Of a stretch of DNA of 64,000 nt, positions 1 to 64,000 are shown piece after piece; the first letter of the stretch is position 1; every line of letters starts with the position of its first letter. The stretch comes from Plantactinospora soyae (GTDB lineage Bacteria; Actinomycetota; Actinomycetes; Mycobacteriales; Micromonosporaceae), in contig NZ_JADBEB010000001.1 of NCBI RefSeq assembly GCF_014874095.1, positions 5,704,001 to 5,768,000 of the forward strand. Reading direction: 5' to 3'. The position numbers and the translations under genes were made by a program. The notes under the pieces are model-generated. The model had not been told where the DNA came from, made no database searches, and was given only the letters and a program-made list of their open reading frames with translations.

Positions 1-14
1 AGAACGCCGGGCTT

Positions 15-1193
15 GTGGTGGCCAAGGGAATCGTCCGGTACAGCGGCCACGCGCTCCGGGAACAGATCGTCCGGCAGCGGGCCACCGGCCCGGCCGACGT
101 GCCGGTGCGGACCCGGGAGGTCAGCCAGGAATGGCTGACCGCCGTCCTGTGCGAGGGGCACCCCGGGGCGGTGGTCGAGGCGTACGAGCTGGAGGACGTC
201 AGCAGTGGCACGTCGACCCGGTGGCGGGCCACGGTCGCGTACAACGACGCCGGTCACGCCGCCGGTCTGCCCACGGAACTCTTCGCGAAGACGAGTCTGA
301 GCTGGACCCAGCGCCTCCTGCTGGGCATGGCCGACGTACTCACCGGCGAGCCGGGTTTCTACCAGCACATCCGGCCCCACCTGGACATCGAGGCGCCGCA
401 CGGCTACCACGGCGCGGTCGACGCGGCGTCGGGGCGGTCGATCGCGCTGATGGAGGACATCGCGACCACCAGGCAGGTGACCTTCTGCACGCCACAGACC
501 CCGATCTCGCGCGCCGAGATAGAGGACCTGCTCACCGGCATGGCCACCTGGCACGGCAGGTACTGGCAGAGCCCTGAGCTGGACAGGCACCCGTTCCTGC
601 GCAAGCTGCCGGGTACCTTCGTCGGCAACCTCGCCAGGTTCGCCGGCCTGGAGAAGCGGGCCAGGGTCGGGGTGCAGCGGGCCAGGTCGGTGATGCCCGA
701 GGCGATCCTGCCGCGACACGACGATCTCTACCGGGCGCTGTGGCGGTCGCTGGAGCTGGCCGGCCAGGGACCACTGACCTTCCTGCACGGCGACTCGCAC
801 ATCGGCAACGTCTACAAGACCCAGGCCGGCCGGTTGGGATTCTGCGACTGGCAGGTCGTCATGCGCGGCAGCTGGGCGTACGACCTGACGTACACCATCG
901 TGACCGCGCTGGCGGTGGCCGACCGGCGCGAGTGGGAACGCGACCTGCTGGCCTTCTACCTGGAGCGGCTCGCCGCCGCCGGCGGTACGCCACCGGACTT
1001 CGACGCCGCCTGGCTCGCCTACCGGCAACAGACGTTGTGGGCCTACTTCGGCTGGCTGCTCTCCATCGGACGCAGCGCGATCCAACCCAAGTTCCAGCCG
1101 GACTCGATCAGCCTCGGCATGCTGGAGCGCGCCTCCAACGCCATCCTGGACCTGGACACGCTCGGTGCCGTCAACGGCTCAGCCGCCGACTGA
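15..1193 (+). CDS. Aminoglycoside-phosphotransferase/ecdysteroid-kinase-like protein
   Basis: A 392-residue small-molecule kinase-like protein. The catalytic loop of the APH/choline-kinase superfamily is visible as FLHGDSHIGN (His258, Asp260, Asn264), followed by the metal-binding FCDW about 13 residues later. The N-terminal part (ELEDVSSGTSTRWRATVAYN) fits the nucleotide-binding beta lobe. The layout resembles the phosphotransferase families related to ecdysteroid or acyl-CoA-associated kinases rather than true aminoglycoside-resistance enzymes. The substrate is unknown. The start is uncertain: GTG at 15 is the first in-frame start in the window, but the frame is open to the window edge, so the gene may begin upstream. 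Confidence 0.75.
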   Translation: MVAKGIVRYSGHALREQIVRQRATGPADVPVRTREVSQEWLTAVLCEGHPGAVVEAYELEDVSSGTSTRWRATVAYNDAGHAAGLPTELFAKTSLSWTQRLLLGMADVLTGEPGFYQHIRPHLDIEAPHGYHGAVDAASGRSIALMEDIATTRQVTFCTPQTPISRAEIEDLLTGMATWHGRYWQSPELDRHPFLRKLPGTFVGNLARFAGLEKRARVGVQRARSVMPEAILPRHDDLYRALWRSLELAGQGPLTFLHGDSHIGNVYKTQAGRLGFCDWQVVMRGSWAYDLTYTIVTALAVADRREWERDLLAFYLERLAAAGGTPPDFDAAWLAYRQQTLWAYFGWLLSIGRSAIQPKFQPDSISLGMLERASNAILDLDTLGAVNGSAAD

Positions 1194-1301
1194 CCGCCCG
1201 TCCGAGGAGTGCTCCGCGCCAGCCGGCGACGGGACTGCGGACTGGCGGCGCCGGGTGGCAGGATGCGTGGAGCATTCGGGGGGACGGGGAGGTATCGGCG
1301 A

Positions 1302-2651
1302 TTGAGCGCCACCGCGTCGGCTGTGGACACCCGGATCTACCACCGGCCGTCCGGCCTGGCCGGCGACCATCTCGCGCTGGCCACCTCCACGCCTGACCAG
1401 GTCCGGGAGCAGACGTTCTACTCCGGCTTCGTGCGTACGCCCCGGGTGGTCGCCGGTGGGCTCCTCGCGTTGGCCGACATCGCCGCCGCCGACTTCCGCC
1501 AGGCCCGGACCGACCCGTGGCGCGGCCGTGACCCGGTGGTGACCGGCGACGGCGAGCGGCTGCGGTTCGAGGCCCTCTCGATGTGCGGTGGGCTGTACGG
1601 TCGGCTCGACCTGGCCGCCGCCGAACTGGAAAGTGCCGTTACCGGCCGGGGTACGACGAACGTCGACATCAACCCGCCGCTGTACCAGGCGCTGACCAGA
1701 GTCGGTGGTGCCGACCCGCTGCGACTCTCCGTCGGTGCCGACGGCCTCACGGTCGCGACGCTCGACGGCGGCATCGTCGAGAAGAAGGTGCCGCTGCCCA
1801 CCGCCTGGCTGCGCGGGCTGGCCGAGGTGGCGGCGCGGGCGCTGCCGCTGGATCCGCGGCTGGAGATCCCGGCGGGCCGGGCCGTGGCGCTGCTCGCGGA
1901 GATGTCGGCGCGCTCGGGCCGACGGGTCCGCTGGCTGCTCCCCGCCGGCTCGGCGGTACGGGCCACCGCCGGTCCGGCACCCGGCGCCGTCTGCGTGGCC
2001 GACGGCTTCCGGTTGGCGGTACTGCGGCCACTGCTGCCCCTGGCCCGCACCGTGGCGCTCTACGCGCCGCCGGTCTCCGGCGCACCCGCCCAGGTCAGCG
2101 GCTGGGTGCTCGACCTCGGCACGGCCCGGTTCACGCTGCTGGTCTCGACCGGCGCCCGCGACGGCTTCGCCGGTGACGGCCAACTGCTGACCGACCTCGC
2201 GGCGGAGACCGCCGACGCGGACGCCGAGGCGCTGAGCGCGCTGCTCGCCACGGACCCGGTCGTCGAGCGTGCGTCGGTCGCGGCCCGTACCGGCTGGGAT
2301 CCCGCCCGGGTCACCTCGGCGCTCGCCGCGCTGGCCACGGCCGGGCAGGTCGGCTACGACGTCGCCGAGGCCTCGCCGTTCCACCGCCCGCTGCCCTACC
2401 GGGCCGACGTCGTCGCGGCGCTGCATCCCCGGCTGGCGGCGGCACGGGTGCTCGCCGACGCCGGCCGGCTGGTGCGAACGGCCGCCGGGATCGAGGTCAC
2501 CTCGGGGGACAACACCTACCTGGTACACCGACGCGGCGGCGAGTTCGCCTGCACCTGCGCCTGGTGGGCCGACCATCAGGGCCGGCGCGGGCCGTGCAAG
2601 CACGTCGTGGCCGCCGTCATCATCGAGCAGCCGGGGCGCTCGGATGGATGA
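1302..2651 (+). CDS. SWIM zinc-finger protein
   Basis: A 449-residue cytoplasmic protein whose last 40 residues carry a SWIM zinc finger (CxC...CxH, seen as CTCAWW...GPCKHVV). SWIM fingers bind DNA or protein partners. The rest is a long Ala/Leu-rich alpha/beta region without a motif I recognise. I chose TTG at 1302, which has GGGGAGG about 9 nt upstream; in-frame starts at 1209 and 1263 have weaker contexts and would add Arg/Gly-rich residues. It overlaps the next gene by 8 nt, so the two are probably translationally coupled and work together. In actinobacteria such SWIM genes commonly sit beside large helical partner proteins or MoxR/VWA ATPase modules, which are not seen here. Confidence 0.75.
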   Translation: MSATASAVDTRIYHRPSGLAGDHLALATSTPDQVREQTFYSGFVRTPRVVAGGLLALADIAAADFRQARTDPWRGRDPVVTGDGERLRFEALSMCGGLYGRLDLAAAELESAVTGRGTTNVDINPPLYQALTRVGGADPLRLSVGADGLTVATLDGGIVEKKVPLPTAWLRGLAEVAARALPLDPRLEIPAGRAVALLAEMSARSGRRVRWLLPAGSAVRATAGPAPGAVCVADGFRLAVLRPLLPLARTVALYAPPVSGAPAQVSGWVLDLGTARFTLLVSTGARDGFAGDGQLLTDLAAETADADAEALSALLATDPVVERASVAARTGWDPARVTSALAALATAGQVGYDVAEASPFHRPLPYRADVVAALHPRLAAARVLADAGRLVRTAAGIEVTSGDNTYLVHRRGGEFACTCAWWADHQGRRGPCKHVVAAVIIEQPGRSDG

Positions 2652-5325
2652 CCTGTGGACCGAGGTCCGCGCGAGGATCGACGCCGCCGCCGTCGAGGCG
2701 ATCGCCGACGTGCTCGCCGGGCTGGCCGACGGAGACCGGACCGCCCTGGTGGCGCACCTCGACGGGTACGCCCCGGCGCACGCCGAACCGGAACCCGTGG
2801 TCCTGCCGCCGCTGGAGCCGGAACCGCTGCCCGACCTCCCGACGTCCGGGTTCTTCGCCGTGGGCTTCGTGGCGTACGGCAACGAAGAGCTTCCCACCGA
2901 TCTGCAGGGCATCCGCGAGCATGCCGCGCGGCAGCGCACCCGGCAACGGGAGAACCAGCGCAGGTGGGAGCTGCGGCGGCTGGAGGACGAGGCGCGGCAG
3001 GCCGCCCGGGCGCTGAACGCCTCGCGGTGGGCCGCTGCCGGGTTCGCCCTCGTCGCCTGCACGGCGAAGGCACCCGACGCGGTCAAACTGCTGCACCGCC
3101 CGTGGAGCGCGGGACCGGCGCCGCGGGTGTCGCCCGAGATGGTGTCCGCCCTGCTGCGGGTGCGCGGGACCGCCTGGTGCAGCACACTCGCCCGGGGACT
3201 GCTGCGCCGCACCCGGCCACGTACCCAGGTCGTTCCGTGGGCGTTCACCGAGGCGCTGCTGCGGGCGGTACGGGCGGACGTGCCGGACACGCCCGCCGCC
3301 GCCGCGCAGTACGTGGCGCTCTACCGTGGGCGACCGCTCGCACCGGTGCTCGCTGCCGATCCGTGGTTCGACCACATGCTGCTGACGTACGTGTTCGACG
3401 ACGACGGCGTAGCGAACGCGTTCGCCACCGGTGTGGCGTCCCGGGACTGGTCGACGGCGCTGCTGGAGTTGGCCGGTACGGGCCGCGTCGACCGTCACCT
3501 GCTTCTCGCGGGCTGCCTGCGCCGGCTGCGTACGGGCGGACGTCAACGTGTCGTGCAGTCCTACCTCGCACTGGCCGTTGAGCTCGCGGCGACGGCGGAG
3601 GAGCTGGCCGGGTACGCGCAGGAACTGATCGGTCTGCTGACGGCGCCGATGTCCACCGTCGCCGGGTTCGCCTACAGCTGCCTGCAAACGGTGCACCGGA
3701 GGGCGGAACTCGGTCCGGTGTCCCTGGCCGAGATGACCGGGAACATGCTCTGCCGGCCGGAGAAGAAGCTGGTGCGCGCGCACCTCGGCTGGCTACGGGC
3801 GATGCCGCTCGACGAACTGGTCGAAGGGCTCGTCGTCGGACTGCACCACCCGGTGCCCGAGCTCGCCGAACGCACCCTCGACCTCGTCGAATCACGGCTG
3901 GCGGAGCTGTCCGGGACGACCCGGAAAAGGCTGGCGGCCGAGGTGCCGTCCCTCGACGGCGCGGTGGGGCAGCGACTCGCGGCGGCGCTCGGTACGGCCG
4001 CGCCGGCGGCGGCACCCGTACCGGTCCTGGCCGCCGTGGAGCTGCCCACGGAGATGCCACCGCCGCTCGACCTCGGCGCGCTCGCCGGTGAGCTGAGCGT
4101 CCTGCTCCGCAACGGCGACACCGACCCGATCCGGCACGAGGCCGCCCTCGACGGGCTGGTCCGGGCCGCGCGCGGCGACCGGGAACTCGCCGCTCGCGTG
4201 CTGGAGCCACTGATCACCCACGAGTTCGGGTACTGGCCGGCGTTGATCGCCGCCACCTTCGGCGGGTCCGCGGGCCACCCCGGCCGGCAGGTCACCCGCG
4301 CGGACACGCCGCTGAGCCTGTTCGTCAGGGGTCGATCCCTCGAACTGATCCCCCGTCTGATCTACCAGCCGCCGCCCGGGTTGCTGGCCACCCCGGCCAC
4401 CCTCGCCGGTCACGTCGATCCGGCGCGGGTGCTGGGTCTCCTACAGCAGGCCGACCGCGACCGCTGGCAGCCTGCCGCCGGTGACCTGACCCAGGCCCTC
4501 CTGCGGCTTCCCCGCGAGGTCGACCCGGCCGTGCACACCGCCGCCGCGCGCCTGGGCTCACCGGCCGGCCGCCGGTTCGCCGCCTGGCTGGCCGACGGCG
4601 TCACCGAACCGCGTACCTGGATCGAGGAGGTCGAGGGGACCACCTCCCGCCCCGGCCGGCGGGTCGCGATGGTCGATCCGGCGGGGCTGCCGGCCGAAGT
4701 CGGCGACGCCCGGACCGCTGCCGACCGTTCGGCGTCCACCTGGCAGATGCCCGCGCTGGCGCTCTGGCCGATGATCACCCCGGCGCACCGGGAGGTCGCC
4801 GCCGCGCACCTGCAACCGTTCGTCGCCGCTGCGGTGGACCGTCAGGACCCCGGTACCGGCTTCCTGACCGGCCTCGCCGCCGCAGACGGCCCGGTCGGAC
4901 CCGCGACGGCGCTGACCATGGTGTACGCCCTGGCGAACCGCCGGGAGAGCGTCCGGCTGGCGGCCGGCGACGCGCTCACCCGGTTCGCCGCCCGCCCCGG
5001 CTGGGACGGCAGCGGCATCGGCGTGGAACTCGGCATCCTGGCCGGCTCCGACCGCATCGTCCTGCAACGCACCCTCCAGCCCCTGACCGAGGCGCTCAGG
5101 GCCGGCGCCCACCACGCGGTCTGGCAGATCGCCTCGGCGGCGCTGCCCGGCCTGCTGGCCGCCAAACCCCGCCCGGGGCTGCCCGAGCTGCTCACGCTCG
5201 CCGCTGACGCCGCTCGGACCGGCCGGCACACCGCAGAGCCGCCGGGGCTCGCCGCGCTCACCGGCAAGCCGGGCCGCAGCCAACTCGCCACCGCCGCCCG
5301 CAAGCTCGCCGAGGCCCTCCGATAG
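2644..5325 (+). CDS. Large helical-repeat protein coupled to the SWIM protein (DUF6493-like)
   Basis: An 893-residue cytoplasmic protein with no signal peptide or membrane segment. It is dominated by Leu/Ala/Arg-rich amphipathic helices consistent with a HEAT/ARM-type solenoid (for example VEGLVVGLHHPVPELAERTL and LVESRLAELSG). The ATG at 2644 lies inside the last codons of the SWIM gene (8-nt overlap); the frame continues upstream, but only as the antisense-like shadow of that gene. From memory it resembles the DUF6493 proteins that follow SWIM genes in actinomycetes. No function is established, and a scaffold role is only an inference. It meets the next gene tail to tail with 12 nt between the stops. 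Confidence 0.7.
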   Translation: MDDLWTEVRARIDAAAVEAIADVLAGLADGDRTALVAHLDGYAPAHAEPEPVVLPPLEPEPLPDLPTSGFFAVGFVAYGNEELPTDLQGIREHAARQRTRQRENQRRWELRRLEDEARQAARALNASRWAAAGFALVACTAKAPDAVKLLHRPWSAGPAPRVSPEMVSALLRVRGTAWCSTLARGLLRRTRPRTQVVPWAFTEALLRAVRADVPDTPAAAAQYVALYRGRPLAPVLAADPWFDHMLLTYVFDDDGVANAFATGVASRDWSTALLELAGTGRVDRHLLLAGCLRRLRTGGRQRVVQSYLALAVELAATAEELAGYAQELIGLLTAPMSTVAGFAYSCLQTVHRRAELGPVSLAEMTGNMLCRPEKKLVRAHLGWLRAMPLDELVEGLVVGLHHPVPELAERTLDLVESRLAELSGTTRKRLAAEVPSLDGAVGQRLAAALGTAAPAAAPVPVLAAVELPTEMPPPLDLGALAGELSVLLRNGDTDPIRHEAALDGLVRAARGDRELAARVLEPLITHEFGYWPALIAATFGGSAGHPGRQVTRADTPLSLFVRGRSLELIPRLIYQPPPGLLATPATLAGHVDPARVLGLLQQADRDRWQPAAGDLTQALLRLPREVDPAVHTAAARLGSPAGRRFAAWLADGVTEPRTWIEEVEGTTSRPGRRVAMVDPAGLPAEVGDARTAADRSASTWQMPALALWPMITPAHREVAAAHLQPFVAAAVDRQDPGTGFLTGLAAADGPVGPATALTMVYALANRRESVRLAAGDALTRFAARPGWDGSGIGVELGILAGSDRIVLQRTLQPLTEALRAGAHHAVWQIASAALPGLLAAKPRPGLPELLTLAADAARTGRHTAEPPGLAALTGKPGRSQLATAARKLAEALR

Positions 5326-5337
5326 TCGGTTACGACA

Positions 5338-6117
5338 CTAGCGGGAGCGGGCCGACCGCAGCAGCCATTGCTCGGGGTCCTGACCGCCGACGACACCGAG
5401 GTACTTGCTCGCGGGCGCGACCCCGGCGAGGCGGCGCAGTTCCGGGGTGAGGCTCAGGAGCTGTTCGACTCCGGTGGCGAGGGTGTGGTTGTCGGCGGGT
5501 CGTAGCCACGGCAGGACGTGTTCGCAGATAAGTGCGCGGCGGGTTGCCCGGCTGCGATTGTGGCCGGCGGCATGCCACAGCCGGCCGCTGTAGACCACGG
5601 CGCTTCCGGCGGACATCACGACGGGTACCAGTTCGGGTGGCTGTGGGCGCCGGCCGGCGGGCCACCGGTGACTGCCGGGAGCGATCATGGTTGCGCCGTT
5701 CTCCGCGGTGAAGTCGTCGAGGGCCCAGATGACGTTGGTCTCTGCCTCGACGTCCTGGGGGAGGGGGTAGACACCCGCGTCGAAGTGCAGCGCCTGGGCT
5801 CCCTGGCCCGGATCGACCGCGGAGAGGAAGAGCATGCCGAACTGGTGGACCTCGCCCAGGCGCGCCGTGACGAGGCGACGTACCTGGGGGTGGGTCAGCA
5901 GGGATTCGAAGGCACCGAGGCGGCCGAGCAGGGAGTACACCCGCCTGGTCCGGCGTCCGTCGAAGTCGTTGTCGCTCCAGCCGACACCGTCCAGAAGGTT
6001 GTCCGCGTGCTGGACGACGGCAGCCAGTTGCTGGTCGGACAGCAGCGCGGGCAGCACGACGAAGCCGTTCTCCCGCAGTGTCGCGGAGGTCTGGTCGATG
6101 TCGGAGTTCTCGGCCAT
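5338..6117 (-). CDS. Phytanoyl-CoA dioxygenase (PhyH) family oxygenase
   Basis: A 259-residue non-haem Fe(II)/2-oxoglutarate-dependent dioxygenase. The facial triad is visible: H-x-D in ALHFDAGVYP and the distal His in SGRLWHAAGHN, followed by an Arg-rich stretch (RATRRAL) expected to hold 2-oxoglutarate. The N-terminus (LRENGFVVLPALLSDQQLAAV) is the typical PhyH opening. ATG at 6117 is preferred, with AGGATCC upstream; an in-frame GTG at 6141 would add eight residues. The substrate is unknown: family members hydroxylate fatty acids, amino acids, ectoine and secondary metabolites. The gene stands alone, between a convergent gene and a strong palindromic terminator. Confidence 0.8.
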   Translation of the reverse strand: MAENSDIDQTSATLRENGFVVLPALLSDQQLAAVVQHADNLLDGVGWSDNDFDGRRTRRVYSLLGRLGAFESLLTHPQVRRLVTARLGEVHQFGMLFLSAVDPGQGAQALHFDAGVYPLPQDVEAETNVIWALDDFTAENGATMIAPGSHRWPAGRRPQPPELVPVVMSAGSAVVYSGRLWHAAGHNRSRATRRALICEHVLPWLRPADNHTLATGVEQLLSLTPELRRLAGVAPASKYLGVVGGQDPEQWLLRSARSR

Positions 6118-6304
6118 AGCCTGGGATCCTAATACCGCCACGGGCGGCTGCGGCCGTCGATCCGGACCGGGCCCGAGTCCACCATGGATGGCTGTCCGGT
6201 GGGTTGGTCACCGGTGAGCGGCGGGCCCGTTCTGCCGTACGGCCTGGCGCGGGGACGCGGAACGGGGGTGGCGCCGATCGGCGCCACCCCCGTCGCAGCT
6301 GCTG
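6118..6304. other. Intergenic region upstream of the dioxygenase gene
   Basis: This 187-bp gap lies between two minus-strand genes. It contains the 32-bp palindrome (6262-6293) that ends the LPMO gene and a looser inverted repeat, CCGGTG-7 nt-CACCGG (6196-6214), that could be an operator for the dioxygenase gene. I see no other structure. Confidence 0.4.
6262..6293. terminator. Perfect 32-bp palindrome, terminator of the LPMO gene
   Basis: Two 14-nt arms (ACGGGGGTGGCGCC and its exact complement) flank a GATC centre, itself palindromic, so the whole 32 bp is self-complementary. It begins 11 bp beyond the stop codon of the minus-strand LPMO gene. There is no T-tract, as is common for actinomycete terminators. 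Confidence 0.7.
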
Positions 6305-7369
6305 CTACCTGGCCGTACAGGTCAGGGTCGGCGCGGTGTTCGTGCCGGTCCAGGAACCGTTGAACCCGAAGCTGGTGCTGCCGTTGGCGCTCAACGCCCC
6401 GTTGTGACTGACGTTCGCGGCGGTTATCGACGACCCGCTCGAGGTTACCGTCGCGTTCCACGAACTGGTGATGCTCTGGCCGTTCGCCCAGGTCCAGCGC
6501 ACCGTCCAGCCGGCGATGGCGGCGGTGCCGGCCCGGACCGTGACCGTGGCGCCGAAGCCGCCGGTCCACTCGCTCGTCTTGGCGTAGGTCGCGCTACAGC
6601 CGCCGTTGCCGGTGGGTGGGGTGGTCGGCGGGGTGGTCGGCGGAACGGTTGGCGGCGGGGTCGTCGGCGGGGTGGTCGGCGGGTTGGTCGGGTCGGTGCC
6701 ACCGCCGCCGAAGGTCACGTCACTGCACAGGTAGTACGGCTGGTCGAGGTGGCTCGCCTGCCAGATCGTGTAAACGACGTGCCGTCCGGTGCGGCTGCCC
6801 GCGTTCACCTGGGCCTCGTACAGCCCGGTGGTCGGGTAGCTGCCGGTGCGCAGCACCAGGTCCAGACTGCCCCAGGTGAGCGGCTGGGTGGCCGGATTGA
6901 AGCCCTGCTTGGTGATGTAGATCAGCATGTAGTCGGCACCGTGCCGGGCACCGTCGGTCAGCGTGAGGGTGAAGTTGTTCGGCATCGGCTTCGCGACCCA
7001 TGCCCCGACCGTGTCGAGCGAGGCGTACAGCCCGCCCTGGGTACGACCACCGCTGCAGAGCTGGCCGTCCGGCACGGCGGCCTGGTGGTTCCCGCCGACG
7101 TTCTCCCGGTACAGGCCGTTCCAGTTCCACATCGTGTTCGGGTTGGCCTGCCAGGCCTGGGCACACATCGGGTCGGTCTGCGCCATGTTGGGGTTGAGGT
7201 GGTCGTCACCCCAGCGGTCCCAGCAACCGTAGTTCCGGGACGGCGGGTTGGTGACGGAGCCGTGTGCCGAGGCCGGCTCGGGCTGGTTGACGACCACCAT
7301 CGTGAGTCCGCTGACGAGGACGGCGACCGCACCGATCACCAGACGACGGGCTGTTCGTGAGACTTTCAT
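6305..7369 (-). CDS. Secreted AA10 lytic polysaccharide monooxygenase with CBM2
   Basis: A 354-residue copper LPMO. The signal peptide (RTARRLVIGAVAVLVSGL) is cut after PASA to expose His36 (HGSVTNPPSRNYGCW), the first ligand of the copper histidine brace; the second brace His is probably in ARHGADYMLIY. The catalytic domain (36-225) closely follows the cellulose/chitin-active streptomycete type (WNWNGLYR, VPDGQLCSGGRT, YTIWQASHLDQ). A Pro/Thr linker and a CBM2 cellulose-binding domain (CSATYAKTSEWTGGFGA to the end) follow. The product oxidatively cleaves crystalline cellulose or chitin outside the cell. ATG at 7369 has GGAG upstream; a longer in-frame reading to 7474 lacks a ribosome site and would bury the signal peptide. 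Confidence 0.93.
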   Translation of the reverse strand: MKVSRTARRLVIGAVAVLVSGLTMVVVNQPEPASAHGSVTNPPSRNYGCWDRWGDDHLNPNMAQTDPMCAQAWQANPNTMWNWNGLYRENVGGNHQAAVPDGQLCSGGRTQGGLYASLDTVGAWVAKPMPNNFTLTLTDGARHGADYMLIYITKQGFNPATQPLTWGSLDLVLRTGSYPTTGLYEAQVNAGSRTGRHVVYTIWQASHLDQPYYLCSDVTFGGGGTDPTNPPTTPPTTPPPTVPPTTPPTTPPTGNGGCSATYAKTSEWTGGFGATVTVRAGTAAIAGWTVRWTWANGQSITSSWNATVTSSGSSITAANVSHNGALSANGSTSFGFNGSWTGTNTAPTLTCTAR

Positions 7370-7581
7370 CAAAGCTCCAGCGTTTCGCCGACGCGTGTGT
7401 CGCTCGACAGGATGCCCGAGCCCGCGAGGAGACGCGCCGATCAACATGAAGGACCCCGGAAGCGCAGGTGACACGGCTGTGTCGCCCGCGGTGGCTTGGT
7501 GGCTCCCGCGATGATGCTACTCAGTTACATAGACACGCGCGAATCCGCTTTTCCGGTGAGGTCTGCGGGACGGGCCGTCGA

Positions 7582-9024
7582 CTACGGCATCACCCGGCAC
7601 AGTGCGTCGAGCGCGCCCGCCCACGCGCTGTCCGGGGGAGCGGCGTAGTTGACCACCAGCGCATCCTGCTCCGGCAACCGCCAGCCGGCGTCCGGCACCT
7701 CGTAGCGGAACTGCGCCATCCCGCGCACCGCCAGGCCTTGCCGGGCCGCCGCCTCGACGACCGGGCGCTCGGTCCCGGGTGGAAGTTCGAGGACCACCTG
7801 CAATCCGGCGGCCAGGCCGGTCACCCGGATGCCGGGGGCCCGCTCTGCCAGGGCCGTGACCAGTTGGTCGCGGCGGCGCCGGTAGCGCAGCCGCATCGCG
7901 CGCAGATGACGCTCGTACGCGCCCGACGTGATGAACTCCGCGAGCGTCAGTTGCTCCAACGCGCTCGACCAGTCGACGGGCCCCTTGGCCGCCACGATCT
8001 CCGGAACCAGTTCCGCCGGCAGCACCATCCAGGCGAGCCGCAGCCCCGGTGCCAGCGACTTGCTCACGGTGCCGAAGTAGACCACCCGCTCCGGGTCGAG
8101 TCCCTGCAGAGCGCCCACCGGCTGACGGTCGTACCGGAACTCCCCGTCGTAGTCGTCCTCCAGGATCAGGCCGCCGGTGGCGCGGGCCCAGTCGACGGCC
8201 GCCGCGCGCCGGTCCGGGTGCAGTGCGACCCCGGTCGGGTACTGGTGCGCCGGTGTCATCAGCACCGCACAGGTCCCGCGCAATCGCGCCAGTTCGTCGG
8301 TGCGCGCGCCACACTCGTCCACGTAGAGGGGCGGGGTGCTCAGGCCGGCGCCGTTCAGCAGTTCGCGGTAGACGGCGAAGCCGTACGACTCGACAGCCAC
8401 CGTCCGTACCCGACGGGCCCGCAGTACCTGTGCCATCAGCGTCAGGCCGTGGTGGAAGCCGGAGCAGATGACGACCCGCTCCGGTGTCGCGTACACCCCA
8501 CGGGCCCGTGCCAGATAGTCCGCGAGGGCGGTACGGAGTTCCATCCGGCCGACGGGATCGCCGTAGCCGAAGGCGTCGTGCGGTGCGGAGGTCAGCGCGC
8601 GGCGGGCGGCGCTGAGCCACTGCGCGCGGGGAAACTCCGCCAGGTCCGGTGTACCCGGCAGCAGGCCGTACCTGGGAGGGCGCCGGGTCGGCTCGGTCGG
8701 GGGAGCGGCGGGCGCGGCCGTACGCGGCTCGGCCCGCCTGGCCACCCGGGTCCCGGAGCCCTGTTGGGCGGTGAGCCAGCCCTCGGCGATCAGTTCGGCG
8801 TAGGCGTCGGCCACGGTGTTCCGGGCGATGCCAAGATCGGTGGCGAGCGAGCGGGACGACGGCAGTCGGGTGCCGGGCACAAGACGCCCGGTGCGGACGG
8901 CGTCCCGCAGGGCGTCCATCAGCCCGGCGCGCAGCCCGGGCGCGTCCAGATCCAGTTCCAGATGCAGGTCGGAACCGGACCCGGAAGGCGGGTCGGGCGT
9001 CGAATTGGCCCACGAATCCGTCAT
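7582..9024 (-). CDS. MocR/PdxR-type GntR regulator with aminotransferase domain
   Basis: A 480-residue one-component regulator: a GntR winged helix (about 20-95; LVPGTRLPSSRSLATDLGIARNTVADAYAEL), a Pro/Ala linker, and a fold-type-I aminotransferase domain (about 125-475). The PLP Schiff-base lysine is Lys322 in VSKSLAPGLRL, and the PLP-binding Asp lies in ILEDDYDGEFR. MocR proteins sense PLP or amino-compound adducts and often control a divergent gene. Here the neighbour starts only 47 bp away and the gap holds a 15-bp-spaced direct repeat, so this protein probably regulates the AhpD-like operon. ATG at 9024 starts just before the conserved N-terminus. Confidence 0.88.
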   Translation of the reverse strand: MTDSWANSTPDPPSGSGSDLHLELDLDAPGLRAGLMDALRDAVRTGRLVPGTRLPSSRSLATDLGIARNTVADAYAELIAEGWLTAQQGSGTRVARRAEPRTAAPAAPPTEPTRRPPRYGLLPGTPDLAEFPRAQWLSAARRALTSAPHDAFGYGDPVGRMELRTALADYLARARGVYATPERVVICSGFHHGLTLMAQVLRARRVRTVAVESYGFAVYRELLNGAGLSTPPLYVDECGARTDELARLRGTCAVLMTPAHQYPTGVALHPDRRAAAVDWARATGGLILEDDYDGEFRYDRQPVGALQGLDPERVVYFGTVSKSLAPGLRLAWMVLPAELVPEIVAAKGPVDWSSALEQLTLAEFITSGAYERHLRAMRLRYRRRRDQLVTALAERAPGIRVTGLAAGLQVVLELPPGTERPVVEAAARQGLAVRGMAQFRYEVPDAGWRLPEQDALVVNYAAPPDSAWAGALDALCRVMP

Positions 9025-9027
9025 AGA

Positions 9028-9051
9028 AGTGGACCATACCTCAGTGCCACC
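9028..9051. promoter_or_regulatory. Candidate MocR operator: AGTG-type direct repeat
   Basis: AGTGGACCA starts at 9028 and the related AGTGCCACC at 9043, a 15-bp-phased direct repeat in the 47-bp gap between the MocR gene and the AhpD-like gene. MocR regulators are known to use directly repeated half-sites. Assigning this site is inference. Confidence 0.4.
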
Positions 9052-9058
9052 TGGGGCG

Positions 9059-9071
9059 TAGCCTTGCCGGG
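9059..9071 (+). promoter_or_regulatory. Candidate leaderless -10 box TAGCCT
   Basis: TAGCCT (9059-9064) lies 7 nt before the ATG at 9072, and no Shine-Dalgarno sequence is present. This is the spacing of actinobacterial leaderless promoters. The direct repeat at 9028-9051 would cover the -35 region. Confidence 0.4.
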
Positions 9072-9566
9072 ATGACGATCGACCATGCACACGACACCAG
9101 GGGTCGTGTCCCGGAACACTCCCCACGCCTGGACTTGGCGAAGCTTGCCCCCGACGCCTACAAGGCCATGATCCGCCTTGACACGGCCGCCCGGCAGGGT
9201 GTCGAGCCGACCTTGTTCAACCTGGTGAAGATCCGGGCATCGCAGCTCAACCACTGCGCCTACTGCCTGGACATGCACAGCAAGGACGCGCTGGCGGCCG
9301 GCGAGTCGGTGGAGCGGATCATCCAGCTCGGCGCGTGGGCGGAGTCGAGGCACTTCTACACGGCGAAGGAGATCGCGGCGATCGAGCTGACCGAGGCGAT
9401 CACCGTGCTCACGGACGGGTTCGTTTCGGACGAGGTGTATGCGAGGGCCGCGAACGAGTTCGACGAGACCGAATTGGCCCGCCTGATCGTCGCGATCACG
9501 ACGATCAACGCGTGGAACCGCTTCGGGGTCTCCACCCGGATGGTCCCCGGGCACTACAAGCCCTAG
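9072..9566 (+). CDS. AhpD-like carboxymuconolactone decarboxylase family protein
   Basis: A 164-residue protein with the AhpD-type redox motif HCAYCLDMHSKDA (Cys62, Cys65, His69). In this family the CxxC...H centre reduces peroxides or takes part in decarboxylation chemistry. It is followed at 65 nt by a PEP-mutase-like gene and then a SnoaL-like gene on the same strand, and is divergent from a MocR regulator. The likely role is detoxification or a small catabolic step controlled by that regulator. The substrate is unknown. Confidence 0.85.
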   Translation: MTIDHAHDTRGRVPEHSPRLDLAKLAPDAYKAMIRLDTAARQGVEPTLFNLVKIRASQLNHCAYCLDMHSKDALAAGESVERIIQLGAWAESRHFYTAKEIAAIELTEAITVLTDGFVSDEVYARAANEFDETELARLIVAITTINAWNRFGVSTRMVPGHYKP

Positions 9567-9631
9567 CGCCCGGCCGGACCCCTGCGTCCGTACCACCGCC
9601 CCTCCGCGACCACTTCGGGACACGTGAAAAG

Positions 9632-10348
9632 ATGACAGCCTCCACCTTCCGCGCCCTGCACCAGGGCCGCACCGTCGGCGATCCGCTGGTCCTGCCGGGG
9701 CCGTGGGATGCGGCCAGCGCCCGGGTCTTCGCCGATGCCGGCTTCCCCGCGCTCGCCACGCCGAGTGCCGGGATCGCCGCGTCGCTCGGTTACCAGGACG
9801 GCGCGACCCCGCCCGAGGAGATGTTCGCCGCGGTGGCGAGGATCGTCCGAGCGGTCTCCGTACCGGTGTCCGCCGACGTCGAGGGCGGCTACGGCCTCAC
9901 GCCCCGGGAACTGGTCGGGCGGATCCTGGAGACGGGCGCCGTCGGCTGCAACCTGGAGGACTCCGAGGGGCACACCGGGGTCAAGGACCCCGCGCGGCAC
10001 GCGGACTGGCTGGCCGAGGTACGGGCGGAAGCGGGTGAGGCGCTCTTCGTCAACGCGCGCGTCGACACCTTCCTGTTCGGCACCGGTGACCCGGCCGACG
10101 CCCTGGCCCGCGCCCGGCTGTACGTGGCGGCCGGCGCCGACTGCGTCTACCCGCTGATGGCGCCGGCCGAGGTGTTTCCGCTGCTGCGGGCGGGCATCGA
10201 CGCCCCGCTCAACATGGCTGCCGGACCGGACGAGGGGTCCGTGGCCGAGCTGGCCCGGCTGGGCGCGACGCGGATCACCTTCGGGCCGGGCATGCAGCGG
10301 TACGCGATGGGGTCGATCGCCGAACTCGCGGCACGGCTGCGGCTCTGA
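9632..10348 (+). CDS. Isocitrate lyase/PEP mutase superfamily protein
   Basis: A 238-residue TIM-barrel enzyme of the ICL/PEPM superfamily. Metal-binding residues are seen in VSADVEGGYG (Asp82, Glu84); the strand motifs ATPSAGIAASLGYQD and LFVNARVDTF fit the oxaloacetate-decarboxylase / 2-methylisocitrate-lyase-like branch. The KKCGH catalytic loop of true isocitrate lyases is absent. It probably cleaves or decarboxylates a 2-oxo or 2-hydroxy dicarboxylate. ATG at 9632 starts the conserved fold; the ribosome site is weak (GTGAAAAG). It is probably cotranscribed with the AhpD-like gene. Confidence 0.8.
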   Translation: MTASTFRALHQGRTVGDPLVLPGPWDAASARVFADAGFPALATPSAGIAASLGYQDGATPPEEMFAAVARIVRAVSVPVSADVEGGYGLTPRELVGRILETGAVGCNLEDSEGHTGVKDPARHADWLAEVRAEAGEALFVNARVDTFLFGTGDPADALARARLYVAAGADCVYPLMAPAEVFPLLRAGIDAPLNMAAGPDEGSVAELARLGATRITFGPGMQRYAMGSIAELAARLRL

Positions 10349-10412
10349 CGTCCCGCGAGCCCGGTGCGCGCGGGCCCGAAAAATGAATGGCAACGACGGG
10401 GATAGGAACACC

Positions 10413-10829
10413 ATGACCGACAACTCGTCCACCGACACCCGAGGGACAGCCGAGGCATTCCTCCAACTCGTCACCGGGAACGACCCCGGTCGCATCGCGG
10501 ACGTCTTCGCCGACACCATCGACTGGTACGTACCGGGCCTCGTCGATCTGCCCTGGACCGGAGCACGTACCCGGGGCTCCGACGTACCGGAGTTCTTTCG
10601 AACGATGGGCTCGGCGTTCGTCCCCGGGCAGAGCCGGTACGCGGTTGACCGGATCGTGGTGGAGGGCAACGACGCCGTCATCATCGCCACCGCCACACAC
10701 ACGTTCGCCGGCAGCGGTACGCGGTTCACCACTCCGATGATCATGCACCTGACCGTCGACGGCGGAAAGATCGTGCGGCTGCACCTGTACGAGGACACCC
10801 ACCTGGTTGCCCGGGCGTTCTCGGGCTGA
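10413..10829 (+). CDS. SnoaL-like / NTF2-fold protein
   Basis: A 138-residue protein of the SnoaL-like NTF2 fold: the family opening (AEAFLQLVTGNDPGRIADVFAD) and the FFRTMGSAF and HLYEDTHLVARAF elements. Such proteins are small cyclases, isomerases or hydrolases, or non-catalytic binders. ATG at 10413 has GATAGGA upstream; an in-frame ATG at 10383 lacks one. It closes the plus-strand group, 64 nt after the PEP-mutase-like gene. Confidence 0.75.
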   Translation: MTDNSSTDTRGTAEAFLQLVTGNDPGRIADVFADTIDWYVPGLVDLPWTGARTRGSDVPEFFRTMGSAFVPGQSRYAVDRIVVEGNDAVIIATATHTFAGSGTRFTTPMIMHLTVDGGKIVRLHLYEDTHLVARAFSG

Positions 10830-11334
10830 CGAGCGCCGACGGCTCGGCCATCCCGGTGGTCGGGGCGGTCCGTGGCCCTTCTCTCGGTGGCCGTGCCCAA
10901 GGGCACGGCACACCCATCTCCGACCCTGTGTTGAGGCCGGGGCGGTACTGCTCATCCACGATGCCGGCCGCCCCGGGCCGCCGGCACCTCTCCGCGCGGC
11001 TCGACCCCACCGGCCGGCGCGGTACCCCGGCACACCGATGTGGACAGCGGCATCGGCCAGGCCGGTCAGCGGTAGATGCTGGTTCCGGGGTTGAACCGCA
11101 AGCTCAAGTAATGCTCAAGATCCGGTTCGGGCGACCCGTCGATGCGAAAAATGGACATACGCTCACCGCACCCAGCTCGCTCACAGCCGCACGATCCTCT
11201 CGCGACGGCAACCGTCGTCGTCACCAGGCTCACCGTGGCGGGCTCAGCACGACAGTCCCGGATAGCTCGGCCCGGCTCGCACGCGGGGGCCGGCCACGGC
11301 ATCAACCACAGGCCGCAAACAGAAGGAGGGGAGC
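10830..11334. other. 505-bp intergenic region
   Basis: This gap holds a terminator-like hairpin near its start (10890-10909) and, near position 11106, two CTCAAG copies 10 bp apart (context AGCTCAAGTAATGCTCAAGA). The AAGGAGGGGAG ribosome site of the carboxypeptidase gene lies at its end. No open frame here has coding character, and I see no clear promoter hexamers. Confidence 0.4.
10890..10909 (+). terminator. Hairpin after the SnoaL-like gene
   Basis: GCCGTGCCC and its exact complement GGGCACGGC are separated by AA, 60 bp beyond the SnoaL-like stop codon. The central pairs must open to form a loop. There is no T-tract. It may end the three-gene operon. Confidence 0.45.
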
Positions 11335-13812
11335 ATGCGACGCAGACGACTGCGCATCGCGCTTCTCGCGCTGCCCGCCCTGGCGGGTAGCGTCCTCATG
11401 GCGACCACGCCCGCCGGCGCGGTCCCCACGGAGTCCGCCGCCCCGGCTGGCGCGGGCCGATCCCACCTCGAGGATCGGGAGGCGATACGCCTCGTAAACA
11501 TTCAGTTGACCGGCGCCGACATGCTGGACAAGGTGGTCGCCGCCGGCTTCGACCTCGAGCACGGCGTCCGGCGGGTACCGACCGGTATCGAGGGCGAGGC
11601 GGTGGTCACCGCCAAGCAGATCGCCGAGCTCAAGGCGATGGGCGTCAAGATCCTCGGCGACGGCGAGAGCTTCGCCTGGAGCGAGAAGGCCGACGGCGGC
11701 TTCCAGTCCTCCGGTACCCGGTCGGACCAGCCGCACGGCCACGAGGCGACGGTACGGGTCGTCCGCGCCGACTGGTTCACCACGAAGGGCCAGGGCTTCC
11801 TCTACGTCGAGGCCCGGACCACCGAGGGGCAGCAGGCGGAACCGGTCGTCGGGATGCAGCTCGAGAACGACTCGGGCCGGGGTACGTCGTTCGGCTTCGC
11901 CCGGACCATGAGCCGGTTCGTCGACTCCGGGCAGTACATGTTCCACCGGAACCTGTTCAAGCTCGACAAGCGCCCGAAGCAGATCCGGGTCACCAGCTCG
12001 ACCGGCGGTGTCACCACCGGCGACGTCTCCAACTGGCTGGAGGACGCTCCGCCGCCGCTGACGGCGAACCCGCGCTACAAGTGGGACTTCGTCGACGGGT
12101 ACAAGCACCCGCAGCAGCTCTTCAACCGCGCCAAGGAGATCGCCCGGCAGTACCCGCACATCGCCGAGATCGTCTACCTGCCGAACAAGACGAACGGCTA
12201 CCAGCGCAAGGCGCAGGCCACGATCGGCGGTACCGGGGAGGCCGCGGTCGTCGTCAGTTCGGCGGCGTGGGGCCACCAGGGCGGCAACGACATTACCGTC
12301 GAGTTCGCGGACCGCCCGGGGGCGAACCTCCCGCTCGGCGTCGAGGTGACGGGCAAGGCGATCCGCGTCCTCCTGGCGAAGGACGCATCCGGTGCGCTCG
12401 CGAGCACGGCCGCCCAGGTGGCTGCGGCGCTGGAGGGCCAGTCCGGGGGACTCGTCGACCGGTCGCACCCGTACCGCACCAACGCGGGCACCGGCATCGT
12501 CGCGCCGACGTCGAGTCCGGTCGCGCTGACCGACTTCCTCGACGAGAAGCGCGTCGGGGCGCCCGAGGGCGAGGTGCCGCGGGGCCCGGCCACGATCCCC
12601 GTGCTGCGGATCGGCAAGCACCGCGACGGCAAGAAGCCCGGCGTGCTGATCCAGGCGCAGGACCACGCCCGGGAGTGGGTGCCCGCCACGACCACGCTGG
12701 AAACGGCCGAGCGTCTGGTGCACAACTACACGTCCGACCGGGAGACGAAGAACATCGTCGACAACACCGACGTCTTCCTCATCCTGTCGAACAACCCCGA
12801 CGGGGCGAACTACAGCTTCTACAACTTCGCCTCACAGCGCCGGAACATGACGAACCACTGCCCGGACGCGAACGCCGATCCGGCCCAGCGGAACGCCTGG
12901 GGCGTCGACCTGAATCGGAACTACCGGGTCGGTTCGGGGCACGACGGTTACGCGGGTGGGTCGACCAACTGCGTCAGCAACAACTACCAGGGGCCGGAGG
13001 AGCTCTCCGAGCCCGAGTCGAAGAACATCATCTGGCTGGTCGAGAAGTACCGGAACATCAAGTTTATGATGTCGGTGCACTCCAACGGCGGCCAGCTGTT
13101 CTGGCAGCCCGGCGCCTACATCGCGGACGGGCGGATCACCACGCCGCGTCCGCCGCTGGGTGACGAGGCGTTCTACTGGCAGTCGGCCGCCCGGATCCTG
13201 TCGCAGGTAAAGGCGCACCGGGAGACCGTCGTCACGCCGGAGAACGTCGGCGGTTCGTCCGACGTCCTCTACTCCTCGGCGGGCAACGTGCGCGAGGACC
13301 TGTACCACACCTACGGGATCTACGCCTTCGGTTGGGAGGTCGGCGGCTCGGTCTACAACGCCGAGACCGGCGACTGGCAGGGTGGCTCGTTCCAGCCGGA
13401 GTGGGTCGGAGATCCCAACCTCGTCAGCGGCCATGCCGAGACGATGGAGTACTCCAACGGGATCATGGAGATGTTCCGGGTCGCGGCCGATTGGGGCAAG
13501 GACAAGAAAGACCCCACGTCCCGGCTCCTCCCCGGCGGCGGGAAGTACTCCAAGCCCGTCGACGTGCGGTTCGAGACGAACGAGCCGGCCACCATCTACT
13601 ACACGACCGATGGCAGCCGGCCCACGCTCAAGTCGCCCCGTTACGAGGCGACCGAGTTCCGTGAGCCGGGGGAGGTGTTCCACGTGACCAGGACCACGAC
13701 GTTCCGCTGGTTCTCGGTCGACGCCGCCGGCAACGTCGAGAACAACTACGACCCGACGAAGAACGACAGGCGCGAGAAGTACCGTACGGCGACGATCACG
13801 ATCAAGAGGTAG
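11335..13812 (+). CDS. Secreted M14 zinc carboxypeptidase with chitobiase-type C-terminal domain
   Basis: An 825-residue secreted metallopeptidase. The signal peptide is RRRRLRIALLALPALAGS. A propeptide-like region (LVNIQLTGADMLDKVVAAGF) follows. The M14 core has zinc ligands His444 and Glu447 (DHAREW) and His582 (MMSVHSNGG), substrate-binding GVDLNRNY, and the catalytic Glu668 (AFGWEVGG). About 120 residues of beta-rich sequence (near AAWGHQGGNDITVEF) are inserted before HARE. The C-terminus (VDVRFETNEPATIYYTTDG) resembles the CHB_HEX C-terminal fold. It removes C-terminal residues from external peptides. The start has an excellent ribosome site, AAGGAGGGGAG. A paralogue lies at 24121-26574. 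Confidence 0.92.
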   Translation: MRRRRLRIALLALPALAGSVLMATTPAGAVPTESAAPAGAGRSHLEDREAIRLVNIQLTGADMLDKVVAAGFDLEHGVRRVPTGIEGEAVVTAKQIAELKAMGVKILGDGESFAWSEKADGGFQSSGTRSDQPHGHEATVRVVRADWFTTKGQGFLYVEARTTEGQQAEPVVGMQLENDSGRGTSFGFARTMSRFVDSGQYMFHRNLFKLDKRPKQIRVTSSTGGVTTGDVSNWLEDAPPPLTANPRYKWDFVDGYKHPQQLFNRAKEIARQYPHIAEIVYLPNKTNGYQRKAQATIGGTGEAAVVVSSAAWGHQGGNDITVEFADRPGANLPLGVEVTGKAIRVLLAKDASGALASTAAQVAAALEGQSGGLVDRSHPYRTNAGTGIVAPTSSPVALTDFLDEKRVGAPEGEVPRGPATIPVLRIGKHRDGKKPGVLIQAQDHAREWVPATTTLETAERLVHNYTSDRETKNIVDNTDVFLILSNNPDGANYSFYNFASQRRNMTNHCPDANADPAQRNAWGVDLNRNYRVGSGHDGYAGGSTNCVSNNYQGPEELSEPESKNIIWLVEKYRNIKFMMSVHSNGGQLFWQPGAYIADGRITTPRPPLGDEAFYWQSAARILSQVKAHRETVVTPENVGGSSDVLYSSAGNVREDLYHTYGIYAFGWEVGGSVYNAETGDWQGGSFQPEWVGDPNLVSGHAETMEYSNGIMEMFRVAADWGKDKKDPTSRLLPGGGKYSKPVDVRFETNEPATIYYTTDGSRPTLKSPRYEATEFREPGEVFHVTRTTTFRWFSVDAAGNVENNYDPTKNDRREKYRTATITIKR

Positions 13813-13827
13813 TGCGCGTTTTCTGAC

Positions 13828-13869
13828 CATTGCCTCGCCAGTGTGGTTTTCCGCACTGGCGAGGCAATG
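13828..13869. terminator. Perfect 16-bp stem after the carboxypeptidase gene
   Basis: CATTGCCTCGCCAGTG (13828-13843) and its exact complement (13854-13869) enclose a 10-nt loop, 15 bp beyond the carboxypeptidase stop. The stem overlaps the first possible start (13830) of the next frame, which argues for a later start of that gene. Confidence 0.75.
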
Positions 13870-13943
13870 CGCGCGGACGCACAACCGGCGCGAGGAAGAA
13901 CGCGCGCGAATCTCCAGCGCCGCGGAATCGGGAGCGGTCGGTA

Positions 13944-16229
13944 TTGAACCAGCCCGATGTCCCGGTCGTGTCAGAACACATGAGACATCTGTCGGGCGTG
14001 GAGCGAGGTCGGTTGACCATCGCGGTGGGCGTACTCGTAGCACTGGTCGGCGTCGCAGGTCTGGTGCGGGTCGGCGTCCAGTCGGACTCTGGACAATCGG
14101 AGCGAACTGCCAGGCGGACCGGCTCTGGCCAGGAGCGTGAGCAGGCGGCGGACGCGTACGCGGGTCTGCCGCTCACGTTCGTCGAGAACCGGGGGCAGGC
14201 CGATGGGCGGGTGCGATACCTCGCCCACGGCACCCGATACGGGTTCTTCTTCACCCCCGACTCGTTGGTGATGTCGTTGTTGGAGCGGGGTGGTGCAACC
14301 GGCGTCAACCTCTTCCTGGACTATGTCGGCGCCAACCCGGACGTATCGGTAGACGTGGCAGAGCAGGCACCCGGCCGGGTCAGCTATCTGCGCACAGCTG
14401 GGTCGACCGAGTCCCGGGCCGGCCTACCGAGCTATGCCGAGGTCGTCTACCGGACGTTGTGGCCCGGGGTGGACATGGCCATCAACGGGCGCGACGGCGT
14501 GCTCAAGTACGAGTTCCGGGTAGCGCCCGGCGCGCGGGTCGACGACATCCGGCTGGCCTATCGCGGAGCGGAGGGGCTGGCCACCGACCAGGCAGGCAGC
14601 CTGCTGGTCGACACGGCGGTCGGCACGCTGCGGGACACGCCGCCGGTGTCGTACCAGGTGGTCGACGGGAAGCGGGTGCCGGTCGAGAGCCACTACCTGC
14701 TCGGCGGCGTGGGTGGCCCCGAGCAGTCCTACGGTTTCGCGGTGGGCGGCTACGACCCGGCACGAGAGCTGGTCATCGACCCGGGCCTGGAGTACTCCAC
14801 GTTCCTCGGCGGGTTCGGCAACCAGGCCGGTGCGGCGATCACGGTCGATGCGACGGGAAGTGCCTACGTCACCGGCTTCACCCAGTCCCCGACCTTCCCG
14901 ACGACGGTCGGCGCGTTCGACCGGAGCGGGTCGGCGAGCAACGACTCGGACGCCTTCGTGGCCAAGCTCAATCCGGCCGGCACCGGGCTCGTCTACTCCA
15001 CCTTCCTCGGCGGAAGCAACTCCGACTCGGGCCGGGACCTGGCGATCGACGCCGACGGCAACGTGTACGTGACCGGACAGACGAGCTCGTCGAACTTCCC
15101 GACCACCAGCGGGGCGTTCGACCGGACGATAAACGTCGGGAACTGCCCACGGTGCGGCATCGACCCGTACGACGCGTTCGTGGCCAAGCTGAACCCGAGC
15201 GGTTCCCGGCTCGTCTACTCGACGTACCTCGGGGGGACCAGCATCGACGACGGCCTCGCCGTGGCGCTGGACGGTGCCGGCCAGGCGTACGTGTCCGGGC
15301 TGACGTCGTCGGGTGACTTCCCGGCGACCTCGGGCGCGTTCGACACCACGGCCAACGGTGAGAACGACATGTTCGTCGCGAAGGTCAACGCGCAGGGCTC
15401 TCAACTGCTCTACTCGACGTTCCTCGGTGGTGCGGACAACGAGGCGCCCGGTGGGCTCGCCGTCGACGCGTACGGCAACGTGGTGGTCGCCGGTGCGACC
15501 AGGTCGGTGGGCTTCCCGACGACCCCCGGGGCGCTACAGGCGACGCACAGCGGCGGGGACGTCGCCGGTCTGTTCGACGGGTTCGTCACCAAGGTGAATC
15601 CCGCGGGCTCGGCCCTGGTGTACTCCACGTTCCTGGGCGGGACCAGGCAGGAGAGCGTCGGCGACGTCCTCGTGGACGCGACCGGCAACACCTACCTGAG
15701 CGGGACGACGATGTCGCCGGAGTTCCCGACCACGCCCGGCACGTTCGACACCACGTTCAGCGGGACCAGCGAGTCGTTCGCCGCAAAACTGGACCCCACC
15801 GGCTCGGCGTTGCTCTACTCGACGTTCCTCGGTGGCGCCAACGCGGGAGTGGGGGCGGTCGTCGCGGACGGCAGCGTCTGGCTGGCCGGCAGCGCGGACC
15901 CGTCCGCGTTCGTCAGCCCGGACGCCTGGAACCGTCAGTTCGGCGGGGGCGTGTCCGACGCCTATCTGGCCAGGCTGGACCCGGTCGGCACGGCGCTCGA
16001 TTATGCGACCTTCATCGGCGGAGGCGATTCGGAGCGGGCCGCCGACCTCGCGCTCGACCCGGTCGGCAACGTCTTCCTCACCGGTATCACCCGATCGGCG
16101 AACTTCCCGACCACCGCCGGCGCATTCGACCGTGGGTACGGCGGAGATCCGTACCTCTTCGGGGCCGACGCCTGGATCGCGAAGCTCGCCGTCGGTCCGG
16201 GGCTGACGCGCTACCGGCCGGCGGCGTAG
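13944..16229 (+). CDS. SBBP-repeat beta-propeller protein, membrane-anchored or secreted
   Basis: A 761-residue protein. One hydrophobic segment (LTIAVGVLVALVGVAGLV) lies near residues 24-41, after a short charged N-terminus. Next comes a domain starting LPLTFVENRGQADGRVRYLA, typical of the N-terminus of SBBP proteins. About eight SBBP blades follow, each with YSTFLGG and D-x-x-GN-x-Y-x-x-G plus FPTTxGAFD. The function is unknown; surface propellers of this type are thought to bind glycans or proteins. TTG at 13944 has GGGAG 9 nt upstream; ATG at 13980 is an alternative. Frames starting earlier would run through the terminator stem. It overlaps the convergent gene by 19 bp at the 3' end. Confidence 0.82.
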   Translation: MNQPDVPVVSEHMRHLSGVERGRLTIAVGVLVALVGVAGLVRVGVQSDSGQSERTARRTGSGQEREQAADAYAGLPLTFVENRGQADGRVRYLAHGTRYGFFFTPDSLVMSLLERGGATGVNLFLDYVGANPDVSVDVAEQAPGRVSYLRTAGSTESRAGLPSYAEVVYRTLWPGVDMAINGRDGVLKYEFRVAPGARVDDIRLAYRGAEGLATDQAGSLLVDTAVGTLRDTPPVSYQVVDGKRVPVESHYLLGGVGGPEQSYGFAVGGYDPARELVIDPGLEYSTFLGGFGNQAGAAITVDATGSAYVTGFTQSPTFPTTVGAFDRSGSASNDSDAFVAKLNPAGTGLVYSTFLGGSNSDSGRDLAIDADGNVYVTGQTSSSNFPTTSGAFDRTINVGNCPRCGIDPYDAFVAKLNPSGSRLVYSTYLGGTSIDDGLAVALDGAGQAYVSGLTSSGDFPATSGAFDTTANGENDMFVAKVNAQGSQLLYSTFLGGADNEAPGGLAVDAYGNVVVAGATRSVGFPTTPGALQATHSGGDVAGLFDGFVTKVNPAGSALVYSTFLGGTRQESVGDVLVDATGNTYLSGTTMSPEFPTTPGTFDTTFSGTSESFAAKLDPTGSALLYSTFLGGANAGVGAVVADGSVWLAGSADPSAFVSPDAWNRQFGGGVSDAYLARLDPVGTALDYATFIGGGDSERAADLALDPVGNVFLTGITRSANFPTTAGAFDRGYGGDPYLFGADAWIAKLAVGPGLTRYRPAA

Positions 16230-17998
16230 CCCTGCATGCCACGCGGATTCGCCCCGGCCGTGAGCAGACCCGTGCCCGGGTCGCGGGCCACGGCACAGAG
16301 TCGGCCGAGACTCCACGGGCCGGAGAGCCGGACCTCGTGCCCGTACTTCCGCAGGGCCGCCAGGACATCGGAGTCGAGGCGGTCCTCCACCACCAGCACA
16401 CCGGGCTCCATCTCGCGCGGATAGAAGGACCCGAGCAGGCTCAGCGTGTGCCACGCGGGCGCGTCGATGGCCTCCTGCAGGGACTGGCCGCCGAGGAGAT
16501 GGCGGAGCAGGAACGGCAACTGCCACTGCTCCTGCTGGTCGCCGCCGGGCGTGCCGCAGGCGAGTACGGGCTCCCCGTTCCGATGGACCATGGTCGGGCT
16601 CAGCGTGGTTCGCGGTCGGCGGCCGGGGGCCAGCGACGAGGCGAGACCCTCCTCCAGCCAGAACATCTGGAGCCGGCTGCCCAGCGGAAAGCCGAGGTCC
16701 GGAATTGCGGGCGAGCTCTGCAGCCAGCCGCCGCTCGGGGTAGCGGAGATCATGTTGCCCCAGCGGTCGACCACGTCGACGTGACAGGTGTCGCCGCGGG
16801 TCACCCCGTCCGCCTGCACCGTCGGCTCCCCGGTGGTGGGGTCGACCAGGTCGGCGCGCCGCCCGGCATCGCGTCCGAGATGGGCGGGAAGGTGTGGCTC
16901 CGCGCCGTCGGGCCGCCCCGGTCGCAGCTCCGTCGAGGCGCGTTCGCCGATCAGGGCTGCCCGCTCCCGCGCGTACCTCGGGGACAGGAGCGCCTTCGCG
17001 GGCACCTCGCCGTCGCCGTACCACGCCTCGCGGTCGGCGAAGGCGAGCTTGAGCGCCTCGGCCTGGGCGTGGATGCCGGCCGCGGTCGCCGGGTCGTACG
17101 CCCGGGGGTCGTCGAGCGCGTCGAGGACCGACAGCGTCTCCAGCAGCACCGGTCCCTGTCCCCAGAAACCGGTCTTCGCGACCGAGTAGCCGTGCCAGTC
17201 GAGGGTGACCGGCTCCTCCCAGGTCGCGGTGTAGGCAGCCATGTCCTCGCCGGTGACGAGGCCGGCGTTGCGGCGCCCGCTGGAGTCCTGGAACGGCTTG
17301 CGACCGAACCGGTCGACCGCCTCTGCGACGAAGCCCTCGCTCCAGGCACGACGGGTGGCCTCGATCTGCGCCTCGCGGTCGGAGCCGGCCGCCCGACCTG
17401 CCTCGACCAGCCTCTCCAGGGTCCGGGCGTAGGCCGGGTTGGCGAACATCTCACCCGCGACCGGTGCTCTGCCGTCGCGGAGCCAGAGTTCCGCCGAGGT
17501 GTCCCAGTGCTCCTCGAACAGCGCCTGTACGGCCGCCACGGTGTCGCCGACCCTGCCGATCAGCGGGTGGCCGGCGCGGGCGTACCCGATCGCCGGGTCG
17601 AGCACCTCCTCGACGCGGAGCGTGCCGTGGTCCCGCAGCAGGAGGAGCCAGGCGTCCACGGCGCCGGGCACGGCCGCAGCGAGCGGACCGGATCCGGGAA
17701 CGAGTTCCATCCCGAGGGACCGGAAGTGCGCGATGGTGGCACCAGCCGGCGCGGGCCCCTGCCCACACAGCACCTTCGGAGCCGGGTCCTGGGCCGTCGC
17801 CACGATGGCGGGCACCTCGCCGCCGGGCCCGTTCAGGTGGGGTTCGACGACGTGTAGGACGAACCCGGCGGTGACCGCCGCGTCGAAGGCGTTCCCGCCG
17901 CGTTCGAGGATCCCCATTGCCGCCTGGCTCGCGAGCCAGTGGGTCGAGGAGACCATTCCGAATGTCCCCTGCAGCGTCGGCCTGGTGGTGAAGGTCAT
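16211..17998 (-). CDS. Gamma-glutamyltransferase family protein
   Basis: A 595-residue Ntn-hydrolase of the gamma-glutamyltranspeptidase family. The N-terminus (MVSSTHWLASQAAMGILERGGNAFDAAV) is the classical opening of the large subunit. The autoprocessing nucleophile is Thr404 in GDTCHVDVVD, followed by the oxyanion region SATPSGGW. No signal peptide is seen, so it may act inside the cell on imported gamma-glutamyl peptides. Its ATG overlaps the stop of the upstream ATPase gene by 4 nt (ATGA), making it the last gene of the peptide-transporter operon. That context suggests hydrolysis of glutathione-like or gamma-glutamyl substrates. Its 3' end overlaps the SBBP gene by 19 bp. Confidence 0.9.
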   Translation of the reverse strand: MTFTTRPTLQGTFGMVSSTHWLASQAAMGILERGGNAFDAAVTAGFVLHVVEPHLNGPGGEVPAIVATAQDPAPKVLCGQGPAPAGATIAHFRSLGMELVPGSGPLAAAVPGAVDAWLLLLRDHGTLRVEEVLDPAIGYARAGHPLIGRVGDTVAAVQALFEEHWDTSAELWLRDGRAPVAGEMFANPAYARTLERLVEAGRAAGSDREAQIEATRRAWSEGFVAEAVDRFGRKPFQDSSGRRNAGLVTGEDMAAYTATWEEPVTLDWHGYSVAKTGFWGQGPVLLETLSVLDALDDPRAYDPATAAGIHAQAEALKLAFADREAWYGDGEVPAKALLSPRYARERAALIGERASTELRPGRPDGAEPHLPAHLGRDAGRRADLVDPTTGEPTVQADGVTRGDTCHVDVVDRWGNMISATPSGGWLQSSPAIPDLGFPLGSRLQMFWLEEGLASSLAPGRRPRTTLSPTMVHRNGEPVLACGTPGGDQQEQWQLPFLLRHLLGGQSLQEAIDAPAWHTLSLLGSFYPREMEPGVLVVEDRLDSDVLAALRKYGHEVRLSGPWSLGRLCAVARDPGTGLLTAGANPRGMQGYAAGR

Positions 17999-18996
17999 GA
18001 CGACAACTCACTCGGCTGGGTGGCTCGGACGTCGGGTCGGGTGCCGTCGGGCTGGACCAGGTGGCACGCGGCCATCCCGCCGGCGATCTCCACCTGGGCG
18101 GGCACCTCCGTCGCGCACCTGTCGAACGCGAGCGGGCACCGGGTACGGAAGCGGCAGCCGGACGGAGGATCGAGCGCGGACGGCAGGTCGTCGCCGAGCA
18201 GTACCGGCTGCCGTTGCCGTTGCCGGACCGGATCGGCCAACGGCGCGGCGGCCAGCAACGCCTGCGTGTAGGGGTGGGCGGGCCGCGCGAAGACCTGCTC
18301 GCGCGAGCCCTTCTCGACGAGTTGGCCAAGGTACATGACGGCGATGTCGTCCGCCAGGTACTCCACCGCGGACAGGTCGTGGGTGATGAACAGGCAGGCG
18401 AACCCGAGGTCCCCCTGCAGGTCGGCGAGGAGGTTGAGCACCGACGCCTGCACGGAGACGTCGAGCGCGCTGGTGGGCTCGTCCGCGATGAGCAGCATGG
18501 GTTCGGAGATCAGTGCGCGCGCGATGCTGACCCGCTGACGTTGCCCGCCGGAGAGCTCATGCGGATATCGGCGGGCCACCTCGGCCCGCAGCCCCACCCG
18601 GCCGAGTTCCGCGGCGACCCGGGCCTCCCGGTCGCGTCGCGACATCCGCTGGCCGGACAGCCGCAACGGCTCGGCCACCACGTCGCCCACGAGCATGCGC
18701 GGGTCGAGCGAGCCGGCAGGGTCCTGGAAGACGATCGAGACCTTCTTCCGGTGCTCACGTAGCCGCCGCCGGGACAGGTGCGTCACGTCCGTTCCGGCCA
18801 GCCTGACCACGCCCGCGCTGGGCTCCAGGAGTCGTACCACGCACCGGCCCACCGTCGACTTACCGGAGCCGCTCTCGCCGACCAGAGCCGTGACGCGGCC
18901 CCTGGCGATGGTGAGGGAGACCCCGTCCACGGCCCGTACGGGCCCGAAGTGCATCACCAGGTCTTCGAGTTCGAGGGCGTTCGGCTGCGCTGTCAT
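17995..18996 (-). CDS. Oligopeptide ABC transporter ATP-binding protein (DppF/OppF type)
   Basis: A 333-residue ATPase: Walker A GESGSGKST, Q-loop VFQDP, signature LSGGQRQRVSIARAL, Walker B LLIADEPTSALDVSVQ, and the C-terminal oligopeptide-transporter extension with cysteines (CRFRTRCPLAFDRC). It powers peptide import together with its neighbour. The ATG at 18996 overlaps the stop of the DppD-type gene by 4 nt; an in-frame extension to 19122 lies inside that gene. Confidence 0.92.
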   Translation of the reverse strand: MTAQPNALELEDLVMHFGPVRAVDGVSLTIARGRVTALVGESGSGKSTVGRCVVRLLEPSAGVVRLAGTDVTHLSRRRLREHRKKVSIVFQDPAGSLDPRMLVGDVVAEPLRLSGQRMSRRDREARVAAELGRVGLRAEVARRYPHELSGGQRQRVSIARALISEPMLLIADEPTSALDVSVQASVLNLLADLQGDLGFACLFITHDLSAVEYLADDIAVMYLGQLVEKGSREQVFARPAHPYTQALLAAAPLADPVRQRQRQPVLLGDDLPSALDPPSGCRFRTRCPLAFDRCATEVPAQVEIAGGMAACHLVQPDGTRPDVRATQPSELSS

Positions 18997-20057
18997 GGGC
19001 TCGTCTCCTGGGGCTGCCGCACCCGGGGCGTCGGGCAGGGGTGCCAACACGCCACGAGATGGTCCTCCGCCGGTGCCGCTTCCGTTCCGAGGACCTCCAG
19101 CGGCGGCGCGGACTCGCGACACTGCTCGTCGGCGGCCGGGCAGCGGTCCGCGAACGTGCAGGCGTCGGGCTGGACCGACAGGACGGGCACCAGACCGGGG
19201 ATCTCCTGTAACCGCTGGGTGCCGGCGTGCGTACCCGGTGTCGGCGAGGCCGCGAGGAGTCCGGCGGTGTACCGGTGACCCGGATGTGCGAACAGGTCGG
19301 TGACGTGGGCCCGTTCCACCACCCGGCCGGCGTACATCACGACGACGCGGTCCGCGATGTCGGCGATCACGCCGAGGTCGTGCGTGATGATGAGGATGCT
19401 CGTACCCAACCTGTCGCGCAGGTCCCGGAGCACCTGGAGGATGCCGGCCTGGACCGTGACGTCCAGTGCCGTGGTCGGTTCGTCGGCCACCAGCACCTTC
19501 GGGCCGCAGGCCACCGCCATCGCGATCATCACCCGTTGGCGCATCCCGCCGGAGAGCTGGTGCGGGTAGTTGTCGACACGTTTCGGGGCGGACGGAATGC
19601 CGACGAGGGACAGCAGTTCGACGGCACGTGCGCGGGCGGCCCGCCGCGACATCCGTTCGTGGACCTGTAGCACCTCCCCGATCTGCCGGCCGACGGTGAG
19701 CACGGGGTTCAGGGACGTCATCGGCTCCTGGAAGACGTACGCGATGTCCTTGCCGCGCACGCGGCGCAGCACGGACTCACGGGTGCCGACAAGCTCGGTC
19801 CCGCGCAGCCGGATCGAACCGGAGATCCGGGCGCTGCCGGGGAGCAGGCCTCCGATGCTCATCCCCGTGACGCTCTTGCCGCAGCCCGATTCGCCCACCA
19901 TTCCGACGATCTCTCCGGCGGCGAGATCCAGGTTCACCCCGTCGACCGCCGAGACCGTGCCGCTCTCGGTGGTGAACGAGACCGACAGGTCGCGCACCTC
20001 CAGGACGGGTGTCCCGACCACGGCGGAGACGGTGTCCGCGCGTTCGCCCGTGCTCAT
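18993..20057 (-). CDS. Oligopeptide ABC transporter ATP-binding protein (DppD/OppD type)
   Basis: A 354-residue ATPase: Walker [11 protein letters not shown]-loop [11 protein letters not shown], signature [14 protein letters not shown], Walker [16 protein letters not shown]-loop ILIITHDLG, and a C-terminal cysteine cluster ([14 protein letters not shown]). In many members of this group such cysteines bind an Fe-S cluster; that is not shown here. The ATG at 20057 overlaps the upstream permease stop by 4 nt. Confidence 0.92.
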
Positions 20058-20941
20058 CGCCGGTCCCCCTTCGGATCGAGGGCGTCCCGGAGGGCGTCGC
20101 CGAAGACGTTGAACGCCAGGGCCAGCACCATGATCACGACGCCGGGAAGCACGGCCGCCCACGGCGCCTGGGCGGCGAACTGCTGGGCGGTGGCCAGCAT
20201 GGTGCCCAGGCTGGGTGCCGGGGGCTGGATGCCGAGGCCGAGGAAGGAGAGCACCGCCTCACCCAGGATCGCCGCCGGAATCGCGACCGTGGCCTGCACC
20301 AGGATCACCGATGTCGCGTTGGGCATGATGTGCCGGGCGAGCACCCACAGGTCGCTGGCGCCGTCCACGATGGCCGCGGCGACGAAGTCCAGGGACTTGA
20401 GCCGCAGGGTGTCCGAGCGGACCACCCGGATCACCCCCGGGATCTGGGCGATCCCGATGGCCACCGCGGCGTTCGCGAGGCTGGCGCCCCGGATCGCGGC
20501 CAGCCCGACCGCCATGATCAGAAACGGGAACGCGAGGAGCAGGTCGGTGAACCGGGAGATCACGGCGTCCCAGGCCCGGAAGTAACCCGCCGCGAGCCCG
20601 AGCGGCACGCCGACGACCAGGGAGGTGGCCACCGCCAGGAGTCCTACCTGGAGCGACGCCCGTGCGCCCAGCATGATGCGGGACAGCACGTCACGGCCCA
20701 GGTCATCGGTGCCCAACACGTGTCCGGGGCTGCCCGGAGGTGCGAACGTGTGGGCAAAATCGGTCTGTTCGACGGAGTAGGGAGCGATCCAGGGCGAGAG
20801 TACGGCGACGACGGCCGCGAGCGCGAGCACGACGAAGCTGGCGACGGCGAGCGGGTTCCTCCGCAGCCGTCTGAGGACCCGGGTACGCCGGGTCAGCCCG
20901 ACGGGACCGGTCTCGGCCATGGGGACGGTGAGGACGGTCAT
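20054..20941 (-). CDS. Peptide ABC transporter permease (DppC type)
   Basis: A 295-residue inner-membrane permease with an N-terminal helix (NPLAVASFVVLALAAVVAVL), the extracytoplasmic segment HTFAPPGSPGHVLGTDDLGRD typical of DppC, four to five further helices, and the EAA-loop region ATSVILVQATVAIPAAILGE. It pairs with the DppB-type permease and overlaps its stop by 4 nt. Confidence 0.92.
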   Translation of the reverse strand: MTVLTVPMAETGPVGLTRRTRVLRRLRRNPLAVASFVVLALAAVVAVLSPWIAPYSVEQTDFAHTFAPPGSPGHVLGTDDLGRDVLSRIMLGARASLQVGLLAVATSLVVGVPLGLAAGYFRAWDAVISRFTDLLLAFPFLIMAVGLAAIRGASLANAAVAIGIAQIPGVIRVVRSDTLRLKSLDFVAAAIVDGASDLWVLARHIMPNATSVILVQATVAIPAAILGEAVLSFLGLGIQPPAPSLGTMLATAQQFAAQAPWAAVLPGVVIMVLALAFNVFGDALRDALDPKGDRR

Positions 20942-21894
20942 GCCGGATCCCCCGTTACCCGGATTCGTGGATCGATGACCGAGTAGAGCAGGTCAACGAA
21001 GAAGTTGATCACGATGTACGCCGTCGCGGTGAGCAGGACGACCGCCTGGATCACCGGGTAGTCCCGCTGGAACACCGCATCGATGGTCATCTTGCCGAAA
21101 CCCGGAAGCCCGAAGATCTGCTCGGTGACGACCGCACCCGAGATCAGGCCCCCGAGTTGGAGACCCACGATCGTCACCACCACGATGAGGCTGTTCCGCA
21201 GCGCGTGCCGGGTGATGACGGCCCGGGGCGGCAGTCCCTTCGCCTTCGCCGTACGCACGTAGTCGGAGGAGAGCGAGTCCAGCATCGCCGAACGGGTCTG
21301 TCGCATGATGATCGCGGCGAGGCCGGTTCCGAGGATCACCGCCGGCAGGACGATGTGGTGCAGGTTGTCCACGGGATCTTCGAGCAGCGGCACGAAGCCG
21401 GAGGCGGGAAAGAGCCCGGTCGCCACGGAGAGGTAGAGGATCGCCAGCAGTCCGAGCCAGAAGTGCGGCACCGACAGGCCGATCAGTGCCATTCCGTTGG
21501 CCAGCCACTCGGCCGGGCGCCCGCGGCGTACCGCCGCGAGCACCCCGGCGCCGACGCCGAGCAGCGCGGCGATGAGGATCGCCAGTACGGCGAGTTCGGC
21601 GGTCACCGGCAGGGCGGTCGTGAGCATCGACGAGACCGGAACTCCGGTGCGGATCGACACCCCGAAGTCGCCCTGCACCGTGCGTTCGACGTACTGCGCG
21701 AACTGCACTGGCACCGGCTGGTCGAGCCCGTAGTGGTGCCGGATGGCCTCCAGCGCCTCCGGTGACCGGTCCTCCCCGGCCAGCGCGAGGGCCGGATCGC
21801 CGGGGAGGGCCCGGACACCGAAGAACACCACGATCGTCGACAGCAGCAGGGTCAGCGCTGACTGCCAGGCGCGGGTGAGTAGATATCGGGCCAC
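20938..21894 (-). CDS. Peptide ABC transporter permease (DppB type)
   Basis: A 318-residue permease starting MARYLLTRAWQSALTLLLS, with the DppB hallmark LPGDPALALAG and the conserved loop SDYVRTAKAKGLPPRAVITRH (EAA motif). Six membrane segments are expected. It starts 6 nt after the solute-binding-protein stop and is coupled by overlap to the DppC-type gene. Confidence 0.92.
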   Translation of the reverse strand: MARYLLTRAWQSALTLLLSTIVVFFGVRALPGDPALALAGEDRSPEALEAIRHHYGLDQPVPVQFAQYVERTVQGDFGVSIRTGVPVSSMLTTALPVTAELAVLAILIAALLGVGAGVLAAVRRGRPAEWLANGMALIGLSVPHFWLGLLAILYLSVATGLFPASGFVPLLEDPVDNLHHIVLPAVILGTGLAAIIMRQTRSAMLDSLSSDYVRTAKAKGLPPRAVITRHALRNSLIVVVTIVGLQLGGLISGAVVTEQIFGLPGFGKMTIDAVFQRDYPVIQAVVLLTATAYIVINFFVDLLYSVIDPRIRVTGDPA

Positions 21895-21900
21895 GGTGAG

Positions 21901-23577
21901 CTACTTGGCGAACCCGGCGAAGGCAGCGCGGATCACGCCGTCCGGGAAGACCTGGAGGCCCTGGACCTGCTTGGTGACGGCGGTCAGGTTCCGCTGCCGG
22001 TAGAGGTAGATCAGCGCGTCGTCCTGCTGGAGGAGCGTGACCGCCTGCCCGTACAGCTTCTTGCGCTCCTCGACGTCGCTGGCCTGGCGGGCCTGGGTCA
22101 GGATGGCGTCGAGCTGGGGGTTGCTGTAGCCGGCGACGTTCTGGCTCGCGAGGGTGCCGACGAAGTTCGTGATGTTGGCGTCCGGGTCGATCCGCCCGCT
22201 CCAGCCCAGCTGGAGCAGCTCGAAGTTGCCCCGGTCCTGCTCGTCGAGGAGGGAGGAGTACTCGACGGGGTTGATCTTCAGGTCGAACCCGCCGTCCTTG
22301 ACCATGGACTGGAGCGCCTGCGCCAGGCGCAGCGTGTCGGGCGTGTTCGAGGCGAGCAGCGTCACCGGGTACGGCGTCGGCACGCCCGCCTCGGCGAGCA
22401 GTTGCTTCGCCTTGGCCGGGTCGTGCGCCGGACAGGCCTGCGCCTCCGGCGAGGAGAACGGGCTCGCGGGGGAGATGGGGGAGCAGGCGGTGGCGTGGAG
22501 TCCGTTGAAGACGGCCTCGACCAGCACCTTCCGGTCGATCGCGTGCTCGAACGCCTGCCGGACCTTGGCGTTCTGCGCGATCGGCCGGTTGATCGGCTTG
22601 GGGGTGGTGCGCACCCCGTCGACGTTGCCGATGTTGAGGGTGAGGCCCTGGTAGCCGAGGGACTGCGACTGCAGGACGGAGAGCGAGGCGTCCTGCCGCA
22701 GCGAGGCGACGTCCTGGGTGGAGACGCTGTCGGCGACCTGGGCATCCCCGGAGCGCAGGTTGGCGGCGCGGATGCTCGCGTCGGTGAGGATGCGCCAGGA
22801 GATGGTGTCGAGGTGGACCTTGTCGGCCTCGTAGTAGTTCGGGTCCTTCACGACGTCGATGGAGTTCTGCGGCACCCGTTTGGCGAACTTGAACGGCCCG
22901 ACGCAGACCGGGGCGGAGGCGAATTCGTCGCCCAGGCTCTGCAGCGCCTTCGGGCTCATGATCATGCCGGCCCGGTCCGCGAGCGCGCCGAGCAGGGGCG
23001 CGAACGGCTGCTTCAGGCGAAGGACGACGGTCTGCGGATCGGGGGTGTCGACGCCGTCGATGGGACCGAGCTCGCTCTTGCGCGCCGAGCGGGCGTTGGT
23101 CAGGTGCCGCTCCAGGGTTGCCTTGACTGCGGCGGAGTCGAACTGCGTCCCGTCCGCGAAGCGCGCGCCCTGGCGCAGGGAGATGGTCACCGTCTTACCG
23201 TCGCCACTCGTGACCGGCAGGGCGGTCGCCAGTTGCGGCACGACCTGCGCCTTTTCGTCCACGTCGTAGAGCTTCTGGCACATCGCCTGGAAGACGTAGC
23301 GCGAGTAGAGGCTCCGGGACAGGGTCGGGTCCAGTGCGTCGGGCTCCGCGGAGAGGGCGATGACCAGGTTGCCACCCTGCTTCACCGCGGCGGGGTCCGC
23401 CGGGGTGCCGAAGGAGTCCTGGCCGGCCGGCTGGCTGTTGTCGGTCTGGTTGCCGCCGTCCCCACTGTCCACCGGTGAGCAGGCGACGACGGTGCAGAGC
23501 ACAGCGACCGCGGCCACGGCGGTCCGTAGTGGATCAAGCTTCCGCGAGCTCGTCCCGCCGATGGGGAGCTTCGTCAT
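21901..23577 (-). CDS. Solute-binding lipoprotein, SBP family 5 (peptide/nickel/glutathione class)
   Basis: A 558-residue extracellular lipoprotein. The lipobox is VVAC with Cys33 as the acylated residue, followed by a Gly/Asn/Gln-rich linker. The mature part has the family-5 features: LVIALSAEPDALDPTLSRSL, YEADKVHLDTISWRIL, NPEYSS-like and AFEHAIDRKVLVEAVFNG. It captures ligands for the downstream permease. Family-5 proteins bind peptides, glutathione or metal chelates. The gamma-glutamyltransferase at the end of the operon points to gamma-glutamyl peptides (inference). A GAGGAG ribosome site lies 5 nt before the ATG. Confidence 0.92.
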   Translation of the reverse strand: MTKLPIGGTSSRKLDPLRTAVAAVAVLCTVVACSPVDSGDGGNQTDNSQPAGQDSFGTPADPAAVKQGGNLVIALSAEPDALDPTLSRSLYSRYVFQAMCQKLYDVDEKAQVVPQLATALPVTSGDGKTVTISLRQGARFADGTQFDSAAVKATLERHLTNARSARKSELGPIDGVDTPDPQTVVLRLKQPFAPLLGALADRAGMIMSPKALQSLGDEFASAPVCVGPFKFAKRVPQNSIDVVKDPNYYEADKVHLDTISWRILTDASIRAANLRSGDAQVADSVSTQDVASLRQDASLSVLQSQSLGYQGLTLNIGNVDGVRTTPKPINRPIAQNAKVRQAFEHAIDRKVLVEAVFNGLHATACSPISPASPFSSPEAQACPAHDPAKAKQLLAEAGVPTPYPVTLLASNTPDTLRLAQALQSMVKDGGFDLKINPVEYSSLLDEQDRGNFELLQLGWSGRIDPDANITNFVGTLASQNVAGYSNPQLDAILTQARQASDVEERKKLYGQAVTLLQQDDALIYLYRQRNLTAVTKQVQGLQVFPDGVIRAAFAGFAK

Positions 23578-23607
23578 GGGAACTCCTCGGGTGAGTGATC
23601 ATGGGAG

Positions 23608-23635
23608 AGTATGTTGTATGCGATGAGTGGCACAA
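23608..23635 (-). promoter_or_regulatory. Candidate promoter of the peptide-transporter operon
   Basis: On the minus strand, TTGTGC (23635-23630) and CATACT (23613-23608) are spaced by 16 bp and lie about 30 bp before the ATG at 23577. The region is A/T-rich for this genome. It is a weak sigma-70-type match judged by eye. Confidence 0.35.
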
Positions 23636-23674
23636 GACTTCCCTGAATGTCCCTCATATCGGTGTGGACCGGAA

Positions 23675-23694
23675 GCCCGTCGCAGGCGACGGGC
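23675..23694. repeat. Perfect 9-bp inverted repeat in the operon leader region
   Basis: GCCCGTCGC and its complement GCGACGGGC are separated by AG. It lies 98 bp upstream of the solute-binding-protein start, before the candidate promoter. It could be an operator or the end of a transcript reading from upstream. Confidence 0.4.
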
Positions 23695-23963
23695 GGTCCC
23701 CCCGTTGAGGTGCGCGGAGAACTCGAGGCAACTCGCCCCGCCGGCGCCCGGTTACCGGGCCGTCGTCATCCGGCCGGTCATCCGAAACGGGGTACCACAT
23801 GCTTGCCCTGGCGGGCACGACCGGCGCCCTGCTGCTGGCCCCCTACCGGCGCCGCCGGGACACCACTGCGGGCGGCGGCGGACCGCCGGTACCGCGAACC
23901 CGACGCTGAGCCCAAGAGGCTCCGCCAGATGGTGCGTCGCCGATCGGCGGCCCGCCAACCGGT

Positions 23964-24006
23964 GGCGCGGCCCTGGCGGACCGACAATTTCCGCCAGGGC
24001 CGCGCC
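23964..24006. terminator. Perfect 17-bp stem hairpin
   Basis: GGCGCGGCCCTGGCGGA (23964-23980) and its exact complement (23990-24006) flank a 9-nt A/T-richer loop. It lies between the carboxypeptidase gene and the transporter operon and would work in either direction. Confidence 0.55.
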
Positions 24007-24061
24007 CCACACCCACCGCGACGGGTACCGCCTGGACCCCGCGCACACCTGACGCGCGAAC

Positions 24062-24099
24062 GGAGCGGCCGCGACACCCGAGGGTGCCGCGGCCGCTCC
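24062..24099. terminator. Long hairpin after the second carboxypeptidase gene
   Basis: GGAGCGGCCGCG (24062-24073) pairs with 24088-24099; after one mismatch, CACCC pairs with GGGTG around a GA centre. It begins 21 bp beyond the stop of the minus-strand carboxypeptidase gene. Confidence 0.65.
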
Positions 24100-24120
24100 G
24101 CGTTCGTGTCGTGGCGGTCG

Positions 24121-26574
24121 CTACCGCCTCGGCGGGATCGCGATGCCCTTGCGGTAGTTCGTGTCCCGACCGTCGGGACGGTACTTGTTCTCGACGTTGC
24201 CGGCCGCGTCGACCGAGAACCAGTTGATCCTGGTCCCGTAGGGCACGGTCAGGGTCTCCGCGCCCTCGCGGATGCCCGCCGAGCCGTAGAGCGTCGACGA
24301 GTACGTCGGCCTGCGGCCGTTCAGCGTGTAGAAGACCGCCGCCGGCTCGCTCACCTCGAACTTGACGTCCACCATCCCTGGTGTGGCACTGCGGCTCACC
24401 GAAAGGTCGCTCTCCGGCCGTCGGCGATCGGTGTCGAAGTCACGCGCCACCCGCATCATCTCGACGAGCCCGTTGGCGAACTCCATCGTCTCGTCGTGCG
24501 CCTCGGCCCACTCCGGCTGGAACGAGGTGCCGACCTCGAAGTTCCAGGCGTAGATGCCGTACTTGTACCAGAGCATGTCGCCGGAGTTCCCCGCCGCCGA
24601 GTAGAGCACGTCGGAGATCGGGCCGGTACGCGCCGGGGTGACCGCCATGTTCCGGTGCCGCTTGATCGAGGTCAGGATCCGTGACGAGGCACCCCAGAAG
24701 AAGGACTCCTCGCCGAGGGTCGGCCGGGGCGCCGAGATCCGGTCCGGCGTCGAGTACGCGCCCGGCGACCACATGAAGTAGTTGCCGGAGGAGTGCAGGT
24801 TCATCGAGAACTTGATGTTCGGCCGGGAGGCCAGCCAGTTGAGGTTCCGGTTCTCCGGCTCCGACAGCTCGCTGGGCCCGGCGTACGTGCCGCTGGTGCA
24901 GCTCGACGACGCGCCCGAGTAGCCGTCGAAGAGGCTGTACTCGGTGTAGTTACGGTTGTTGTCCACGCCCCACGAGTCGCGGCCGAGGGCGTCCGCCGAC
25001 CCGGTCTGCGGGCAGTGGTTGGTCATGTTCTTGCGCTGCGAGTTGAAGTCGTAGAACGAGTAGTGGCCACCGTCGGGGTTGATCGACGGAGCGATCCAGA
25101 TGTCGAGGTTGTCCAGGAGATCCCGGGTCTTCCGGTCGTGGCCGTAGTTGCGCAGCAGCCGCTCGGCGGTCTCCAGCGTGACCAGCGGCGGTACCCACTC
25201 GCGGGCGTGTTCCTGGGCGTACGCGAGGACACCCATCTTCGAGCTGTTGCGGTGCTTGCCGAGCCGGATCGCGTACACCGGATGCGGGTCACGCGACACG
25301 CTGGCCGGGGCGCTCAGCCCGTCGGTCAGCGGTGTCGGTGCGGCCGGCGCCACCACGCCGTCGCCGACGCTGCCCCGGTAGGTGTACGCGACGACGAGCG
25401 ACCCGGCGGTGGCGTTCAGCGCCGCGACGACCTGGGCGGCGGTGCTGGTCACCGCCCCGGCGGCGTCGGTGGCCAGGCTGACCCGGATCGCGGTGCCGGT
25501 CACGCTCACCGACAGCGCCTGGTCGGCGGCGCCGGGGTTGGCGAGTTCGACGGCGATGTCGTTGCCGCCCTCGTGCCCCCAGGCCTTGGAGTCGACCGCG
25601 ACCCGGTCCGCGTTCGCGGCGCCGAGAACGGTCTGCGCCTTACGCCGGTAGCCGTTCGTCTTGTACGGCAGCGTGACGACCTCGGCCAGCTTCGGGTACT
25701 GCTTGGCGAGCTGGTGGATCCGGTCGTACAGCTCGGTCGGGGTCAGGTAGCTGGCGATGAAGTCCTTCTGGTAGCCGGGTCCCTCCGGGTTGTCCTTCGG
25801 GATGGGCAGCCACTGGTTCACCTTGACCACGGTCACGCCCCCGGTCGGGCTCGTGATCTGGATGTAGTTCGGGCGGGCCGTCACCGTCGAGGCGCCACGG
25901 TGGTAGAGGTACACCCCGGCGTCGACGAAGCGGGAGATGGTCTGGGTGCCCCCGGACCCCATCGCCGTGCCGGGGCCGCTGTCCCGGCTGACGGTGAGGG
26001 CGTCGGTGGCGGTCTGCCCCTGCGCCCACTTCGCCTCGACGGAGAGGACCTGGTCGGTGCCGGAGGTGTAGTAGTCGGCCCGAATGATCTTGACGTCGGA
26101 GGTCGGCTGGGTACCCCTGCGGGCCTGGTTCCCGCTGAGCGCCTCGTTCTCCGCGATGTGGGCCGCGATGGTCGCGTCGCGCTCCGCGATCCGCTGTGCC
26201 GAGTCGCTGGGCGTGAAGAGCACCTTGCCCAGCCGGTAGCCGCTCGCCCGCAACGCGGCGACCTCGTTCGGCGTGACGACGGCGTGCACCACGATGGCGC
26301 TCTCGGTACGACTCACGTGGTGGTCGAGGTCGACGCCGGTGGCGACCAGCTTGTCCAGCTCGGCGCTGTCGGCGAGCAGGATCTCTACGACGCTCGTCTC
26401 CTCGCCCGCGAGCCGTCCGAGATCGACATGCCCGTCGGATCCGGAACCGGAACTCGACGGGTCCGGGCCTGTCGCGACCGCTGGGGCCGGGGTGACCAGT
26501 AGCGCACCGACGAGGGCGACCGATGCCGCGAGGTAGACGCGGCGTCGCCATCGAGGGGCAGGAAGATCAGACAT
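24121..26574 (-). CDS. Secreted M14 zinc carboxypeptidase (second copy)
   Basis: An 817-residue secreted metallopeptidase, a paralogue of the one at 11335-13812. The signal peptide is RRRVYLAASVALVGALLVTP, ending near VATG. Zinc ligands are in QEHAREWVPP (His456, Glu459) and NLHSSGNYF; the substrate motif is GVDNNRNY and the catalytic Glu lies in AWNFEVGTSF. The same beta-rich insertion (KAWGHEGGNDIAVEL) precedes HARE and the same sandwich-like C-terminal domain (VDVKFEVSEPAAVFYTLNG) ends the protein. Sequence divergence suggests an old duplication. ATG at 26574 has AAAGGG upstream; the frame runs on to 26772 through the promoter. Confidence 0.92.
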   Translation of the reverse strand: MSDLPAPRWRRRVYLAASVALVGALLVTPAPAVATGPDPSSSGSGSDGHVDLGRLAGEETSVVEILLADSAELDKLVATGVDLDHHVSRTESAIVVHAVVTPNEVAALRASGYRLGKVLFTPSDSAQRIAERDATIAAHIAENEALSGNQARRGTQPTSDVKIIRADYYTSGTDQVLSVEAKWAQGQTATDALTVSRDSGPGTAMGSGGTQTISRFVDAGVYLYHRGASTVTARPNYIQITSPTGGVTVVKVNQWLPIPKDNPEGPGYQKDFIASYLTPTELYDRIHQLAKQYPKLAEVVTLPYKTNGYRRKAQTVLGAANADRVAVDSKAWGHEGGNDIAVELANPGAADQALSVSVTGTAIRVSLATDAAGAVTSTAAQVVAALNATAGSLVVAYTYRGSVGDGVVAPAAPTPLTDGLSAPASVSRDPHPVYAIRLGKHRNSSKMGVLAYAQEHAREWVPPLVTLETAERLLRNYGHDRKTRDLLDNLDIWIAPSINPDGGHYSFYDFNSQRKNMTNHCPQTGSADALGRDSWGVDNNRNYTEYSLFDGYSGASSSCTSGTYAGPSELSEPENRNLNWLASRPNIKFSMNLHSSGNYFMWSPGAYSTPDRISAPRPTLGEESFFWGASSRILTSIKRHRNMAVTPARTGPISDVLYSAAGNSGDMLWYKYGIYAWNFEVGTSFQPEWAEAHDETMEFANGLVEMMRVARDFDTDRRRPESDLSVSRSATPGMVDVKFEVSEPAAVFYTLNGRRPTYSSTLYGSAGIREGAETLTVPYGTRINWFSVDAAGNVENKYRPDGRDTNYRKGIAIPPRR

Positions 26575-26706
26575 GGCGTTGCAACCCTTTCTGCGCAGTT
26601 CTCCTACGCGGGGTCGGCCGTCGGGGTACGACGACCGCTGGATGACACGCAGGATGCAATGCCGCCTGGATCGGCGGCGGTCCTTGCTACTGCCCGGGCT
26701 GGCTAA

Positions 26707-26736
26707 ATCTTGGAGGCGCCGTGATCGATCTGTCAA
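26707..26736 (-). promoter_or_regulatory. Candidate promoter of the second carboxypeptidase gene
   Basis: On the minus strand a consensus -35 TTGACA (26736-26731) is followed after 18 bp by CAAGAT (26712-26707). The leader to the ATG at 26574 would be about 125 nt. Confidence 0.45.
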
Positions 26737-26790
26737 TCGTCGGTCACAGTGGAGGGCCCCGCCTAGCCGCAAGGGGCGGCGGTGCCGGGG

Positions 26791-26980
26791 TCAGGCCTTC
26801 CGCAGGCCGGCCGTGAACAGTTCGATGTTGAGCGGTGGCCGGGGCGGGGTCGGCTCCGGGCCGGATGCTCGCGTCGAGTGTGTTCCGGGTGGTGTCGAGT
26901 TGGAGCGTGGCGAGCAGGCCGGTCGGGCATCCGGTCGGCGCGTGCGGCAGCGCGGGAATCTCCAGCCCTGGTATCGCCAT
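26791..26980 (-). pseudogene. Candidate frameshifted gene remnant
   Basis: On the minus strand, a frame starting at ATG 26980 reads MAIPGLEIPALPHAP then LLATLQLDTTRNTLDASIRPG with good G/C in third positions. It then loses coding character near 26857. Shifting to the next frame restores protein-like sequence, PPLNIELFTAGLRKA, ending in TGA at 26791-26793. The joined reading looks like the end of one protein broken by a single indel. I do not recognise the family. A sequencing error or chance open frames remain possible. Confidence 0.25.
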
Positions 26981-27075
26981 CAGAAGGCTTGCCGCGGGCG
27001 ACAAGTGTGGCCGCCGCCGTCGTGAACCGTCCCGGAGTTGATCACTTCCGGTTCGCGTCCACGGGCGGTACCTCG

Positions 27076-27093
27076 TGATACCGCGGTATGACG
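27076..27093. promoter_or_regulatory. Operator-like palindrome ATACCGCGGTAT
   Basis: ATACCGCGGTAT (27078-27089) is a perfect 12-bp palindrome, extended by GT/AC outer pairs with one mismatch per side. It lies about 100 bp upstream of the candidate gene remnant, in a region with no intact gene. It looks like a repressor site. Confidence 0.35.
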
Positions 27094-27181
27094 CACCATC
27101 CTTCACGGCACCGGCGTGCACAGTTTGACGGCCCCGGCGGCGCTTGTTGAGTGGACGGCTTGTGCGGTGGTCCCGGTCCGA

Positions 27182-27424
27182 TCAGGCGCACGGCGGATGC
27201 GAGATGGTGAAGTGGGCCGAGGTGTTGCCCCAGCCGCCGTCGGGCTCCCCGCAGCCCGACCAGCGCTGCCCGGTGAGCTGGGACTTGTGTGGTGTGGCGA
27301 AGTAGGTGACGAGGAACCGGGTGTCTGCGGCGGCGGCCGCGGAGGCGGTCGGATGGGACGCGACGAGCGGCCCGACCAGGATGGCGGCGAGTCCGACGGT
27401 GCCGAGCCTCCACAATGTAGTCAT
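27182..27424 (-). CDS. Small secreted DUF6289-like protein
   Basis: An 80-residue precursor with a signal peptide (LWRLGTVGLAAILVGPLVAS) cleaved near ASAAA. The short mature part has two cysteines and an aromatic/Gly pattern (FLVTYFATPHKS, GQRWSGCGEPDGGWGN, ending HPPCA). This matches my recollection of DUF6289 proteins, whose function is unknown. Its start codon is directly preceded by a perfect 17-bp palindrome (27432-27448), so the gene is probably tightly regulated. Confidence 0.65.
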   Translation of the reverse strand: MTTLWRLGTVGLAAILVGPLVASHPTASAAAAADTRFLVTYFATPHKSQLTGQRWSGCGEPDGGWGNTSAHFTISHPPCA

Positions 27425-27431
27425 CCCGTCG

Positions 27432-27448
27432 GGTTAGGTGACCTAACC
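27432..27448. promoter_or_regulatory. Perfect palindrome GGTTAGGT-G-ACCTAACC (DtxR/IdeR-like operator)
   Basis: Two exact 8-bp half-sites around one central base, 7 bp upstream of the DUF6289-like start codon on the minus strand. The TTAGG/CCTAA arms resemble DtxR/IdeR iron boxes, though the spacing is shorter than the 19-bp consensus. A possible -10 (GTAAAT on the minus strand) lies just upstream, so a bound repressor would cover the transcription start. Confidence 0.5.
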
Positions 27449-27625
27449 TGATTTACGGCGGTCGATCCCGCGTACGGCCCGCGCGGTGTCCCGGCAACTG
27501 TCCGACCCCGCTGGCCCCGACGGTCGCGGATCGGATGCCGACGGGTCCGAAAACGACTCTCTCCGGGAAGTCGGCCGTCGGAGTCGGCCGGCCGTACCGG
27601 GTCGCGGAGTAGCGCTACCGGACGC

Positions 27626-28876
27626 CTATCGCCCTGCTCCGGTCGGATCGACGGCCGTCATACCCCGGCCCGTCCCGGTGGTGCGGACCACGAGTGGACC
27701 CCGGCTTCCCAGCGCCCAGACGCAGAGCGCGAAGCAGCAGAGCCCGGCTCCCGTGATCGTGACCGCCGTCCAGCCGCCCACGGACCAGAGCGCGGTCGCG
27801 GCGGCGGAGCCGATCGCACCGCCGATGAAGTTGCCGACGCCGAGCGCCGTGTTGAGCCGGCTGCGCGCCTCGTCGGAGACGGCGAACAGCCGTGCCCGGT
27901 TGAGGATGCCCTGCCCCTGAAGGGCGACATCGCACACGATGATCACGACGATGACGAGTACGACGGACCGGCCGGCGAAGGTCGCGAGGGCGAAGGCGCC
28001 GAGGGCCAGTAGCCATGCCGTACCGGTGGCGGGAAGCGACCAACCCAAGTCGTGCAGGCGACCGGCGTGCTGTACGGCGAGGGCGCCGGCGAGGCCGACC
28101 AGCCCGAACAGCCCGATCACCCGTACCGGGTACCCGAACGGCGGGCCGCTGAGCAGGAACGTCAACGCGGTCCAGAGCAGCGTGAACGCGGCGAATCCGG
28201 TGGCGGCGAGGACCAGCGTCCAGCGGACCGTCCGCTCGCGGGCGACCACCGCGCCGACCGAGGCGAGGAGCGCCGGGTACCGCAGCCGGGTCCGCGGGGC
28301 CAGCGGCGGGATGGCGCGGTGCAACAGGATCGCCAGCAGGACGGCGACGACCGAGGCGAGCGCGAAGACCGTACGCCAGCCGGCGGCGTCGGCGACGAAA
28401 CCGCTGAGCGTACGGGAGGCCAGGATGCCGGTGAGGGTCCCGGACCCGATGACACCGACTACCCGACCGCGCTGGGCGTCGCCCGCCAGGTCTCCGGCGA
28501 GCGGGGTGAGGACCTGCCCGGAAATCGTCGTCACGCCGAGCATGCCGACCGCGAGCAGGAGTACGCCGATCGACGGCGCCAGCGCGCAGAGCAGCAGTAC
28601 GACGGCCGAGGTCAGCACCATCACCGGGACGAACCGCCGACGGTCGAGGACGTCACCGAGCGGTACGAGCAGCAGTACGCCGAGCGCGTACCCGACCTGG
28701 GTCGTGGTGACGAGCCATCCGGCCGTCGCGGTCGACGCGCGCAGGTCGTCCGCGATGAAGCTGAGCAGCGGCTGCGCCCAGTACAGGTTGCCGATTGCCG
28801 CGCCCGCCGCCACCGCGAACAGGAACGTCCGGCGGCGGCTCATCGCCGACGGCGGTGACCCGGAGGATGTCGTCAC
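27626..28876 (-). CDS. Major facilitator superfamily transporter
   Basis: A 416-residue, roughly 12-helix MFS exporter. The loop 2-3 signature is LLLVPLGDVLDRRRFVPVM, the first helix contains GNLYWAQPLLSFIADDL, and a central hydrophilic loop (IPPLAPRTRLRYPALL) divides two six-helix halves. The pattern fits the DHA1 drug-efflux-like family that includes YgaY-type proteins. The substrate is unknown. GTG at 28876 has a TAGGAG ribosome site; ATG at 28843 is an internal alternative. It lies in the same orientation as the TetR gene 110 bp upstream. Confidence 0.85.
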   Translation of the reverse strand: MTTSSGSPPSAMSRRRTFLFAVAAGAAIGNLYWAQPLLSFIADDLRASTATAGWLVTTTQVGYALGVLLLVPLGDVLDRRRFVPVMVLTSAVVLLLCALAPSIGVLLLAVGMLGVTTISGQVLTPLAGDLAGDAQRGRVVGVIGSGTLTGILASRTLSGFVADAAGWRTVFALASVVAVLLAILLHRAIPPLAPRTRLRYPALLASVGAVVARERTVRWTLVLAATGFAAFTLLWTALTFLLSGPPFGYPVRVIGLFGLVGLAGALAVQHAGRLHDLGWSLPATGTAWLLALGAFALATFAGRSVVLVIVVIIVCDVALQGQGILNRARLFAVSDEARSRLNTALGVGNFIGGAIGSAAATALWSVGGWTAVTITGAGLCCFALCVWALGSRGPLVVRTTGTGRGMTAVDPTGAGR

Positions 28877-28986
28877 CCGTTGCTCCTACGTCAACCCGCT
28901 GCCGTAGGCAAGCAGGTCCGAGACAGCGGGTTCGTTGGCGGTGGTGGGTGTCCGGCCGACCCGAGCCAGCCGGCGCCCGGGTGCCG

Positions 28987-29625
28987 CTACGGCCTACCCG
29001 GTGCTGGCTCCGCCGGCCGGCGGTAGGCGCCGTACCACCAGATCAGGGCCAGCTCCCGGGCGAACGCGGCATCGTGCTGGGAGTTCCCGACGGTGATGTG
29101 GTCGAGGATGGCCTGCTTGCCGCCCATGACGATCACCCGGCCGGCGCTGACCAGGTCGAGGTCGGCGGGGCTGCGACCGGAATCCTGTTCGTCGCGGAGC
29201 ACCGCGATCGTCCGGTCCGTGAACCGGCTGAGTCCCTCGTACCAGAAGTCGCGCACGGTGGCGTCGTAGCTGGCGACCTCGGCGATCGCCCGCAGTACCA
29301 CGGCGTGTTCCCGGTAGATCCCCACCACCTGACGGAAGCCGTCGGCGAGACGTTCGAGGCCGTCGGACGGCTCCCAGGCCGAGGCGATGTCGAACGACCT
29401 GTCCACCACCGTGGTGGCGAGCCGCAGCAGCAGGTCGGTCTTGTCGCGGAAGTGGCTGTAGAAGGTCGAGCGGGCGACCCCGGCCTCGGTGGAGATCTGT
29501 TGTACGCCGAGTTCGGTGAAGTTCGCGCCGTTGATCAGGAGGCGCCGGGTCGCGGCCAGGATCTCCGTCTCGACGAAGGCACGCCGGCCGGGATTCGGTG
29601 CGCGTCTTCGGGTAATCGAGGGCAT
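28987..29625 (-). CDS. TetR/AcrR family transcriptional regulator
   Basis: A 212-residue repressor with an N-terminal TetR helix-turn-helix (about 15-62: ILAATRRLLIN, VQQISTEAGVARSTFYSHFRDKTDLL) and an all-helical ligand-binding domain. It is divergent from the aldo-keto reductase gene, and the gap holds two perfect palindromes. It probably represses itself and that reductase; the downstream MFS gene may also be in its operon. ATG at 29625 begins the conserved region; the frame runs on to 29817 through the operators. Confidence 0.87.
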   Translation of the reverse strand: MPSITRRRAPNPGRRAFVETEILAATRRLLINGANFTELGVQQISTEAGVARSTFYSHFRDKTDLLLRLATTVVDRSFDIASAWEPSDGLERLADGFRQVVGIYREHAVVLRAIAEVASYDATVRDFWYEGLSRFTDRTIAVLRDEQDSGRSPADLDLVSAGRVIVMGGKQAILDHITVGNSQHDAAFARELALIWWYGAYRRPAEPAPGRP

Positions 29626-29698
29626 GCGCGGATCCTTGGTGTCGCGGCCCGGCGGTGCCCGTGCGTCGCCGCACGTTCGGTTCGCCCTTGCCGAACCA

Positions 29699-29750
29699 AC
29701 ACTACACGTTGTCCGACACCGTGTAGTGTCAAGTCCGGACACCATGTCCG
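29699..29750. promoter_or_regulatory. TetR-type operator region between divergent genes
   Basis: Two perfect inverted repeats: ACACTACACG-11 nt-CGTGTAGTGT (29699-29729), and CGGACA-CCA-TGTCCG (29736-29750). Both lie in the 204-bp gap between the TetR gene (start 29625) and the reductase gene (start 29830). Their symmetry and place are what a TetR dimer needs. Confidence 0.6.
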
Positions 29751-29829
29751 ACGGAGTGACCGGCTCGATGCCGGTACGCACAGTAGTCGTTCTGCCGAGC
29801 GGGACGTACAGGTACAAGAGGAGTTACTG

Positions 29830-30870
29830 GTGAAATATCGCCTGTTGGGGCGTACCGGGGTGTGGGTCTCCGAGATCTCCCTGGGCACGATGACCTTCGG
29901 TGGCAAGGACCACCCGGTGTTCAGCAAGATGGGTGCACTCGGGCAGGAGGAGGTGGACCGGGTCGTCGGCACGGCACTCGACGCCGGGGTCAACTTCATC
30001 GACACCGCCGACGTCTACGCCGACGGCGAGAGCGAGGAGCTGCTCGGCCGGGCGATCGGGCAGCGGCGCCGGGACGTGGTGCTCGGCACCAAGCTGCTCG
30101 CACCGGTCGGGCCGGGGCCCAACGACCAGGGGCTGTCCCGGATGCATGTGATGCGGGCCCTGGACGACAGCCTGCGCCGGCTGCGGACCGACTACATCGA
30201 CCTCTACCAGATCCACAACCACGACCACGTGACGCCGATCGAGGAGACGCTGAGCGCACTCGACGACGCGGTACGGCAGGGCAAGGTCCGCTACATCGGC
30301 TGCTCCAATCTCGCCGCCTGGCAGATCAGCAAGGCGCTGGGCGTCTCCGCGCTGCACAACCAGGCGAGGTTCGTCGCGAACCAGATCCACTACTCGCTGG
30401 TGTCGCGCGACGCCGAACGCGACCTGGTGCCGATGGCCCTGGACGCGGGGCTGAGCCTGACGGTCTGGAGCCCGCTCGCCGGCGGATTCCTCTCGGGCAA
30501 GTTCGACCGGGGCGGGGCCACCACCGAGCAGAACTCCCGCCGGGCCCAGGTCGGCGTCGACTTCGTCCAGTTCGACGAGGAGAACGGCTACGAGGTGGTC
30601 AACGTGCTGCGGACCGTCGCCGCGCGGCACGAGGTGAGCCCCGCCCGGGTCGCGATCGCCTGGCTGCTCGCCCAGCGCGCCGTCACCAGCGTCATCGTCG
30701 GTGCTCGGAAGCTGGACCAGCTCACGGACAACATCGCCGCCAGCGGCCTGACCCTGAGCGAACAGGACCTCGCCGACCTCGACGAGGTGAGCCGGCCGCC
30801 GGTCGCCTACCCGAACTGGATCCAGGAGGCGTTCGGCCCGGGCCGGATCCCGGCCAGCAACCGAGCCTGA
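29830..30870 (+). CDS. Aldo/keto reductase
   Basis: A 346-residue NADPH-dependent (alpha/beta)8 oxidoreductase. The catalytic tetrad is Asp58 and Tyr63 (NFIDTADVYADG), Lys88 (LGTKLL) and His129 (LYQIHNHDH). The C-terminal cofactor region is SVIVGARKLDQLTDN. It resembles the YajO/Gsp69-type bacterial AKRs that reduce aldehydes and ketones. GTG at 29830 has GAGGAG 6 nt upstream; longer in-frame readings pass through the operator region. Probably induced when the divergent TetR protein binds its ligand. Confidence 0.9.
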   Translation: MKYRLLGRTGVWVSEISLGTMTFGGKDHPVFSKMGALGQEEVDRVVGTALDAGVNFIDTADVYADGESEELLGRAIGQRRRDVVLGTKLLAPVGPGPNDQGLSRMHVMRALDDSLRRLRTDYIDLYQIHNHDHVTPIEETLSALDDAVRQGKVRYIGCSNLAAWQISKALGVSALHNQARFVANQIHYSLVSRDAERDLVPMALDAGLSLTVWSPLAGGFLSGKFDRGGATTEQNSRRAQVGVDFVQFDEENGYEVVNVLRTVAARHEVSPARVAIAWLLAQRAVTSVIVGARKLDQLTDNIAASGLTLSEQDLADLDEVSRPPVAYPNWIQEAFGPGRIPASNRA

Positions 30871-30930
30871 TCCGGTACGTCGGATGTCGGGCGCGGGCGA
30901 CGACCCGGCCCGACACCCGGCGCGACCACC

Positions 30931-31065
30931 GGTGACCGACCACGACGGCTCACCGCCGGTGACCGACCACGACGGCTCACCGCCGGTGACCGACCACGAC
31001 GGCTCACCGCCGGTGACCGACCACGACGGCTCACCGCCGGTGACCGACCACGACGGCTCACCGCC
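30931..31065. repeat. Five perfect tandem copies of a 27-bp unit
   Basis: Five identical head-to-tail 27-bp units (30931, 30958, 30985, 31012, 31039; last ends 31065), with no variation and no spacers. Each unit starts GGTGACCGACC and ends GGCTCACCGCC, so GGTGA/TCACC arms can fold and adjacent units can pair. They lie between the convergent reductase and methyltransferase genes; the fifth copy overlaps the last codons of the methyltransferase. On the plus strand one frame repeats VTDHDGSPP, but that frame has no sensible start. Confidence 0.9.
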
Positions 31066-31849
31066 GTGGTCGAGCCTTGACCGCCCGGGTGGCGAAGTAG
31101 CCGGGCAGCCAGCCGGCGGTGGCGTCGGACTGGTGCGGCGCCTCGTCGAACCCGTCGATCACGAAGCCCGCGGCGAGCTGTCCGCCGATCTGCCGGGCCA
31201 GGGTGTGGCTGTACTCCAGCGGTGCGTCCGCGCCCCACAGGCGTTCGCGCGTCTCGGCGGGGACGTGGGTGAGGTCGCTGTACGGCAGCCGGTGGCTGAC
31301 CACCAGCTCGCCGCGCTTCTCCATCACCTCGTGGTCGAACAGGTAGACGTCGGGGTTGAGGAAACCGCACAGCAGCACCCCGTCCGGGCGCAGCACCCGG
31401 AAACACTCCCGCCACACCGGAGCGAGTTCGGGTACGAAGAGGTTCGAGACGGGGTTGAAGACCACGTCGAAGGAGGAGTCGGCGAAGACCGACAGGTCGC
31501 GCATGTCACCGAGGACGGTCCGCAGTTGCAGGCCGTCCCGGCGGGCGACCATCTCGTCCTGTTCGAGCTGGCGCGGCGAGTTGTCGAAGACGGTGACCCG
31601 GGCGCCCACGGCGGCGAGCGTCGGACCCTGCTGCCCGCCACCGGAGGCCAGGCAGAGCACGTCCGCGTCGGCGAGATCGGGCGGGAACCAGGACCGGTCG
31701 ACGGGCCGGTAGCCGATGAGTACGACCGACCAGTCACCGGCCCGGGCCCGGGCGATCGTCTCCGAGGAGACCGGACGTGACCACTCGTTGCCCTCGTCGA
31801 CCTGCCGGTCCCAGGCGGCCCGGTTGTGCGCCACCGGATCAGGATTCAT
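31058..31849 (-). CDS. Class I SAM-dependent methyltransferase
   Basis: A 263-residue methyltransferase (Methyltransf_11/25 type). Motif I is DVLCLASGGGQQGP, the ribose-binding acidic residue is in VTVFDNSPRQLEQD, motif II is SSFDVVFNPVSNLFVPE and motif III is VLRPDGVLLCGFLNP. The substrate is unknown. The last codons lie in the 27-bp repeat array. TAACGT lies 6 nt before the ATG on the minus strand, so the transcript may be leaderless. It is divergent from the sigma-factor gene. Confidence 0.85.
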   Translation of the reverse strand: MNPDPVAHNRAAWDRQVDEGNEWSRPVSSETIARARAGDWSVVLIGYRPVDRSWFPPDLADADVLCLASGGGQQGPTLAAVGARVTVFDNSPRQLEQDEMVARRDGLQLRTVLGDMRDLSVFADSSFDVVFNPVSNLFVPELAPVWRECFRVLRPDGVLLCGFLNPDVYLFDHEVMEKRGELVVSHRLPYSDLTHVPAETRERLWGADAPLEYSHTLARQIGGQLAAGFVIDGFDEAPHQSDATAGWLPGYFATRAVKARPRR

Positions 31850-32105
31850 CGCCCCACGTTAGCGGCCACGGCAACGAACATCGCGGAAGTTTTCGGCACA
31901 CGCCGCGCCGTCCCGGCTGACCAACGCCGCGGAGGCGCAGTCGGAGAGCAGGCCGTAGTCGGCGATCATGGCGGCGGACACCCCGCGCGAATACCCAGGC
32001 ACGCCGCCAGTACTGCCGGACCCGGCCGATCCGAGGTCCAGGCAGTGCAACCGGAACGCTCCGCCGCTGGTCCTTTCTGAAACGTCGTCGATCCGGGGAG
32101 AGCGT

Positions 32106-32627
32106 GTGGAAGCCGAGGACAAGGTGCGCCAGGCGTACCAGGTCTCCTACCGGCGGCTGGTGGGGCAGGTGTTCGGCCTGGTCGGCGATCTGGCCGAGGC
32201 GGAGGACGCGGTGCAGGAGGCGTTCGCCCGGGTGCTGACCTCGCCGAGGGCTTTCATCGAGGCCGACGACTCCGAGCGGTGGCTGCGGGTGGTGGCGCTC
32301 AACGTCGCCCGGACCCGCTACCGCCGCCGGTGGCTCTTCGAGCGGCTGGTCCGCACGGGCCGGGTGGAAGCAACTCCGGCCGCGGCGCCACCGCTGTCCG
32401 CGGACCGGGTGGCGCTGCTGGCCGCGCTTCGCCGACTGGCACCGCCGACCCGCGAGGCGGTGGTCCTGCACCACCTGGCCGACCTGCCGGTCGGCGAGGT
32501 CGCCGCCACGCTCGGGGTGCCGGTGGGCACGGTCAAGGCGCGGCTGGCCCGGGGCCGGGCCGCGCTCGCCCGCTACCTCGCCGACGAGGACCCCACTGTG
32601 CTAACCGAGGAGGTACGTCATGCGTGA
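32106..32627 (+). CDS. ECF-type RNA polymerase sigma factor
   Basis: A 173-residue sigma-70 family protein with region 2 (YRRLVGQVFGLVGDLAEAED and AVQEAFARVL) and region 4 with a helix-turn-helix (LPVGEVAATLGVPVGTVKARLARGRAAL). Region 3 is absent, as in ECF sigma factors. GTG at 32106 has GGGGAG 5 nt upstream; the in-frame stretch from 31968 has no ribosome site. It overlaps the next gene by 8 nt, so that gene is the prime candidate for its anti-sigma or sensor partner. No classical zinc anti-sigma gene is adjacent. Confidence 0.88.
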   Translation: MEAEDKVRQAYQVSYRRLVGQVFGLVGDLAEAEDAVQEAFARVLTSPRAFIEADDSERWLRVVALNVARTRYRRRWLFERLVRTGRVEATPAAAPPLSADRVALLAALRRLAPPTREAVVLHHLADLPVGEVAATLGVPVGTVKARLARGRAALARYLADEDPTVLTEEVRHA

Positions 32628-33903
32628 ACCGCACTTCGACAACCTGCGCGCCTACGTTGACGATGCCGCCCGGCAGCCCGACTTCGCCGTCATCCGTCAG
32701 CGGGCGGTCCGGGTACGCCGTCGGCGTCGTGCCACCGCGTCCAGCGCCGCGGCCGTGGTCGCCGCCCTGTTCGCGACCAGTCTCGGGTACGCGACCGCGG
32801 GCGGCCCGCAGGCACCGGATCCGACGCCGTCCGTCAGCGCCGTTCCGGACGTCGGCTGGCCCCGCGTCACCAGTGTCGTGGCCACCGGATCCACTGATCT
32901 CTACGCGGTGTTCGAGCCCTGCCGGGACTGTGCCGCGCAGCTGTACGCCTCGGACGATGCCGGCGCCAGCTGGCAGCGCCGCGCCGCGCCGCCCCGTTCG
33001 GCCGACGACGTCGGCGGCATGCTCGTCTCGTTGGGCGGGAACGCGCTCGCCTGGCGGGAGTCCAGGAGGGTCCTCCTGCTGGAGGAGGTCGAGGTCGGAC
33101 GGCTGCCGTCCACCACGCAGTCACCGACCGTCCCGCCGAGTCCGCCGGCGCCCGACCGGCTCTGGATCACCGTCGACGGGGGCCGGACCTGGCGCCGGCC
33201 CGTGGTCGACCCGAAGCCGGTGACCGCCGTGCCCCCGGGTACCCGGCCGGTCGACTGTCAGCTCGTCGGGCGGCCGTCGCCGTGCAAGATCTACGCGGTC
33301 GACCCGGTCAGCGGCCGGTTCGCGCCGCTGGTCCGTCAGCCCGGGATCACCGTCGAGGCACGCTGGACGGACCGGGTGGTCGTTCCGCTCGGCGCCCAAC
33401 TGTGGGTACCCGGACTGGACCCCGCCAGCGGCAGACCGGCCGTCGCGTCCAGCGCCGACGGTGGCCGGACCTGGAACACGACCGTGTTCGGCGGCGGGGA
33501 GCAGGAGCGGAACCCCGCATTGTCGACGGTGACCGCCGGCACGGGCGACACGGCGTACGCGCTGGTCTACCGCGACGACCACAGCCGGGACCCCTACCGG
33601 ACCACCGACGGCGGCGCCACGTGGCGACCGGTGCGGGGCGGCGCGCTGACCGACATCCCGGCGCGGGGGCTGGTCACCACCGACGGTGCCCACGTCGTCA
33701 GGTCGAGCCAGGGGTTTCAGGTCAGTCGCGACGGTGGCCGGTACCAACCGGCGACGCTGCCCGGCTACCCGGCCGATCTGCTGCAGCCGACCGCGGGCGA
33801 GGTCCCCGTGCCGCAGGCGGCCAAACGCTACCTGGTCTGGTCGGAGTCCTATCTCTACCTCTCGGACGACGGCTGGACCTGGCGGCAGGTGGACATGCCG
33901 TAA
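32620..33903 (+). CDS. Membrane-anchored BNR/sialidase-like propeller, putative sigma-factor partner
   Basis: A 427-residue protein. The N-terminal 55 residues are cytoplasmic and Arg-rich (IRQRAVRVRRRRRATAS), followed by one membrane segment (SSAAAVVAALFATSLGYATA). The external part is a propeller with Asp-box-like motifs: YASDDAGASWQ, VDGGRTWRR, SADGGRTWN, TTDGGATWR, SDDGWTWR. It overlaps the sigma-factor gene by 8 nt. This layout (short cytoplasmic tail, one helix, external sensor) fits an anti-sigma factor, but no known anti-sigma domain is recognised. Confidence 0.75.
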   Translation: MREPHFDNLRAYVDDAARQPDFAVIRQRAVRVRRRRRATASSAAAVVAALFATSLGYATAGGPQAPDPTPSVSAVPDVGWPRVTSVVATGSTDLYAVFEPCRDCAAQLYASDDAGASWQRRAAPPRSADDVGGMLVSLGGNALAWRESRRVLLLEEVEVGRLPSTTQSPTVPPSPPAPDRLWITVDGGRTWRRPVVDPKPVTAVPPGTRPVDCQLVGRPSPCKIYAVDPVSGRFAPLVRQPGITVEARWTDRVVVPLGAQLWVPGLDPASGRPAVASSADGGRTWNTTVFGGGEQERNPALSTVTAGTGDTAYALVYRDDHSRDPYRTTDGGATWRPVRGGALTDIPARGLVTTDGAHVVRSSQGFQVSRDGGRYQPATLPGYPADLLQPTAGEVPVPQAAKRYLVWSESYLYLSDDGWTWRQVDMP

Positions 33904-33952
33904 CCCGGTCCGCTCGGGCTGCCCGTACCGACTTCTGACCGAGGAGCGTGTC

Positions 33953-35203
33953 TTGGCAGTCGATCACGCCTGGGCGCCGACCGCCGGCGGCAGTAGAGGG
34001 CGGACCGGTGACCGCCGGGTGGCGGGCCTGGACGGGCTTCGTGGCCTGGCCGCCCTGTACGTGCTGGTCCACCACTGCTGGTTGCTGACCTTTCCGGGGT
34101 ACCCGGCCAACACCGGCCCGGACTGGCTCGGCTGGCTGGTGCACGGCCGCCTCGCCGTCGTCGCCTTCATCGTCCTGTCGGGCTTCTCGCTCGCGATCTC
34201 GCCGGCCCGCGACGGATGGCGGCTGGGCGGCGTGCTGCGGTTCGCCCGGCGGCGCGCTCGGCGAATTCTGCCGCCGTACTGGCTGGCGCTGGTGCTCAGC
34301 TGCGTGATCGCGAGCGCCGTGCCGTCGTTGCCACTCAGTGCGCCACCGTCCCTGGGATCGGTCGTCGTCTACGGGTTGCTGCTCCAGGACGTCGTCGCGG
34401 CACCGGCCCCCAACGGCGCGTTCTGGTCGATCGCGGTGGAGGCGGGCCTGTACCTGACGTTCCCGGTCCTGCTCCTGATCCGTCGGCGGGCCGGCGCGGT
34501 GGCGACCCTCGCCGTGGTCACCGTGTCGGTGGTCGTGATCGGCCTGCTCTGGCCGTCGGTCTCCACTACGGCCAAGGCCACCGGGTACACACTGGAGCTC
34601 GCCCCGCTGTTCACGCTCGGCGTGCTGGCCGCCGGGGTGGTCGCCGCCCCCGGGTGGATCCGTCGCCTGCCGTGGCCCGGGCTGGCCGCGCTGGCGGCCG
34701 CGCCGGTGCTGCTGCTGGTGGCCGGCCAGGGTTCGGTCTGGACGGTGCGGCACTACTACTGGGTGGACCTCGCGGCCGGTCCGGCGATCGCCCTGCTCCT
34801 GGCCGCCGTGGCCACCCGCCGGCCGGCCCTGCTGGTCCGGCTGCTGGACAGTCGGCCGCTGCGGGCGCTCGGCGGGTTCTCCTTCAGCCTCTACCTGATC
34901 CACCTGCCGATCGTCGCGCTGGTCGGCCGTCGCCTCGTGGCGCCGTACGTTGTGCCCGGACTGCCGGCGTTCTGGGCCACGCTCGTGGTGACGGTGCCGA
35001 TCTGCCTGATCGCGGCCCGGGTGCTCGCGGCGCTCGTCGAGACTCCGTTCCAGCGGCCCGGTCCCGGGAGCCTGGAACGAGGGATCGAAGATCAGGAGCG
35101 TTATTCGCACCGTCCACGGTGGCGCCGGCGGTCGATCGTCATTGCCGTCCAAGCCTTTTGTTGCTACGGACAAAAGTGTGGGTTGTTCCGTCGAAAGATC
35201 TAG
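33953..35203 (+). CDS. Acyltransferase family 3 membrane protein
   Basis: A 416-residue multi-pass O-acyltransferase of the OafA/YrhL family. The N-terminal signature is AGLDGLRGLAALYVLVHHCW, with the catalytic His at 40-41, and about ten membrane helices follow (for example VVAFIVLSGFSLAIS and FSLYLIHLPIVALVG). Such enzymes acetylate surface polysaccharides, peptidoglycan or secondary metabolites. TTG at 33953 has GAGGAG 6 nt upstream; it follows the propeller gene by 49 nt and may share its operon. The last 14 codons run across the upstream element of the next operon's promoter. Confidence 0.85.
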   Translation: MAVDHAWAPTAGGSRGRTGDRRVAGLDGLRGLAALYVLVHHCWLLTFPGYPANTGPDWLGWLVHGRLAVVAFIVLSGFSLAISPARDGWRLGGVLRFARRRARRILPPYWLALVLSCVIASAVPSLPLSAPPSLGSVVVYGLLLQDVVAAPAPNGAFWSIAVEAGLYLTFPVLLLIRRRAGAVATLAVVTVSVVVIGLLWPSVSTTAKATGYTLELAPLFTLGVLAAGVVAAPGWIRRLPWPGLAALAAAPVLLLVAGQGSVWTVRHYYWVDLAAGPAIALLLAAVATRRPALLVRLLDSRPLRALGGFSFSLYLIHLPIVALVGRRLVAPYVVPGLPAFWATLVVTVPICLIAARVLAALVETPFQRPGPGSLERGIEDQERYSHRPRWRRRSIVIAVQAFCCYGQKCGLFRRKI

Positions 35204-35230
35204 ACATGTCGACGGCAAGACGGTTAGGGT
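35162..35230 (+). promoter_or_regulatory. Promoter and conserved upstream element of the DUF1080/multicopper oxidase operon
   Basis: TGCTAC (35162), AAAAGT (35172) and CGAAAGATCTAGACAT (35192-35207) are followed by a -10 TAGGGT (35225-35230). TAGACA (35201-35206) serves as -35, with an 18-bp spacer. The same elements occur at 55013-55076, with the same 20-bp phasing between AAAAGT and CGAAA. Two independent copies before functionally related genes make this a credible promoter plus operator. Confidence 0.7.
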
Positions 35231-35560
35231 CGGACAACATCAGCAGGTTTCATCGAGGTAACCGGCGGCGCGGTTAGCTCACCGTCTGAGAGTTCCGGCA
35301 GGACCGGGGGAGAACGCTCCCCGGGTCGGCGGTGCCCGCAGACCCGCCCCGGCGCGGCCCCCGCGCCGATCATCCGCGTACCTCCGAATCGACACACTCT
35401 GTCCACACGCCAGCCCCGACGGGCGGGCAGCCGCAACCCCGGACCCACCCATCGCGGACCGAGCCGGTGTGCGGTCTGTCGCCATGTCATCCGTCGATCC
35501 ACGCGAAGCCCCCTACGGGTCGGCGACGTTCCCGCACGACTCGCGAAAGGTGTGTTCGAC
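35204..35560. other. 357-bp leader region of the copper/DUF1080 operon
   Basis: If transcription starts near 35237, the first gene has a leader of about 320 nt. It contains a strong stem, GACCGGGGGAG with CTCCCCGGGTC (35302-35327, one mismatch, 4-nt loop). I do not recognise a known riboswitch, and there is no convincing short reading frame. Confidence 0.4.
35302..35327 (+). promoter_or_regulatory. Leader hairpin
   Basis: GACCGGGGGAG (35302-35312) pairs with CTCCCCGGGTC (35317-35327) over 11 positions with one mismatch and an AACG loop. It lies about 65 nt into the predicted leader and could affect translation, processing or transcript stability. Confidence 0.35.
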
Positions 35561-38500
35561 ATGCCAGCTCTTTCCGCGCGATGTGGCCCGGCACGGCGCC
35601 CGCGGCTGCTCACCCGGCTCAGCACGGGCCGGCGCAGCCGACCGATGAGGATGCTCGCGGCAATGGCCGTCCTGCTCGCCGGCTCCGCGCTCCTCGCCGT
35701 ACCGGCCGGCGCCCGCCCTGCCGACTCCGGGTCGACGACGTCCGGCGGCGCGTCGGCCGGGCAACTCCAGGCCCAGGTGCTCACCTGGACGGCCGGCGAC
35801 AGCGTCCAGTCGTACGTCTCCGCGCCCACCACCGCCGTCGCGGGGCCGACCACCCTCGTCTTCGAGAACAGCGCCGCAACCGGCAACACCAGCGGCATGC
35901 AGCACACCCTCACGTTCGACACGGGCAGCACCGAGTACAACCGCGACGTGGTCGTCGACATCCTGGCCGACCCGTTCGACGCCAACCAGGGCCGGTGGAC
36001 CCTCGACGTGGTGCTCACCGCCGGCACCTACCGCTACTTCTGCGCGATCCCCGGACACGGCACGATGACCGGGCTGCTCGTCGTCAGCGGCGGTGACCAG
36101 GACACGACCCCGCCGACGGTGACCGCGGCGGTCACCGGTGAGCAGAACGACGACGGCGCGTACGTCGGCGCCGCCACGGTGACCCTCTCCGCCACCGACA
36201 CCGGATCGGGCGTCGGCCGGGTCGAGTACGCGGTGGACGGCGGCCCGTACGGCACCTACTCCGCTCCGGTGACGGTGAGCGCGCCGGGGCAGCACACGGT
36301 GACGTACCGGGCCACGGACGTGGCGGGTAACACCTCTGCGGTGCAGTCGGCGGCCTTCGAGGTGGTGGCGCCGTCGGATCCGGACACCACCGCGCCGACG
36401 GTGACCGCCGCGGTGACCGGTGAGCAGAACGAGGACGAGGCGTACGTCGGGATGGCGACGGTGACCCTGTCGGCCACCGACGCCGGATCCGGGGTGGAGC
36501 GGGTCGAGTACTCGCTCGACGGTCAGGCGTACGCCGCTTACTCCGCTCCGGTGACGGTGAGCGCGGCCGGGCAGCACACGGTGACGTACCGGGCCACGGA
36601 CGTGGCGGGTAACACCTCTGCGGTGCAGTCGGCGGCCTTCGAGGTGGTGGCGCCGTCGGATCCGGACACCACCGCGCCGACGGTGACCGCCGCGGTGACC
36701 GGTGAGCAGAACGAGGACGAGGCGTACCTCGGGATGGCGACGGTGACCCTGTCGGCCACCGACGCCGGATCCGGGGTGGAGCGGGTCGAGTACTCCCTCG
36801 ACGGGCAGGCGTACGCCGCTTACACCGCTCCGGTGATGGTGCACCAGCCGGGCCGGCACACGGTCAGCTACCGCGCCACCGACGAGGCGGGCAACACCTC
36901 CGCCCCGCAGTCCGTCGCGTTCGAGGTGGCCGACACGTCGACTCCGGACACCACCCCGCCGACCGTGACCGGCGGGGTCACCGGCGACCGCGACGACAAC
37001 GGCGGGTACCTCGGTGCCGCCACGGTGACCATCTCCGCCACCGACACCGAATCGGGTGTCGAGCGGGTCGAGTACTCCCTCGACGGGCAGCCGTACGCGG
37101 CGTACACCGCCCCGGTGACCGTCAACACGCCCGGCCAGCACACCGTCGACTACCGGGCCACCGACGAGGCGGGCAACACCTCCGCCCCGCAGTCCCTCGC
37201 GTTCCAGGTGGTCGAGCGGCCGAACCCGGACACCACCGCGCCGACCGCGACCGCGACCGTCGCCGGCAACCGGGACGGCACCGGGGCCTACCTCGGTGCG
37301 GCCACCGTCACGGTCTCCGCCACCGACGCCGGATCGGGCGTCGGCCGGGTCGAGTACTCCCTCGACGGCCAGCCGTACGCCGAGTACACCGCTCCGGTGA
37401 CGGTCAACCAGCCCGGTCAGCACACCGTCTCGTACCGGGCCACGGACGTCGCCGGCAACACCTCCACCCCCGGCTCGGTCTCGTTCACCGTGGCCGCCCC
37501 GCCCAACGCCGACACCACCGCCCCGACCGTGAACGCCGCGCTGACCGGGCAGCAGGACGGAAGCTGGGCGTACGTCGGCAGCGCCACCATCGTGCTCACC
37601 GCCGCCGACACCGGATCCGGTGTCCACCGCGTCGAGTACGCCCTGGACGGGCGGGGCTACACCGTCTACTCCGGACCGGTCACCGTCAACACCCCCGGTG
37701 CGCACACGTTCAGCTACCGGGCCACCGACAAGGCCGGCAACGTCTCGGGGACCGCCTCGGCGACGTTCACGGTGGTGGAGAGCAGGCCGCCGGCGCCGAC
37801 CTGCCAGGTGACCGACACCCGGCCGACGGTCTGGCTCGGCACGCTCAACAGCGGTGTGCCCAGCCGGGTGGTCGAGGGCCGCTGCTCGATCAACGATCTG
37901 ATCGACGACGAGCGGGCCTGGCCGAGCCACAGCGAGTTCGTGGAGCACGTCCGGGCGATCGCCGAACGCCTGCACCACCGGGGCCAGATCCTGCTCAGGG
38001 AGCAGAACGCCCTGGTACGCACGGCCCGTGAGTCCGCTGTCGGCAAGTCCGAGCAGAAGCAGGGCTACCTGCCGCTGCTCGACCGCTCCGCCGCCTCGTT
38101 CAAGCTGTGGGAGCAGGTCGGTGCCGGCGGCTTCCGGCGCAACGCCGACGGTTCGGTCACCAGTCGGGCCGTCGACGGCCTCGGCATGCTCTGGTTCCCG
38201 GTCCGCACCTACGGCGACTTCTCCCTCAAGCTCCAGTGGCGCGACGACGCCCCCGGTGACGGCCGCGCCAACAGCGGGGTCTTCGTCCGCTTCCCCCAGG
38301 TGCACCAGCACCCGCAGGAGTCCCGCCCCGAGTGGGTGGCCATCAAGTACGGCCACGAGCTGCAGATCTACGACCGCACCGACGGCGACCCGTACAAGAG
38401 CGGGTCGGTGTACGGATTCGACCGGGTCGACCTCGACGGCGCACAGGTCGCCCCGAAGGGCACCTGGAACGACTACGAGATCCGCGTCGTCGGCCAGCAC

Positions 38501-38695
38501 TACTCGGTGTTCCGCAACGGCAAGCTGCTCAACGAGTACGTCAACGTTCCCGGAGCCGTCTTCACCCCGCCCCGCGCCGACGATCCCGGCGGCGCCGGCC
38601 GCCAGCACCCGAGTGGCTTCGTCGGCCTGCAGAACCACGGCGTCGGGGACATCGTCAGCTTCCGCAACATCAGGATCGCCCCGCTGACCCCGTGA
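35561..38695 (+). CDS. Secreted cupredoxin - six Ig-like (OmpL47-type) repeats - DUF1080 hydrolase
   Basis: A 1044-residue secreted protein. A signal peptide (MLAAMAVLLAGSALLAVPAG) precedes a cupredoxin domain (about 70-178) with a complete type-1 copper set: His115, Cys161, His166 and Met169 (GMQHTLTF; FCAIPGHGTM). Six 94-residue Ig-like repeats of OmpL47 type follow (181-745; VTLSATDxGSGVxRVEYxxDG). Then comes a small domain with two cysteines (748-827, INDLIDDE) and a C-terminal 3-keto-disaccharide hydrolase fold (831-1044; NSGVFVRFP, NDYEIRVVGQHY, FVGLQNHG). It is the first gene of an operon with a multicopper oxidase and a sugar dehydrogenase. ATG at 35561 is preferred over GTG at 35552. 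Confidence 0.85.
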   Translation: MPALSARCGPARRPRLLTRLSTGRRSRPMRMLAAMAVLLAGSALLAVPAGARPADSGSTTSGGASAGQLQAQVLTWTAGDSVQSYVSAPTTAVAGPTTLVFENSAATGNTSGMQHTLTFDTGSTEYNRDVVVDILADPFDANQGRWTLDVVLTAGTYRYFCAIPGHGTMTGLLVVSGGDQDTTPPTVTAAVTGEQNDDGAYVGAATVTLSATDTGSGVGRVEYAVDGGPYGTYSAPVTVSAPGQHTVTYRATDVAGNTSAVQSAAFEVVAPSDPDTTAPTVTAAVTGEQNEDEAYVGMATVTLSATDAGSGVERVEYSLDGQAYAAYSAPVTVSAAGQHTVTYRATDVAGNTSAVQSAAFEVVAPSDPDTTAPTVTAAVTGEQNEDEAYLGMATVTLSATDAGSGVERVEYSLDGQAYAAYTAPVMVHQPGRHTVSYRATDEAGNTSAPQSVAFEVADTSTPDTTPPTVTGGVTGDRDDNGGYLGAATVTISATDTESGVERVEYSLDGQPYAAYTAPVTVNTPGQHTVDYRATDEAGNTSAPQSLAFQVVERPNPDTTAPTATATVAGNRDGTGAYLGAATVTVSATDAGSGVGRVEYSLDGQPYAEYTAPVTVNQPGQHTVSYRATDVAGNTSTPGSVSFTVAAPPNADTTAPTVNAALTGQQDGSWAYVGSATIVLTAADTGSGVHRVEYALDGRGYTVYSGPVTVNTPGAHTFSYRATDKAGNVSGTASATFTVVESRPPAPTCQVTDTRPTVWLGTLNSGVPSRVVEGRCSINDLIDDERAWPSHSEFVEHVRAIAERLHHRGQILLREQNALVRTARESAVGKSEQKQGYLPLLDRSAASFKLWEQVGAGGFRRNADGSVTSRAVDGLGMLWFPVRTYGDFSLKLQWRDDAPGDGRANSGVFVRFPQVHQHPQESRPEWVAIKYGHELQIYDRTDGDPYKSGSVYGFDRVDLDGAQVAPKGTWNDYEIRVVGQHYSVFRNGKLLNEYVNVPGAVFTPPRADDPGGAGRQHPSGFVGLQNHGVGDIVSFRNIRIAPLTP
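36109..37785 (+). repeat. Six tandem coding repeats of about 282 bp
   Basis: Direct repeats encoding the Ig-like domains. Copies 1 to 3 are nearly identical over long stretches at the DNA level (compare 36261-36500 with 36543-36782, offset 282 bp), while copies 4 to 6 have diverged. This pattern suggests recent expansion or gene conversion at the start of the array. Confidence 0.8.
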
Positions 38696-38739
38696 CGCCG
38701 GCACCGCACGCCGTCTGATCCCGCCCACCAGCGCCATCG

Positions 38740-40017
38740 GTGCTAGCCGAGCGATTGGATAGAACGTTGGACAAGGAAACGAACGACATCGGCGGGGTCG
38801 TGCTCCCGCCGCCCGCCGGCGGGTCGGATCCCCGCCCGGCGTCGCCGGGCCGGCTGCTCGGCACCGGCGCCGGCCGGGCCGTCCTGGTGGCGGCCGTTAT
38901 GTTGGTGACGCTCGTCGGCGCGGGCGGGCTGGCCCTGGCCGGCGGCACCACCGCCCGGCCGGCCGAGCGGGCGGTCGAGGCCGCTCCGGCGGCCCGCTCG
39001 GCGGAGCGGCCGGAGGGCTGTGTGACGCCGGACCGCCGGTTGCAGCTGTACGCGGTCGAGCTACCCAAGGACCCGGTGACCAACCAGGTACGCCTCGGCT
39101 ACGGCCTCACCCCGCAGACGGCCTCCTATCCGGGGCCGACGATGGAGATGATCGAGGGGGAGTGCCTGGCGATCACCCTGCACAACCAGGTGCCGGCCGC
39201 GACCCTGGAGCAGCTGCGCACCGATGCCGCGCATCCGATCGGCGTCTCGCTGCACGTGCACGGCGTCAAGTACACCCAGATGTCCGACGGCACCGTGCAC
39301 AGCAACTCCTTCGTGCCGCCGGGCGGGTCGCGGACGTACGTCTGGTTCGCCAAGCCGCGTACGGCGACGTCGCCGGGTACGGCCGGCTACTGGTGGTACC
39401 ACGACCACGTCGTCGGCGGGCCGCACGGCACCCAGGGGCTCCGCTCCGGGCTGTTCGGCGGTCTCGTGGTACGCCGGCAGGGAGATACCCGGCCCGACCG
39501 GACCTACGTGACGGCCTTCGGCGACCGGCAGACCATCAACCTGCGGCGCAGCGCGGAGGCGGACACCTGTGATCCGGTGAATCCGCAGCCCGGCCCGACC
39601 TGCCTGGTCGCCAAGGTCGGCGAGCGGGTCGAGTTCATCGTGATCGGCATCGGCGACGACATGCACACGTTCCACGTGCACGGGCACTCCTGGGCGGACA
39701 CCCGGACCGGCATGGTGGAGGGCGCCAACAAGGCGCTGATCGACTCGATTCCGGTCATCGACAACAAGACTCTCGGCCCGGGTGACACCTTCGGCGTGCA
39801 GTTCGTCGCGGGCGACTCGGTGGGGCCGGGGCACTGGATGCTGCACTGCCACATGCAGTTCCACTCCGACCTGGGCATGTCGACGACGTTGCACGTCCTC
39901 GACGAGAACGGGCAGATGATGCCGCACGCCGGTAGCCACACCCCGTCCGCACCGGCCCAGAACGCGCCGGCGCAGAAGGCACCGGCACAGGGCGCAGCGC
40001 ACCCGAACCACCGCTGA
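38740..40017 (+). CDS. Membrane-tethered multicopper oxidase
   Basis: A 425-residue protein with one N-terminal membrane helix (AVLVAAVMLVTLVGAGGLAL) after a 45-residue cytoplasmic stretch, then two cupredoxin domains. The trinuclear-site motifs are H172-V-H174 (SLHVHGV), H221-D-H223 (WWYHDHV), H309..H312-V-H314 (HTFHVHGH) and H369-C370-H371...H375 (LHCHMQFH), which also supplies the type-1 copper. It should reduce O2 to water with electrons from phenols, metals or a redox protein. The cupredoxin in the preceding gene is a plausible partner (inference). The start is uncertain: GTG 38740 or TTG 38767. The tail is an Ala/Pro/Gln-rich low-complexity run. Confidence 0.85.
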   Translation: MLAERLDRTLDKETNDIGGVVLPPPAGGSDPRPASPGRLLGTGAGRAVLVAAVMLVTLVGAGGLALAGGTTARPAERAVEAAPAARSAERPEGCVTPDRRLQLYAVELPKDPVTNQVRLGYGLTPQTASYPGPTMEMIEGECLAITLHNQVPAATLEQLRTDAAHPIGVSLHVHGVKYTQMSDGTVHSNSFVPPGGSRTYVWFAKPRTATSPGTAGYWWYHDHVVGGPHGTQGLRSGLFGGLVVRRQGDTRPDRTYVTAFGDRQTINLRRSAEADTCDPVNPQPGPTCLVAKVGERVEFIVIGIGDDMHTFHVHGHSWADTRTGMVEGANKALIDSIPVIDNKTLGPGDTFGVQFVAGDSVGPGHWMLHCHMQFHSDLGMSTTLHVLDENGQMMPHAGSHTPSAPAQNAPAQKAPAQGAAHPNHR

Positions 40018-40095
40018 TCCGGAGCACCCACACCTCGACCCCGACACCTCTGCCATCGCCCGAAGGACTCTTCGTACCCCCTCTGAGGAGGAGAA

Positions 40096-43000
40096 ATGGC
40101 TCACCGACGCCATTTTTTCCAGCTGTCCCGATCGGTCGGGCGGCAACGTCCCGGCCCCGTCGACCTACCGTCCCCCGCGCTCGGCCCCGTACCCCGGCGT
40201 CGCGTCGCCGGACCGTTCCGCCGTGCGGTCGCGCTGGCCTCGGGCGCCGTACTCACGCTCGGTCTGTTGAGCGCGCCGGTCGCCGCCGCCCCGGACCAGA
40301 GCGTCGGCGCGGTCGCACCGGCCTGGACCGGTCGGGCCGTGAACGTCCTGGTCTTCCACGGCCCGGCCGCGTCCCAGGACGACCCGGTCGCCAAGGCCGT
40401 CAGCAGCATCCGCAAGCTGGGCAACGAGAACGGCTTCACCGTCCACGACTCCGACGACCCGTCGGTCTTCACTCCTGACAACCTGGACCGCTACCGCAGC
40501 GTGGTGTTCCTGTCGGCCAACGGGGTGACGCTGAACGACACCCAGGAGGCGGCGTTCCAGGCGTACGTCAAGGGTGGCGGCGGCTTCGTCGGAATCCACG
40601 ACGCCGCCCGCGCGCAGCCCGGCTCCGAGTGGTTCACCGGTCTGATCGGCACCCGTCCGGCGGCGACCCTGCCGAACGCGGAGAAGATCGCGAGCGTCAC
40701 GGCCAGCGGCGGCAACCCGCCGAACGAGGTCGTCGAGAACCTGATCGACGGGGCGACCGGAACCAAGTGGCTGACCCGTACGCCGACCGGCTGGGTGGTT
40801 GCCAAGCTCGCCGAGCCGAAGGCCATCGCGCAGTACGCGCTGACGTCGGCGAACGACTTCCGGGGCCGCGACCCGAGGGACTGGACCCTGCAGGGGTCGG
40901 CCGACGGCACCACCTGGACGGACCTGGACCGCCGGACCGGGGAGACGTTCTCCCAGCCGTTCCAGACGAAGCAGTACACGTTCACCAACACCCAGGCGTA
41001 CCAGCACTACCGGCTGAACATCACCGCGAACAGTGGTGAGCCGCTGATCCAGCTCGCCGAGCTGTGGCTGATCGGCCCGGACGCCGGACCCGCACCGGAG
41101 AGCAAGGTGCAGGAGGCCGTGGTCGCCGTGGTCGACCGGCAGCACCCGGCGAACAAGGGCCTGCCGCTGAACTGGACCCGGTCCGACCAGTGGATGAACT
41201 GGGACCCGAGCCCGGTCGGCCGGGTGCACACGATCGCCCAGGTCAAGGAGAACACCTACCAGGCGGGGCTGGGTGGCAACGGCGCGTTCCACCCGATCTC
41301 CTGGTGCCGGGACTACGACGGCGGTCGGTCGTTCTACACCGGCATGGGACGCACCGAGGCCAGCTACACCACCGACACCCAGTTCCGGGGCCACCTGCTC
41401 GGCGCCCTCCAGTGGACGACGGGCATGGTCCGCGGCGACTGCCAGGCGACCATCGCGGCCAACTACAAGATCGAGCGGTTGACCGCCACCAACCAGTCCG
41501 GTCAGCTCGACCAGATCGGTGAACCGCACGGCCTGACCATCGCGCCGGACGGCAAGGTCTTCTACATCGGCAAGGCCGCCTGCCCGACCGGGCCGGTCGC
41601 CGACTGGGCCAACCCGAACGTGGGTCTGGGCTGCGGCACGATCCACCAGTGGGACCCGAAGAACAAGCAGGTCAAACTGCTGACCACGCTCAAGGTCATG
41701 GGCAACCGGGGCAGCGGCAGCGAGCTGGTGAAGAACGAGGAGGGCCTGGTCGGGATCACACTCGACCCGAAGTTCGCGGAGAACGGCTGGTTCTACGTCT
41801 ACTGGATGCCGCACGAGTCGATCGACCGGGAGCGGCGGGTCGGCCAGCGTACGGTCTCCCGGTTCACCTACGACCACGGGCAGCAGTCGATCGACCAGGG
41901 CACCCGCAAGGACCTGCTGCACTGGGACACCCAGATCCACAGCTGCTGCCACGCCGGCGGCGGAATGACCTTCGACGAGTCCGGCAACCTCTACATCGGC
42001 AGCGGTGACAGCAACTCCTCCGGCGGGTCGAACGGCTACTCCGGGAACAACTGGACCCAGGAGTACGCGGGCATCTCGTTCCAGGACGCCCGTCGTACCT
42101 CCGGCAACACCAACGACCTGAACGGCAAGATCCTCCGCATCCACCCCGAGCCGGACGGTACGTACACGGTTCCCGGCGACAACCTCTTCACCGGCCAGGA
42201 GCAGGGCGGCGGCAAGACCCGGCCGGAGATCTACGTGATGGGCGTCCGGAACATCGCCCGGATCGCCTGGGACCCGGTCAACGACTGGCTCACCGCAGCC
42301 TGGGTCGGCCCGGACGCCGGCGCCCCGAGCCCGGAACTCGGTCCGGCGAAGTACGAGACCGCCACGGTCATCACCTCGGCGGGCAACCACGGCTGGCCGT
42401 ACTGCATGGGTAACCGGCAGCCGTACCGGGACCGCAGCAGCACCGACGCCACCGTGCTGACCGGCTGGTACGACTGCGACAACCCGAAGAACGAGTCGCC
42501 GCGCAACACCGGTCTGGTCAACCTCCCGCCGGTGCGGGACAACATGATCTGGTACTCGCCGCAGGGTGGCGGGCCGATCTTCCCGAAGCGTGCCGACGGC
42601 AGTGGCCTGCCGACCTACAAGGCCGAGGACGCCACCTTCACCCAGCCGTACGTGAGCGGCGGCGGCCAGGCCATCATGGACGGCCCGACGTACCAGCGCT
42701 CGAAGGTCGACGTGAACAGCGGCGTGGCCTGGCCGGCGTACTGGGACAACAAGTGGTTCATCGGCGACCAGTCCAACGCCAACAACCGGATCGCCGTCAC
42801 CGTCGACCCGGGTACGGCCCGGGAGGCCGGGGCGCCCGCCTTCGCCGAGGACCTGCGCAGCATCATTCAGGGCGGCAACGGTGCGAGCCAGCTCCAGTCC
42901 TGGATGGACGCGAAGTTCGGGCCGGACGGCGCGCTCTACATGCTCGACTACGCCAGCGGCTTCTTCAGCCTCCATGCGAACCAGAAGCTGGTCCGGATCA

Positions 43001-44169
43001 CGTACCAGGGTGGCCAGGCCACTCCGAACCCGGGTCTGGCGACGGCGCAGTCGGTCACGCCGAGCCAGCCCCGGACCATCGGGTTCTCCGCGGCCAAGGT
43101 CGGCGGTGTGGCCTGGGAGTGGGACTTCGGCGACGGCAGCAAGGTGTCGACCGCGGCCCACCCGACGCACACCTACAAGCGGTACGGCACCTTCGCCGCG
43201 ACGCTGAAGGTGACGTACGCAGGTGGTGAGGTGGTCACCGGGAAGGTCGACGTCAACGCCGGCTGTGGTGCCGCCGACGCGCGGCCGACGGTCTGGATGC
43301 TGGACAGCGACACCGGGGTGGCCAACCGGCAGGCCGGTGGCGGCTGCACGATCAACGACCTGATCGACGACGAGACGACCTGGCCGAACAGGGCCTCGTT
43401 CGTCACCCACCTCGACGGGGTGCTCGCCGAGCTGAGCGCGGCGCACGTCATCGACAACCGCGAGGCGACGACGCTGCGTCGGGCCGGGAAGCAGTCTCCG
43501 ATCGGCGCCACCAACGGCTACCAGCCGATCTTCGACGGTTCGGCGAAGTCGCTCGCCGGCTGGCGCCAGGCACCCAGCGGGTCGTTCTCACTTCGGCCCG
43601 ACGGCTCCATCCGCAGCGCCGGTGGCCTCGGCATGCTGTGGTACGCGGACCAGCAGCTCGCCGACTACTCGATCAAGGTGCAGTTCCGCGACATCTCGCC
43701 GGAGAACGTCCGGGCCAACAGCGGAATCTTCGTCCGGTTCCCGGATCCGAGGACCCCGCTGAACCAGCGTCCGGCGGGCAGTTGCGGCACGCTGGGGTCG
43801 GCCCGTAGTTCCCAGGCCTGGGTCGCGATCTACTGCGGTCACGAGATCCAGATCTACGACGGCGAGACAGGTGAGCCGCAGAAGACCGGCTCGGTCTACA
43901 ACTTCGCGCCGAACACCCTGGACAAGGCCGGGGCGACGCCGAAGAACCAGTGGAACGACTACGAGGTCCGCGTGGTCGGCCAGCACTACACGATGATCCG
44001 TAACGGTGTGGTGATCAGCGAGTTCGACAACACACCGGGCAAGCAGTCGTCCCGCCAGGGCGACCCGTCCACCGATCTGCGGCAGTTCCTGAGCGGTTTC
44101 GTCGGGTTGCAGAACCACGGCACCAACGACCTGATCGAGTTCCGCAACATCAGGGTGCGCCAGCTCTGA
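40096..44169 (+). CDS. Secreted ThuA - F5/8C - PQQ-type sugar dehydrogenase - PKD - DUF1080 protein
   Basis: A 1357-residue secreted enzyme assembly with ATG at 40096 and an AGGAGGAG ribosome site. Order: signal peptide (about 35-60); ThuA glutamine-amidotransferase-like domain (82-180, VNVLVFHGP, resuming 333-455, GLPLNWTRSDQWMN) split by an inserted F5/8-type-C domain (199-332); glucose/sorbosone dehydrogenase propeller (474-972) with SCCHAGGGMTFDESGNLYIGSGD; PKD domain (995-1054, WEWDFGDG); a two-cysteine domain (1057-1138, GGGCTINDLIDDE); and a DUF1080 hydrolase (1142-1357, FVRFPD, NDYEVRVVGQHY). ThuA and DUF1080 are both linked to 3-keto-sugar metabolism in known systems. The protein may oxidise and hydrolyse glycosides outside the cell. 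Confidence 0.87.
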   Translation: MAHRRHFFQLSRSVGRQRPGPVDLPSPALGPVPRRRVAGPFRRAVALASGAVLTLGLLSAPVAAAPDQSVGAVAPAWTGRAVNVLVFHGPAASQDDPVAKAVSSIRKLGNENGFTVHDSDDPSVFTPDNLDRYRSVVFLSANGVTLNDTQEAAFQAYVKGGGGFVGIHDAARAQPGSEWFTGLIGTRPAATLPNAEKIASVTASGGNPPNEVVENLIDGATGTKWLTRTPTGWVVAKLAEPKAIAQYALTSANDFRGRDPRDWTLQGSADGTTWTDLDRRTGETFSQPFQTKQYTFTNTQAYQHYRLNITANSGEPLIQLAELWLIGPDAGPAPESKVQEAVVAVVDRQHPANKGLPLNWTRSDQWMNWDPSPVGRVHTIAQVKENTYQAGLGGNGAFHPISWCRDYDGGRSFYTGMGRTEASYTTDTQFRGHLLGALQWTTGMVRGDCQATIAANYKIERLTATNQSGQLDQIGEPHGLTIAPDGKVFYIGKAACPTGPVADWANPNVGLGCGTIHQWDPKNKQVKLLTTLKVMGNRGSGSELVKNEEGLVGITLDPKFAENGWFYVYWMPHESIDRERRVGQRTVSRFTYDHGQQSIDQGTRKDLLHWDTQIHSCCHAGGGMTFDESGNLYIGSGDSNSSGGSNGYSGNNWTQEYAGISFQDARRTSGNTNDLNGKILRIHPEPDGTYTVPGDNLFTGQEQGGGKTRPEIYVMGVRNIARIAWDPVNDWLTAAWVGPDAGAPSPELGPAKYETATVITSAGNHGWPYCMGNRQPYRDRSSTDATVLTGWYDCDNPKNESPRNTGLVNLPPVRDNMIWYSPQGGGPIFPKRADGSGLPTYKAEDATFTQPYVSGGGQAIMDGPTYQRSKVDVNSGVAWPAYWDNKWFIGDQSNANNRIAVTVDPGTAREAGAPAFAEDLRSIIQGGNGASQLQSWMDAKFGPDGALYMLDYASGFFSLHANQKLVRITYQGGQATPNPGLATAQSVTPSQPRTIGFSAAKVGGVAWEWDFGDGSKVSTAAHPTHTYKRYGTFAATLKVTYAGGEVVTGKVDVNAGCGAADARPTVWMLDSDTGVANRQAGGGCTINDLIDDETTWPNRASFVTHLDGVLAELSAAHVIDNREATTLRRAGKQSPIGATNGYQPIFDGSAKSLAGWRQAPSGSFSLRPDGSIRSAGGLGMLWYADQQLADYSIKVQFRDISPENVRANSGIFVRFPDPRTPLNQRPAGSCGTLGSARSSQAWVAIYCGHEIQIYDGETGEPQKTGSVYNFAPNTLDKAGATPKNQWNDYEVRVVGQHYTMIRNGVVISEFDNTPGKQSSRQGDPSTDLRQFLSGFVGLQNHGTNDLIEFRNIRVRQL

Positions 44170-44175
44170 GCGAGG

Positions 44176-44212
44176 GGTGCCGGATACGGGAGCGACTCCC
44201 GTATCCGGCACC
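44176..44212. terminator. Bidirectional terminator, perfect 17-bp stem
   Basis: GGTGCCGGATACGGGAG (44176-44192) and its exact complement (44196-44212) around a CGA loop, in the 73-bp gap between the convergent ThuA/DUF1080 and response-regulator genes. Confidence 0.8.
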
Positions 44213-44242
44213 TGCACCGTCTGGCGCGACCTTCCGCAGCCG

Positions 44243-44872
44243 TCAGTGCTGTGCCGAGAGGTAGCCACGGGAGAACGCGGTGGCCACGGCTGCCGCCCGG
44301 TCGTTGACGCCGAGCTTGGCGTACACGTGCAGCAGGTGGGTCTTGACCGTCGCCTCGCTGATGAACAGCTGTTTCGCCGCCTCGCGGTTGGTCGAGCCCC
44401 GGGCGATCAGCGCCAGTACCTCCAGTTCACGCTGTGACAGCGGTTCCGAGGCCGGCTGTCGTATCTGGCCCATGAGCCGGGTGGCGACGGCGGGGGAGAG
44501 TACCGCCTGTCCCCGGGCGGCCGCCTCGACCGCGCGGAACAGTTCGTCCCTCGGCGCGTCCTTGAGCAGGTAGCCGGTGGCGCCGGCCTCGATGGCGGGC
44601 AGGACGTCGCTGTCGGTGTCGTACGTGGTGAGCACCAGGATCCGGGCCGGCACACCGCGTCTGGCCAGTTCCTTGATCGCGGTGACCCCGTCGGTCCTCG
44701 GCATCCGCAGGTCCATCAGGATCACGTCGGGTTGGAGCCTTTCTCCGGCAGCGATGGCCTCGGCGCCGTCGCCGGCCTCGCCGAGCACGTCGAAGCGCGG
44801 ATCGGCGCTGAACATGCCCCGCAACCCGTCCCGGACCACCGGGTGGTCGTCGACGATCAGTACTGAGATCAA
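44243..44872 (-). CDS. NarL/FixJ family response regulator
   Basis: A 209-residue regulator: receiver domain (1-120) with acidic pocket LIVDDHP and phospho-acceptor Asp in VILMDLRMP, conserved Thr (VLTTYD) and Lys (LLKDAP), then a LuxR-type helix-turn-helix (LSQRELEVLALIARG, TVKTHLLHVYAKLGV). TTG at 44872 overlaps the kinase stop by 4 nt (TTGA) and has AGGAGG upstream. It probably controls its own ABC-exporter operon, perhaps at the inverted repeat 47894-47913. Confidence 0.92.
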   Translation of the reverse strand: MISVLIVDDHPVVRDGLRGMFSADPRFDVLGEAGDGAEAIAAGERLQPDVILMDLRMPRTDGVTAIKELARRGVPARILVLTTYDTDSDVLPAIEAGATGYLLKDAPRDELFRAVEAAARGQAVLSPAVATRLMGQIRQPASEPLSQRELEVLALIARGSTNREAAKQLFISEATVKTHLLHVYAKLGVNDRAAAVATAFSRGYLSAQH

Positions 44873-46149
44873 TCCGTACCTCCTGCGGGGATTGCCGGCA
44901 CGATCGCCGAGATCGCCGTTCCGCCACCGGGCTCGGACTCGATTTCCAACCGGCCCGCGAGGCGCTGCGCCCGCTGCCGCATGCCGGCGAGCCCGAACCC
45001 GCCGTTCGCGGACCCGTTGGTGCGCTTGGCACCCGGCTCGAAGCCGATCCCGTCGTCCCGTACGTCGAGAGTCACCAGGTCCTCCATGTATGACAGGGTC
45101 AGGCCGACCCGGCTGGCCCGGGCGTGTTTGGCCACGTTGGCGAGTGCCTCCTGCGCGGTCCGCAGCAGCGCCACCTCGACGTCGGTGTGCATCGGCCGGG
45201 CGTCGCCGGTGGTGGTCAGCACCATGTCGATCTGGTGCACCTCGGCCCAGCGCCGGGCCACCTCGTTGATCGCGTCCGGCAGCCGGGCCTCGGCGAGCAT
45301 GGACGGCTCCACCGCGTGGACCGTCCGGCGGGCCTCGGTGAGGCTCTCCCGGGCCAGGTTCATCGCGTTCGTCACGTGCCGGCGTGACGTCGACGGATCG
45401 CCCAGGGTCTGCTCGGCCGCCTGTAGCTGGGTGAGGATTCCGGCGAGGCCCTGGGCGAGGGTGTCGTGGATCTCCCGTGCCATCCGCTGCCGCTCGTCGA
45501 GCACCCCGGCCTCGCGGGCCTGGACCAGCAGTTGCGCGTGCAGGCCGGCGTTCTCCGCCAGCGCCGCCTCCAGCTTGACGTTGGCCTCGTGCAACTCGAC
45601 CAGCGCCCGCTTCTGCTTGTGGTTGCGCTGGTCGGCCAGCTCGGCGAAGTGGAAGAACGCCCCGGCCAGCAGGATGCTGACCAGGCTGACCGCGATCCAC
45701 TCTCCCCACGCTCCCGCGATGATCTCGGCGGCCCCACCCAGGTACCCCACCGCCGAGATCGTCGCCGTGGCGGTGACGCCGGCATAGCGCCAGCGGCCCT
45801 GCAAATACACGATCGCCTGGGGGTAGCCGACGAAGGTGAAGAGCGCGTAGATCGGTGCGACCGCGACCAGCCCGGCGGCCAGCACCATCAGGCCCGTGTA
45901 GTACAGCCCCATCAGCGGGCGGTTCTGGTGCCACTGCGGATGGAGGGTGTGGAACCAGAGCAGCCAGAGCGTGGCCGCGGGCGCCAGCCCGAGCACGGTC
46001 GGGACGTGCACCGGCATGTCCCAGGTCGGCTGGAGCAGCGTGAGGAGGGTACTGGCCGCCAGGAGGAGGTACGGCAGGACCTTGAAAAGCGCGATCTCCT
46101 TGCGCTCCCAGCGGTCGAACTCCTCGCGCAGCTCCGCCTCGATGCTCAT
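44869..46149 (-). CDS. Sensor histidine kinase (HisKA_3/DesK-LiaS type)
   Basis: A 426-residue kinase with about five to six N-terminal membrane helices, a coiled-coil linker (ADQRNHKQKRALVELHEAN), the phospho-acceptor motif MAREIHDTLAQGLAG and a HATPase_c domain (EALANVAKHARAS, VRDDGIGFEP, GGFGLAGMRQRA). There is no large external loop, so it probably senses the membrane or the transporter itself, as kinases coupled to ABC exporters do. ATG at 46149 lies 4 nt after the permease stop and has GGGAG upstream. Confidence 0.9.
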   Translation of the reverse strand: MSIEAELREEFDRWERKEIALFKVLPYLLLAASTLLTLLQPTWDMPVHVPTVLGLAPAATLWLLWFHTLHPQWHQNRPLMGLYYTGLMVLAAGLVAVAPIYALFTFVGYPQAIVYLQGRWRYAGVTATATISAVGYLGGAAEIIAGAWGEWIAVSLVSILLAGAFFHFAELADQRNHKQKRALVELHEANVKLEAALAENAGLHAQLLVQAREAGVLDERQRMAREIHDTLAQGLAGILTQLQAAEQTLGDPSTSRRHVTNAMNLARESLTEARRTVHAVEPSMLAEARLPDAINEVARRWAEVHQIDMVLTTTGDARPMHTDVEVALLRTAQEALANVAKHARASRVGLTLSYMEDLVTLDVRDDGIGFEPGAKRTNGSANGGFGLAGMRQRAQRLAGRLEIESEPGGGTAISAIVPAIPAGGTD

Positions 46150-46153
46150 GACC

Positions 46154-46894
46154 TCACTCCCAGCGGAAGTACCGCGCGGCCAGTCCACCGGCCACGATCG
46201 TCCATCCCAGCATGACAGCCAGGTGCAGCGGCTGCGGCCAGTGCCCGGCCGTGGCGTCCTGCATCGCCTGCACGGCGGCGCCCAGCGGGGTGAAGTCACT
46301 GATCGTCCGCAGCAGGTCGTTCATGCCGTCGCGCGGTACCCAGAGGCCGGCGAAGAAGACGATCGGGAAGAAGAGCACGGTTCCGATCGCTCCGGCGCTC
46401 TTGCCGGTCGGCGCGAGCGCGGCGACGAGCAGACCGATCGCGAACATCGCCAGCGCCGCCAACACGTAGCCCAGCAGGTACGCCGGTAGCTGCCGGGGCA
46501 GGCTCACGTCGAACACCAGCCGGCCGATGGCGAGTACGACCGTCATCGTCGCCACGGACAGGATCGTGGACATCAGCAGCTGCGCACCGAGCATCAGCTC
46601 CGGCTTCACCGGGGTGGTCCGCATCCGGCGCAGCACGCCCCGCTCCCGGTAGCTGGCGAGGAGCTGGGAGAGGCTGTTGAGGGCGAACATGGCCAGGCCC
46701 ATCGCGACGATGATCGGCACGTACAGGTCGATCGTCCGCAGGCCGCCGATGGACTCGTCGGGTTCCCGAAACGCCGGGATCGCCCCGAGGATGACGAGCA
46801 GGAGTGCGGGAAACGCCAGCGCGAAGAACACGATCATCGGCTCGCGGAAGAAGAGTCTGGTTTCGGTGACGGTGAGCCGGGACAGGGCGGACAC
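46154..46894 (-). CDS. ABC-2 type transporter permease
   Basis: A 246-residue membrane protein with six helices and the ABC-2 family pattern (RLFFREPMIVFFALAFPALLLVILG; YRERGVLRRMRTTPV; FFAGLWVPRDGMNDLLRTISDFTPLGAAVQ). It forms a DrrAB-like exporter with the ATPase encoded 10 nt upstream. GTG at 46894 has AGGAG upstream. Confidence 0.9.
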   Translation of the reverse strand: MSALSRLTVTETRLFFREPMIVFFALAFPALLLVILGAIPAFREPDESIGGLRTIDLYVPIIVAMGLAMFALNSLSQLLASYRERGVLRRMRTTPVKPELMLGAQLLMSTILSVATMTVVLAIGRLVFDVSLPRQLPAYLLGYVLAALAMFAIGLLVAALAPTGKSAGAIGTVLFFPIVFFAGLWVPRDGMNDLLRTISDFTPLGAAVQAMQDATAGHWPQPLHLAVMLGWTIVAGGLAARYFRWE

Positions 46895-46904
46895 GATGTT
46901 CTCC

Positions 46905-47813
46905 TCAGGCTTCGAAGGATCGGCCGGTGAGCGCGACGAAGGCGTCCTCCAGCGAGGTCTGCTCGATCCGCAGGTCGGCGGCGACGACCTGGTTGCGGGC
47001 GAGCACGGTGGTCACCGCGAGCAGCAGGTTTCCGGTACCGGTCACCACGAGCTGGCCGCCGGCCCGCTCGACCGACGTCACCTCGGGCAGCACGGTCAGT
47101 ACGGCGTGGTCCAGCGGCACCGACGGCCGGAACCGGACCCGCTGCCGGTCGTCGACCTTCGCGACCAGCCCGGCCGGGGAGTCGAGCGCGACGAGCCGCC
47201 CCGAGTCGATCACGGCGAGCCGGTCACAGAGCCGTTCCGCCTCCTCCATGAAGTGCGTGACCAGCAGGATCGTCACGCCCCGGTCGCGGATGTCCTCGAT
47301 CAGGTCCCAGGTGTCGCGTCGCGCCTGCGGGTCCAGGCCGGTGGTGAGTTCGTCGAGCACCGCCACCGTCGGGTTGCCGACCAGCGCGAGCGCGATCGAC
47401 AGCCGCTGTTTCTGCCCGCCGGACAACCGCCGGAACTGCGTGTCGAGCTTGCCGGTGAGCCGCAGCGTGTCGACCAGATCCCGCCAGTCGGCCGGCTCGC
47501 GGTAGAAGGAGCTGTACAGCGCCATCGCCTCGCCGACCGTGAGCTTGTCGGGCAGCTCGCTCTCCTGGAGTTGTGCGCCGAGCAGTTGCCGCAGCTCACC
47601 GGTGTCGCGTTGCGGGTCGATCCCGCAGACCCGGATGGCGCCGCCGTCCGGGGTACGCAACCCCTCGACGCACTCGACCGTCGTGGTCTTGCCGGCCCCG
47701 TTGGGACCCAGGATGCCGAAGATCTCGCCCTGCTCGACGGCGAAGCTGATCCCGTCCACCACGGTGTGCTCGCCGTAGCGCTTGACGAGGCCGTCTACCT
47801 CGATGATTGCCAT
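46905..47813 (-). CDS. ABC transporter ATP-binding protein (DrrA type)
   Basis: A 302-residue ATPase: Walker A GPNGAGKTTT, Q-loop LGAQLQES, signature LSGGQKQRLSIALAL, Walker B VAVLDELTTGLDPQ, H-loop LLVTHFMEE, and a C-terminal regulatory region. Note Glu-Leu in place of the usual Glu-Pro after Walker B. First gene of the four-gene operon ATPase-permease-kinase-regulator; drug or antimicrobial-peptide export is likely. ATG at 47813 begins the domain; an in-frame extension to 47900 lacks support. Confidence 0.9.
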   Translation of the reverse strand: MAIIEVDGLVKRYGEHTVVDGISFAVEQGEIFGILGPNGAGKTTTVECVEGLRTPDGGAIRVCGIDPQRDTGELRQLLGAQLQESELPDKLTVGEAMALYSSFYREPADWRDLVDTLRLTGKLDTQFRRLSGGQKQRLSIALALVGNPTVAVLDELTTGLDPQARRDTWDLIEDIRDRGVTILLVTHFMEEAERLCDRLAVIDSGRLVALDSPAGLVAKVDDRQRVRFRPSVPLDHAVLTVLPEVTSVERAGGQLVVTGTGNLLLAVTTVLARNQVVAADLRIEQTSLEDAFVALTGRSFEA

Positions 47814-47893
47814 GACGAAAGCCTGCCGTCGACACCAGATGCGCCGAATCGACCGCGTGGCCGGGACTTCTCCGGACCCTGGTGGGTGGCCTC

Positions 47894-47913
47894 CATCCAC
47901 CGGTTGGTGGATG
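47894..47913. promoter_or_regulatory. Inverted repeat CATCCACC-GGTT-GGTGGATG
   Basis: Perfect 8-bp arms with a 4-bp centre, 80 bp upstream of the ATPase start. It is well placed as the operator of the NarL-type regulator encoded in the same operon. That link is inference. Confidence 0.45.
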
Positions 47914-48079
47914 TCGGATCAACAGGGTGGCCGCACGTCGGAGCCCCTCTCGTACCCACACCACGCGCCGGGCCGTCCATCCGCTGTGGCCGGGGCGCCG
48001 CACCGGAATCGCCGGCCATTCTTCCGGCTATTGATAGCTGTCGGATCACGGACTGGCGACTCCATCGTCCACATTTCCC

Positions 48080-48108
48080 TTGCTGATTAACTGCTGTGAA
48101 TGTTAGCG
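48080..48108 (+). promoter_or_regulatory. Candidate promoter of the small secreted-protein gene
   Basis: TTGCTG (48080-48085) and TTAGCG (48103-48108) spaced by 17 bp, in an A/T-richer stretch about 70 bp before the ATG at 48177. Confidence 0.4.
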
Positions 48109-48131
48109 TCGGCGCAACCGGGGAGTAATAA

Positions 48132-48143
48132 CCGTTCGAACGG
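48132..48143. promoter_or_regulatory. Palindrome CCGTTCGAACGG
   Basis: A perfect 12-bp palindrome in the predicted leader of the small secreted-protein gene, about 25 bp after the candidate -10. A downstream operator or RNA hairpin is possible. Confidence 0.3.
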
Positions 48144-48176
48144 GGCCATGTTGGTTGAACGGGAAGCGGGGATTAC

Positions 48177-48578
48177 ATGTTAAGACGAACAATCGGTACG
48201 ACTCTCGCCGCCATTGGGGCAGTTCTGGCGATGCTGACGGTGACGGGCGCACCGGCATCCGCCGACTCCTTCTACACCGGGGGAACGGCGAACAGCATCT
48301 GGAACTTCACGATCGGCAGCACCACCTACTACCAGAACCACGGTGGTGACGACTTCGCATTCGATGTCACTTCGGGTATCGCGACCGACATGCGGTGGCA
48401 GAAGTGCTCGGATTCGAGTGTCATCGGTAGCATCATGTACAACATCACGCCATCCGGCGGCTACCGCGTGCTGGGAACGAACTTCCTTGCCGGCACCTGC
48501 CTGCGCATCCAGTTCCGGGGCTACACCTCGACCGGTGCGTTCAACGGTTACACGTACTGGAATTACAACTTCGCCTAA
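48177..48578 (+). CDS. Small secreted protein of unknown function
   Basis: A 133-residue precursor: signal peptide (LRRTIGTTLAAIGAVLAMLTV) cleaved after GAPASA, then a Ser/Thr/Tyr/Asn-rich beta protein of about 104 residues with two cysteines (WQKCSDSS; AGTCLRIQF) likely to form a disulphide, ending in aromatic NGYTYWNYNFA. Its base composition is less G/C-rich than that of its neighbours. I do not recognise the family. It stands alone, with its own promoter and a double terminator. Confidence 0.75.
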   Translation: MLRRTIGTTLAAIGAVLAMLTVTGAPASADSFYTGGTANSIWNFTIGSTTYYQNHGGDDFAFDVTSGIATDMRWQKCSDSSVIGSIMYNITPSGGYRVLGTNFLAGTCLRIQFRGYTSTGAFNGYTYWNYNFA

Positions 48579-48582
48579 TCCC

Positions 48583-48615
48583 TAGGGTCCGGGGTGGACG
48601 TCGCCCCGGTTCCTA
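48583..48615 (+). terminator. Terminator hairpin of the small secreted-protein gene
   Basis: TAGGGTCCGGGG (48583-48594) pairs with CCCCGGTTCCTA (48604-48615) with two mismatches, starting 5 bp after the stop codon. Confidence 0.55.
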
Positions 48616-48625
48616 GAGCGGCGGG

Positions 48626-48665
48626 CCTGGCAAGGATCTCTCGACTCGACGAGGTCCTTGCCAGG
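48626..48665. terminator. Second hairpin after the small secreted-protein gene
   Basis: CCTGGCAAGGA (48626-48636) and its exact complement (48655-48665) with an 18-nt loop that can itself fold through CTCG/CGAG. It adds a second stop for transcription before the lipoprotein gene. Confidence 0.55.
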
Positions 48666-48745
48666 TTGCCGTCCCCCACCGGAACCGACATCAGATATAG
48701 GATCCCGTCGCAGGCCGGGCGCGACGGGCACTCGGAAGGATAGGA

Positions 48746-49300
48746 ATGATCTCTCGACCACGGCTGGCTGCCGTTCTGATCTTTGTCCTGGTGGCCCTTG
48801 CCGGCTGTTCCCAGAATCCGTCGGAATCCGGCGACGGCTCCGTCCCGGGTCGTGACGAGCCGGCGACGGGCAGCTCCGCCGACGCGCAGAACAAGGAGGG
48901 CGAGCGGCCGGAGGGGGCGGGCCCGGCGACCACCCGGGAGAAGTTCCTGCCGGTCCTCACCCAGGCCCATGCCGGGGTCTCCTGGCCATCGGCGTACACG
49001 ATGACTCCCGACGATCTCTGGGGCTTCATGGCGTCCGGCGCGGCGGACACGTCGTATTCGCAATCCGACGCCACCGACATGGTGACGATCTGGAACACCT
49101 GCGCCTGGATCCTCCAGCTCATCGACGACACGAAGGCCGGACGGTCGATCGACAAGGACGTGGCACAGTTGACCAAGCTCGGTGAGGGGCCCGCCGCCAG
49201 CTTCGTCGGCCGGATCGTCTCCGACGCCAAGCTCGGTGAACTCGGCACGGCACGTCAGTTCGTGACGGCGAACGGGTGTGAGAAGGGCTTCGGGGATTGA
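48746..49300 (+). CDS. Lipoprotein of unknown function
   Basis: A 184-residue lipoprotein: hydrophobic signal (LAAVLIFVLVALAG) with lipobox LAGC (Cys21), a Ser/Gly/Glu linker (about 22-60), then a mainly helical domain with two cysteines (WNTCAWIL; TANGCEKGF). The ribosome site is GGAAGGATAGG. The stop overlaps the next start by 4 nt (TTGA), so it belongs to the MacAB-like operon and may be an accessory subunit. I do not recognise the family. Confidence 0.75.
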   Translation: MISRPRLAAVLIFVLVALAGCSQNPSESGDGSVPGRDEPATGSSADAQNKEGERPEGAGPATTREKFLPVLTQAHAGVSWPSAYTMTPDDLWGFMASGAADTSYSQSDATDMVTIWNTCAWILQLIDDTKAGRSIDKDVAQLTKLGEGPAASFVGRIVSDAKLGELGTARQFVTANGCEKGFGD

Positions 49301-50229
49301 CTGGATCGGTGCGCCATCGGCTGACGACCGCCGGGGTCCTGGCCGGCACGGTCGTGCTCCTGATCGGGTGCCTTCCCGGCAGCTCGAAGCCGACGGCCAC
49401 CGCCCCGGACGTCCGGGTCAGCCCGATGCCCCGGCCGGCCACGGCCCGGGTGGAGGCCCGGGACATCTACCAGACCGTACGGCTGACGGGCGTGGTGGAG
49501 ACCTACGAGCCGGTGGAGGCCAAGTCGCCGGTCGCCGGCCGGTTCCTACCCTCGTCGCGGGTCCGCAATGGGCAGTCGGTCCGCAGAGAAGCGGTGATCG
49601 GGACCGTGGACCCCTGCCCGGACCCCGCGAGCACCGGGCCCGGCCCGACCGGCGGTCCGTCGCCGGAACCGACCGCCGAACCCGAGTGCGAGGGCCGGCG
49701 TAGAAACGTGCGGTCGCCGGCCGCAGGAGTGATCTCGGGCCTGCGGGAACAGGACGTGGCGGTCGGGGCCGCGGTGGCCGCGATCCAGCCTCCGGGACAT
49801 CACATCCGGCTCTCGGTCGAGGATCCGGCGGTGCTGTTCCACTTCACCGAACCACCCGAGTCCGGCAAGGCGGAGATCCTCGGCGGGCCGTCCGGGCTCA
49901 CCGTGCGGTACGAGAAGCGGGTCTACGACCGGGACAGCGGCCAGGTCAGCGTCTACGTCTCGGCACCGGGCGACGTGCCGCTCTTCCCTGGGCTGCGGGC
50001 CGTGGTCGTCTTCGTCACCAGCGTCAAGGATGACGTGCTCACGCTGCCGTTGTCCGCGGTACGGGGCAGGTCCGGGCAGGGCGAGGTGGTCACCATCGAC
50101 GAGGTCGGGAAGACGAGGCGGGTCGAGGTGACCCTCGGGGAAGCCGACGACGCCTACGTGGAGGTGTCGGGCATCGAGTCCTCGGTCGAGGTCCTGCGCT
50201 ATCCGCTGGAGTCGGATTTCGGTGCCTGA
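49297..50229 (+). CDS. HlyD/MacA-like adaptor lipoprotein
   Basis: A 310-residue adaptor. Signal with lipobox LIGC (Cys25), then the barrel-sandwich (lipoyl-like) halves VVETYEPVEAKSPVAGRF and NVRSPAAGVISGL, separated by a Pro/Gly-rich segment instead of a coiled-coil hairpin, and a C-terminal membrane-proximal domain (LTLPLSAVRGRSGQGEVVTI). In Gram-positive bacteria such proteins assist MacB-type ABC transporters. TTG at 49297 overlaps the lipoprotein stop; the gene overlaps the ATPase gene by 8 nt. Confidence 0.8.
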   Translation: MTGSVRHRLTTAGVLAGTVVLLIGCLPGSSKPTATAPDVRVSPMPRPATARVEARDIYQTVRLTGVVETYEPVEAKSPVAGRFLPSSRVRNGQSVRREAVIGTVDPCPDPASTGPGPTGGPSPEPTAEPECEGRRRNVRSPAAGVISGLREQDVAVGAAVAAIQPPGHHIRLSVEDPAVLFHFTEPPESGKAEILGGPSGLTVRYEKRVYDRDSGQVSVYVSAPGDVPLFPGLRAVVVFVTSVKDDVLTLPLSAVRGRSGQGEVVTIDEVGKTRRVEVTLGEADDAYVEVSGIESSVEVLRYPLESDFGA

Positions 50230-50938
50230 CGAGGCTGTCATCATCCTGCGCGGTGCCCGCAAGAGCTTCCGGCAGCCGAACGGTGCGGAACTCCTCCTGC
50301 TCAGCGACGTCGACCTCACCGTGGGTAGGGGTGAATCGCTCGCCGTGCGTGGCCGCTCCGGATCCGGCAAGACCACTCTGCTGCGGTCGCTGGGGCTGTT
50401 CCTTCCGTTCGACGCGGGCGAGCACCGGCTGCTCGGTGTCGACGTACGGTCGGCCGGCGACCGGCGCTGTTCCGCGCTGCGGGCACACTCGATCGGCTTC
50501 GTCTTCCAGGACTTCCGGCTGCTGCCCAACCTCACCGCCCTGCAGAACGTCGAGTACGCCGGCATCCTGGCCGGGATGTCCCGGCAGCGGCGGAGCCGGG
50601 CGGCACGGGCCGCGCTGGGTCGGGTGGGGCTGTCCGATCGGCTGCACTCCCGGCCGGCCCACCTGTCCGGCGGTGAGCAGCAGCGGGTGGCCATCGCCCG
50701 GGCGCTGGTGAAGCGGCCGGCGCTGGTGCTGGCGGACGAACCGACCGGTGCGCTCGACGGGGACACCGCGGACGACGTCATCGAGTTGCTGCTCGACGCG
50801 GTGACCGAACTGCGTACCGCGCTCGTCGTCGTCACCCATGACGACGCGGTGGCGGAGCGCTGCGATCGGCGGGTCCGGCTCGCCGACGGTACGCTCCAGG
50901 TCGACGCCACCCCGACGCCGGTGCCGGGCGGCGGCTGA
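50222..50938 (+). CDS. MacB/LolD-type ABC transporter ATP-binding protein
   Basis: A 238-residue ATPase: Walker A GRSGSGKTT, Q-loop VFQDFRLLPNLTA, signature LSGGEQQRVAIARAL, Walker B LVLADEPTGALDG, H-loop VVTHDDAVAERC. It follows the LolD/MacB pattern used with mechanotransmission-type permeases. GTG at 50222 lies inside the adaptor gene. Confidence 0.92.
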   Translation: MPDEAVIILRGARKSFRQPNGAELLLLSDVDLTVGRGESLAVRGRSGSGKTTLLRSLGLFLPFDAGEHRLLGVDVRSAGDRRCSALRAHSIGFVFQDFRLLPNLTALQNVEYAGILAGMSRQRRSRAARAALGRVGLSDRLHSRPAHLSGGEQQRVAIARALVKRPALVLADEPTGALDGDTADDVIELLLDAVTELRTALVVVTHDDAVAERCDRRVRLADGTLQVDATPTPVPGGG

Positions 50939-52281
50939 TGCGGGTACTTCCGATCGCACTGCGCGAGTTCCGGTCCAACTGGCGACGGAACACGATCTTC
51001 GGTGCGATCCTGCTGATCTCCGTGGTGGTGCAGCTCTTCACCGCGCTGGCGTCGACCGCGTCCCGGACGGCTGTCGAGACCTACGGGACGGCCGTCTTCG
51101 GGTACGCCGAGACGTACACGATGTCGCTGGCGGATCCGCTCACCCCCGAGCGGCTGGCGGCGTTCAACGACGAGCTGGCGCTGATGGGGCAGAGCTATCC
51201 GTGGTTCCGTCCGGCGACCGCCGTGGATCTCTCCGGATTCCTGCGGGTCTCGCCCGACAGCGCCGCGGACGCCGCGACGCCGGTCACCATCCGCGCGGTC
51301 ACGTCCGGCTGGCGGCGGTTGACGGCGGCCATCCCGGACGACGACGTGTGGCGGACGGTCACCAGCGATCGACGGCTGAGCGCGGCCGTGCTGGTGGAGC
51401 AGGGCACGGCGCAGCGGCTGGGCGTCACCGGCCCGATGGCGGTCACCGTGCTGCTGGACGCCGAGCGCGGGGACTCGGCGGGCGGCGACGGCGAGCCCGG
51501 CTCGGACGTACCCGGAAGTGGGTTGCCGACCCCGAGCGCGACCGAAGCCACGGACGGCGGTGGCCCGGACGGCGGAGGCCCGGCGCCGAACGCGCCGCCG
51601 GCGGAGGCCGCCGGACCCGTCGGGCACCGCACCACGCTGCCCGACGTGCCGGTCTTCGGTTCGTACGCCGAACCGAACAAGTCGCTGGCGGTCGACGCGC
51701 TGGTGAGCCAGAACGTGCTGGCCCTGGGCGGACTGGGCCCGCAGACCGTCCAGGTGTACTGGCGCTGCGTCGAGCGCGAGTGCCGCGACACCTACCGCCT
51801 GGTCGAACTCGCCGCCGCCACCGTCGGTGCCCGGCCGGGGCGGGAGCAGCGGATCGACCAGCTCGACCAGTTCGGACCGGTGCTCCGCCAGCAGGACCGG
51901 GACGGGCAACGGTTCGCCCTCGTCGTCCTGGTGCTCGGTGCGCTCGCGGTGGCGATCGTGTCGTCCGCTTTCGTCGAGGTGCGGGCGCCCCAGTTCGCGA
52001 CGCTGCGCGCGCTGGGTGCCTCGCGTTCCGGGATAGCCGCGATCGCGCTGCTGGAGAACCTGTTCACCTCGGCGCTGGTGGGATCCGCGGCGGTTCTGCT
52101 CGGGCTGGCCGCCACCGGACTCGATCCGAACAGCTTCAACCAGATCCCGCAGGTACGGCTGACCCAGCTCGCCGTGCCGATCGGGCTGTACGCGCAGACG
52201 ATCGCGCTCACCCTGCTCATCGGACTGCTCACCGGGTTGGCTCCCGCCGTCCGGGCCTACCGCTCGGTGCGGACCAGTTGA
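50938..52281 (+). CDS. MacB-like ABC transporter permease (FtsX fold)
   Basis: A 447-residue permease: one N-terminal helix (IFGAILLISVVVQLFTALAS), a large external domain (about 45-315), and three C-terminal helices with FtsX features (FVEVRAPQFATLRALGASRSG). The external domain contains a striking low-complexity insertion of Gly/Pro/Ala/Ser residues (about 185-225) without a known role. It overlaps the ATPase stop by 1 nt. With its neighbours it forms a tripartite mechanotransmission-type transporter, perhaps for peptides or lipids. Confidence 0.87.
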   Translation: MRVLPIALREFRSNWRRNTIFGAILLISVVVQLFTALASTASRTAVETYGTAVFGYAETYTMSLADPLTPERLAAFNDELALMGQSYPWFRPATAVDLSGFLRVSPDSAADAATPVTIRAVTSGWRRLTAAIPDDDVWRTVTSDRRLSAAVLVEQGTAQRLGVTGPMAVTVLLDAERGDSAGGDGEPGSDVPGSGLPTPSATEATDGGGPDGGGPAPNAPPAEAAGPVGHRTTLPDVPVFGSYAEPNKSLAVDALVSQNVLALGGLGPQTVQVYWRCVERECRDTYRLVELAAATVGARPGREQRIDQLDQFGPVLRQQDRDGQRFALVVLVLGALAVAIVSSAFVEVRAPQFATLRALGASRSGIAAIALLENLFTSALVGSAAVLLGLAATGLDPNSFNQIPQVRLTQLAVPIGLYAQTIALTLLIGLLTGLAPAVRAYRSVRTS

Positions 52282-52304
52282 TCCGGCGTCGTCGGGTAGG
52301 TGTG

Positions 52305-52344
52305 CAGACGGTGGGCCGGGCCCTCCGGCCCGGCCCACGGTCTG
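52305..52344. terminator. Bidirectional terminator
   Basis: GTGGGCCGGGCC (52311-52322) with its complement (52327-52338) around CTCC, extended after a G/G mismatch by CAGAC/GTCTG: an 18-position stem. It sits in the 135-bp gap between the convergent permease and penicillin-acylase genes. Confidence 0.8.
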
Positions 52345-52416
52345 TCCTACGCCATCGTGGTCATCGCTCCCGGTGTCCGAAAGCGGGTCGCCGATGGGCC
52401 CTTCCCTGCCGACCCG

Positions 52417-54678
52417 TCAACGGCCCGGCATGTAGCGCCGCTCGACATGGCCCCGGAGGTCCTCCGGATAGAAGTAGACGGGCCGGAGGTTGCCGCTCGC
52501 GTAGCGCTCGGCCTGGTCGTTGAAGTGCGGCGAGTCGGGATTCCCGCTCACGCCCCCGGCCGTGACCGCCCAGGCACGCAGCCTCGGCCCGAACTCCACC
52601 ACCGCCACGAAGCTGTTGCCGCTGGTGCCGTAGTAGCGCTTCGTGCCCGGGTAGCGCCGGGCCCCGAACGAGGCGAGGGAGCCCCATTGCGCGGAGGTGA
52701 AGGGCACCGGGATGCTCGGTTTGGCGTCGTCGAACGTCTGGACGACCGCGCCGTCGTTGCGCTGGAAGCGGTTGATCTCGCCCCAGGGCACCTGCCAACT
52801 GCCGAAGTCCTGCGTCAGTCGCTCGGCGGCGGCCTCGAGCGCCGTGAGCCGCTCCGGATCGGTGGCGCGCTCGGCCAGGTAGTCCCACATCGACATGCCC
52901 GCGTCCCTCGCCGCCTGGGACAGGGGCGCCCAGAGTGCCTCGCCCCAGAACACGGCCAGCGACGTCGCGGTCGATTCCGCGCTCCACTGATAGTCCCAGC
53001 CGCGCAGCAGGCCGATCGGGTCGGCGAGCGCCGTACGCCGGGGGTCACCCTCGGGCAGCTTGTCCCAGGCCGCGACCAGCCCGGGCACCAGCCGGGCGAA
53101 CGCGGTGAGGTAGCGGTCGAAGGCGGCCTCGATCAGGGTCTGCGGGGTGAACTTCCGCCGCTCGGTCAGCACCCGGATCGCCTGCGGCCCGCGTGGGTTC
53201 TCGCCGGCCTGGTCGAAGTAGCGGGGATAGTCGGCCGCCTTCGGGCTGTCCGCGCCGGCCGCCGTCCAGGGCCAGTTGTTCGTGTTGAACGCCCAGCCGT
53301 TTCTCGGATTCACCGCCTGGGGCAGGCTCCGGAGACTGTGCAGTCCGCGCCAGTCGGTCGCCGGATCGCTGCCGTCGACGGGCTTGCGATAGTCGAAGCG
53401 ATCGTCCCGGATCGGCATGAACTGCGGCATCAGGAAGGCGGTCCCACCCCTGGAGTCCGCGAAGAGGGTGTTGTTCGAGCTGTTGGCCTTGAAGTCGGCC
53501 ACCTGGATGAAGTCCGCATAGTCCCGCGTCTTGGTACGTAGGAAGCTCTGCTGCAACGCCTCGACGGGCTTGTTCATCAACGCGAACGCGATCCACTTGC
53601 CGTCCGCCTCGCGCACGATCGGGCCGTGGTGCGTGGCGTAGGTGGTGAAGGTGCGCTGTGCCCGTCCGCCATCCGTGGTGCGGTAGGACAGCGTGATCGC
53701 CTTCGTCGTCACCGGCCGCAACGCCTTGCCGTACCGGTACGCGCGGCTGCCGTTCGGCCTGGTCACGATCGTCTCGGCGAACTCGTCGACGTTGTCGACG
53801 CCGCTGGAGGTGTGCATCCAGCCCGTGTTGGCGTTGAAGCCCTGGTAGATGAAGAACTGTCCCCAGGTGGCCGCCCCGTACGCGTTGAGCCCCTCGCCGC
53901 TCGTCACGTGCTGCTCGGCCCGGAAGAAGAAGCTGGTGTGCGGGTTGATCAGCAGCAGCGCGTGTCCGTCCCGGGTGTGGCTCGGCGCGATGGCCATCCC
54001 GTTGGAGCCCTTCGGCTCGCGGAACAGCAGCCCCTGCTCCTCGTCGGTCATCGGCACCGTGCGCTGGGCGTAGAAGGCCTCGAGCTGGGTGAGGGGCACC
54101 CGCTCGATGTCGCCGCCGATGCTGCCCTCGGAGAAGCTCAGCGGCATCCACGGCTCGAACCGCGTGATCACGCGCGGACGTACCTCGGGATGCGTCGCGA
54201 GGTAGTAGTTCAGCCCGTCCGCCCAGGCCTGCATCAGCCGGCGCAGCCAGGTCGGGGTCTTCGCGTAGTCCCGCTTCAGCACCTCGGGATCGACGAACAA
54301 CCGTTGCCGCAGGTCCTGCCAGATCGCACTCTCGCCCTCGGCCTCGGCGAGGCGGCCGAGGCTGACCAGGTAGTTGCGTTCGATCCGGTTGAAGTCGTCC
54401 TCGGCCTGGGCGTACATCATCCCGAACACCGCGTCGGCGTCGGTCTTGCCCATCACGTGCCCGACGCCCCAGTCATCGCGGGTGATCACCACATGGGCCG
54501 CCTGCTTGCGCCAGCGGACCAGGTCGGGCGCGGTGTGCCCGGGTGCGGTGTGCGCGGGTGCGGCGGCGGCGACGCCCGGCGGCAGTCCCGCCACGGCGGC
54601 CGCGGCTCCAGCGGTCAGTCCGACGGCTCCGCCCAGAATGCGGCGCCGGCTCAGCCCTTCGTCGTGCGTGTGGTCCAT
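52417..54678 (-). CDS. Tat-exported penicillin acylase family protein
   Basis: A 753-residue Ntn-hydrolase precursor. The Tat signal is SRRRILGGAVGLTAGAAAAVAG. An alpha-chain region (WGVGHVMGKTDADAVFGMMYAQAEDDF) and spacer lead to the autocatalytic nucleophile Ser225 (PKGSNGMAIAPS), then the beta chain (LLLINPHTSFFF, AATWGQFFIYQGFN, SSNNTLFADSRGG). The family covers penicillin G acylase, aculeacin/echinocandin deacylases and AHL acylases; in actinomycetes lipopeptide or AHL deacylation is common. The exact substrate cannot be read from sequence. ATG at 54678 gives the Tat signal; the frame runs on to 54825 without support. Confidence 0.9.
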   Translation of the reverse strand: MDHTHDEGLSRRRILGGAVGLTAGAAAAVAGLPPGVAAAAPAHTAPGHTAPDLVRWRKQAAHVVITRDDWGVGHVMGKTDADAVFGMMYAQAEDDFNRIERNYLVSLGRLAEAEGESAIWQDLRQRLFVDPEVLKRDYAKTPTWLRRLMQAWADGLNYYLATHPEVRPRVITRFEPWMPLSFSEGSIGGDIERVPLTQLEAFYAQRTVPMTDEEQGLLFREPKGSNGMAIAPSHTRDGHALLLINPHTSFFFRAEQHVTSGEGLNAYGAATWGQFFIYQGFNANTGWMHTSSGVDNVDEFAETIVTRPNGSRAYRYGKALRPVTTKAITLSYRTTDGGRAQRTFTTYATHHGPIVREADGKWIAFALMNKPVEALQQSFLRTKTRDYADFIQVADFKANSSNNTLFADSRGGTAFLMPQFMPIRDDRFDYRKPVDGSDPATDWRGLHSLRSLPQAVNPRNGWAFNTNNWPWTAAGADSPKAADYPRYFDQAGENPRGPQAIRVLTERRKFTPQTLIEAAFDRYLTAFARLVPGLVAAWDKLPEGDPRRTALADPIGLLRGWDYQWSAESTATSLAVFWGEALWAPLSQAARDAGMSMWDYLAERATDPERLTALEAAAERLTQDFGSWQVPWGEINRFQRNDGAVVQTFDDAKPSIPVPFTSAQWGSLASFGARRYPGTKRYYGTSGNSFVAVVEFGPRLRAWAVTAGGVSGNPDSPHFNDQAERYASGNLRPVYFYPEDLRGHVERRYMPGR

Positions 54679-55215
54679 GGGTGGGCCCACCTTTCTCGGG
54701 GGTCGTGAGATCGTGCCGGGGCGTCGAGGGCGGCCGTACCCGGCGCCGGGGCAGTCCGGCGCGTCGAGGGGGAGGAGCGCCACGGCGAGCGGCAGGGCTT
54801 CATGATCATCACCACCATAGGTCAAGGTGACGCGGTCCGGAACCGCCTCGGCCGCGAGGATCTCGACCGTGACCGGAAGCGCTTTGTGTGGTTAGGACGG
54901 CGTCGGTGGTGATCTGGCCGTCTTGTCGGCCTGCCGACACCGTGGCCCCGGACCCGTACGGCGGGTCGACGCGCTGCCCGACATCGGTGGCGGATATCGC
55001 GCTTTTGCTGAGTGCTACAAAAGTTAGAGCGTTCGCGACGAAACATCTAGACATCCAAACGTAACGATCGTAGGGTTTGCCTCGCCAGGCAGCGGCGTGC
55101 CCGGTCAGCTACAGGACGCAACGACGTCGTCCGATCGGCCATCACGGTGCGCCCTCGAGCGGTCTGCCGTGCCCGTGTCGGTGCGGCGTCGTCCCGCTCA
55201 CCCCTGGGAGGAAAC
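54679..55215. other. 537-bp divergent intergenic region
   Basis: The gap between the acylase gene (minus) and the PA14/DUF1080 gene (plus). It holds the conserved promoter block at 55013-55076 and a GGGAGGAAAC ribosome site just before 55216. Nothing clear was seen for the acylase promoter. Short open frames on both strands lack coding character. Confidence 0.5.
55013..55076 (+). promoter_or_regulatory. Promoter and conserved upstream element of the PA14/DUF1080 gene
   Basis: TGCTAC (55013), AAAAGT (55019) and CGAAACATCTAGACAT (55039-55054) are followed by -10 TAGGGT (55071-55076). TAGACA (55048-55053) is the -35 box, with a 17-bp spacer. It matches the block at 35162-35230, with the same 20-bp phasing of AAAAGT and CGAAA. 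Confidence 0.7.
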
Positions 55216-58200
55216 GTGTTCCTACCGTCCCGACGAGCGCGTACGCCGATTCTGGGCGTGGTCGCCACCGCGCTCGCCATCGCGGCCGTGTGCCTGCCGG
55301 CCGCCAGCGCGACGGCCGCGCCGCCGCCACAGGAGCCCGGCGTCACGTTGCGGGTCTTCGACCTGCAGGTGCCGCTGAACAACCTCTGCACCCTCAAGGC
55401 CGCCCAGACACCCAACGTCGACAAACTCATGTCGACGGTCAACTGGACGAGCGCGGCGGACTTCGGCTTCGAGAACTACTTCATGGCCCAGGTCCTCGGC
55501 AACATCAACATTGCCCAGGCCGGCAGCTACACCTTCCGGTTGCTCAGTGATGACGGATCCCGACTGCTGATCGACGACGCCGTCGTCGTCGACCACGACG
55601 GGCTGCACGGACCGGACCCGAAGGACGGCACGGTCGACCTCACCACCGGCTACCACTCGCTGCGGATCGAGCACTTCGAGCGCGACGGCGGCCAGCAGTT
55701 GACGTTGCAGTGGCGCACGCCCGGCTCGACGTCGTTCGTGACCGTCCCCAACTCGGTGCTGAGCACCGACGCCGGGGTGGTCCGGGTGACGGCGCCCGGC
55801 CGCAAGGAGTGCGAGGCCAGCGGTGACTCGCCCGGTGACGGGCTGCCGCTGACCGCCGTACATCCCAACTACACGCTGACGAACCTGCGGCCCAGCGGCT
55901 TCGAGCCACAGGTCACCGGCTTCGACTGGCTTCCGGACGGGCGCCTCGCGGTGCTCACCTGGGGCGGCACGCTGACCACCGCCGGCGAGGTCTGGCTGCT
56001 GGGCAACGTCACCGGCAACACCAGCCCGGCCCAGGTGACCCGGACGAGGGTGGCCAGCGGGCTCCAGGAGCCGATGGGCATCAAGGTCGTCGACGGCAAA
56101 ATGTACGTCTCGGAGAAGCACCGGCTGACGGAGCTCAACGACACCAACGGCGACGGGGTGACCGACAACTACCGGACCGTGGCCACCTGGCCGTTCGGCG
56201 CCAACTTCCACGAGTTCGGCTTCGGGCTGCTCTACGCCGACGGGTTCTTCTACCTCAACCTCTCGGTGTCGATCAACTACGGCGGCAACACCACCAACCC
56301 GCAACCGGCGGGGAACCGGGGTACCACCATCAAGGTGAACCGGACGACCGGCGCGGTGTCGTACGTGGCGGGCGGACTGCGTACCCCGCACGGGATCGGC
56401 TGGGGGCCGGAGAACGGGCTCTTCGTCACCGACAACCAGGGCGGTTACCAGCCGGCGTCCAAACTGCTGCACATCAAGCAGGACCGGTTCTTCAACCACT
56501 ACCTCAACCCGGCCGGGCCGTTCGACAACAACCCGGTGACCCAGCCGGTCATCTGGTTCCCGCAGAACGAGATCGGCAACTCGCCGAGTACGCCGGTGAT
56601 GATGACCCAGGGCGTCTTCGCCGGGCAGATGGCGATCGGCGACGTGACGTACGGTGGCCTCCAGCGCGCGTACCTGGAGAAGGTCAACGGTGAGTACCAG
56701 GGTGCGCTGTTCCGGATGACGCAGGGGCTCGAGGCCGGCGTCTCCGAGGTCAGCCTCGGCCCGGACGGCGCCCTCTACACCGGCGGCCTGCACGGCGGCG
56801 GAAACTGGGGCCAGGAGGGCAAGCTCAGCTTCGGCCTGCAGAAGATCGCCCCGAACGGCAGCGGCAACTTCGACATGCTGGCGATGCGGGCCCGGTCGAA
56901 CGGGTTCGAGATCGAGTACACCAAGCCGCTCTCGGCGGCGACCGCGACCGCGCTGGCCTCGAAGTACCGGGTCAAGCAGTGGCGGTACGTCGCGACCGCC
57001 GCCTACGGCGGACCGAAGATCGACGAGGAGACGCTCTCGGTCTCCTCGGCGACGCTCTCGGCCGACGGCAAGAAGGTCACCCTGGTCGTCAACGGGCTCA
57101 AGGCCGGCCGGGTCGTACACGTCCGCTCGCCCCGGCCGTTCAGCGCGAGCGACGGCCAGGCGCTCTGGAGCACCGAGGTCTGGTACACCCTCAACGCCAT
57201 CCCGGGCCAGGTGCCGGCGGTCAACCTGGCCCTGGGCAGGCCGGCCACGGCCGACAGTTCCTGCTCGGCGACCGAGGGCCCGGCGAAGGCGGTCAACGGG
57301 ACCACCACCTCGGGGAACCTCGACAAGTGGTGCTCGACGGGAACCAACAGGTGGTTGCAGGTCGATCTGGGCTCGACCCAGAGCGTGAACCGGGCCGTCG
57401 TCGCGCACGCGGGCGCCGGTGGTGAGGTCGCCTCCTGGAACACCCGCGACTTCGCCGTCCAGGTCAGCACCAACGGCACCACCTGGAGCACGGTCGCGAA
57501 CGTCACCGCGAACACCGCGAGCACCACCACGCACACCTTCGCGGCGACCCAGGCCCGGTACGTCCGCCTCGCCATCACCACGCCGAGCAACGACGGCGGC
57601 AACGCGGCCCGGATCTACGAGTTCGAGGTGTACGGCGGTGCCGCCCCGCCATCGGCCAACCTCGCGGTGGGGCGGCCGGCGACGGCGGACAGTTCCTGCT
57701 CCACGGCCGAGGGACCGTCGCAGGCGGTCAACGGCAGCGTTACCGGCGGCAACGGCGACAAGTGGTGCTCGCTCGGCGCCACCAAGTGGTTGCAGGTCGA
57801 CCTCGGCACCACCCAGAGCCTGAACCGGTTCGTGGTCCGGCACGCGGGTGCCGGTGGTGAGGTCGCCGCCTGGAACACCCGCGACTTCGCCGTCCAGGTC
57901 AGCACCAACGGCACCGCCTGGAGCACGGTCGCGAACGTCACCGGCAACACGGCGAACGTCACCACCCACGACATCCCGGCCACCCAGGCCAGGTACGCGC
58001 GACTGAACATCAGCGCGCCGACCAGCAACACCGACAACGCGGCGCGGATCTACGAGTTCGAGGCGTACGGCCCCGGCGGCACCCCCGGCCGGATCACGCT
58101 CTTCGACGGGTCGAACATGAACAACTTCCAGCAGGCCAACGGGGCCAACCCGACCTGGCCGCTGGGCAACGGCGGGGTGGAGGTGCTCGGCGGCGACATC

Positions 58201-58674
58201 CGGAGCCGGCAGAGCTTCGGTGACTTCAAGCTGCACGTCGAGTTCTGGCTGCCGAACCTGCCGGCGGACGTCACCGGGCAGGCCCGGGCGAACAGCGGCA
58301 TCTACCTCCAGGACCGGTACGAGTTGCAGGTGCTCGACTCGTACGGCGACACCACTCCCGCCACCAACGAGTGCGCCGCGATCTACGAGAAACTGGCGCC
58401 GAGGGTGAACGCCGCGACCGCGCCGCAGACCTGGCAGACGTACGACGTGACGTTCCGCGCCGCCCGGTTCAACGCCGCCGGGGCCAAGACGGAGAACGCC
58501 CGCGTCACCGTGGTGTGGAACGGGGTCACCGTGCACGAGAACGCCGAGATCAACGGGCCGACCGGCAACGGAGCGGCGGAGGGTCCCTCGGTGGGGCCGA
58601 TCCGGCTCCAGGACCACGGCGACCCCGGCCCCAACCTCTTCTACCGCAACATCTGGGTGGAGCCGATCAGCTAG
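55216..58674 (+). CDS. Secreted PA14 - sugar-dehydrogenase-like propeller - two F5/8C - DUF1080 protein
   Basis: An 1152-residue secreted protein. Order: signal peptide (ILGVVATALAIAAVCLPAA); PA14 domain (about 75-192; NIAQAGSYTFRLLSDDGSRL); a glucose/sorbosone-dehydrogenase-like propeller (212-662; GFDWLPDGRLAVLTWGG, GLQEPMGIKVVDGKMYVSE, RTPHGIGWGPENGLFVTDN); two F5/8-type-C domains (669-808 and 812-953, both containing PATADSSCS and KWCS); and a DUF1080 domain (959-1152; RITLFDGSNMNNF, ANSGIYLQDRYELQVLDSYGD). PA14 and F5/8C domains bind glycans. GTG at 55216 has GGGAGG upstream; the frame runs on to 55147. Shares its promoter type with the operon at 35.5 kb. Confidence 0.87.
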   Translation: MFLPSRRARTPILGVVATALAIAAVCLPAASATAAPPPQEPGVTLRVFDLQVPLNNLCTLKAAQTPNVDKLMSTVNWTSAADFGFENYFMAQVLGNINIAQAGSYTFRLLSDDGSRLLIDDAVVVDHDGLHGPDPKDGTVDLTTGYHSLRIEHFERDGGQQLTLQWRTPGSTSFVTVPNSVLSTDAGVVRVTAPGRKECEASGDSPGDGLPLTAVHPNYTLTNLRPSGFEPQVTGFDWLPDGRLAVLTWGGTLTTAGEVWLLGNVTGNTSPAQVTRTRVASGLQEPMGIKVVDGKMYVSEKHRLTELNDTNGDGVTDNYRTVATWPFGANFHEFGFGLLYADGFFYLNLSVSINYGGNTTNPQPAGNRGTTIKVNRTTGAVSYVAGGLRTPHGIGWGPENGLFVTDNQGGYQPASKLLHIKQDRFFNHYLNPAGPFDNNPVTQPVIWFPQNEIGNSPSTPVMMTQGVFAGQMAIGDVTYGGLQRAYLEKVNGEYQGALFRMTQGLEAGVSEVSLGPDGALYTGGLHGGGNWGQEGKLSFGLQKIAPNGSGNFDMLAMRARSNGFEIEYTKPLSAATATALASKYRVKQWRYVATAAYGGPKIDEETLSVSSATLSADGKKVTLVVNGLKAGRVVHVRSPRPFSASDGQALWSTEVWYTLNAIPGQVPAVNLALGRPATADSSCSATEGPAKAVNGTTTSGNLDKWCSTGTNRWLQVDLGSTQSVNRAVVAHAGAGGEVASWNTRDFAVQVSTNGTTWSTVANVTANTASTTTHTFAATQARYVRLAITTPSNDGGNAARIYEFEVYGGAAPPSANLAVGRPATADSSCSTAEGPSQAVNGSVTGGNGDKWCSLGATKWLQVDLGTTQSLNRFVVRHAGAGGEVAAWNTRDFAVQVSTNGTAWSTVANVTGNTANVTTHDIPATQARYARLNISAPTSNTDNAARIYEFEAYGPGGTPGRITLFDGSNMNNFQQANGANPTWPLGNGGVEVLGGDIRSRQSFGDFKLHVEFWLPNLPADVTGQARANSGIYLQDRYELQVLDSYGDTTPATNECAAIYEKLAPRVNAATAPQTWQTYDVTFRAARFNAAGAKTENARVTVVWNGVTVHENAEINGPTGNGAAEGPSVGPIRLQDHGDPGPNLFYRNIWVEPIS

Positions 58675-58678
58675 CCGT

Positions 58679-58726
58679 ACGTCCGGTGCACCACCCGTCG
58701 TTCCTGGCCGGTGGTGCACCGGACGT
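58679..58726. terminator. Bidirectional terminator, perfect 17-bp stem
   Basis: ACGTCCGGTGCACCACC (58679-58695) and its exact complement (58710-58726) with a 14-nt loop, 4 bp beyond the DUF1080 gene stop and before the convergent PucR-type gene. Confidence 0.8.
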
Positions 58727-58751
58727 CGTGGCGGGCGTTTCCCGGATCCCG

Positions 58752-59786
58752 TCAGTCGTCGAGTAGCCGCCACGCGGTCAGGGCGAGCCGGGCCCGGATC
58801 AGTCCGGCCGGCTCGGTGAGTTCGATGTCCAGGATCCCCGCGATCTGTTCGATTCGGCGGGCGACGCTGCTGTGGTGCAGGTGGAGCAGTTCGGCGGCCC
58901 GGCGTAGCGAGCCGGCGTCGCAATAGATGTCCAAAGTCTCCAGGTCGTCCGGGTTGCCGGCCAACCGGGCGATGGCGGCCACGTCGGCGTTGTCCCGTGC
59001 GGCCTCGCTGGGCACCTGGGCGAGCAGTGCCAACGCCCCCAGACCGTCGTAGTGGACGATCGGCTGGCGCGCGGTGCTGAACCGGAGGGCGGTGCGGGCT
59101 TCCCGCCAGGATCGGTCGGGGCCGGCGGCGGCGCCGATGCCGGCGCGTACGCCCACCGGGATCCGGGCCCGGTCCATCGTGGTGGCCAGGATGACGCCCA
59201 CGTCGGCGAGGGGCGCCGCCTTCACCGGGCGGTCCGGACAGACCAGGCGGGCAACCTGGTCGAGTGGCAGCTGCGACCGTACGGCGACGACCCTGATCGG
59301 CAGGTCGGCGGCGAAGCCCAGGAGCCGGAGCGCGCGGGTTCTGGCCGCCTCGTCGCTGTCGGAGCTGATCACCAGTTCGACCAGGGCGGGGTCGGCCATG
59401 GTGGTGCGGGCCGGGCCGTACCGTTCGACGACCGCCGCCGCGGCGATGGCGAGCCGGTCCAGCAGCACGTCGTCGAGCGGGCCGGGCGGGCCGGGACGCT
59501 CCAGCCACACCGCGCCGATCTCCTCCTCGTCCAGGCTGATCGGCGCCGTGCTGGACGGGGGCGGCGGCGTGGCGGATGCCGGCCGGCCGTCGGGCGAGAA
59601 GCGGATCGTCCGCCCCGTGCCGTGCAGCCGGATCCCCGTCACACACTCGGCCAGGCCCGCGGAGGCCCGGGCGAGCGCAGCGAGATCCACCCGTCGGCGC
59701 ATCAGCGTGTCGTAGAACATGACGACGCGGATCGCTCCCTCGACGTGCGAGTCCAGTTGCGACAGCCGTTGGGCCAGTGCCTCCAT
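58752..59786 (-). CDS. PucR-type transcriptional regulator
   Basis: A 344-residue regulator. A central GGDEF-like/PucR region (about 150-270) includes GARAGIGAAAGPDRSWREARTA-type sequence, and a C-terminal helix-turn-helix of the PucR family follows (LETLDIYCDAGSLRRAAELL, then HLHHSSVARRIEQI). It is divergent from the HSL-type esterase gene, and the gap contains a 9-bp inverted repeat, so it probably controls that gene and perhaps the ABC genes after it. Confidence 0.82.
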   Translation of the reverse strand: MEALAQRLSQLDSHVEGAIRVVMFYDTLMRRRVDLAALARASAGLAECVTGIRLHGTGRTIRFSPDGRPASATPPPPSSTAPISLDEEEIGAVWLERPGPPGPLDDVLLDRLAIAAAAVVERYGPARTTMADPALVELVISSDSDEAARTRALRLLGFAADLPIRVVAVRSQLPLDQVARLVCPDRPVKAAPLADVGVILATTMDRARIPVGVRAGIGAAAGPDRSWREARTALRFSTARQPIVHYDGLGALALLAQVPSEAARDNADVAAIARLAGNPDDLETLDIYCDAGSLRRAAELLHLHHSSVARRIEQIAGILDIELTEPAGLIRARLALTAWRLLDD

Positions 59787-59799
59787 GGCGAAAGGATAG

Positions 59800-59836
59800 A
59801 GGCAGATCGGTGCGCCGACCGGTGCGTGATCTGCCT
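59800..59836. promoter_or_regulatory. Inverted repeat AGGCAGATC-19 nt-GATCTGCCT
   Basis: Perfect 9-bp arms (59800-59808 and 59828-59836) in the 107-bp gap between the divergent PucR-type and esterase genes, with two CGGTGCG copies between the arms. Likely operator of the regulator (inference). Confidence 0.5.
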
Positions 59837-59893
59837 GGGATGCCCGACGGGTGGCGGATGATTTGGCCGGTGACGACTGTGAGGATGGCCGTC

Positions 59894-60790
59894 ATGGATC
59901 CCGAGCTGGAAGCATTCGTCCCGTTGTTCCCCCGGGCCGACCTGACCGATCCGGTCGCCGACCGGAAGAAGTTCGCCGAGTTGGCCACCGCGGTGCCGGC
60001 ACCGGACACCGCGGACATGGAGATCGAGGATCGTACGGTGCCGGCCGATCCGGACGTGGCGGTGCGGATCTATCGTCCGCACGGAGCGCAGGGCGCCGTC
60101 GTCTGGCTGCACGGCGGCGGATGGATCATGGGTGACCTGGACACCGAGCACCCGTGGGCCGCCCGGCTCGCGGCCGCCTCCGGCCAGGTGGTGATCTCGG
60201 TCGGTTACCGCCTGGCCCCCGAGGACCGGTTCCCGGCCGCGCTGGACGACGCCTCTGCCGTGCTGAGCTGGGCGGTCGAGCACGCGGCCGAGCTCGGGGT
60301 CGACCCGGGCCGGATCGCGGTCGGCGGCCACAGCGCCGGTGCGGGGCTCGCGGCCGGGCTGGCGTTGCGGGCGCGGGACCAGCAGGGGCCGCAGATCTGC
60401 TTCCAGTTGCTCAACCAGGCTTCGCTCGACGACCGGCAGCAGACGTGGTCGGCGCGGCATTTCACCGAGACGCCGTGGGCGAACCGGAGCAAGATCGCCG
60501 AAGCGTGGCGACACTACCTGGGCTCCGCGCCCGCCTCGCCGTACGCCGCTCCGGCGCGGGCCGCCGAGCTGTCCGGCCTGCCACCCGCCTACGTCGCCAC
60601 CGCGGAGTTCTGCCCGAACCGCGACGAAGACATCGAGTACGCGGTCCGCCTGCTCCAGTCGGGCGTGTCGGTCGAGCTGCACCAGTGGCCCGGCACGTTC
60701 CACGGGTCGCACGCGATCCTGTCCGCCGAGGTGTCGCAGCGGCAGATCGCCGAACTCGGCGCCGTCCTGCACCGTGCCCTGGCCAACTGA
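59894..60790 (+). CDS. Alpha/beta hydrolase, hormone-sensitive-lipase family
   Basis: A 298-residue esterase: oxyanion motif HGGGW, nucleophile elbow GGHSAGAG (Ser), a catalytic acid near FCPNRDEDIEYA and His in GTFHGSH. The family (LipW/AB hydrolase_3) hydrolyses short-chain esters and lactones. ATG at 59894 has GAGG about 10 nt upstream; ATG at 59885 is too close to that site. It is followed by ABC half-transporter genes 69 nt downstream, perhaps one transcript; esterase plus exporter-fold importer could suit siderophore or ester-drug handling (inference). Confidence 0.88.
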   Translation: MDPELEAFVPLFPRADLTDPVADRKKFAELATAVPAPDTADMEIEDRTVPADPDVAVRIYRPHGAQGAVVWLHGGGWIMGDLDTEHPWAARLAAASGQVVISVGYRLAPEDRFPAALDDASAVLSWAVEHAAELGVDPGRIAVGGHSAGAGLAAGLALRARDQQGPQICFQLLNQASLDDRQQTWSARHFTETPWANRSKIAEAWRHYLGSAPASPYAAPARAAELSGLPPAYVATAEFCPNRDEDIEYAVRLLQSGVSVELHQWPGTFHGSHAILSAEVSQRQIAELGAVLHRALAN

Positions 60791-60859
60791 GTCCAGGAAA
60801 GCCGACCGTCGGGTCGAACCCGGCCAGCCGCGACCAGATTGCCAAACGACGGGGGAGTG

Positions 60860-62692
60860 ATGACCACTACCGACCTTGCCCAGGCGAGGGAGCAGCCCGG
60901 ACCGGTTGCCGGGATCACGGCGGGACAGAGCATGGCGGGGCTGCTGCGCCCGCATCGACGGAGTTTCGCCGCTGTGGTGATCCTGCAGGTCATCGGCGCT
61001 GTCGCGGGTCTGGCGCCGCTGTTGGCGGTCGTCGAACTGGGTCGTACCCTGTTGTCGCCCGGCCCGATCGATCACGGTCATGTCTGGATCGTCGTGCTCA
61101 CCGGTGCGGTCGGCATGTTCGTCCGACTGCTCTTCACCGCCGCATCGGCCGGACTCGGACATCTTCTCGACGACCAGGTGCAACTGGCGTTCCGCCGGCA
61201 ACTCGCGGCGCGGCTGGGGCGGGTACCGATCGGCTGGTTCTCCCAACGCCGGACGGGCGAGCTGGCGAAGGTGGTGGGGGAGGACGTGAGTGCCGTGCAC
61301 CCGTTCATCGCCCACTCTCCCGGCGAACTCGTCTCCGCGTTCGTGGTGCCGCTGGTCTCGCTGGTCTACCTGTTCACCATCGACTGGCGGCTCACGTTGG
61401 TCACGCTGGTACCGGTGCTGCTGGCGGTGGCGCTGGTACCGCTGATGATGACCCCGACCCGCCTGCGCGAACAGGCGGAGTTCGACGCCGCCATGGGACG
61501 GATCGCGAGTTCCGTCGTCGAGTTCGTCCAGGGAATCGCGGTGGTCAAGGCGTTCGGCGGGGCCGAGCGGGCCCACCGTAGGTTCCTCACCGCCGCCGAC
61601 GACTTCGTGCACGTCTTCTTCCGGTGGGTACGCGGCATCTCCGCGATCGCCGCCGGGATGCAGCTGGCGCTGTCGCCGCCGTTCGTGCTGCTGGTGGTGC
61701 TGATCGGCGGGACGGCTCTGATCACGACCGGTCGGATGGCCCCGGCCGACCTGCTGCCCTTCCTGCTGCTCGGGCTGGGCCTGACCGCTCCGGTGGCGGC
61801 CCTCGGTCACGGCTTCGACGAGATGCAGGCCGCCGGGCGCGCGGTCGGCCGGATCCGGGAGGTGCTCGAGGTGCGGCCGCTACCGGAGCCCGCACATCCG
61901 GTCGCGCCCGAGGGGTACCGGGTGGAACTGCGTGACGTCCGGTTCGGTTACGTCGCCGGCCACGAGGTGCTGCGCGGGATAGACCTGGTGCTCGAGCCGG
62001 GGACGGTCACCGCGATCGTCGGGCCGTCCGGGGGTGGCAAGTCCACGCTGGTGCGGCTGTTGCCCCGGTTCTTCGACCCGACCCACGGTTCGGTCGCGCT
62101 GGGCGGGGTCGATCTGCGCGAACTCGGCAGTCGGCAGCTCTACCAGTTGGTCTCCTTCGTCTTCCAGGACGTCCGTCTGCTGCGCGCGTCGGTCCGGGAC
62201 AACATCGCGTTGGCGGTACCGCATGCCAACCTCGATGACGTGGTGCGCGCCGCCCGCCTGGCGAACATCCACGATCGGATTCTTGAGCTGCCGCACGGGT
62301 ACGAGACGGTGATCGGCGCGGATGTCGGACTCTCGGGTGGCGAGGCACAGCGGGTCGCGATCGCCCGCGCCCTGCTCGCCGACACCCCCGTACTGGTGCT
62401 CGACGAGGCGACCGCCTTCGCCGATCCGCAGACCGAACAGGCGGTACGCCGAGCCCTGGCGACGCTGGCGGGCGATCGGACGATCCTGGTCATCGCCCAC
62501 CGCCTGGAGACGATCGCCGACGCCGACGTCGTCGCGGTGCTGGAGGACGGGGCGATCGTCGAGCGCGGCCGTCCCGCCGAGTTGCTGGCCCAGGGCGGCA
62601 GGTTCGCCGCGCTCTGGCGATCCCACGAATCGGCGATCGCCGACGAGACCGGAACCATTGGTGGCGTACCGCAGGGAGGCGAGCCGCGATGA
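60860..62692 (+). CDS. ABC half-transporter, fused membrane and ATPase domains (first of pair)
   Basis: A 610-residue exporter-fold half-transporter: six membrane helices (about 30-320) and an ATPase domain with Walker A GPSGGGKST, Q-loop VFQDVRLLRAS, signature LSGGEAQRVAIARAL and Walker B VLVLDEATAFADPQTE. The Phe-Ala-Asp (FAD) after DEAT and the pairing with a second half resemble the IrtAB/YbtPQ siderophore-importer branch. ATG at 60860 has GGGGGAG upstream. It overlaps the next gene by 4 nt (ATGA). Confidence 0.88.
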   Translation: MTTTDLAQAREQPGPVAGITAGQSMAGLLRPHRRSFAAVVILQVIGAVAGLAPLLAVVELGRTLLSPGPIDHGHVWIVVLTGAVGMFVRLLFTAASAGLGHLLDDQVQLAFRRQLAARLGRVPIGWFSQRRTGELAKVVGEDVSAVHPFIAHSPGELVSAFVVPLVSLVYLFTIDWRLTLVTLVPVLLAVALVPLMMTPTRLREQAEFDAAMGRIASSVVEFVQGIAVVKAFGGAERAHRRFLTAADDFVHVFFRWVRGISAIAAGMQLALSPPFVLLVVLIGGTALITTGRMAPADLLPFLLLGLGLTAPVAALGHGFDEMQAAGRAVGRIREVLEVRPLPEPAHPVAPEGYRVELRDVRFGYVAGHEVLRGIDLVLEPGTVTAIVGPSGGGKSTLVRLLPRFFDPTHGSVALGGVDLRELGSRQLYQLVSFVFQDVRLLRASVRDNIALAVPHANLDDVVRAARLANIHDRILELPHGYETVIGADVGLSGGEAQRVAIARALLADTPVLVLDEATAFADPQTEQAVRRALATLAGDRTILVIAHRLETIADADVVAVLEDGAIVERGRPAELLAQGGRFAALWRSHESAIADETGTIGGVPQGGEPR

Positions 62693-64000
62693 TCCGAATG
62701 CTGCTGCGCGTGCTGGGACACGAGTACGCCCAGCCGATGCGTCGCACCGTCGCCCTTCTGACGACGACCGCGATGGTCGAGGGCCTGTCCTACGCACTGC
62801 TGGTACCGGTGCTGCGGGCGCTGTTCGGGAGCAGACCCGCGGACACCCGGCCCTGGCTGATCGCGTTCGGGGTGGTGGTCGCGCTCTATGCGGTGCTGCG
62901 TTACCGCAGTGATCTGTCCGGCTTCCGGGTCGGAACCGTGCTGTTGCGGGGCATGTACCGCCGGCTCGGCCACCACCTGGCCCGACTGCCGATCGGCTGG
63001 TACGACGCCGGTCGGGTCGGGGAGGTGTCCGTCCTGGCCAGCCGTGGCCTGCTACAGGCGATGGGCGTGGCGGCACATCTGCTGGCGCCGTTCATCTCCG
63101 CCGGGGTGACTCCCCTGACGATCGTCGTGGTGATGCTTGCCTTCAACTGGCAGATGGGACTGGCCGCGCTGGTCGCCGTTCCGGTCGTGGCGGCGATCCA
63201 GATCTGGACCGGACGCTCGATGGCCGCGAGCGATGTCGACAGCGCCGAACGCGGTCACGAAGCCACCGGGCGGGTCATCGAGTACCTCCAGGCCCAGCCG
63301 GTGCTGCGGACCGGCGGCCGGACCGTCGAACGCTTCCAGTTGCTGGACGACTCGCTCCAGGAGGTTCAGCGCGCGTCCCGCCGTACCACGATCTCCACCC
63401 TGCCCGGCGCGGTGGGCCTGACGCTCGCGGTGCAGGCGATGTTCACCGTGCTGCTGGCCCTGGGCGCCCACCTCGCGCTCGGCGGGCGGATCGGTGCGGT
63501 CGAGACGTTGACGATCCTGGTACTGGCCGCCCGCTGCGCGGATCCGCTGCTGTCGCTGTCGGACATCGGCGGCAAGCTCCGCGGGGCGCGTGCCGAACTG
63601 GCGCGGCTCGACACGGTGCTGCGTACCGAGCCACTGCCGCAAGCGCCCGAGCCGATCCGGCCGGTACGCCACGACCTGACGTTCGAGTCCGTCGCCTTCC
63701 GGCATGGCGGCCGTACGGTGATCGAGAACCTGTCGTTGTCCGTGCCGGAGGGAGAGCGGCTTGCCGTCGTCGGACCGTCCGGCGCGGGAAAGAGCACGTT
63801 GTTGCAGTTGCTCGCACGGTTCCACGACGTGGACGCGGGCGTGGTACGCGTGGGAGGCGTGGACGTGCGCGCCATCGACACCGAGGTGCTGATGGCGCGG
63901 ATCGCCATCGTCTTCCAGGATGTCTATCTCTTCGACGGCACTATCGAGGAGAACGTGCGGCTCGGTCGTCCGGACGCCGACGAGACCGAGGTGTGGGCGG
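62689..64000 (+). CDS. ABC half-transporter (second of pair), cut by window end
   Basis: The first 437 codons are present. Six membrane helices, then an ATPase domain beginning LTFESVAFRHGGRTVIENL with Walker A GPSGAGKST and Q-loop VFQDVYLFDGTI. The signature and Walker B lie beyond the window. It starts on the ATGA shared with the first half and should form a heterodimer with it. Homology and layout resemble IrtB/YbtQ-type subunits. Confidence 0.88.
   Translation, partial: MIRMLLRVLGHEYAQPMRRTVALLTTTAMVEGLSYALLVPVLRALFGSRPADTRPWLIAFGVVVALYAVLRYRSDLSGFRVGTVLLRGMYRRLGHHLARLPIGWYDAGRVGEVSVLASRGLLQAMGVAAHLLAPFISAGVTPLTIVVVMLAFNWQMGLAALVAVPVVAAIQIWTGRSMAASDVDSAERGHEATGRVIEYLQAQPVLRTGGRTVERFQLLDDSLQEVQRASRRTTISTLPGAVGLTLAVQAMFTVLLALGAHLALGGRIGAVETLTILVLAARCADPLLSLSDIGGKLRGARAELARLDTVLRTEPLPQAPEPIRPVRHDLTFESVAFRHGGRTVIENLSLSVPEGERLAVVGPSGAGKSTLLQLLARFHDVDAGVVRVGGVDVRAIDTEVLMARIAIVFQDVYLFDGTIEENVRLGRPDADETEVWA

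Follow-up and report, generated by a model that had tools for sequence, protein, structure and literature searches.

A small laccase gene that travels with blue-copper and ThuA-GSDH genes in actinobacteria, and its possible part in an extracellular sugar-oxidation unit

Introduction

Small laccases have been crystallized and engineered for about two decades. In excerpts of the papers concerned, they are studied with phenolic compounds as substrates (PMC3918160), the type B two-domain multicopper oxidases (2dMCOs) are described as trimers with the type-1 copper in a central tunnel (PMC13151041), and the natural role of small laccases is said to be still debated (PMC5675413; PMC13151041). The locus analyzed here, which lies in a 64-kb stretch of DNA (the window), raises the question of what a small laccase does when it is encoded between two genes whose products each end in a DUF1080 domain. 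A preliminary description of this DNA had joined these three proteins and a fourth in one extracellular system.

Results

Three consecutive genes for secreted proteins, P0001, P0002 and P0003, occupy positions 35552-44169 of the window, all on the (+) strand. ORF and profile searches show that P0001 (35552-38695, with an alternative ATG at 35561) encodes a secreted protein made up of a cupredoxin, six Ig-like repeats and DUF1080, and that P0003 (40096-44169) encodes ThuA, interrupted by an F5/8 type C domain, followed by a GSDH-fold propeller (also seen in a structural model), a PKD domain, a module of ~85 aa and DUF1080. Between them, and separated by gaps of only 44 and 78 bases, lies P0002 (38740-40017), identified by ORF, profile and structure-sequence searches as a small laccase of the two-domain SLAC type whose N-terminus carries a hydrophobic segment, which confirms the multicopper oxidase gene reported at this place. 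We found no sigma-70-type promoter in 35000-45000, and none of the five terminator-like sites in this interval (2.3 expected) lies between the three genes.

The fourth protein, P0004 (55147-58674, + strand), contains PA14, a propeller, two F5/8 type C domains and DUF1080, so that three long ORFs do end in this domain as described (PF06439, E 3.3e-31, 1.9e-33 and 3.4e-35 for P0001, P0003 and P0004; 109, 117 and 122 bits against a curated cut-off of 26.8). P0004 is located 11 kb downstream of the trio, beyond a two-component system, ABC transporter genes and a penicillin amidase, and its propeller, earlier called dehydrogenase-like, matched solely DUF7133 and below threshold (19-22 bits, cut-off 27), which leaves that label unconfirmed. 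Across 121 Micromonosporaceae genomes the P0004 propeller is associated with the trio (Fisher 7e-15), but we do not regard the two as a unit because 18 of the 62 genomes with this propeller lack the trio and three trio genomes lack the propeller. The four-protein grouping therefore stands for the three genes in a row, with P0004 loosely associated and outside the unit. In G000, G104 and G119, inspection by eye places a P0004-type gene no more than 20 kb from the trio, and in G008 one lies 11 kb from a lone P0003 ortholog.

The cupredoxin of P0001 (about residues 60-180) is followed by six 94-aa Ig-like repeats (184-747), a module of ~85 aa with no Pfam match up to E 10, and DUF1080 (849-1042). 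Its closest solved relative is auracyanin A (E 6.3e-6), and its match to PF00127 (E 0.0016, 19.3 bits) is under the cut-off of 21.2. The type-1 copper ligands His, Cys, His and Met are nevertheless invariant in 14 of 14 aligned sequences, and the pattern is found in all 127 cupredoxin matches from 134 loci searched (seven loci gave no match), bearing out the complete type-1 copper site claimed for one DUF1080 protein.

P0002 is a small laccase of the type B 2dMCO class, since both of its cupredoxin domains align end to end with SLAC structures (3cg8, 3tas, 5lhl and 4m3h, E about 1e-62), and it contains the copper motifs HVHG, HDH and HVHGH together with a type-1 HCHxxxHxxxxM in domain 2. Among the 131 loci with a SLAC match, all contain HxHG, H(D/W)H and HCHxxxHxxxxM and 74 contain HxHGH; the looser FHxHxH is present in 121 of the 131 aligned segments and absent in 10. 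In one Streptomyces trio, that of S. violaceorubidus, the SLAC differs very little from 9nji/3cg8 (E 2e-220), which we take to be the S. coelicolor small laccase.

The presence of ThuA (PF06283, E 3.4e-56, 191 bits against a curated cut-off of 33.4) and GSDH (E 5.3e-20) in one DUF1080 protein holds for P0003. The AF2 model of its propeller (pLDDT 68, pTM 0.80) has the fold of sGDH/Asd/Adh, with matches to 3a9g (Z 32.9) and 3das (Z 30.4); HHIP, to our knowledge not an enzyme, shares this fold (Z 28.5), and AA12 6h7t matches with Z 22.2. The earlier assignment as a PQQ-type sugar dehydrogenase agrees with the fold, with the catalytic His (H144 of sGDH) and with Arg228-Asn229, all of which are kept, the motif CCHxGG being present in 134 of 134 loci and YVMGxRN in 130. 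It does not agree with the C-terminal PQQ-binding arginines R406 and R408 of sGDH, which in the sequence alignment are replaced: the R408 position is Met in all 133 loci with the anchor motif (134 examined), and the R406 position is Arg in one of the 133. In contrast, five canonical GSDH paralogs (three from the window's genome and two from Streptomyces genomes) keep RLR. PQQ as the cofactor is thus doubtful, because these arginines are missing and PQQ synthesis genes are rare, with pqqC in two and pqqB in three of 32 carriers.

In the fold search, whose matches cover mainly the DUF1080 part and not the ~85-aa module, DUF1080 matched the 3-keto-glycoside eliminase/hydratases 8rr2, 9fbe, 8tda and 8v31 (Z 20.2-20.8, rmsd 2.7-3.0, 198-199 aligned residues); a further match (Z 16) was CBM66, a sugar-binding module. 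The jelly-roll fold and the conserved polar residues common to the solved eliminase/hydratases (E-x-Q-x-x-D, NSG, WN and Q-x-HG) are kept; as far as sequence tells, these putatively catalytic residues have not been lost.

Co-occurrence of the three genes, a check named in advance, proved very strong. SLAC and the cupredoxin are present in exactly the same 47 of the 121 Micromonosporaceae genomes, and the P0003 ortholog in those 47 plus G005 (69% complete), with Fisher values of 1e-34 and 5e-33 that ignore shared descent. A phylum sample gave all three genes in the same seven of 346 genomes, namely the genome of the window and six others, these six from a single genus in the same class, and the 14 other SLAC-positive genomes, all outside the class, had no match for the cupredoxin or P0003 at the thresholds used. 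Nine SLAC-like loci from these 14 genomes were inspected (L063-L069, L072 and L073) and none had the partners, with L065, L066 and L067 ending at contig ends. A sample of named loci from 28 genera, the best 80 of at least 577 relatives and overlapping in species with the other sample, had SLAC near the P0003 gene in 78 and all three genes in 74. Genus g50 is, judged by similarity and gene order, probably Streptomyces.

Gene order is not fixed. With S for SLAC, G for ThuA-GSDH and C for the cupredoxin, the best 80 of at least 577 relatives showed S>G>C in 41, S<G>C in 20 (one with a double SLAC), C>S>G in seven, C<S>G in four and G>C>S in two, so the trio stays together in at least five orders and orientations. 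Within genera g4, g23, g30 and g44 its presence is patchy, yet it changes as a unit. Of ten further genes that neighbor the trio in Streptomyces, none turned up in the 107 loci from elsewhere, apart from a ligD-like match in L105. The proteins, their copper-ligand sets, this near-strict joint inheritance and their adjacency establish the three genes as a genetic unit. L078 counts against it, in that about 6 kb of upstream sequence is present yet neither partner is.

Several loci deviate from the usual arrangement. L076 also has neither partner, and its contig starts 1.2 kb ahead of the match; the cupredoxin is absent in L080, L121 and L139, at contig ends, and in L114, which is not at one. In L040 a SLAC lies 12 kb upstream in the stretch covered and another past the other end, G008 combines an isolated P0003 ortholog (L034) with a second, complete set (L070), and extra SLAC copies occur in G053, G072 (on contig C3, away from the trio) and G088.

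LacI-type regulators, which are typical of sugar genes, are found in 17 of 26 further Streptomyces loci, and one adjoins SLAC in L056. By similarity and gene order, SCO6711 is probably the ThuA-GSDH gene of S. coelicolor, where SCO6712 is the SLAC gene.

Discussion

The reading we favor, tentatively and as something short of probable, is that the products of the three neighboring genes work together outside the cell as one redox unit. In it, the P0003 propeller would oxidize a (poly)glycoside, probably at C3, and the keto-sugar would be handled by ThuA and DUF1080, with the DUF1080 domains of P0003 and P0001 cleaving or hydrating the 3-keto-glycoside. The blue-copper domain of P0001, which may sit on its long Ig-like stalk tethered via the sugar-binding DUF1080 end, would take up single electrons from the propeller and pass them to the type-1 copper of the P0002 small laccase, where O2 would be reduced to water. 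For this scheme we infer the substrate, the C3 chemistry, the cofactor and the order of the partners, and the electrons would presumably flow in the direction given. It is favored by the joint presence, the kept copper ligands, the DUF1080 fold match, the LacI-type regulators nearby and a fused relative in Runella (L074). Against it stand the altered PQQ site, the scarcity of pqqC and pqqB, and the match to HHIP.

That small laccases are studied as oxidases of phenolics (PMC3918160, in part) also speaks against this scheme and for a rather unlikely alternative, in which ThuA, the propeller and DUF1080 extracellularly cleave phenolic glycosides or lignin-carbohydrate bonds, SLAC polymerizes or detoxifies the freed phenol, and the cupredoxin serves SLAC or a side reaction. 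In S. fungicidicus a group of pca genes (protocatechuate breakdown) begins 5-7 kb from the locus. Among 26 further Streptomyces loci, several of them too short to reach that far, eight have pcaH or the group's CoA-transferase gene; however, none of three pca-group queries matched in the 107 loci outside Streptomyces, and the constant blue-copper protein is left unexplained. A role in copper or oxidative stress, with SLAC and the cupredoxin oxidizing or buffering extracellular copper and the sugar domains merely anchoring them to glycans, is distinctly unlikely, although the CBM66 resemblance would suit it and the accessible part of one study fits it better than the redox unit: SCO6710, by gene order the cupredoxin-DUF1080 gene, is there described as a glycosyl hydrolase and as a putative target of CsoR repression, and its transcript was halved in cultures grown from copper-loaded spores (PMC6414726). 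The CsoR-type palindrome ATACCC-N3-7-GGGTAT (up to two mismatches) is absent from the 64-kb window and scattered in related loci, no copper ATPase, CopZ or CsoR gene is among the identified neighbors of the loci, and ThuA and the propeller would go unexplained. Such a palindrome lies just behind the DUF1080 end in two Streptomyces loci, L057 and L059.

It is very improbable that the propeller-cupredoxin pair feeds lytic polysaccharide monooxygenases, with SLAC as a competing sink, in the way that the fungal AA12 dehydrogenase of C. cinerea is reported, in excerpts, to drive LPMO (PMC5960967; PMC6881789). An LPMO_10 gene is present in 47 of 47 carriers, which says little because it is present in 111 of the 121 genomes, carriers or not, and the constant partner is SLAC. 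We give hardly any credence to common inheritance alone, in which a mobile or ancient block would have stayed together without its genes sharing a function. Some species recur between the locus samples, and genomes of relatives do not count as independent, but the five arrangements, the absence of the other Streptomyces neighbors elsewhere and the patchy presence of the trio as a unit all argue against it.

A stronger form of the redox-unit reading, which we consider unlikely as a whole, is that the actinobacterial small laccase does not serve physiologically as a phenol oxidase but as the terminal oxidase of a copper-wired chain that oxidizes sugars outside the cell, and that the propeller no longer uses PQQ; its pocket, with an invariant Cys-Cys-His that includes the former catalytic base and an invariant Met at the site of a PQQ-binding arginine, may hold another, possibly metal, cofactor. 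The co-travel of the trio in many soil actinobacteria hints at the natural role of the small laccase, and its near-obligate partnership with blue-copper and sugar-oxidation proteins makes the question directly testable in S. coelicolor. If true, the redox unit would extend the known routes of oxidative sugar breakdown by a copper relay outside the cell. Among the open-access papers listed, we found none that links a small laccase with ThuA, DUF1080 or such a cupredoxin in its accessible portions.

Each part has a known counterpart. P0002 aligns with SLAC and type B 2dMCOs over both domains, whereas SLAC is presented as an oxidase that acts alone on phenols and dyes, in accounts whose excerpts leave gene neighbors unmentioned. 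The DUF1080 domains share profile scores above gathering, fold and polar motifs with the PF06439 3-keto-disaccharide hydrolases (BT2157 and kin), but characterized members have a single such domain proposed to act beside other dehydrogenases, e.g., LacABC (PMC9007349, in part), while the trio joins it in one chain to a cupredoxin or to ThuA-GSDH. The Runella (Bacteroidota) relative L074 is of the same propeller group, with PKD behind the propeller followed by a fused cytochrome c and CBM6, so an electron carrier is built into at least one protein of the group; the relative differs in having cytochrome c instead of a cupredoxin and no laccase among the eight annotated features around its gene. 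The fungal AA12 pyranose dehydrogenase CcPDH (AA8 cytochrome-AA12-CBM1), as excerpted, likewise combines a six-blade propeller, an electron carrier and a sugar-binding module outside the cell (PMC6881789). The four window proteins gave no match (E up to 0.01) to a cytochrome domain, which is attached in this AA12 quinohaemoprotein, and in contrast to CcPDH with its cytochrome b, the trio has its blue copper on a separate protein, a constant laccase partner, an altered PQQ site and DUF1080.

A three-gene unit of copper and sugar proteins

The three adjacent genes for P0001, P0002 and P0003 lie head to tail on the + strand, with spacers of 44 and 78 bases. P0001 (35552-38695) has a signal-like N-terminus, a cupredoxin, six repeats that are each exactly 94 residues long, an ~85-residue module and a DUF1080 domain (PF06439). 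The repeats are labelled OmpL47-type beta-barrel by NCBIfam and Ig-like domains by Pfam; the latter is likelier, and the former name is probably misleading. P0002 (38740-40017) is a two-domain small laccase (SLAC). The best 50 relatives with a solved structure, at E up to 1.1e-59, are described as two-domain laccase, small laccase or (putative) copper/multicopper oxidase; large laccases and ceruloplasmin come next, at E 1e-8. P0003 (40096-44169) contains ThuA, F5/8 type C, a GSDH propeller, PKD, the ~85-residue module and DUF1080. This module, which precedes DUF1080 in P0001 (37787-38070), P0003 (43246-43530) and their relatives, has two conserved Cys and a motif around C-x-V-x-D-x-R-x-TVW ... 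GC-TINDLI-x-DE, and gave no match in a Pfam search up to E 10. Upstream (31968-33903), an ECF-like gene with sigma-70 region 2/4 overlaps the beginning of another gene, whose BNR/sortilin matches are weak; the two are possibly a regulator and its partner.

Joint occurrence of the three genes

Using P0003 residues 66-970 as the query, and only matches with E printed as 0, which leaves out weaker paralogs (raw tally 91), we found the P0003 ortholog in 48 of 121 Micromonosporaceae genomes. SLAC and the cupredoxin each occur in 47, and the same 47 genomes carry all three, the sole genome with P0003 only being 69% complete (G005). All three genes are matched in 44 of the 45 Micromonosporaceae neighbourhoods fetched (16-18 kb each), with SLAC 12 kb away in one (L040); the exception, L034, is from a genome (G008) that has the full trio at another locus (L070). 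Of the 346 genomes in the phylum sample, the same 7 carry the three genes: that of the window itself plus six from a single genus; 14 further SLAC-like matches are all in other classes, and the nine loci fetched for these (three of them short) showed no partners. The best 80 named relatives span 28 genera, including Micromonospora, Streptomyces, Amycolatopsis, Nonomuraea, Cellulosimicrobium, Georgenia and Jiangella, with SLAC in 78 and the full trio in 74. Among the named loci, the trio is kept while gene order and strand vary between groups. Fisher values overstate significance because related genomes are not independent; the grouping is better argued from the rearranged orders and from the patchiness of the trio inside genera.

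The preliminary description treated four proteins as one group, which holds for P0001-P0003. P0004 (55147-58674), which also has DUF1080 and lies beyond unrelated genes, was rejected as a member, since its type of propeller occurs in 62 of the 121 genomes and the trio is missing from 18 of those; it correlates with the trio and is not tightly linked to it.

Link to the Streptomyces small laccase

In Streptomyces loci, the SLAC gene is directed away from ThuA-GSDH, with cupredoxin-repeats-DUF1080 downstream of ThuA-GSDH; four of the named Streptomyces loci have a different order. The SLAC of the S. violaceorubidus trio locus matches 9nji and 3cg8, which we take to be S. coelicolor SLAC, at E 2e-220. 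SLAC is given as SCO6712 (PMC3918160), and SCO6710 appears in PMC6414726 as a glycosyl hydrolase under putative repression by CsoR; its position two places on from SLAC fits SCO6710 being the cupredoxin-DUF1080 gene. A LacI-family regulator gene adjoins the SLAC gene of S. fungicidicus (7591-8619 of locus L056), and 17 of 26 other Streptomyces loci contain a relative of it.

Copper sites, DUF1080 and the propeller

Every cupredoxin copy examined has the full set of ligands. P0002 carries every SLAC motif, as do most relatives; among 131 aligned segments, 10 did not show the third histidine motif. DUF1080, with conserved E-x-Q-x-x-D, NSG, WN and Q-x-HG, resembles solved 3-keto-glycoside eliminase/hydratases (Z 20.2-20.8, 198-199 residues aligned). 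It is also like the sugar-binding module CBM66 (Z 16), and may therefore have a pure binding role.

The modelled P0003 propeller (moderate confidence, pLDDT 68) has the PQQ sugar dehydrogenase fold, with Z 32.9 to 3a9g and 30.4 to S. coelicolor aldose dehydrogenase 3das. The catalytic histidine is kept, as is the Arg-Asn pair (Arg228-Asn229 in sGDH numbering). In all 134 loci, Cys-Cys-His stands where the former catalytic histidine lies (window propeller 41431-43020); a Paenibacillus relative has it too, and a Runella relative has Ser-His there. For sGDH, His144 and the PQQ-site arginines are described in PMC6881789. The Arg408 position is Met in 133 of 133 loci, and one of the 133 retains Arg406; both are kept in five canonical paralogs, three from the window's genome and two from Streptomyces genomes. 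Neither arginine is present in the Runella and Paenibacillus relatives, which belong to other phyla and, on a by-eye reading, have Val in place of the Met. Among 32 carrier genomes, pqqC is present in 2 and pqqB in 3, the window's own not among these. With the arginines replaced and pqqB/pqqC scarce, PQQ is a doubtful cofactor here; it may be supplied externally, since the PQQ-bound actinobacterial structure 3das exists. The window's genome has 19 GSDH (PF07995) matches, yet no pqqB or pqqC match.

Possible roles of the unit

The initial proposal that these copper proteins and sugar proteins belong to a single system is strongly supported at the level of a genetic unit; the pathway is a hypothesis. 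The open-access papers searched gave no description of the trio as one system. Blue-copper proteins with a Met ligand normally carry one electron at a time. As the constant partners of the cupredoxin are an oxidase that reduces O2 with four electrons and a protein of dehydrogenase fold, of which one Bacteroidota relative has a cytochrome c fused in, we favor an extracellular electron chain, each step of which we infer: electrons would pass from the propeller to the blue-copper protein and on to the small laccase, and DUF1080 and ThuA point to 3-keto-sugars. Some points speak against such a chain. Work on SLAC concerns its oxidation of phenolics, and the pca genes near the Streptomyces locus would suit an aromatic role in that genus. 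The remark on CsoR for SCO6710 (PMC6414726) would suit copper control.

The favored electron chain would have parallels in known systems. In Caulobacter, a DUF1080 protein is proposed as the partner of a periplasmic lactose 3-dehydrogenase (PMC9007349), and the fungal AA12 enzyme, as described in PMC5960967 and PMC6881789, follows the same logic as the chain proposed here, but with cytochrome b.
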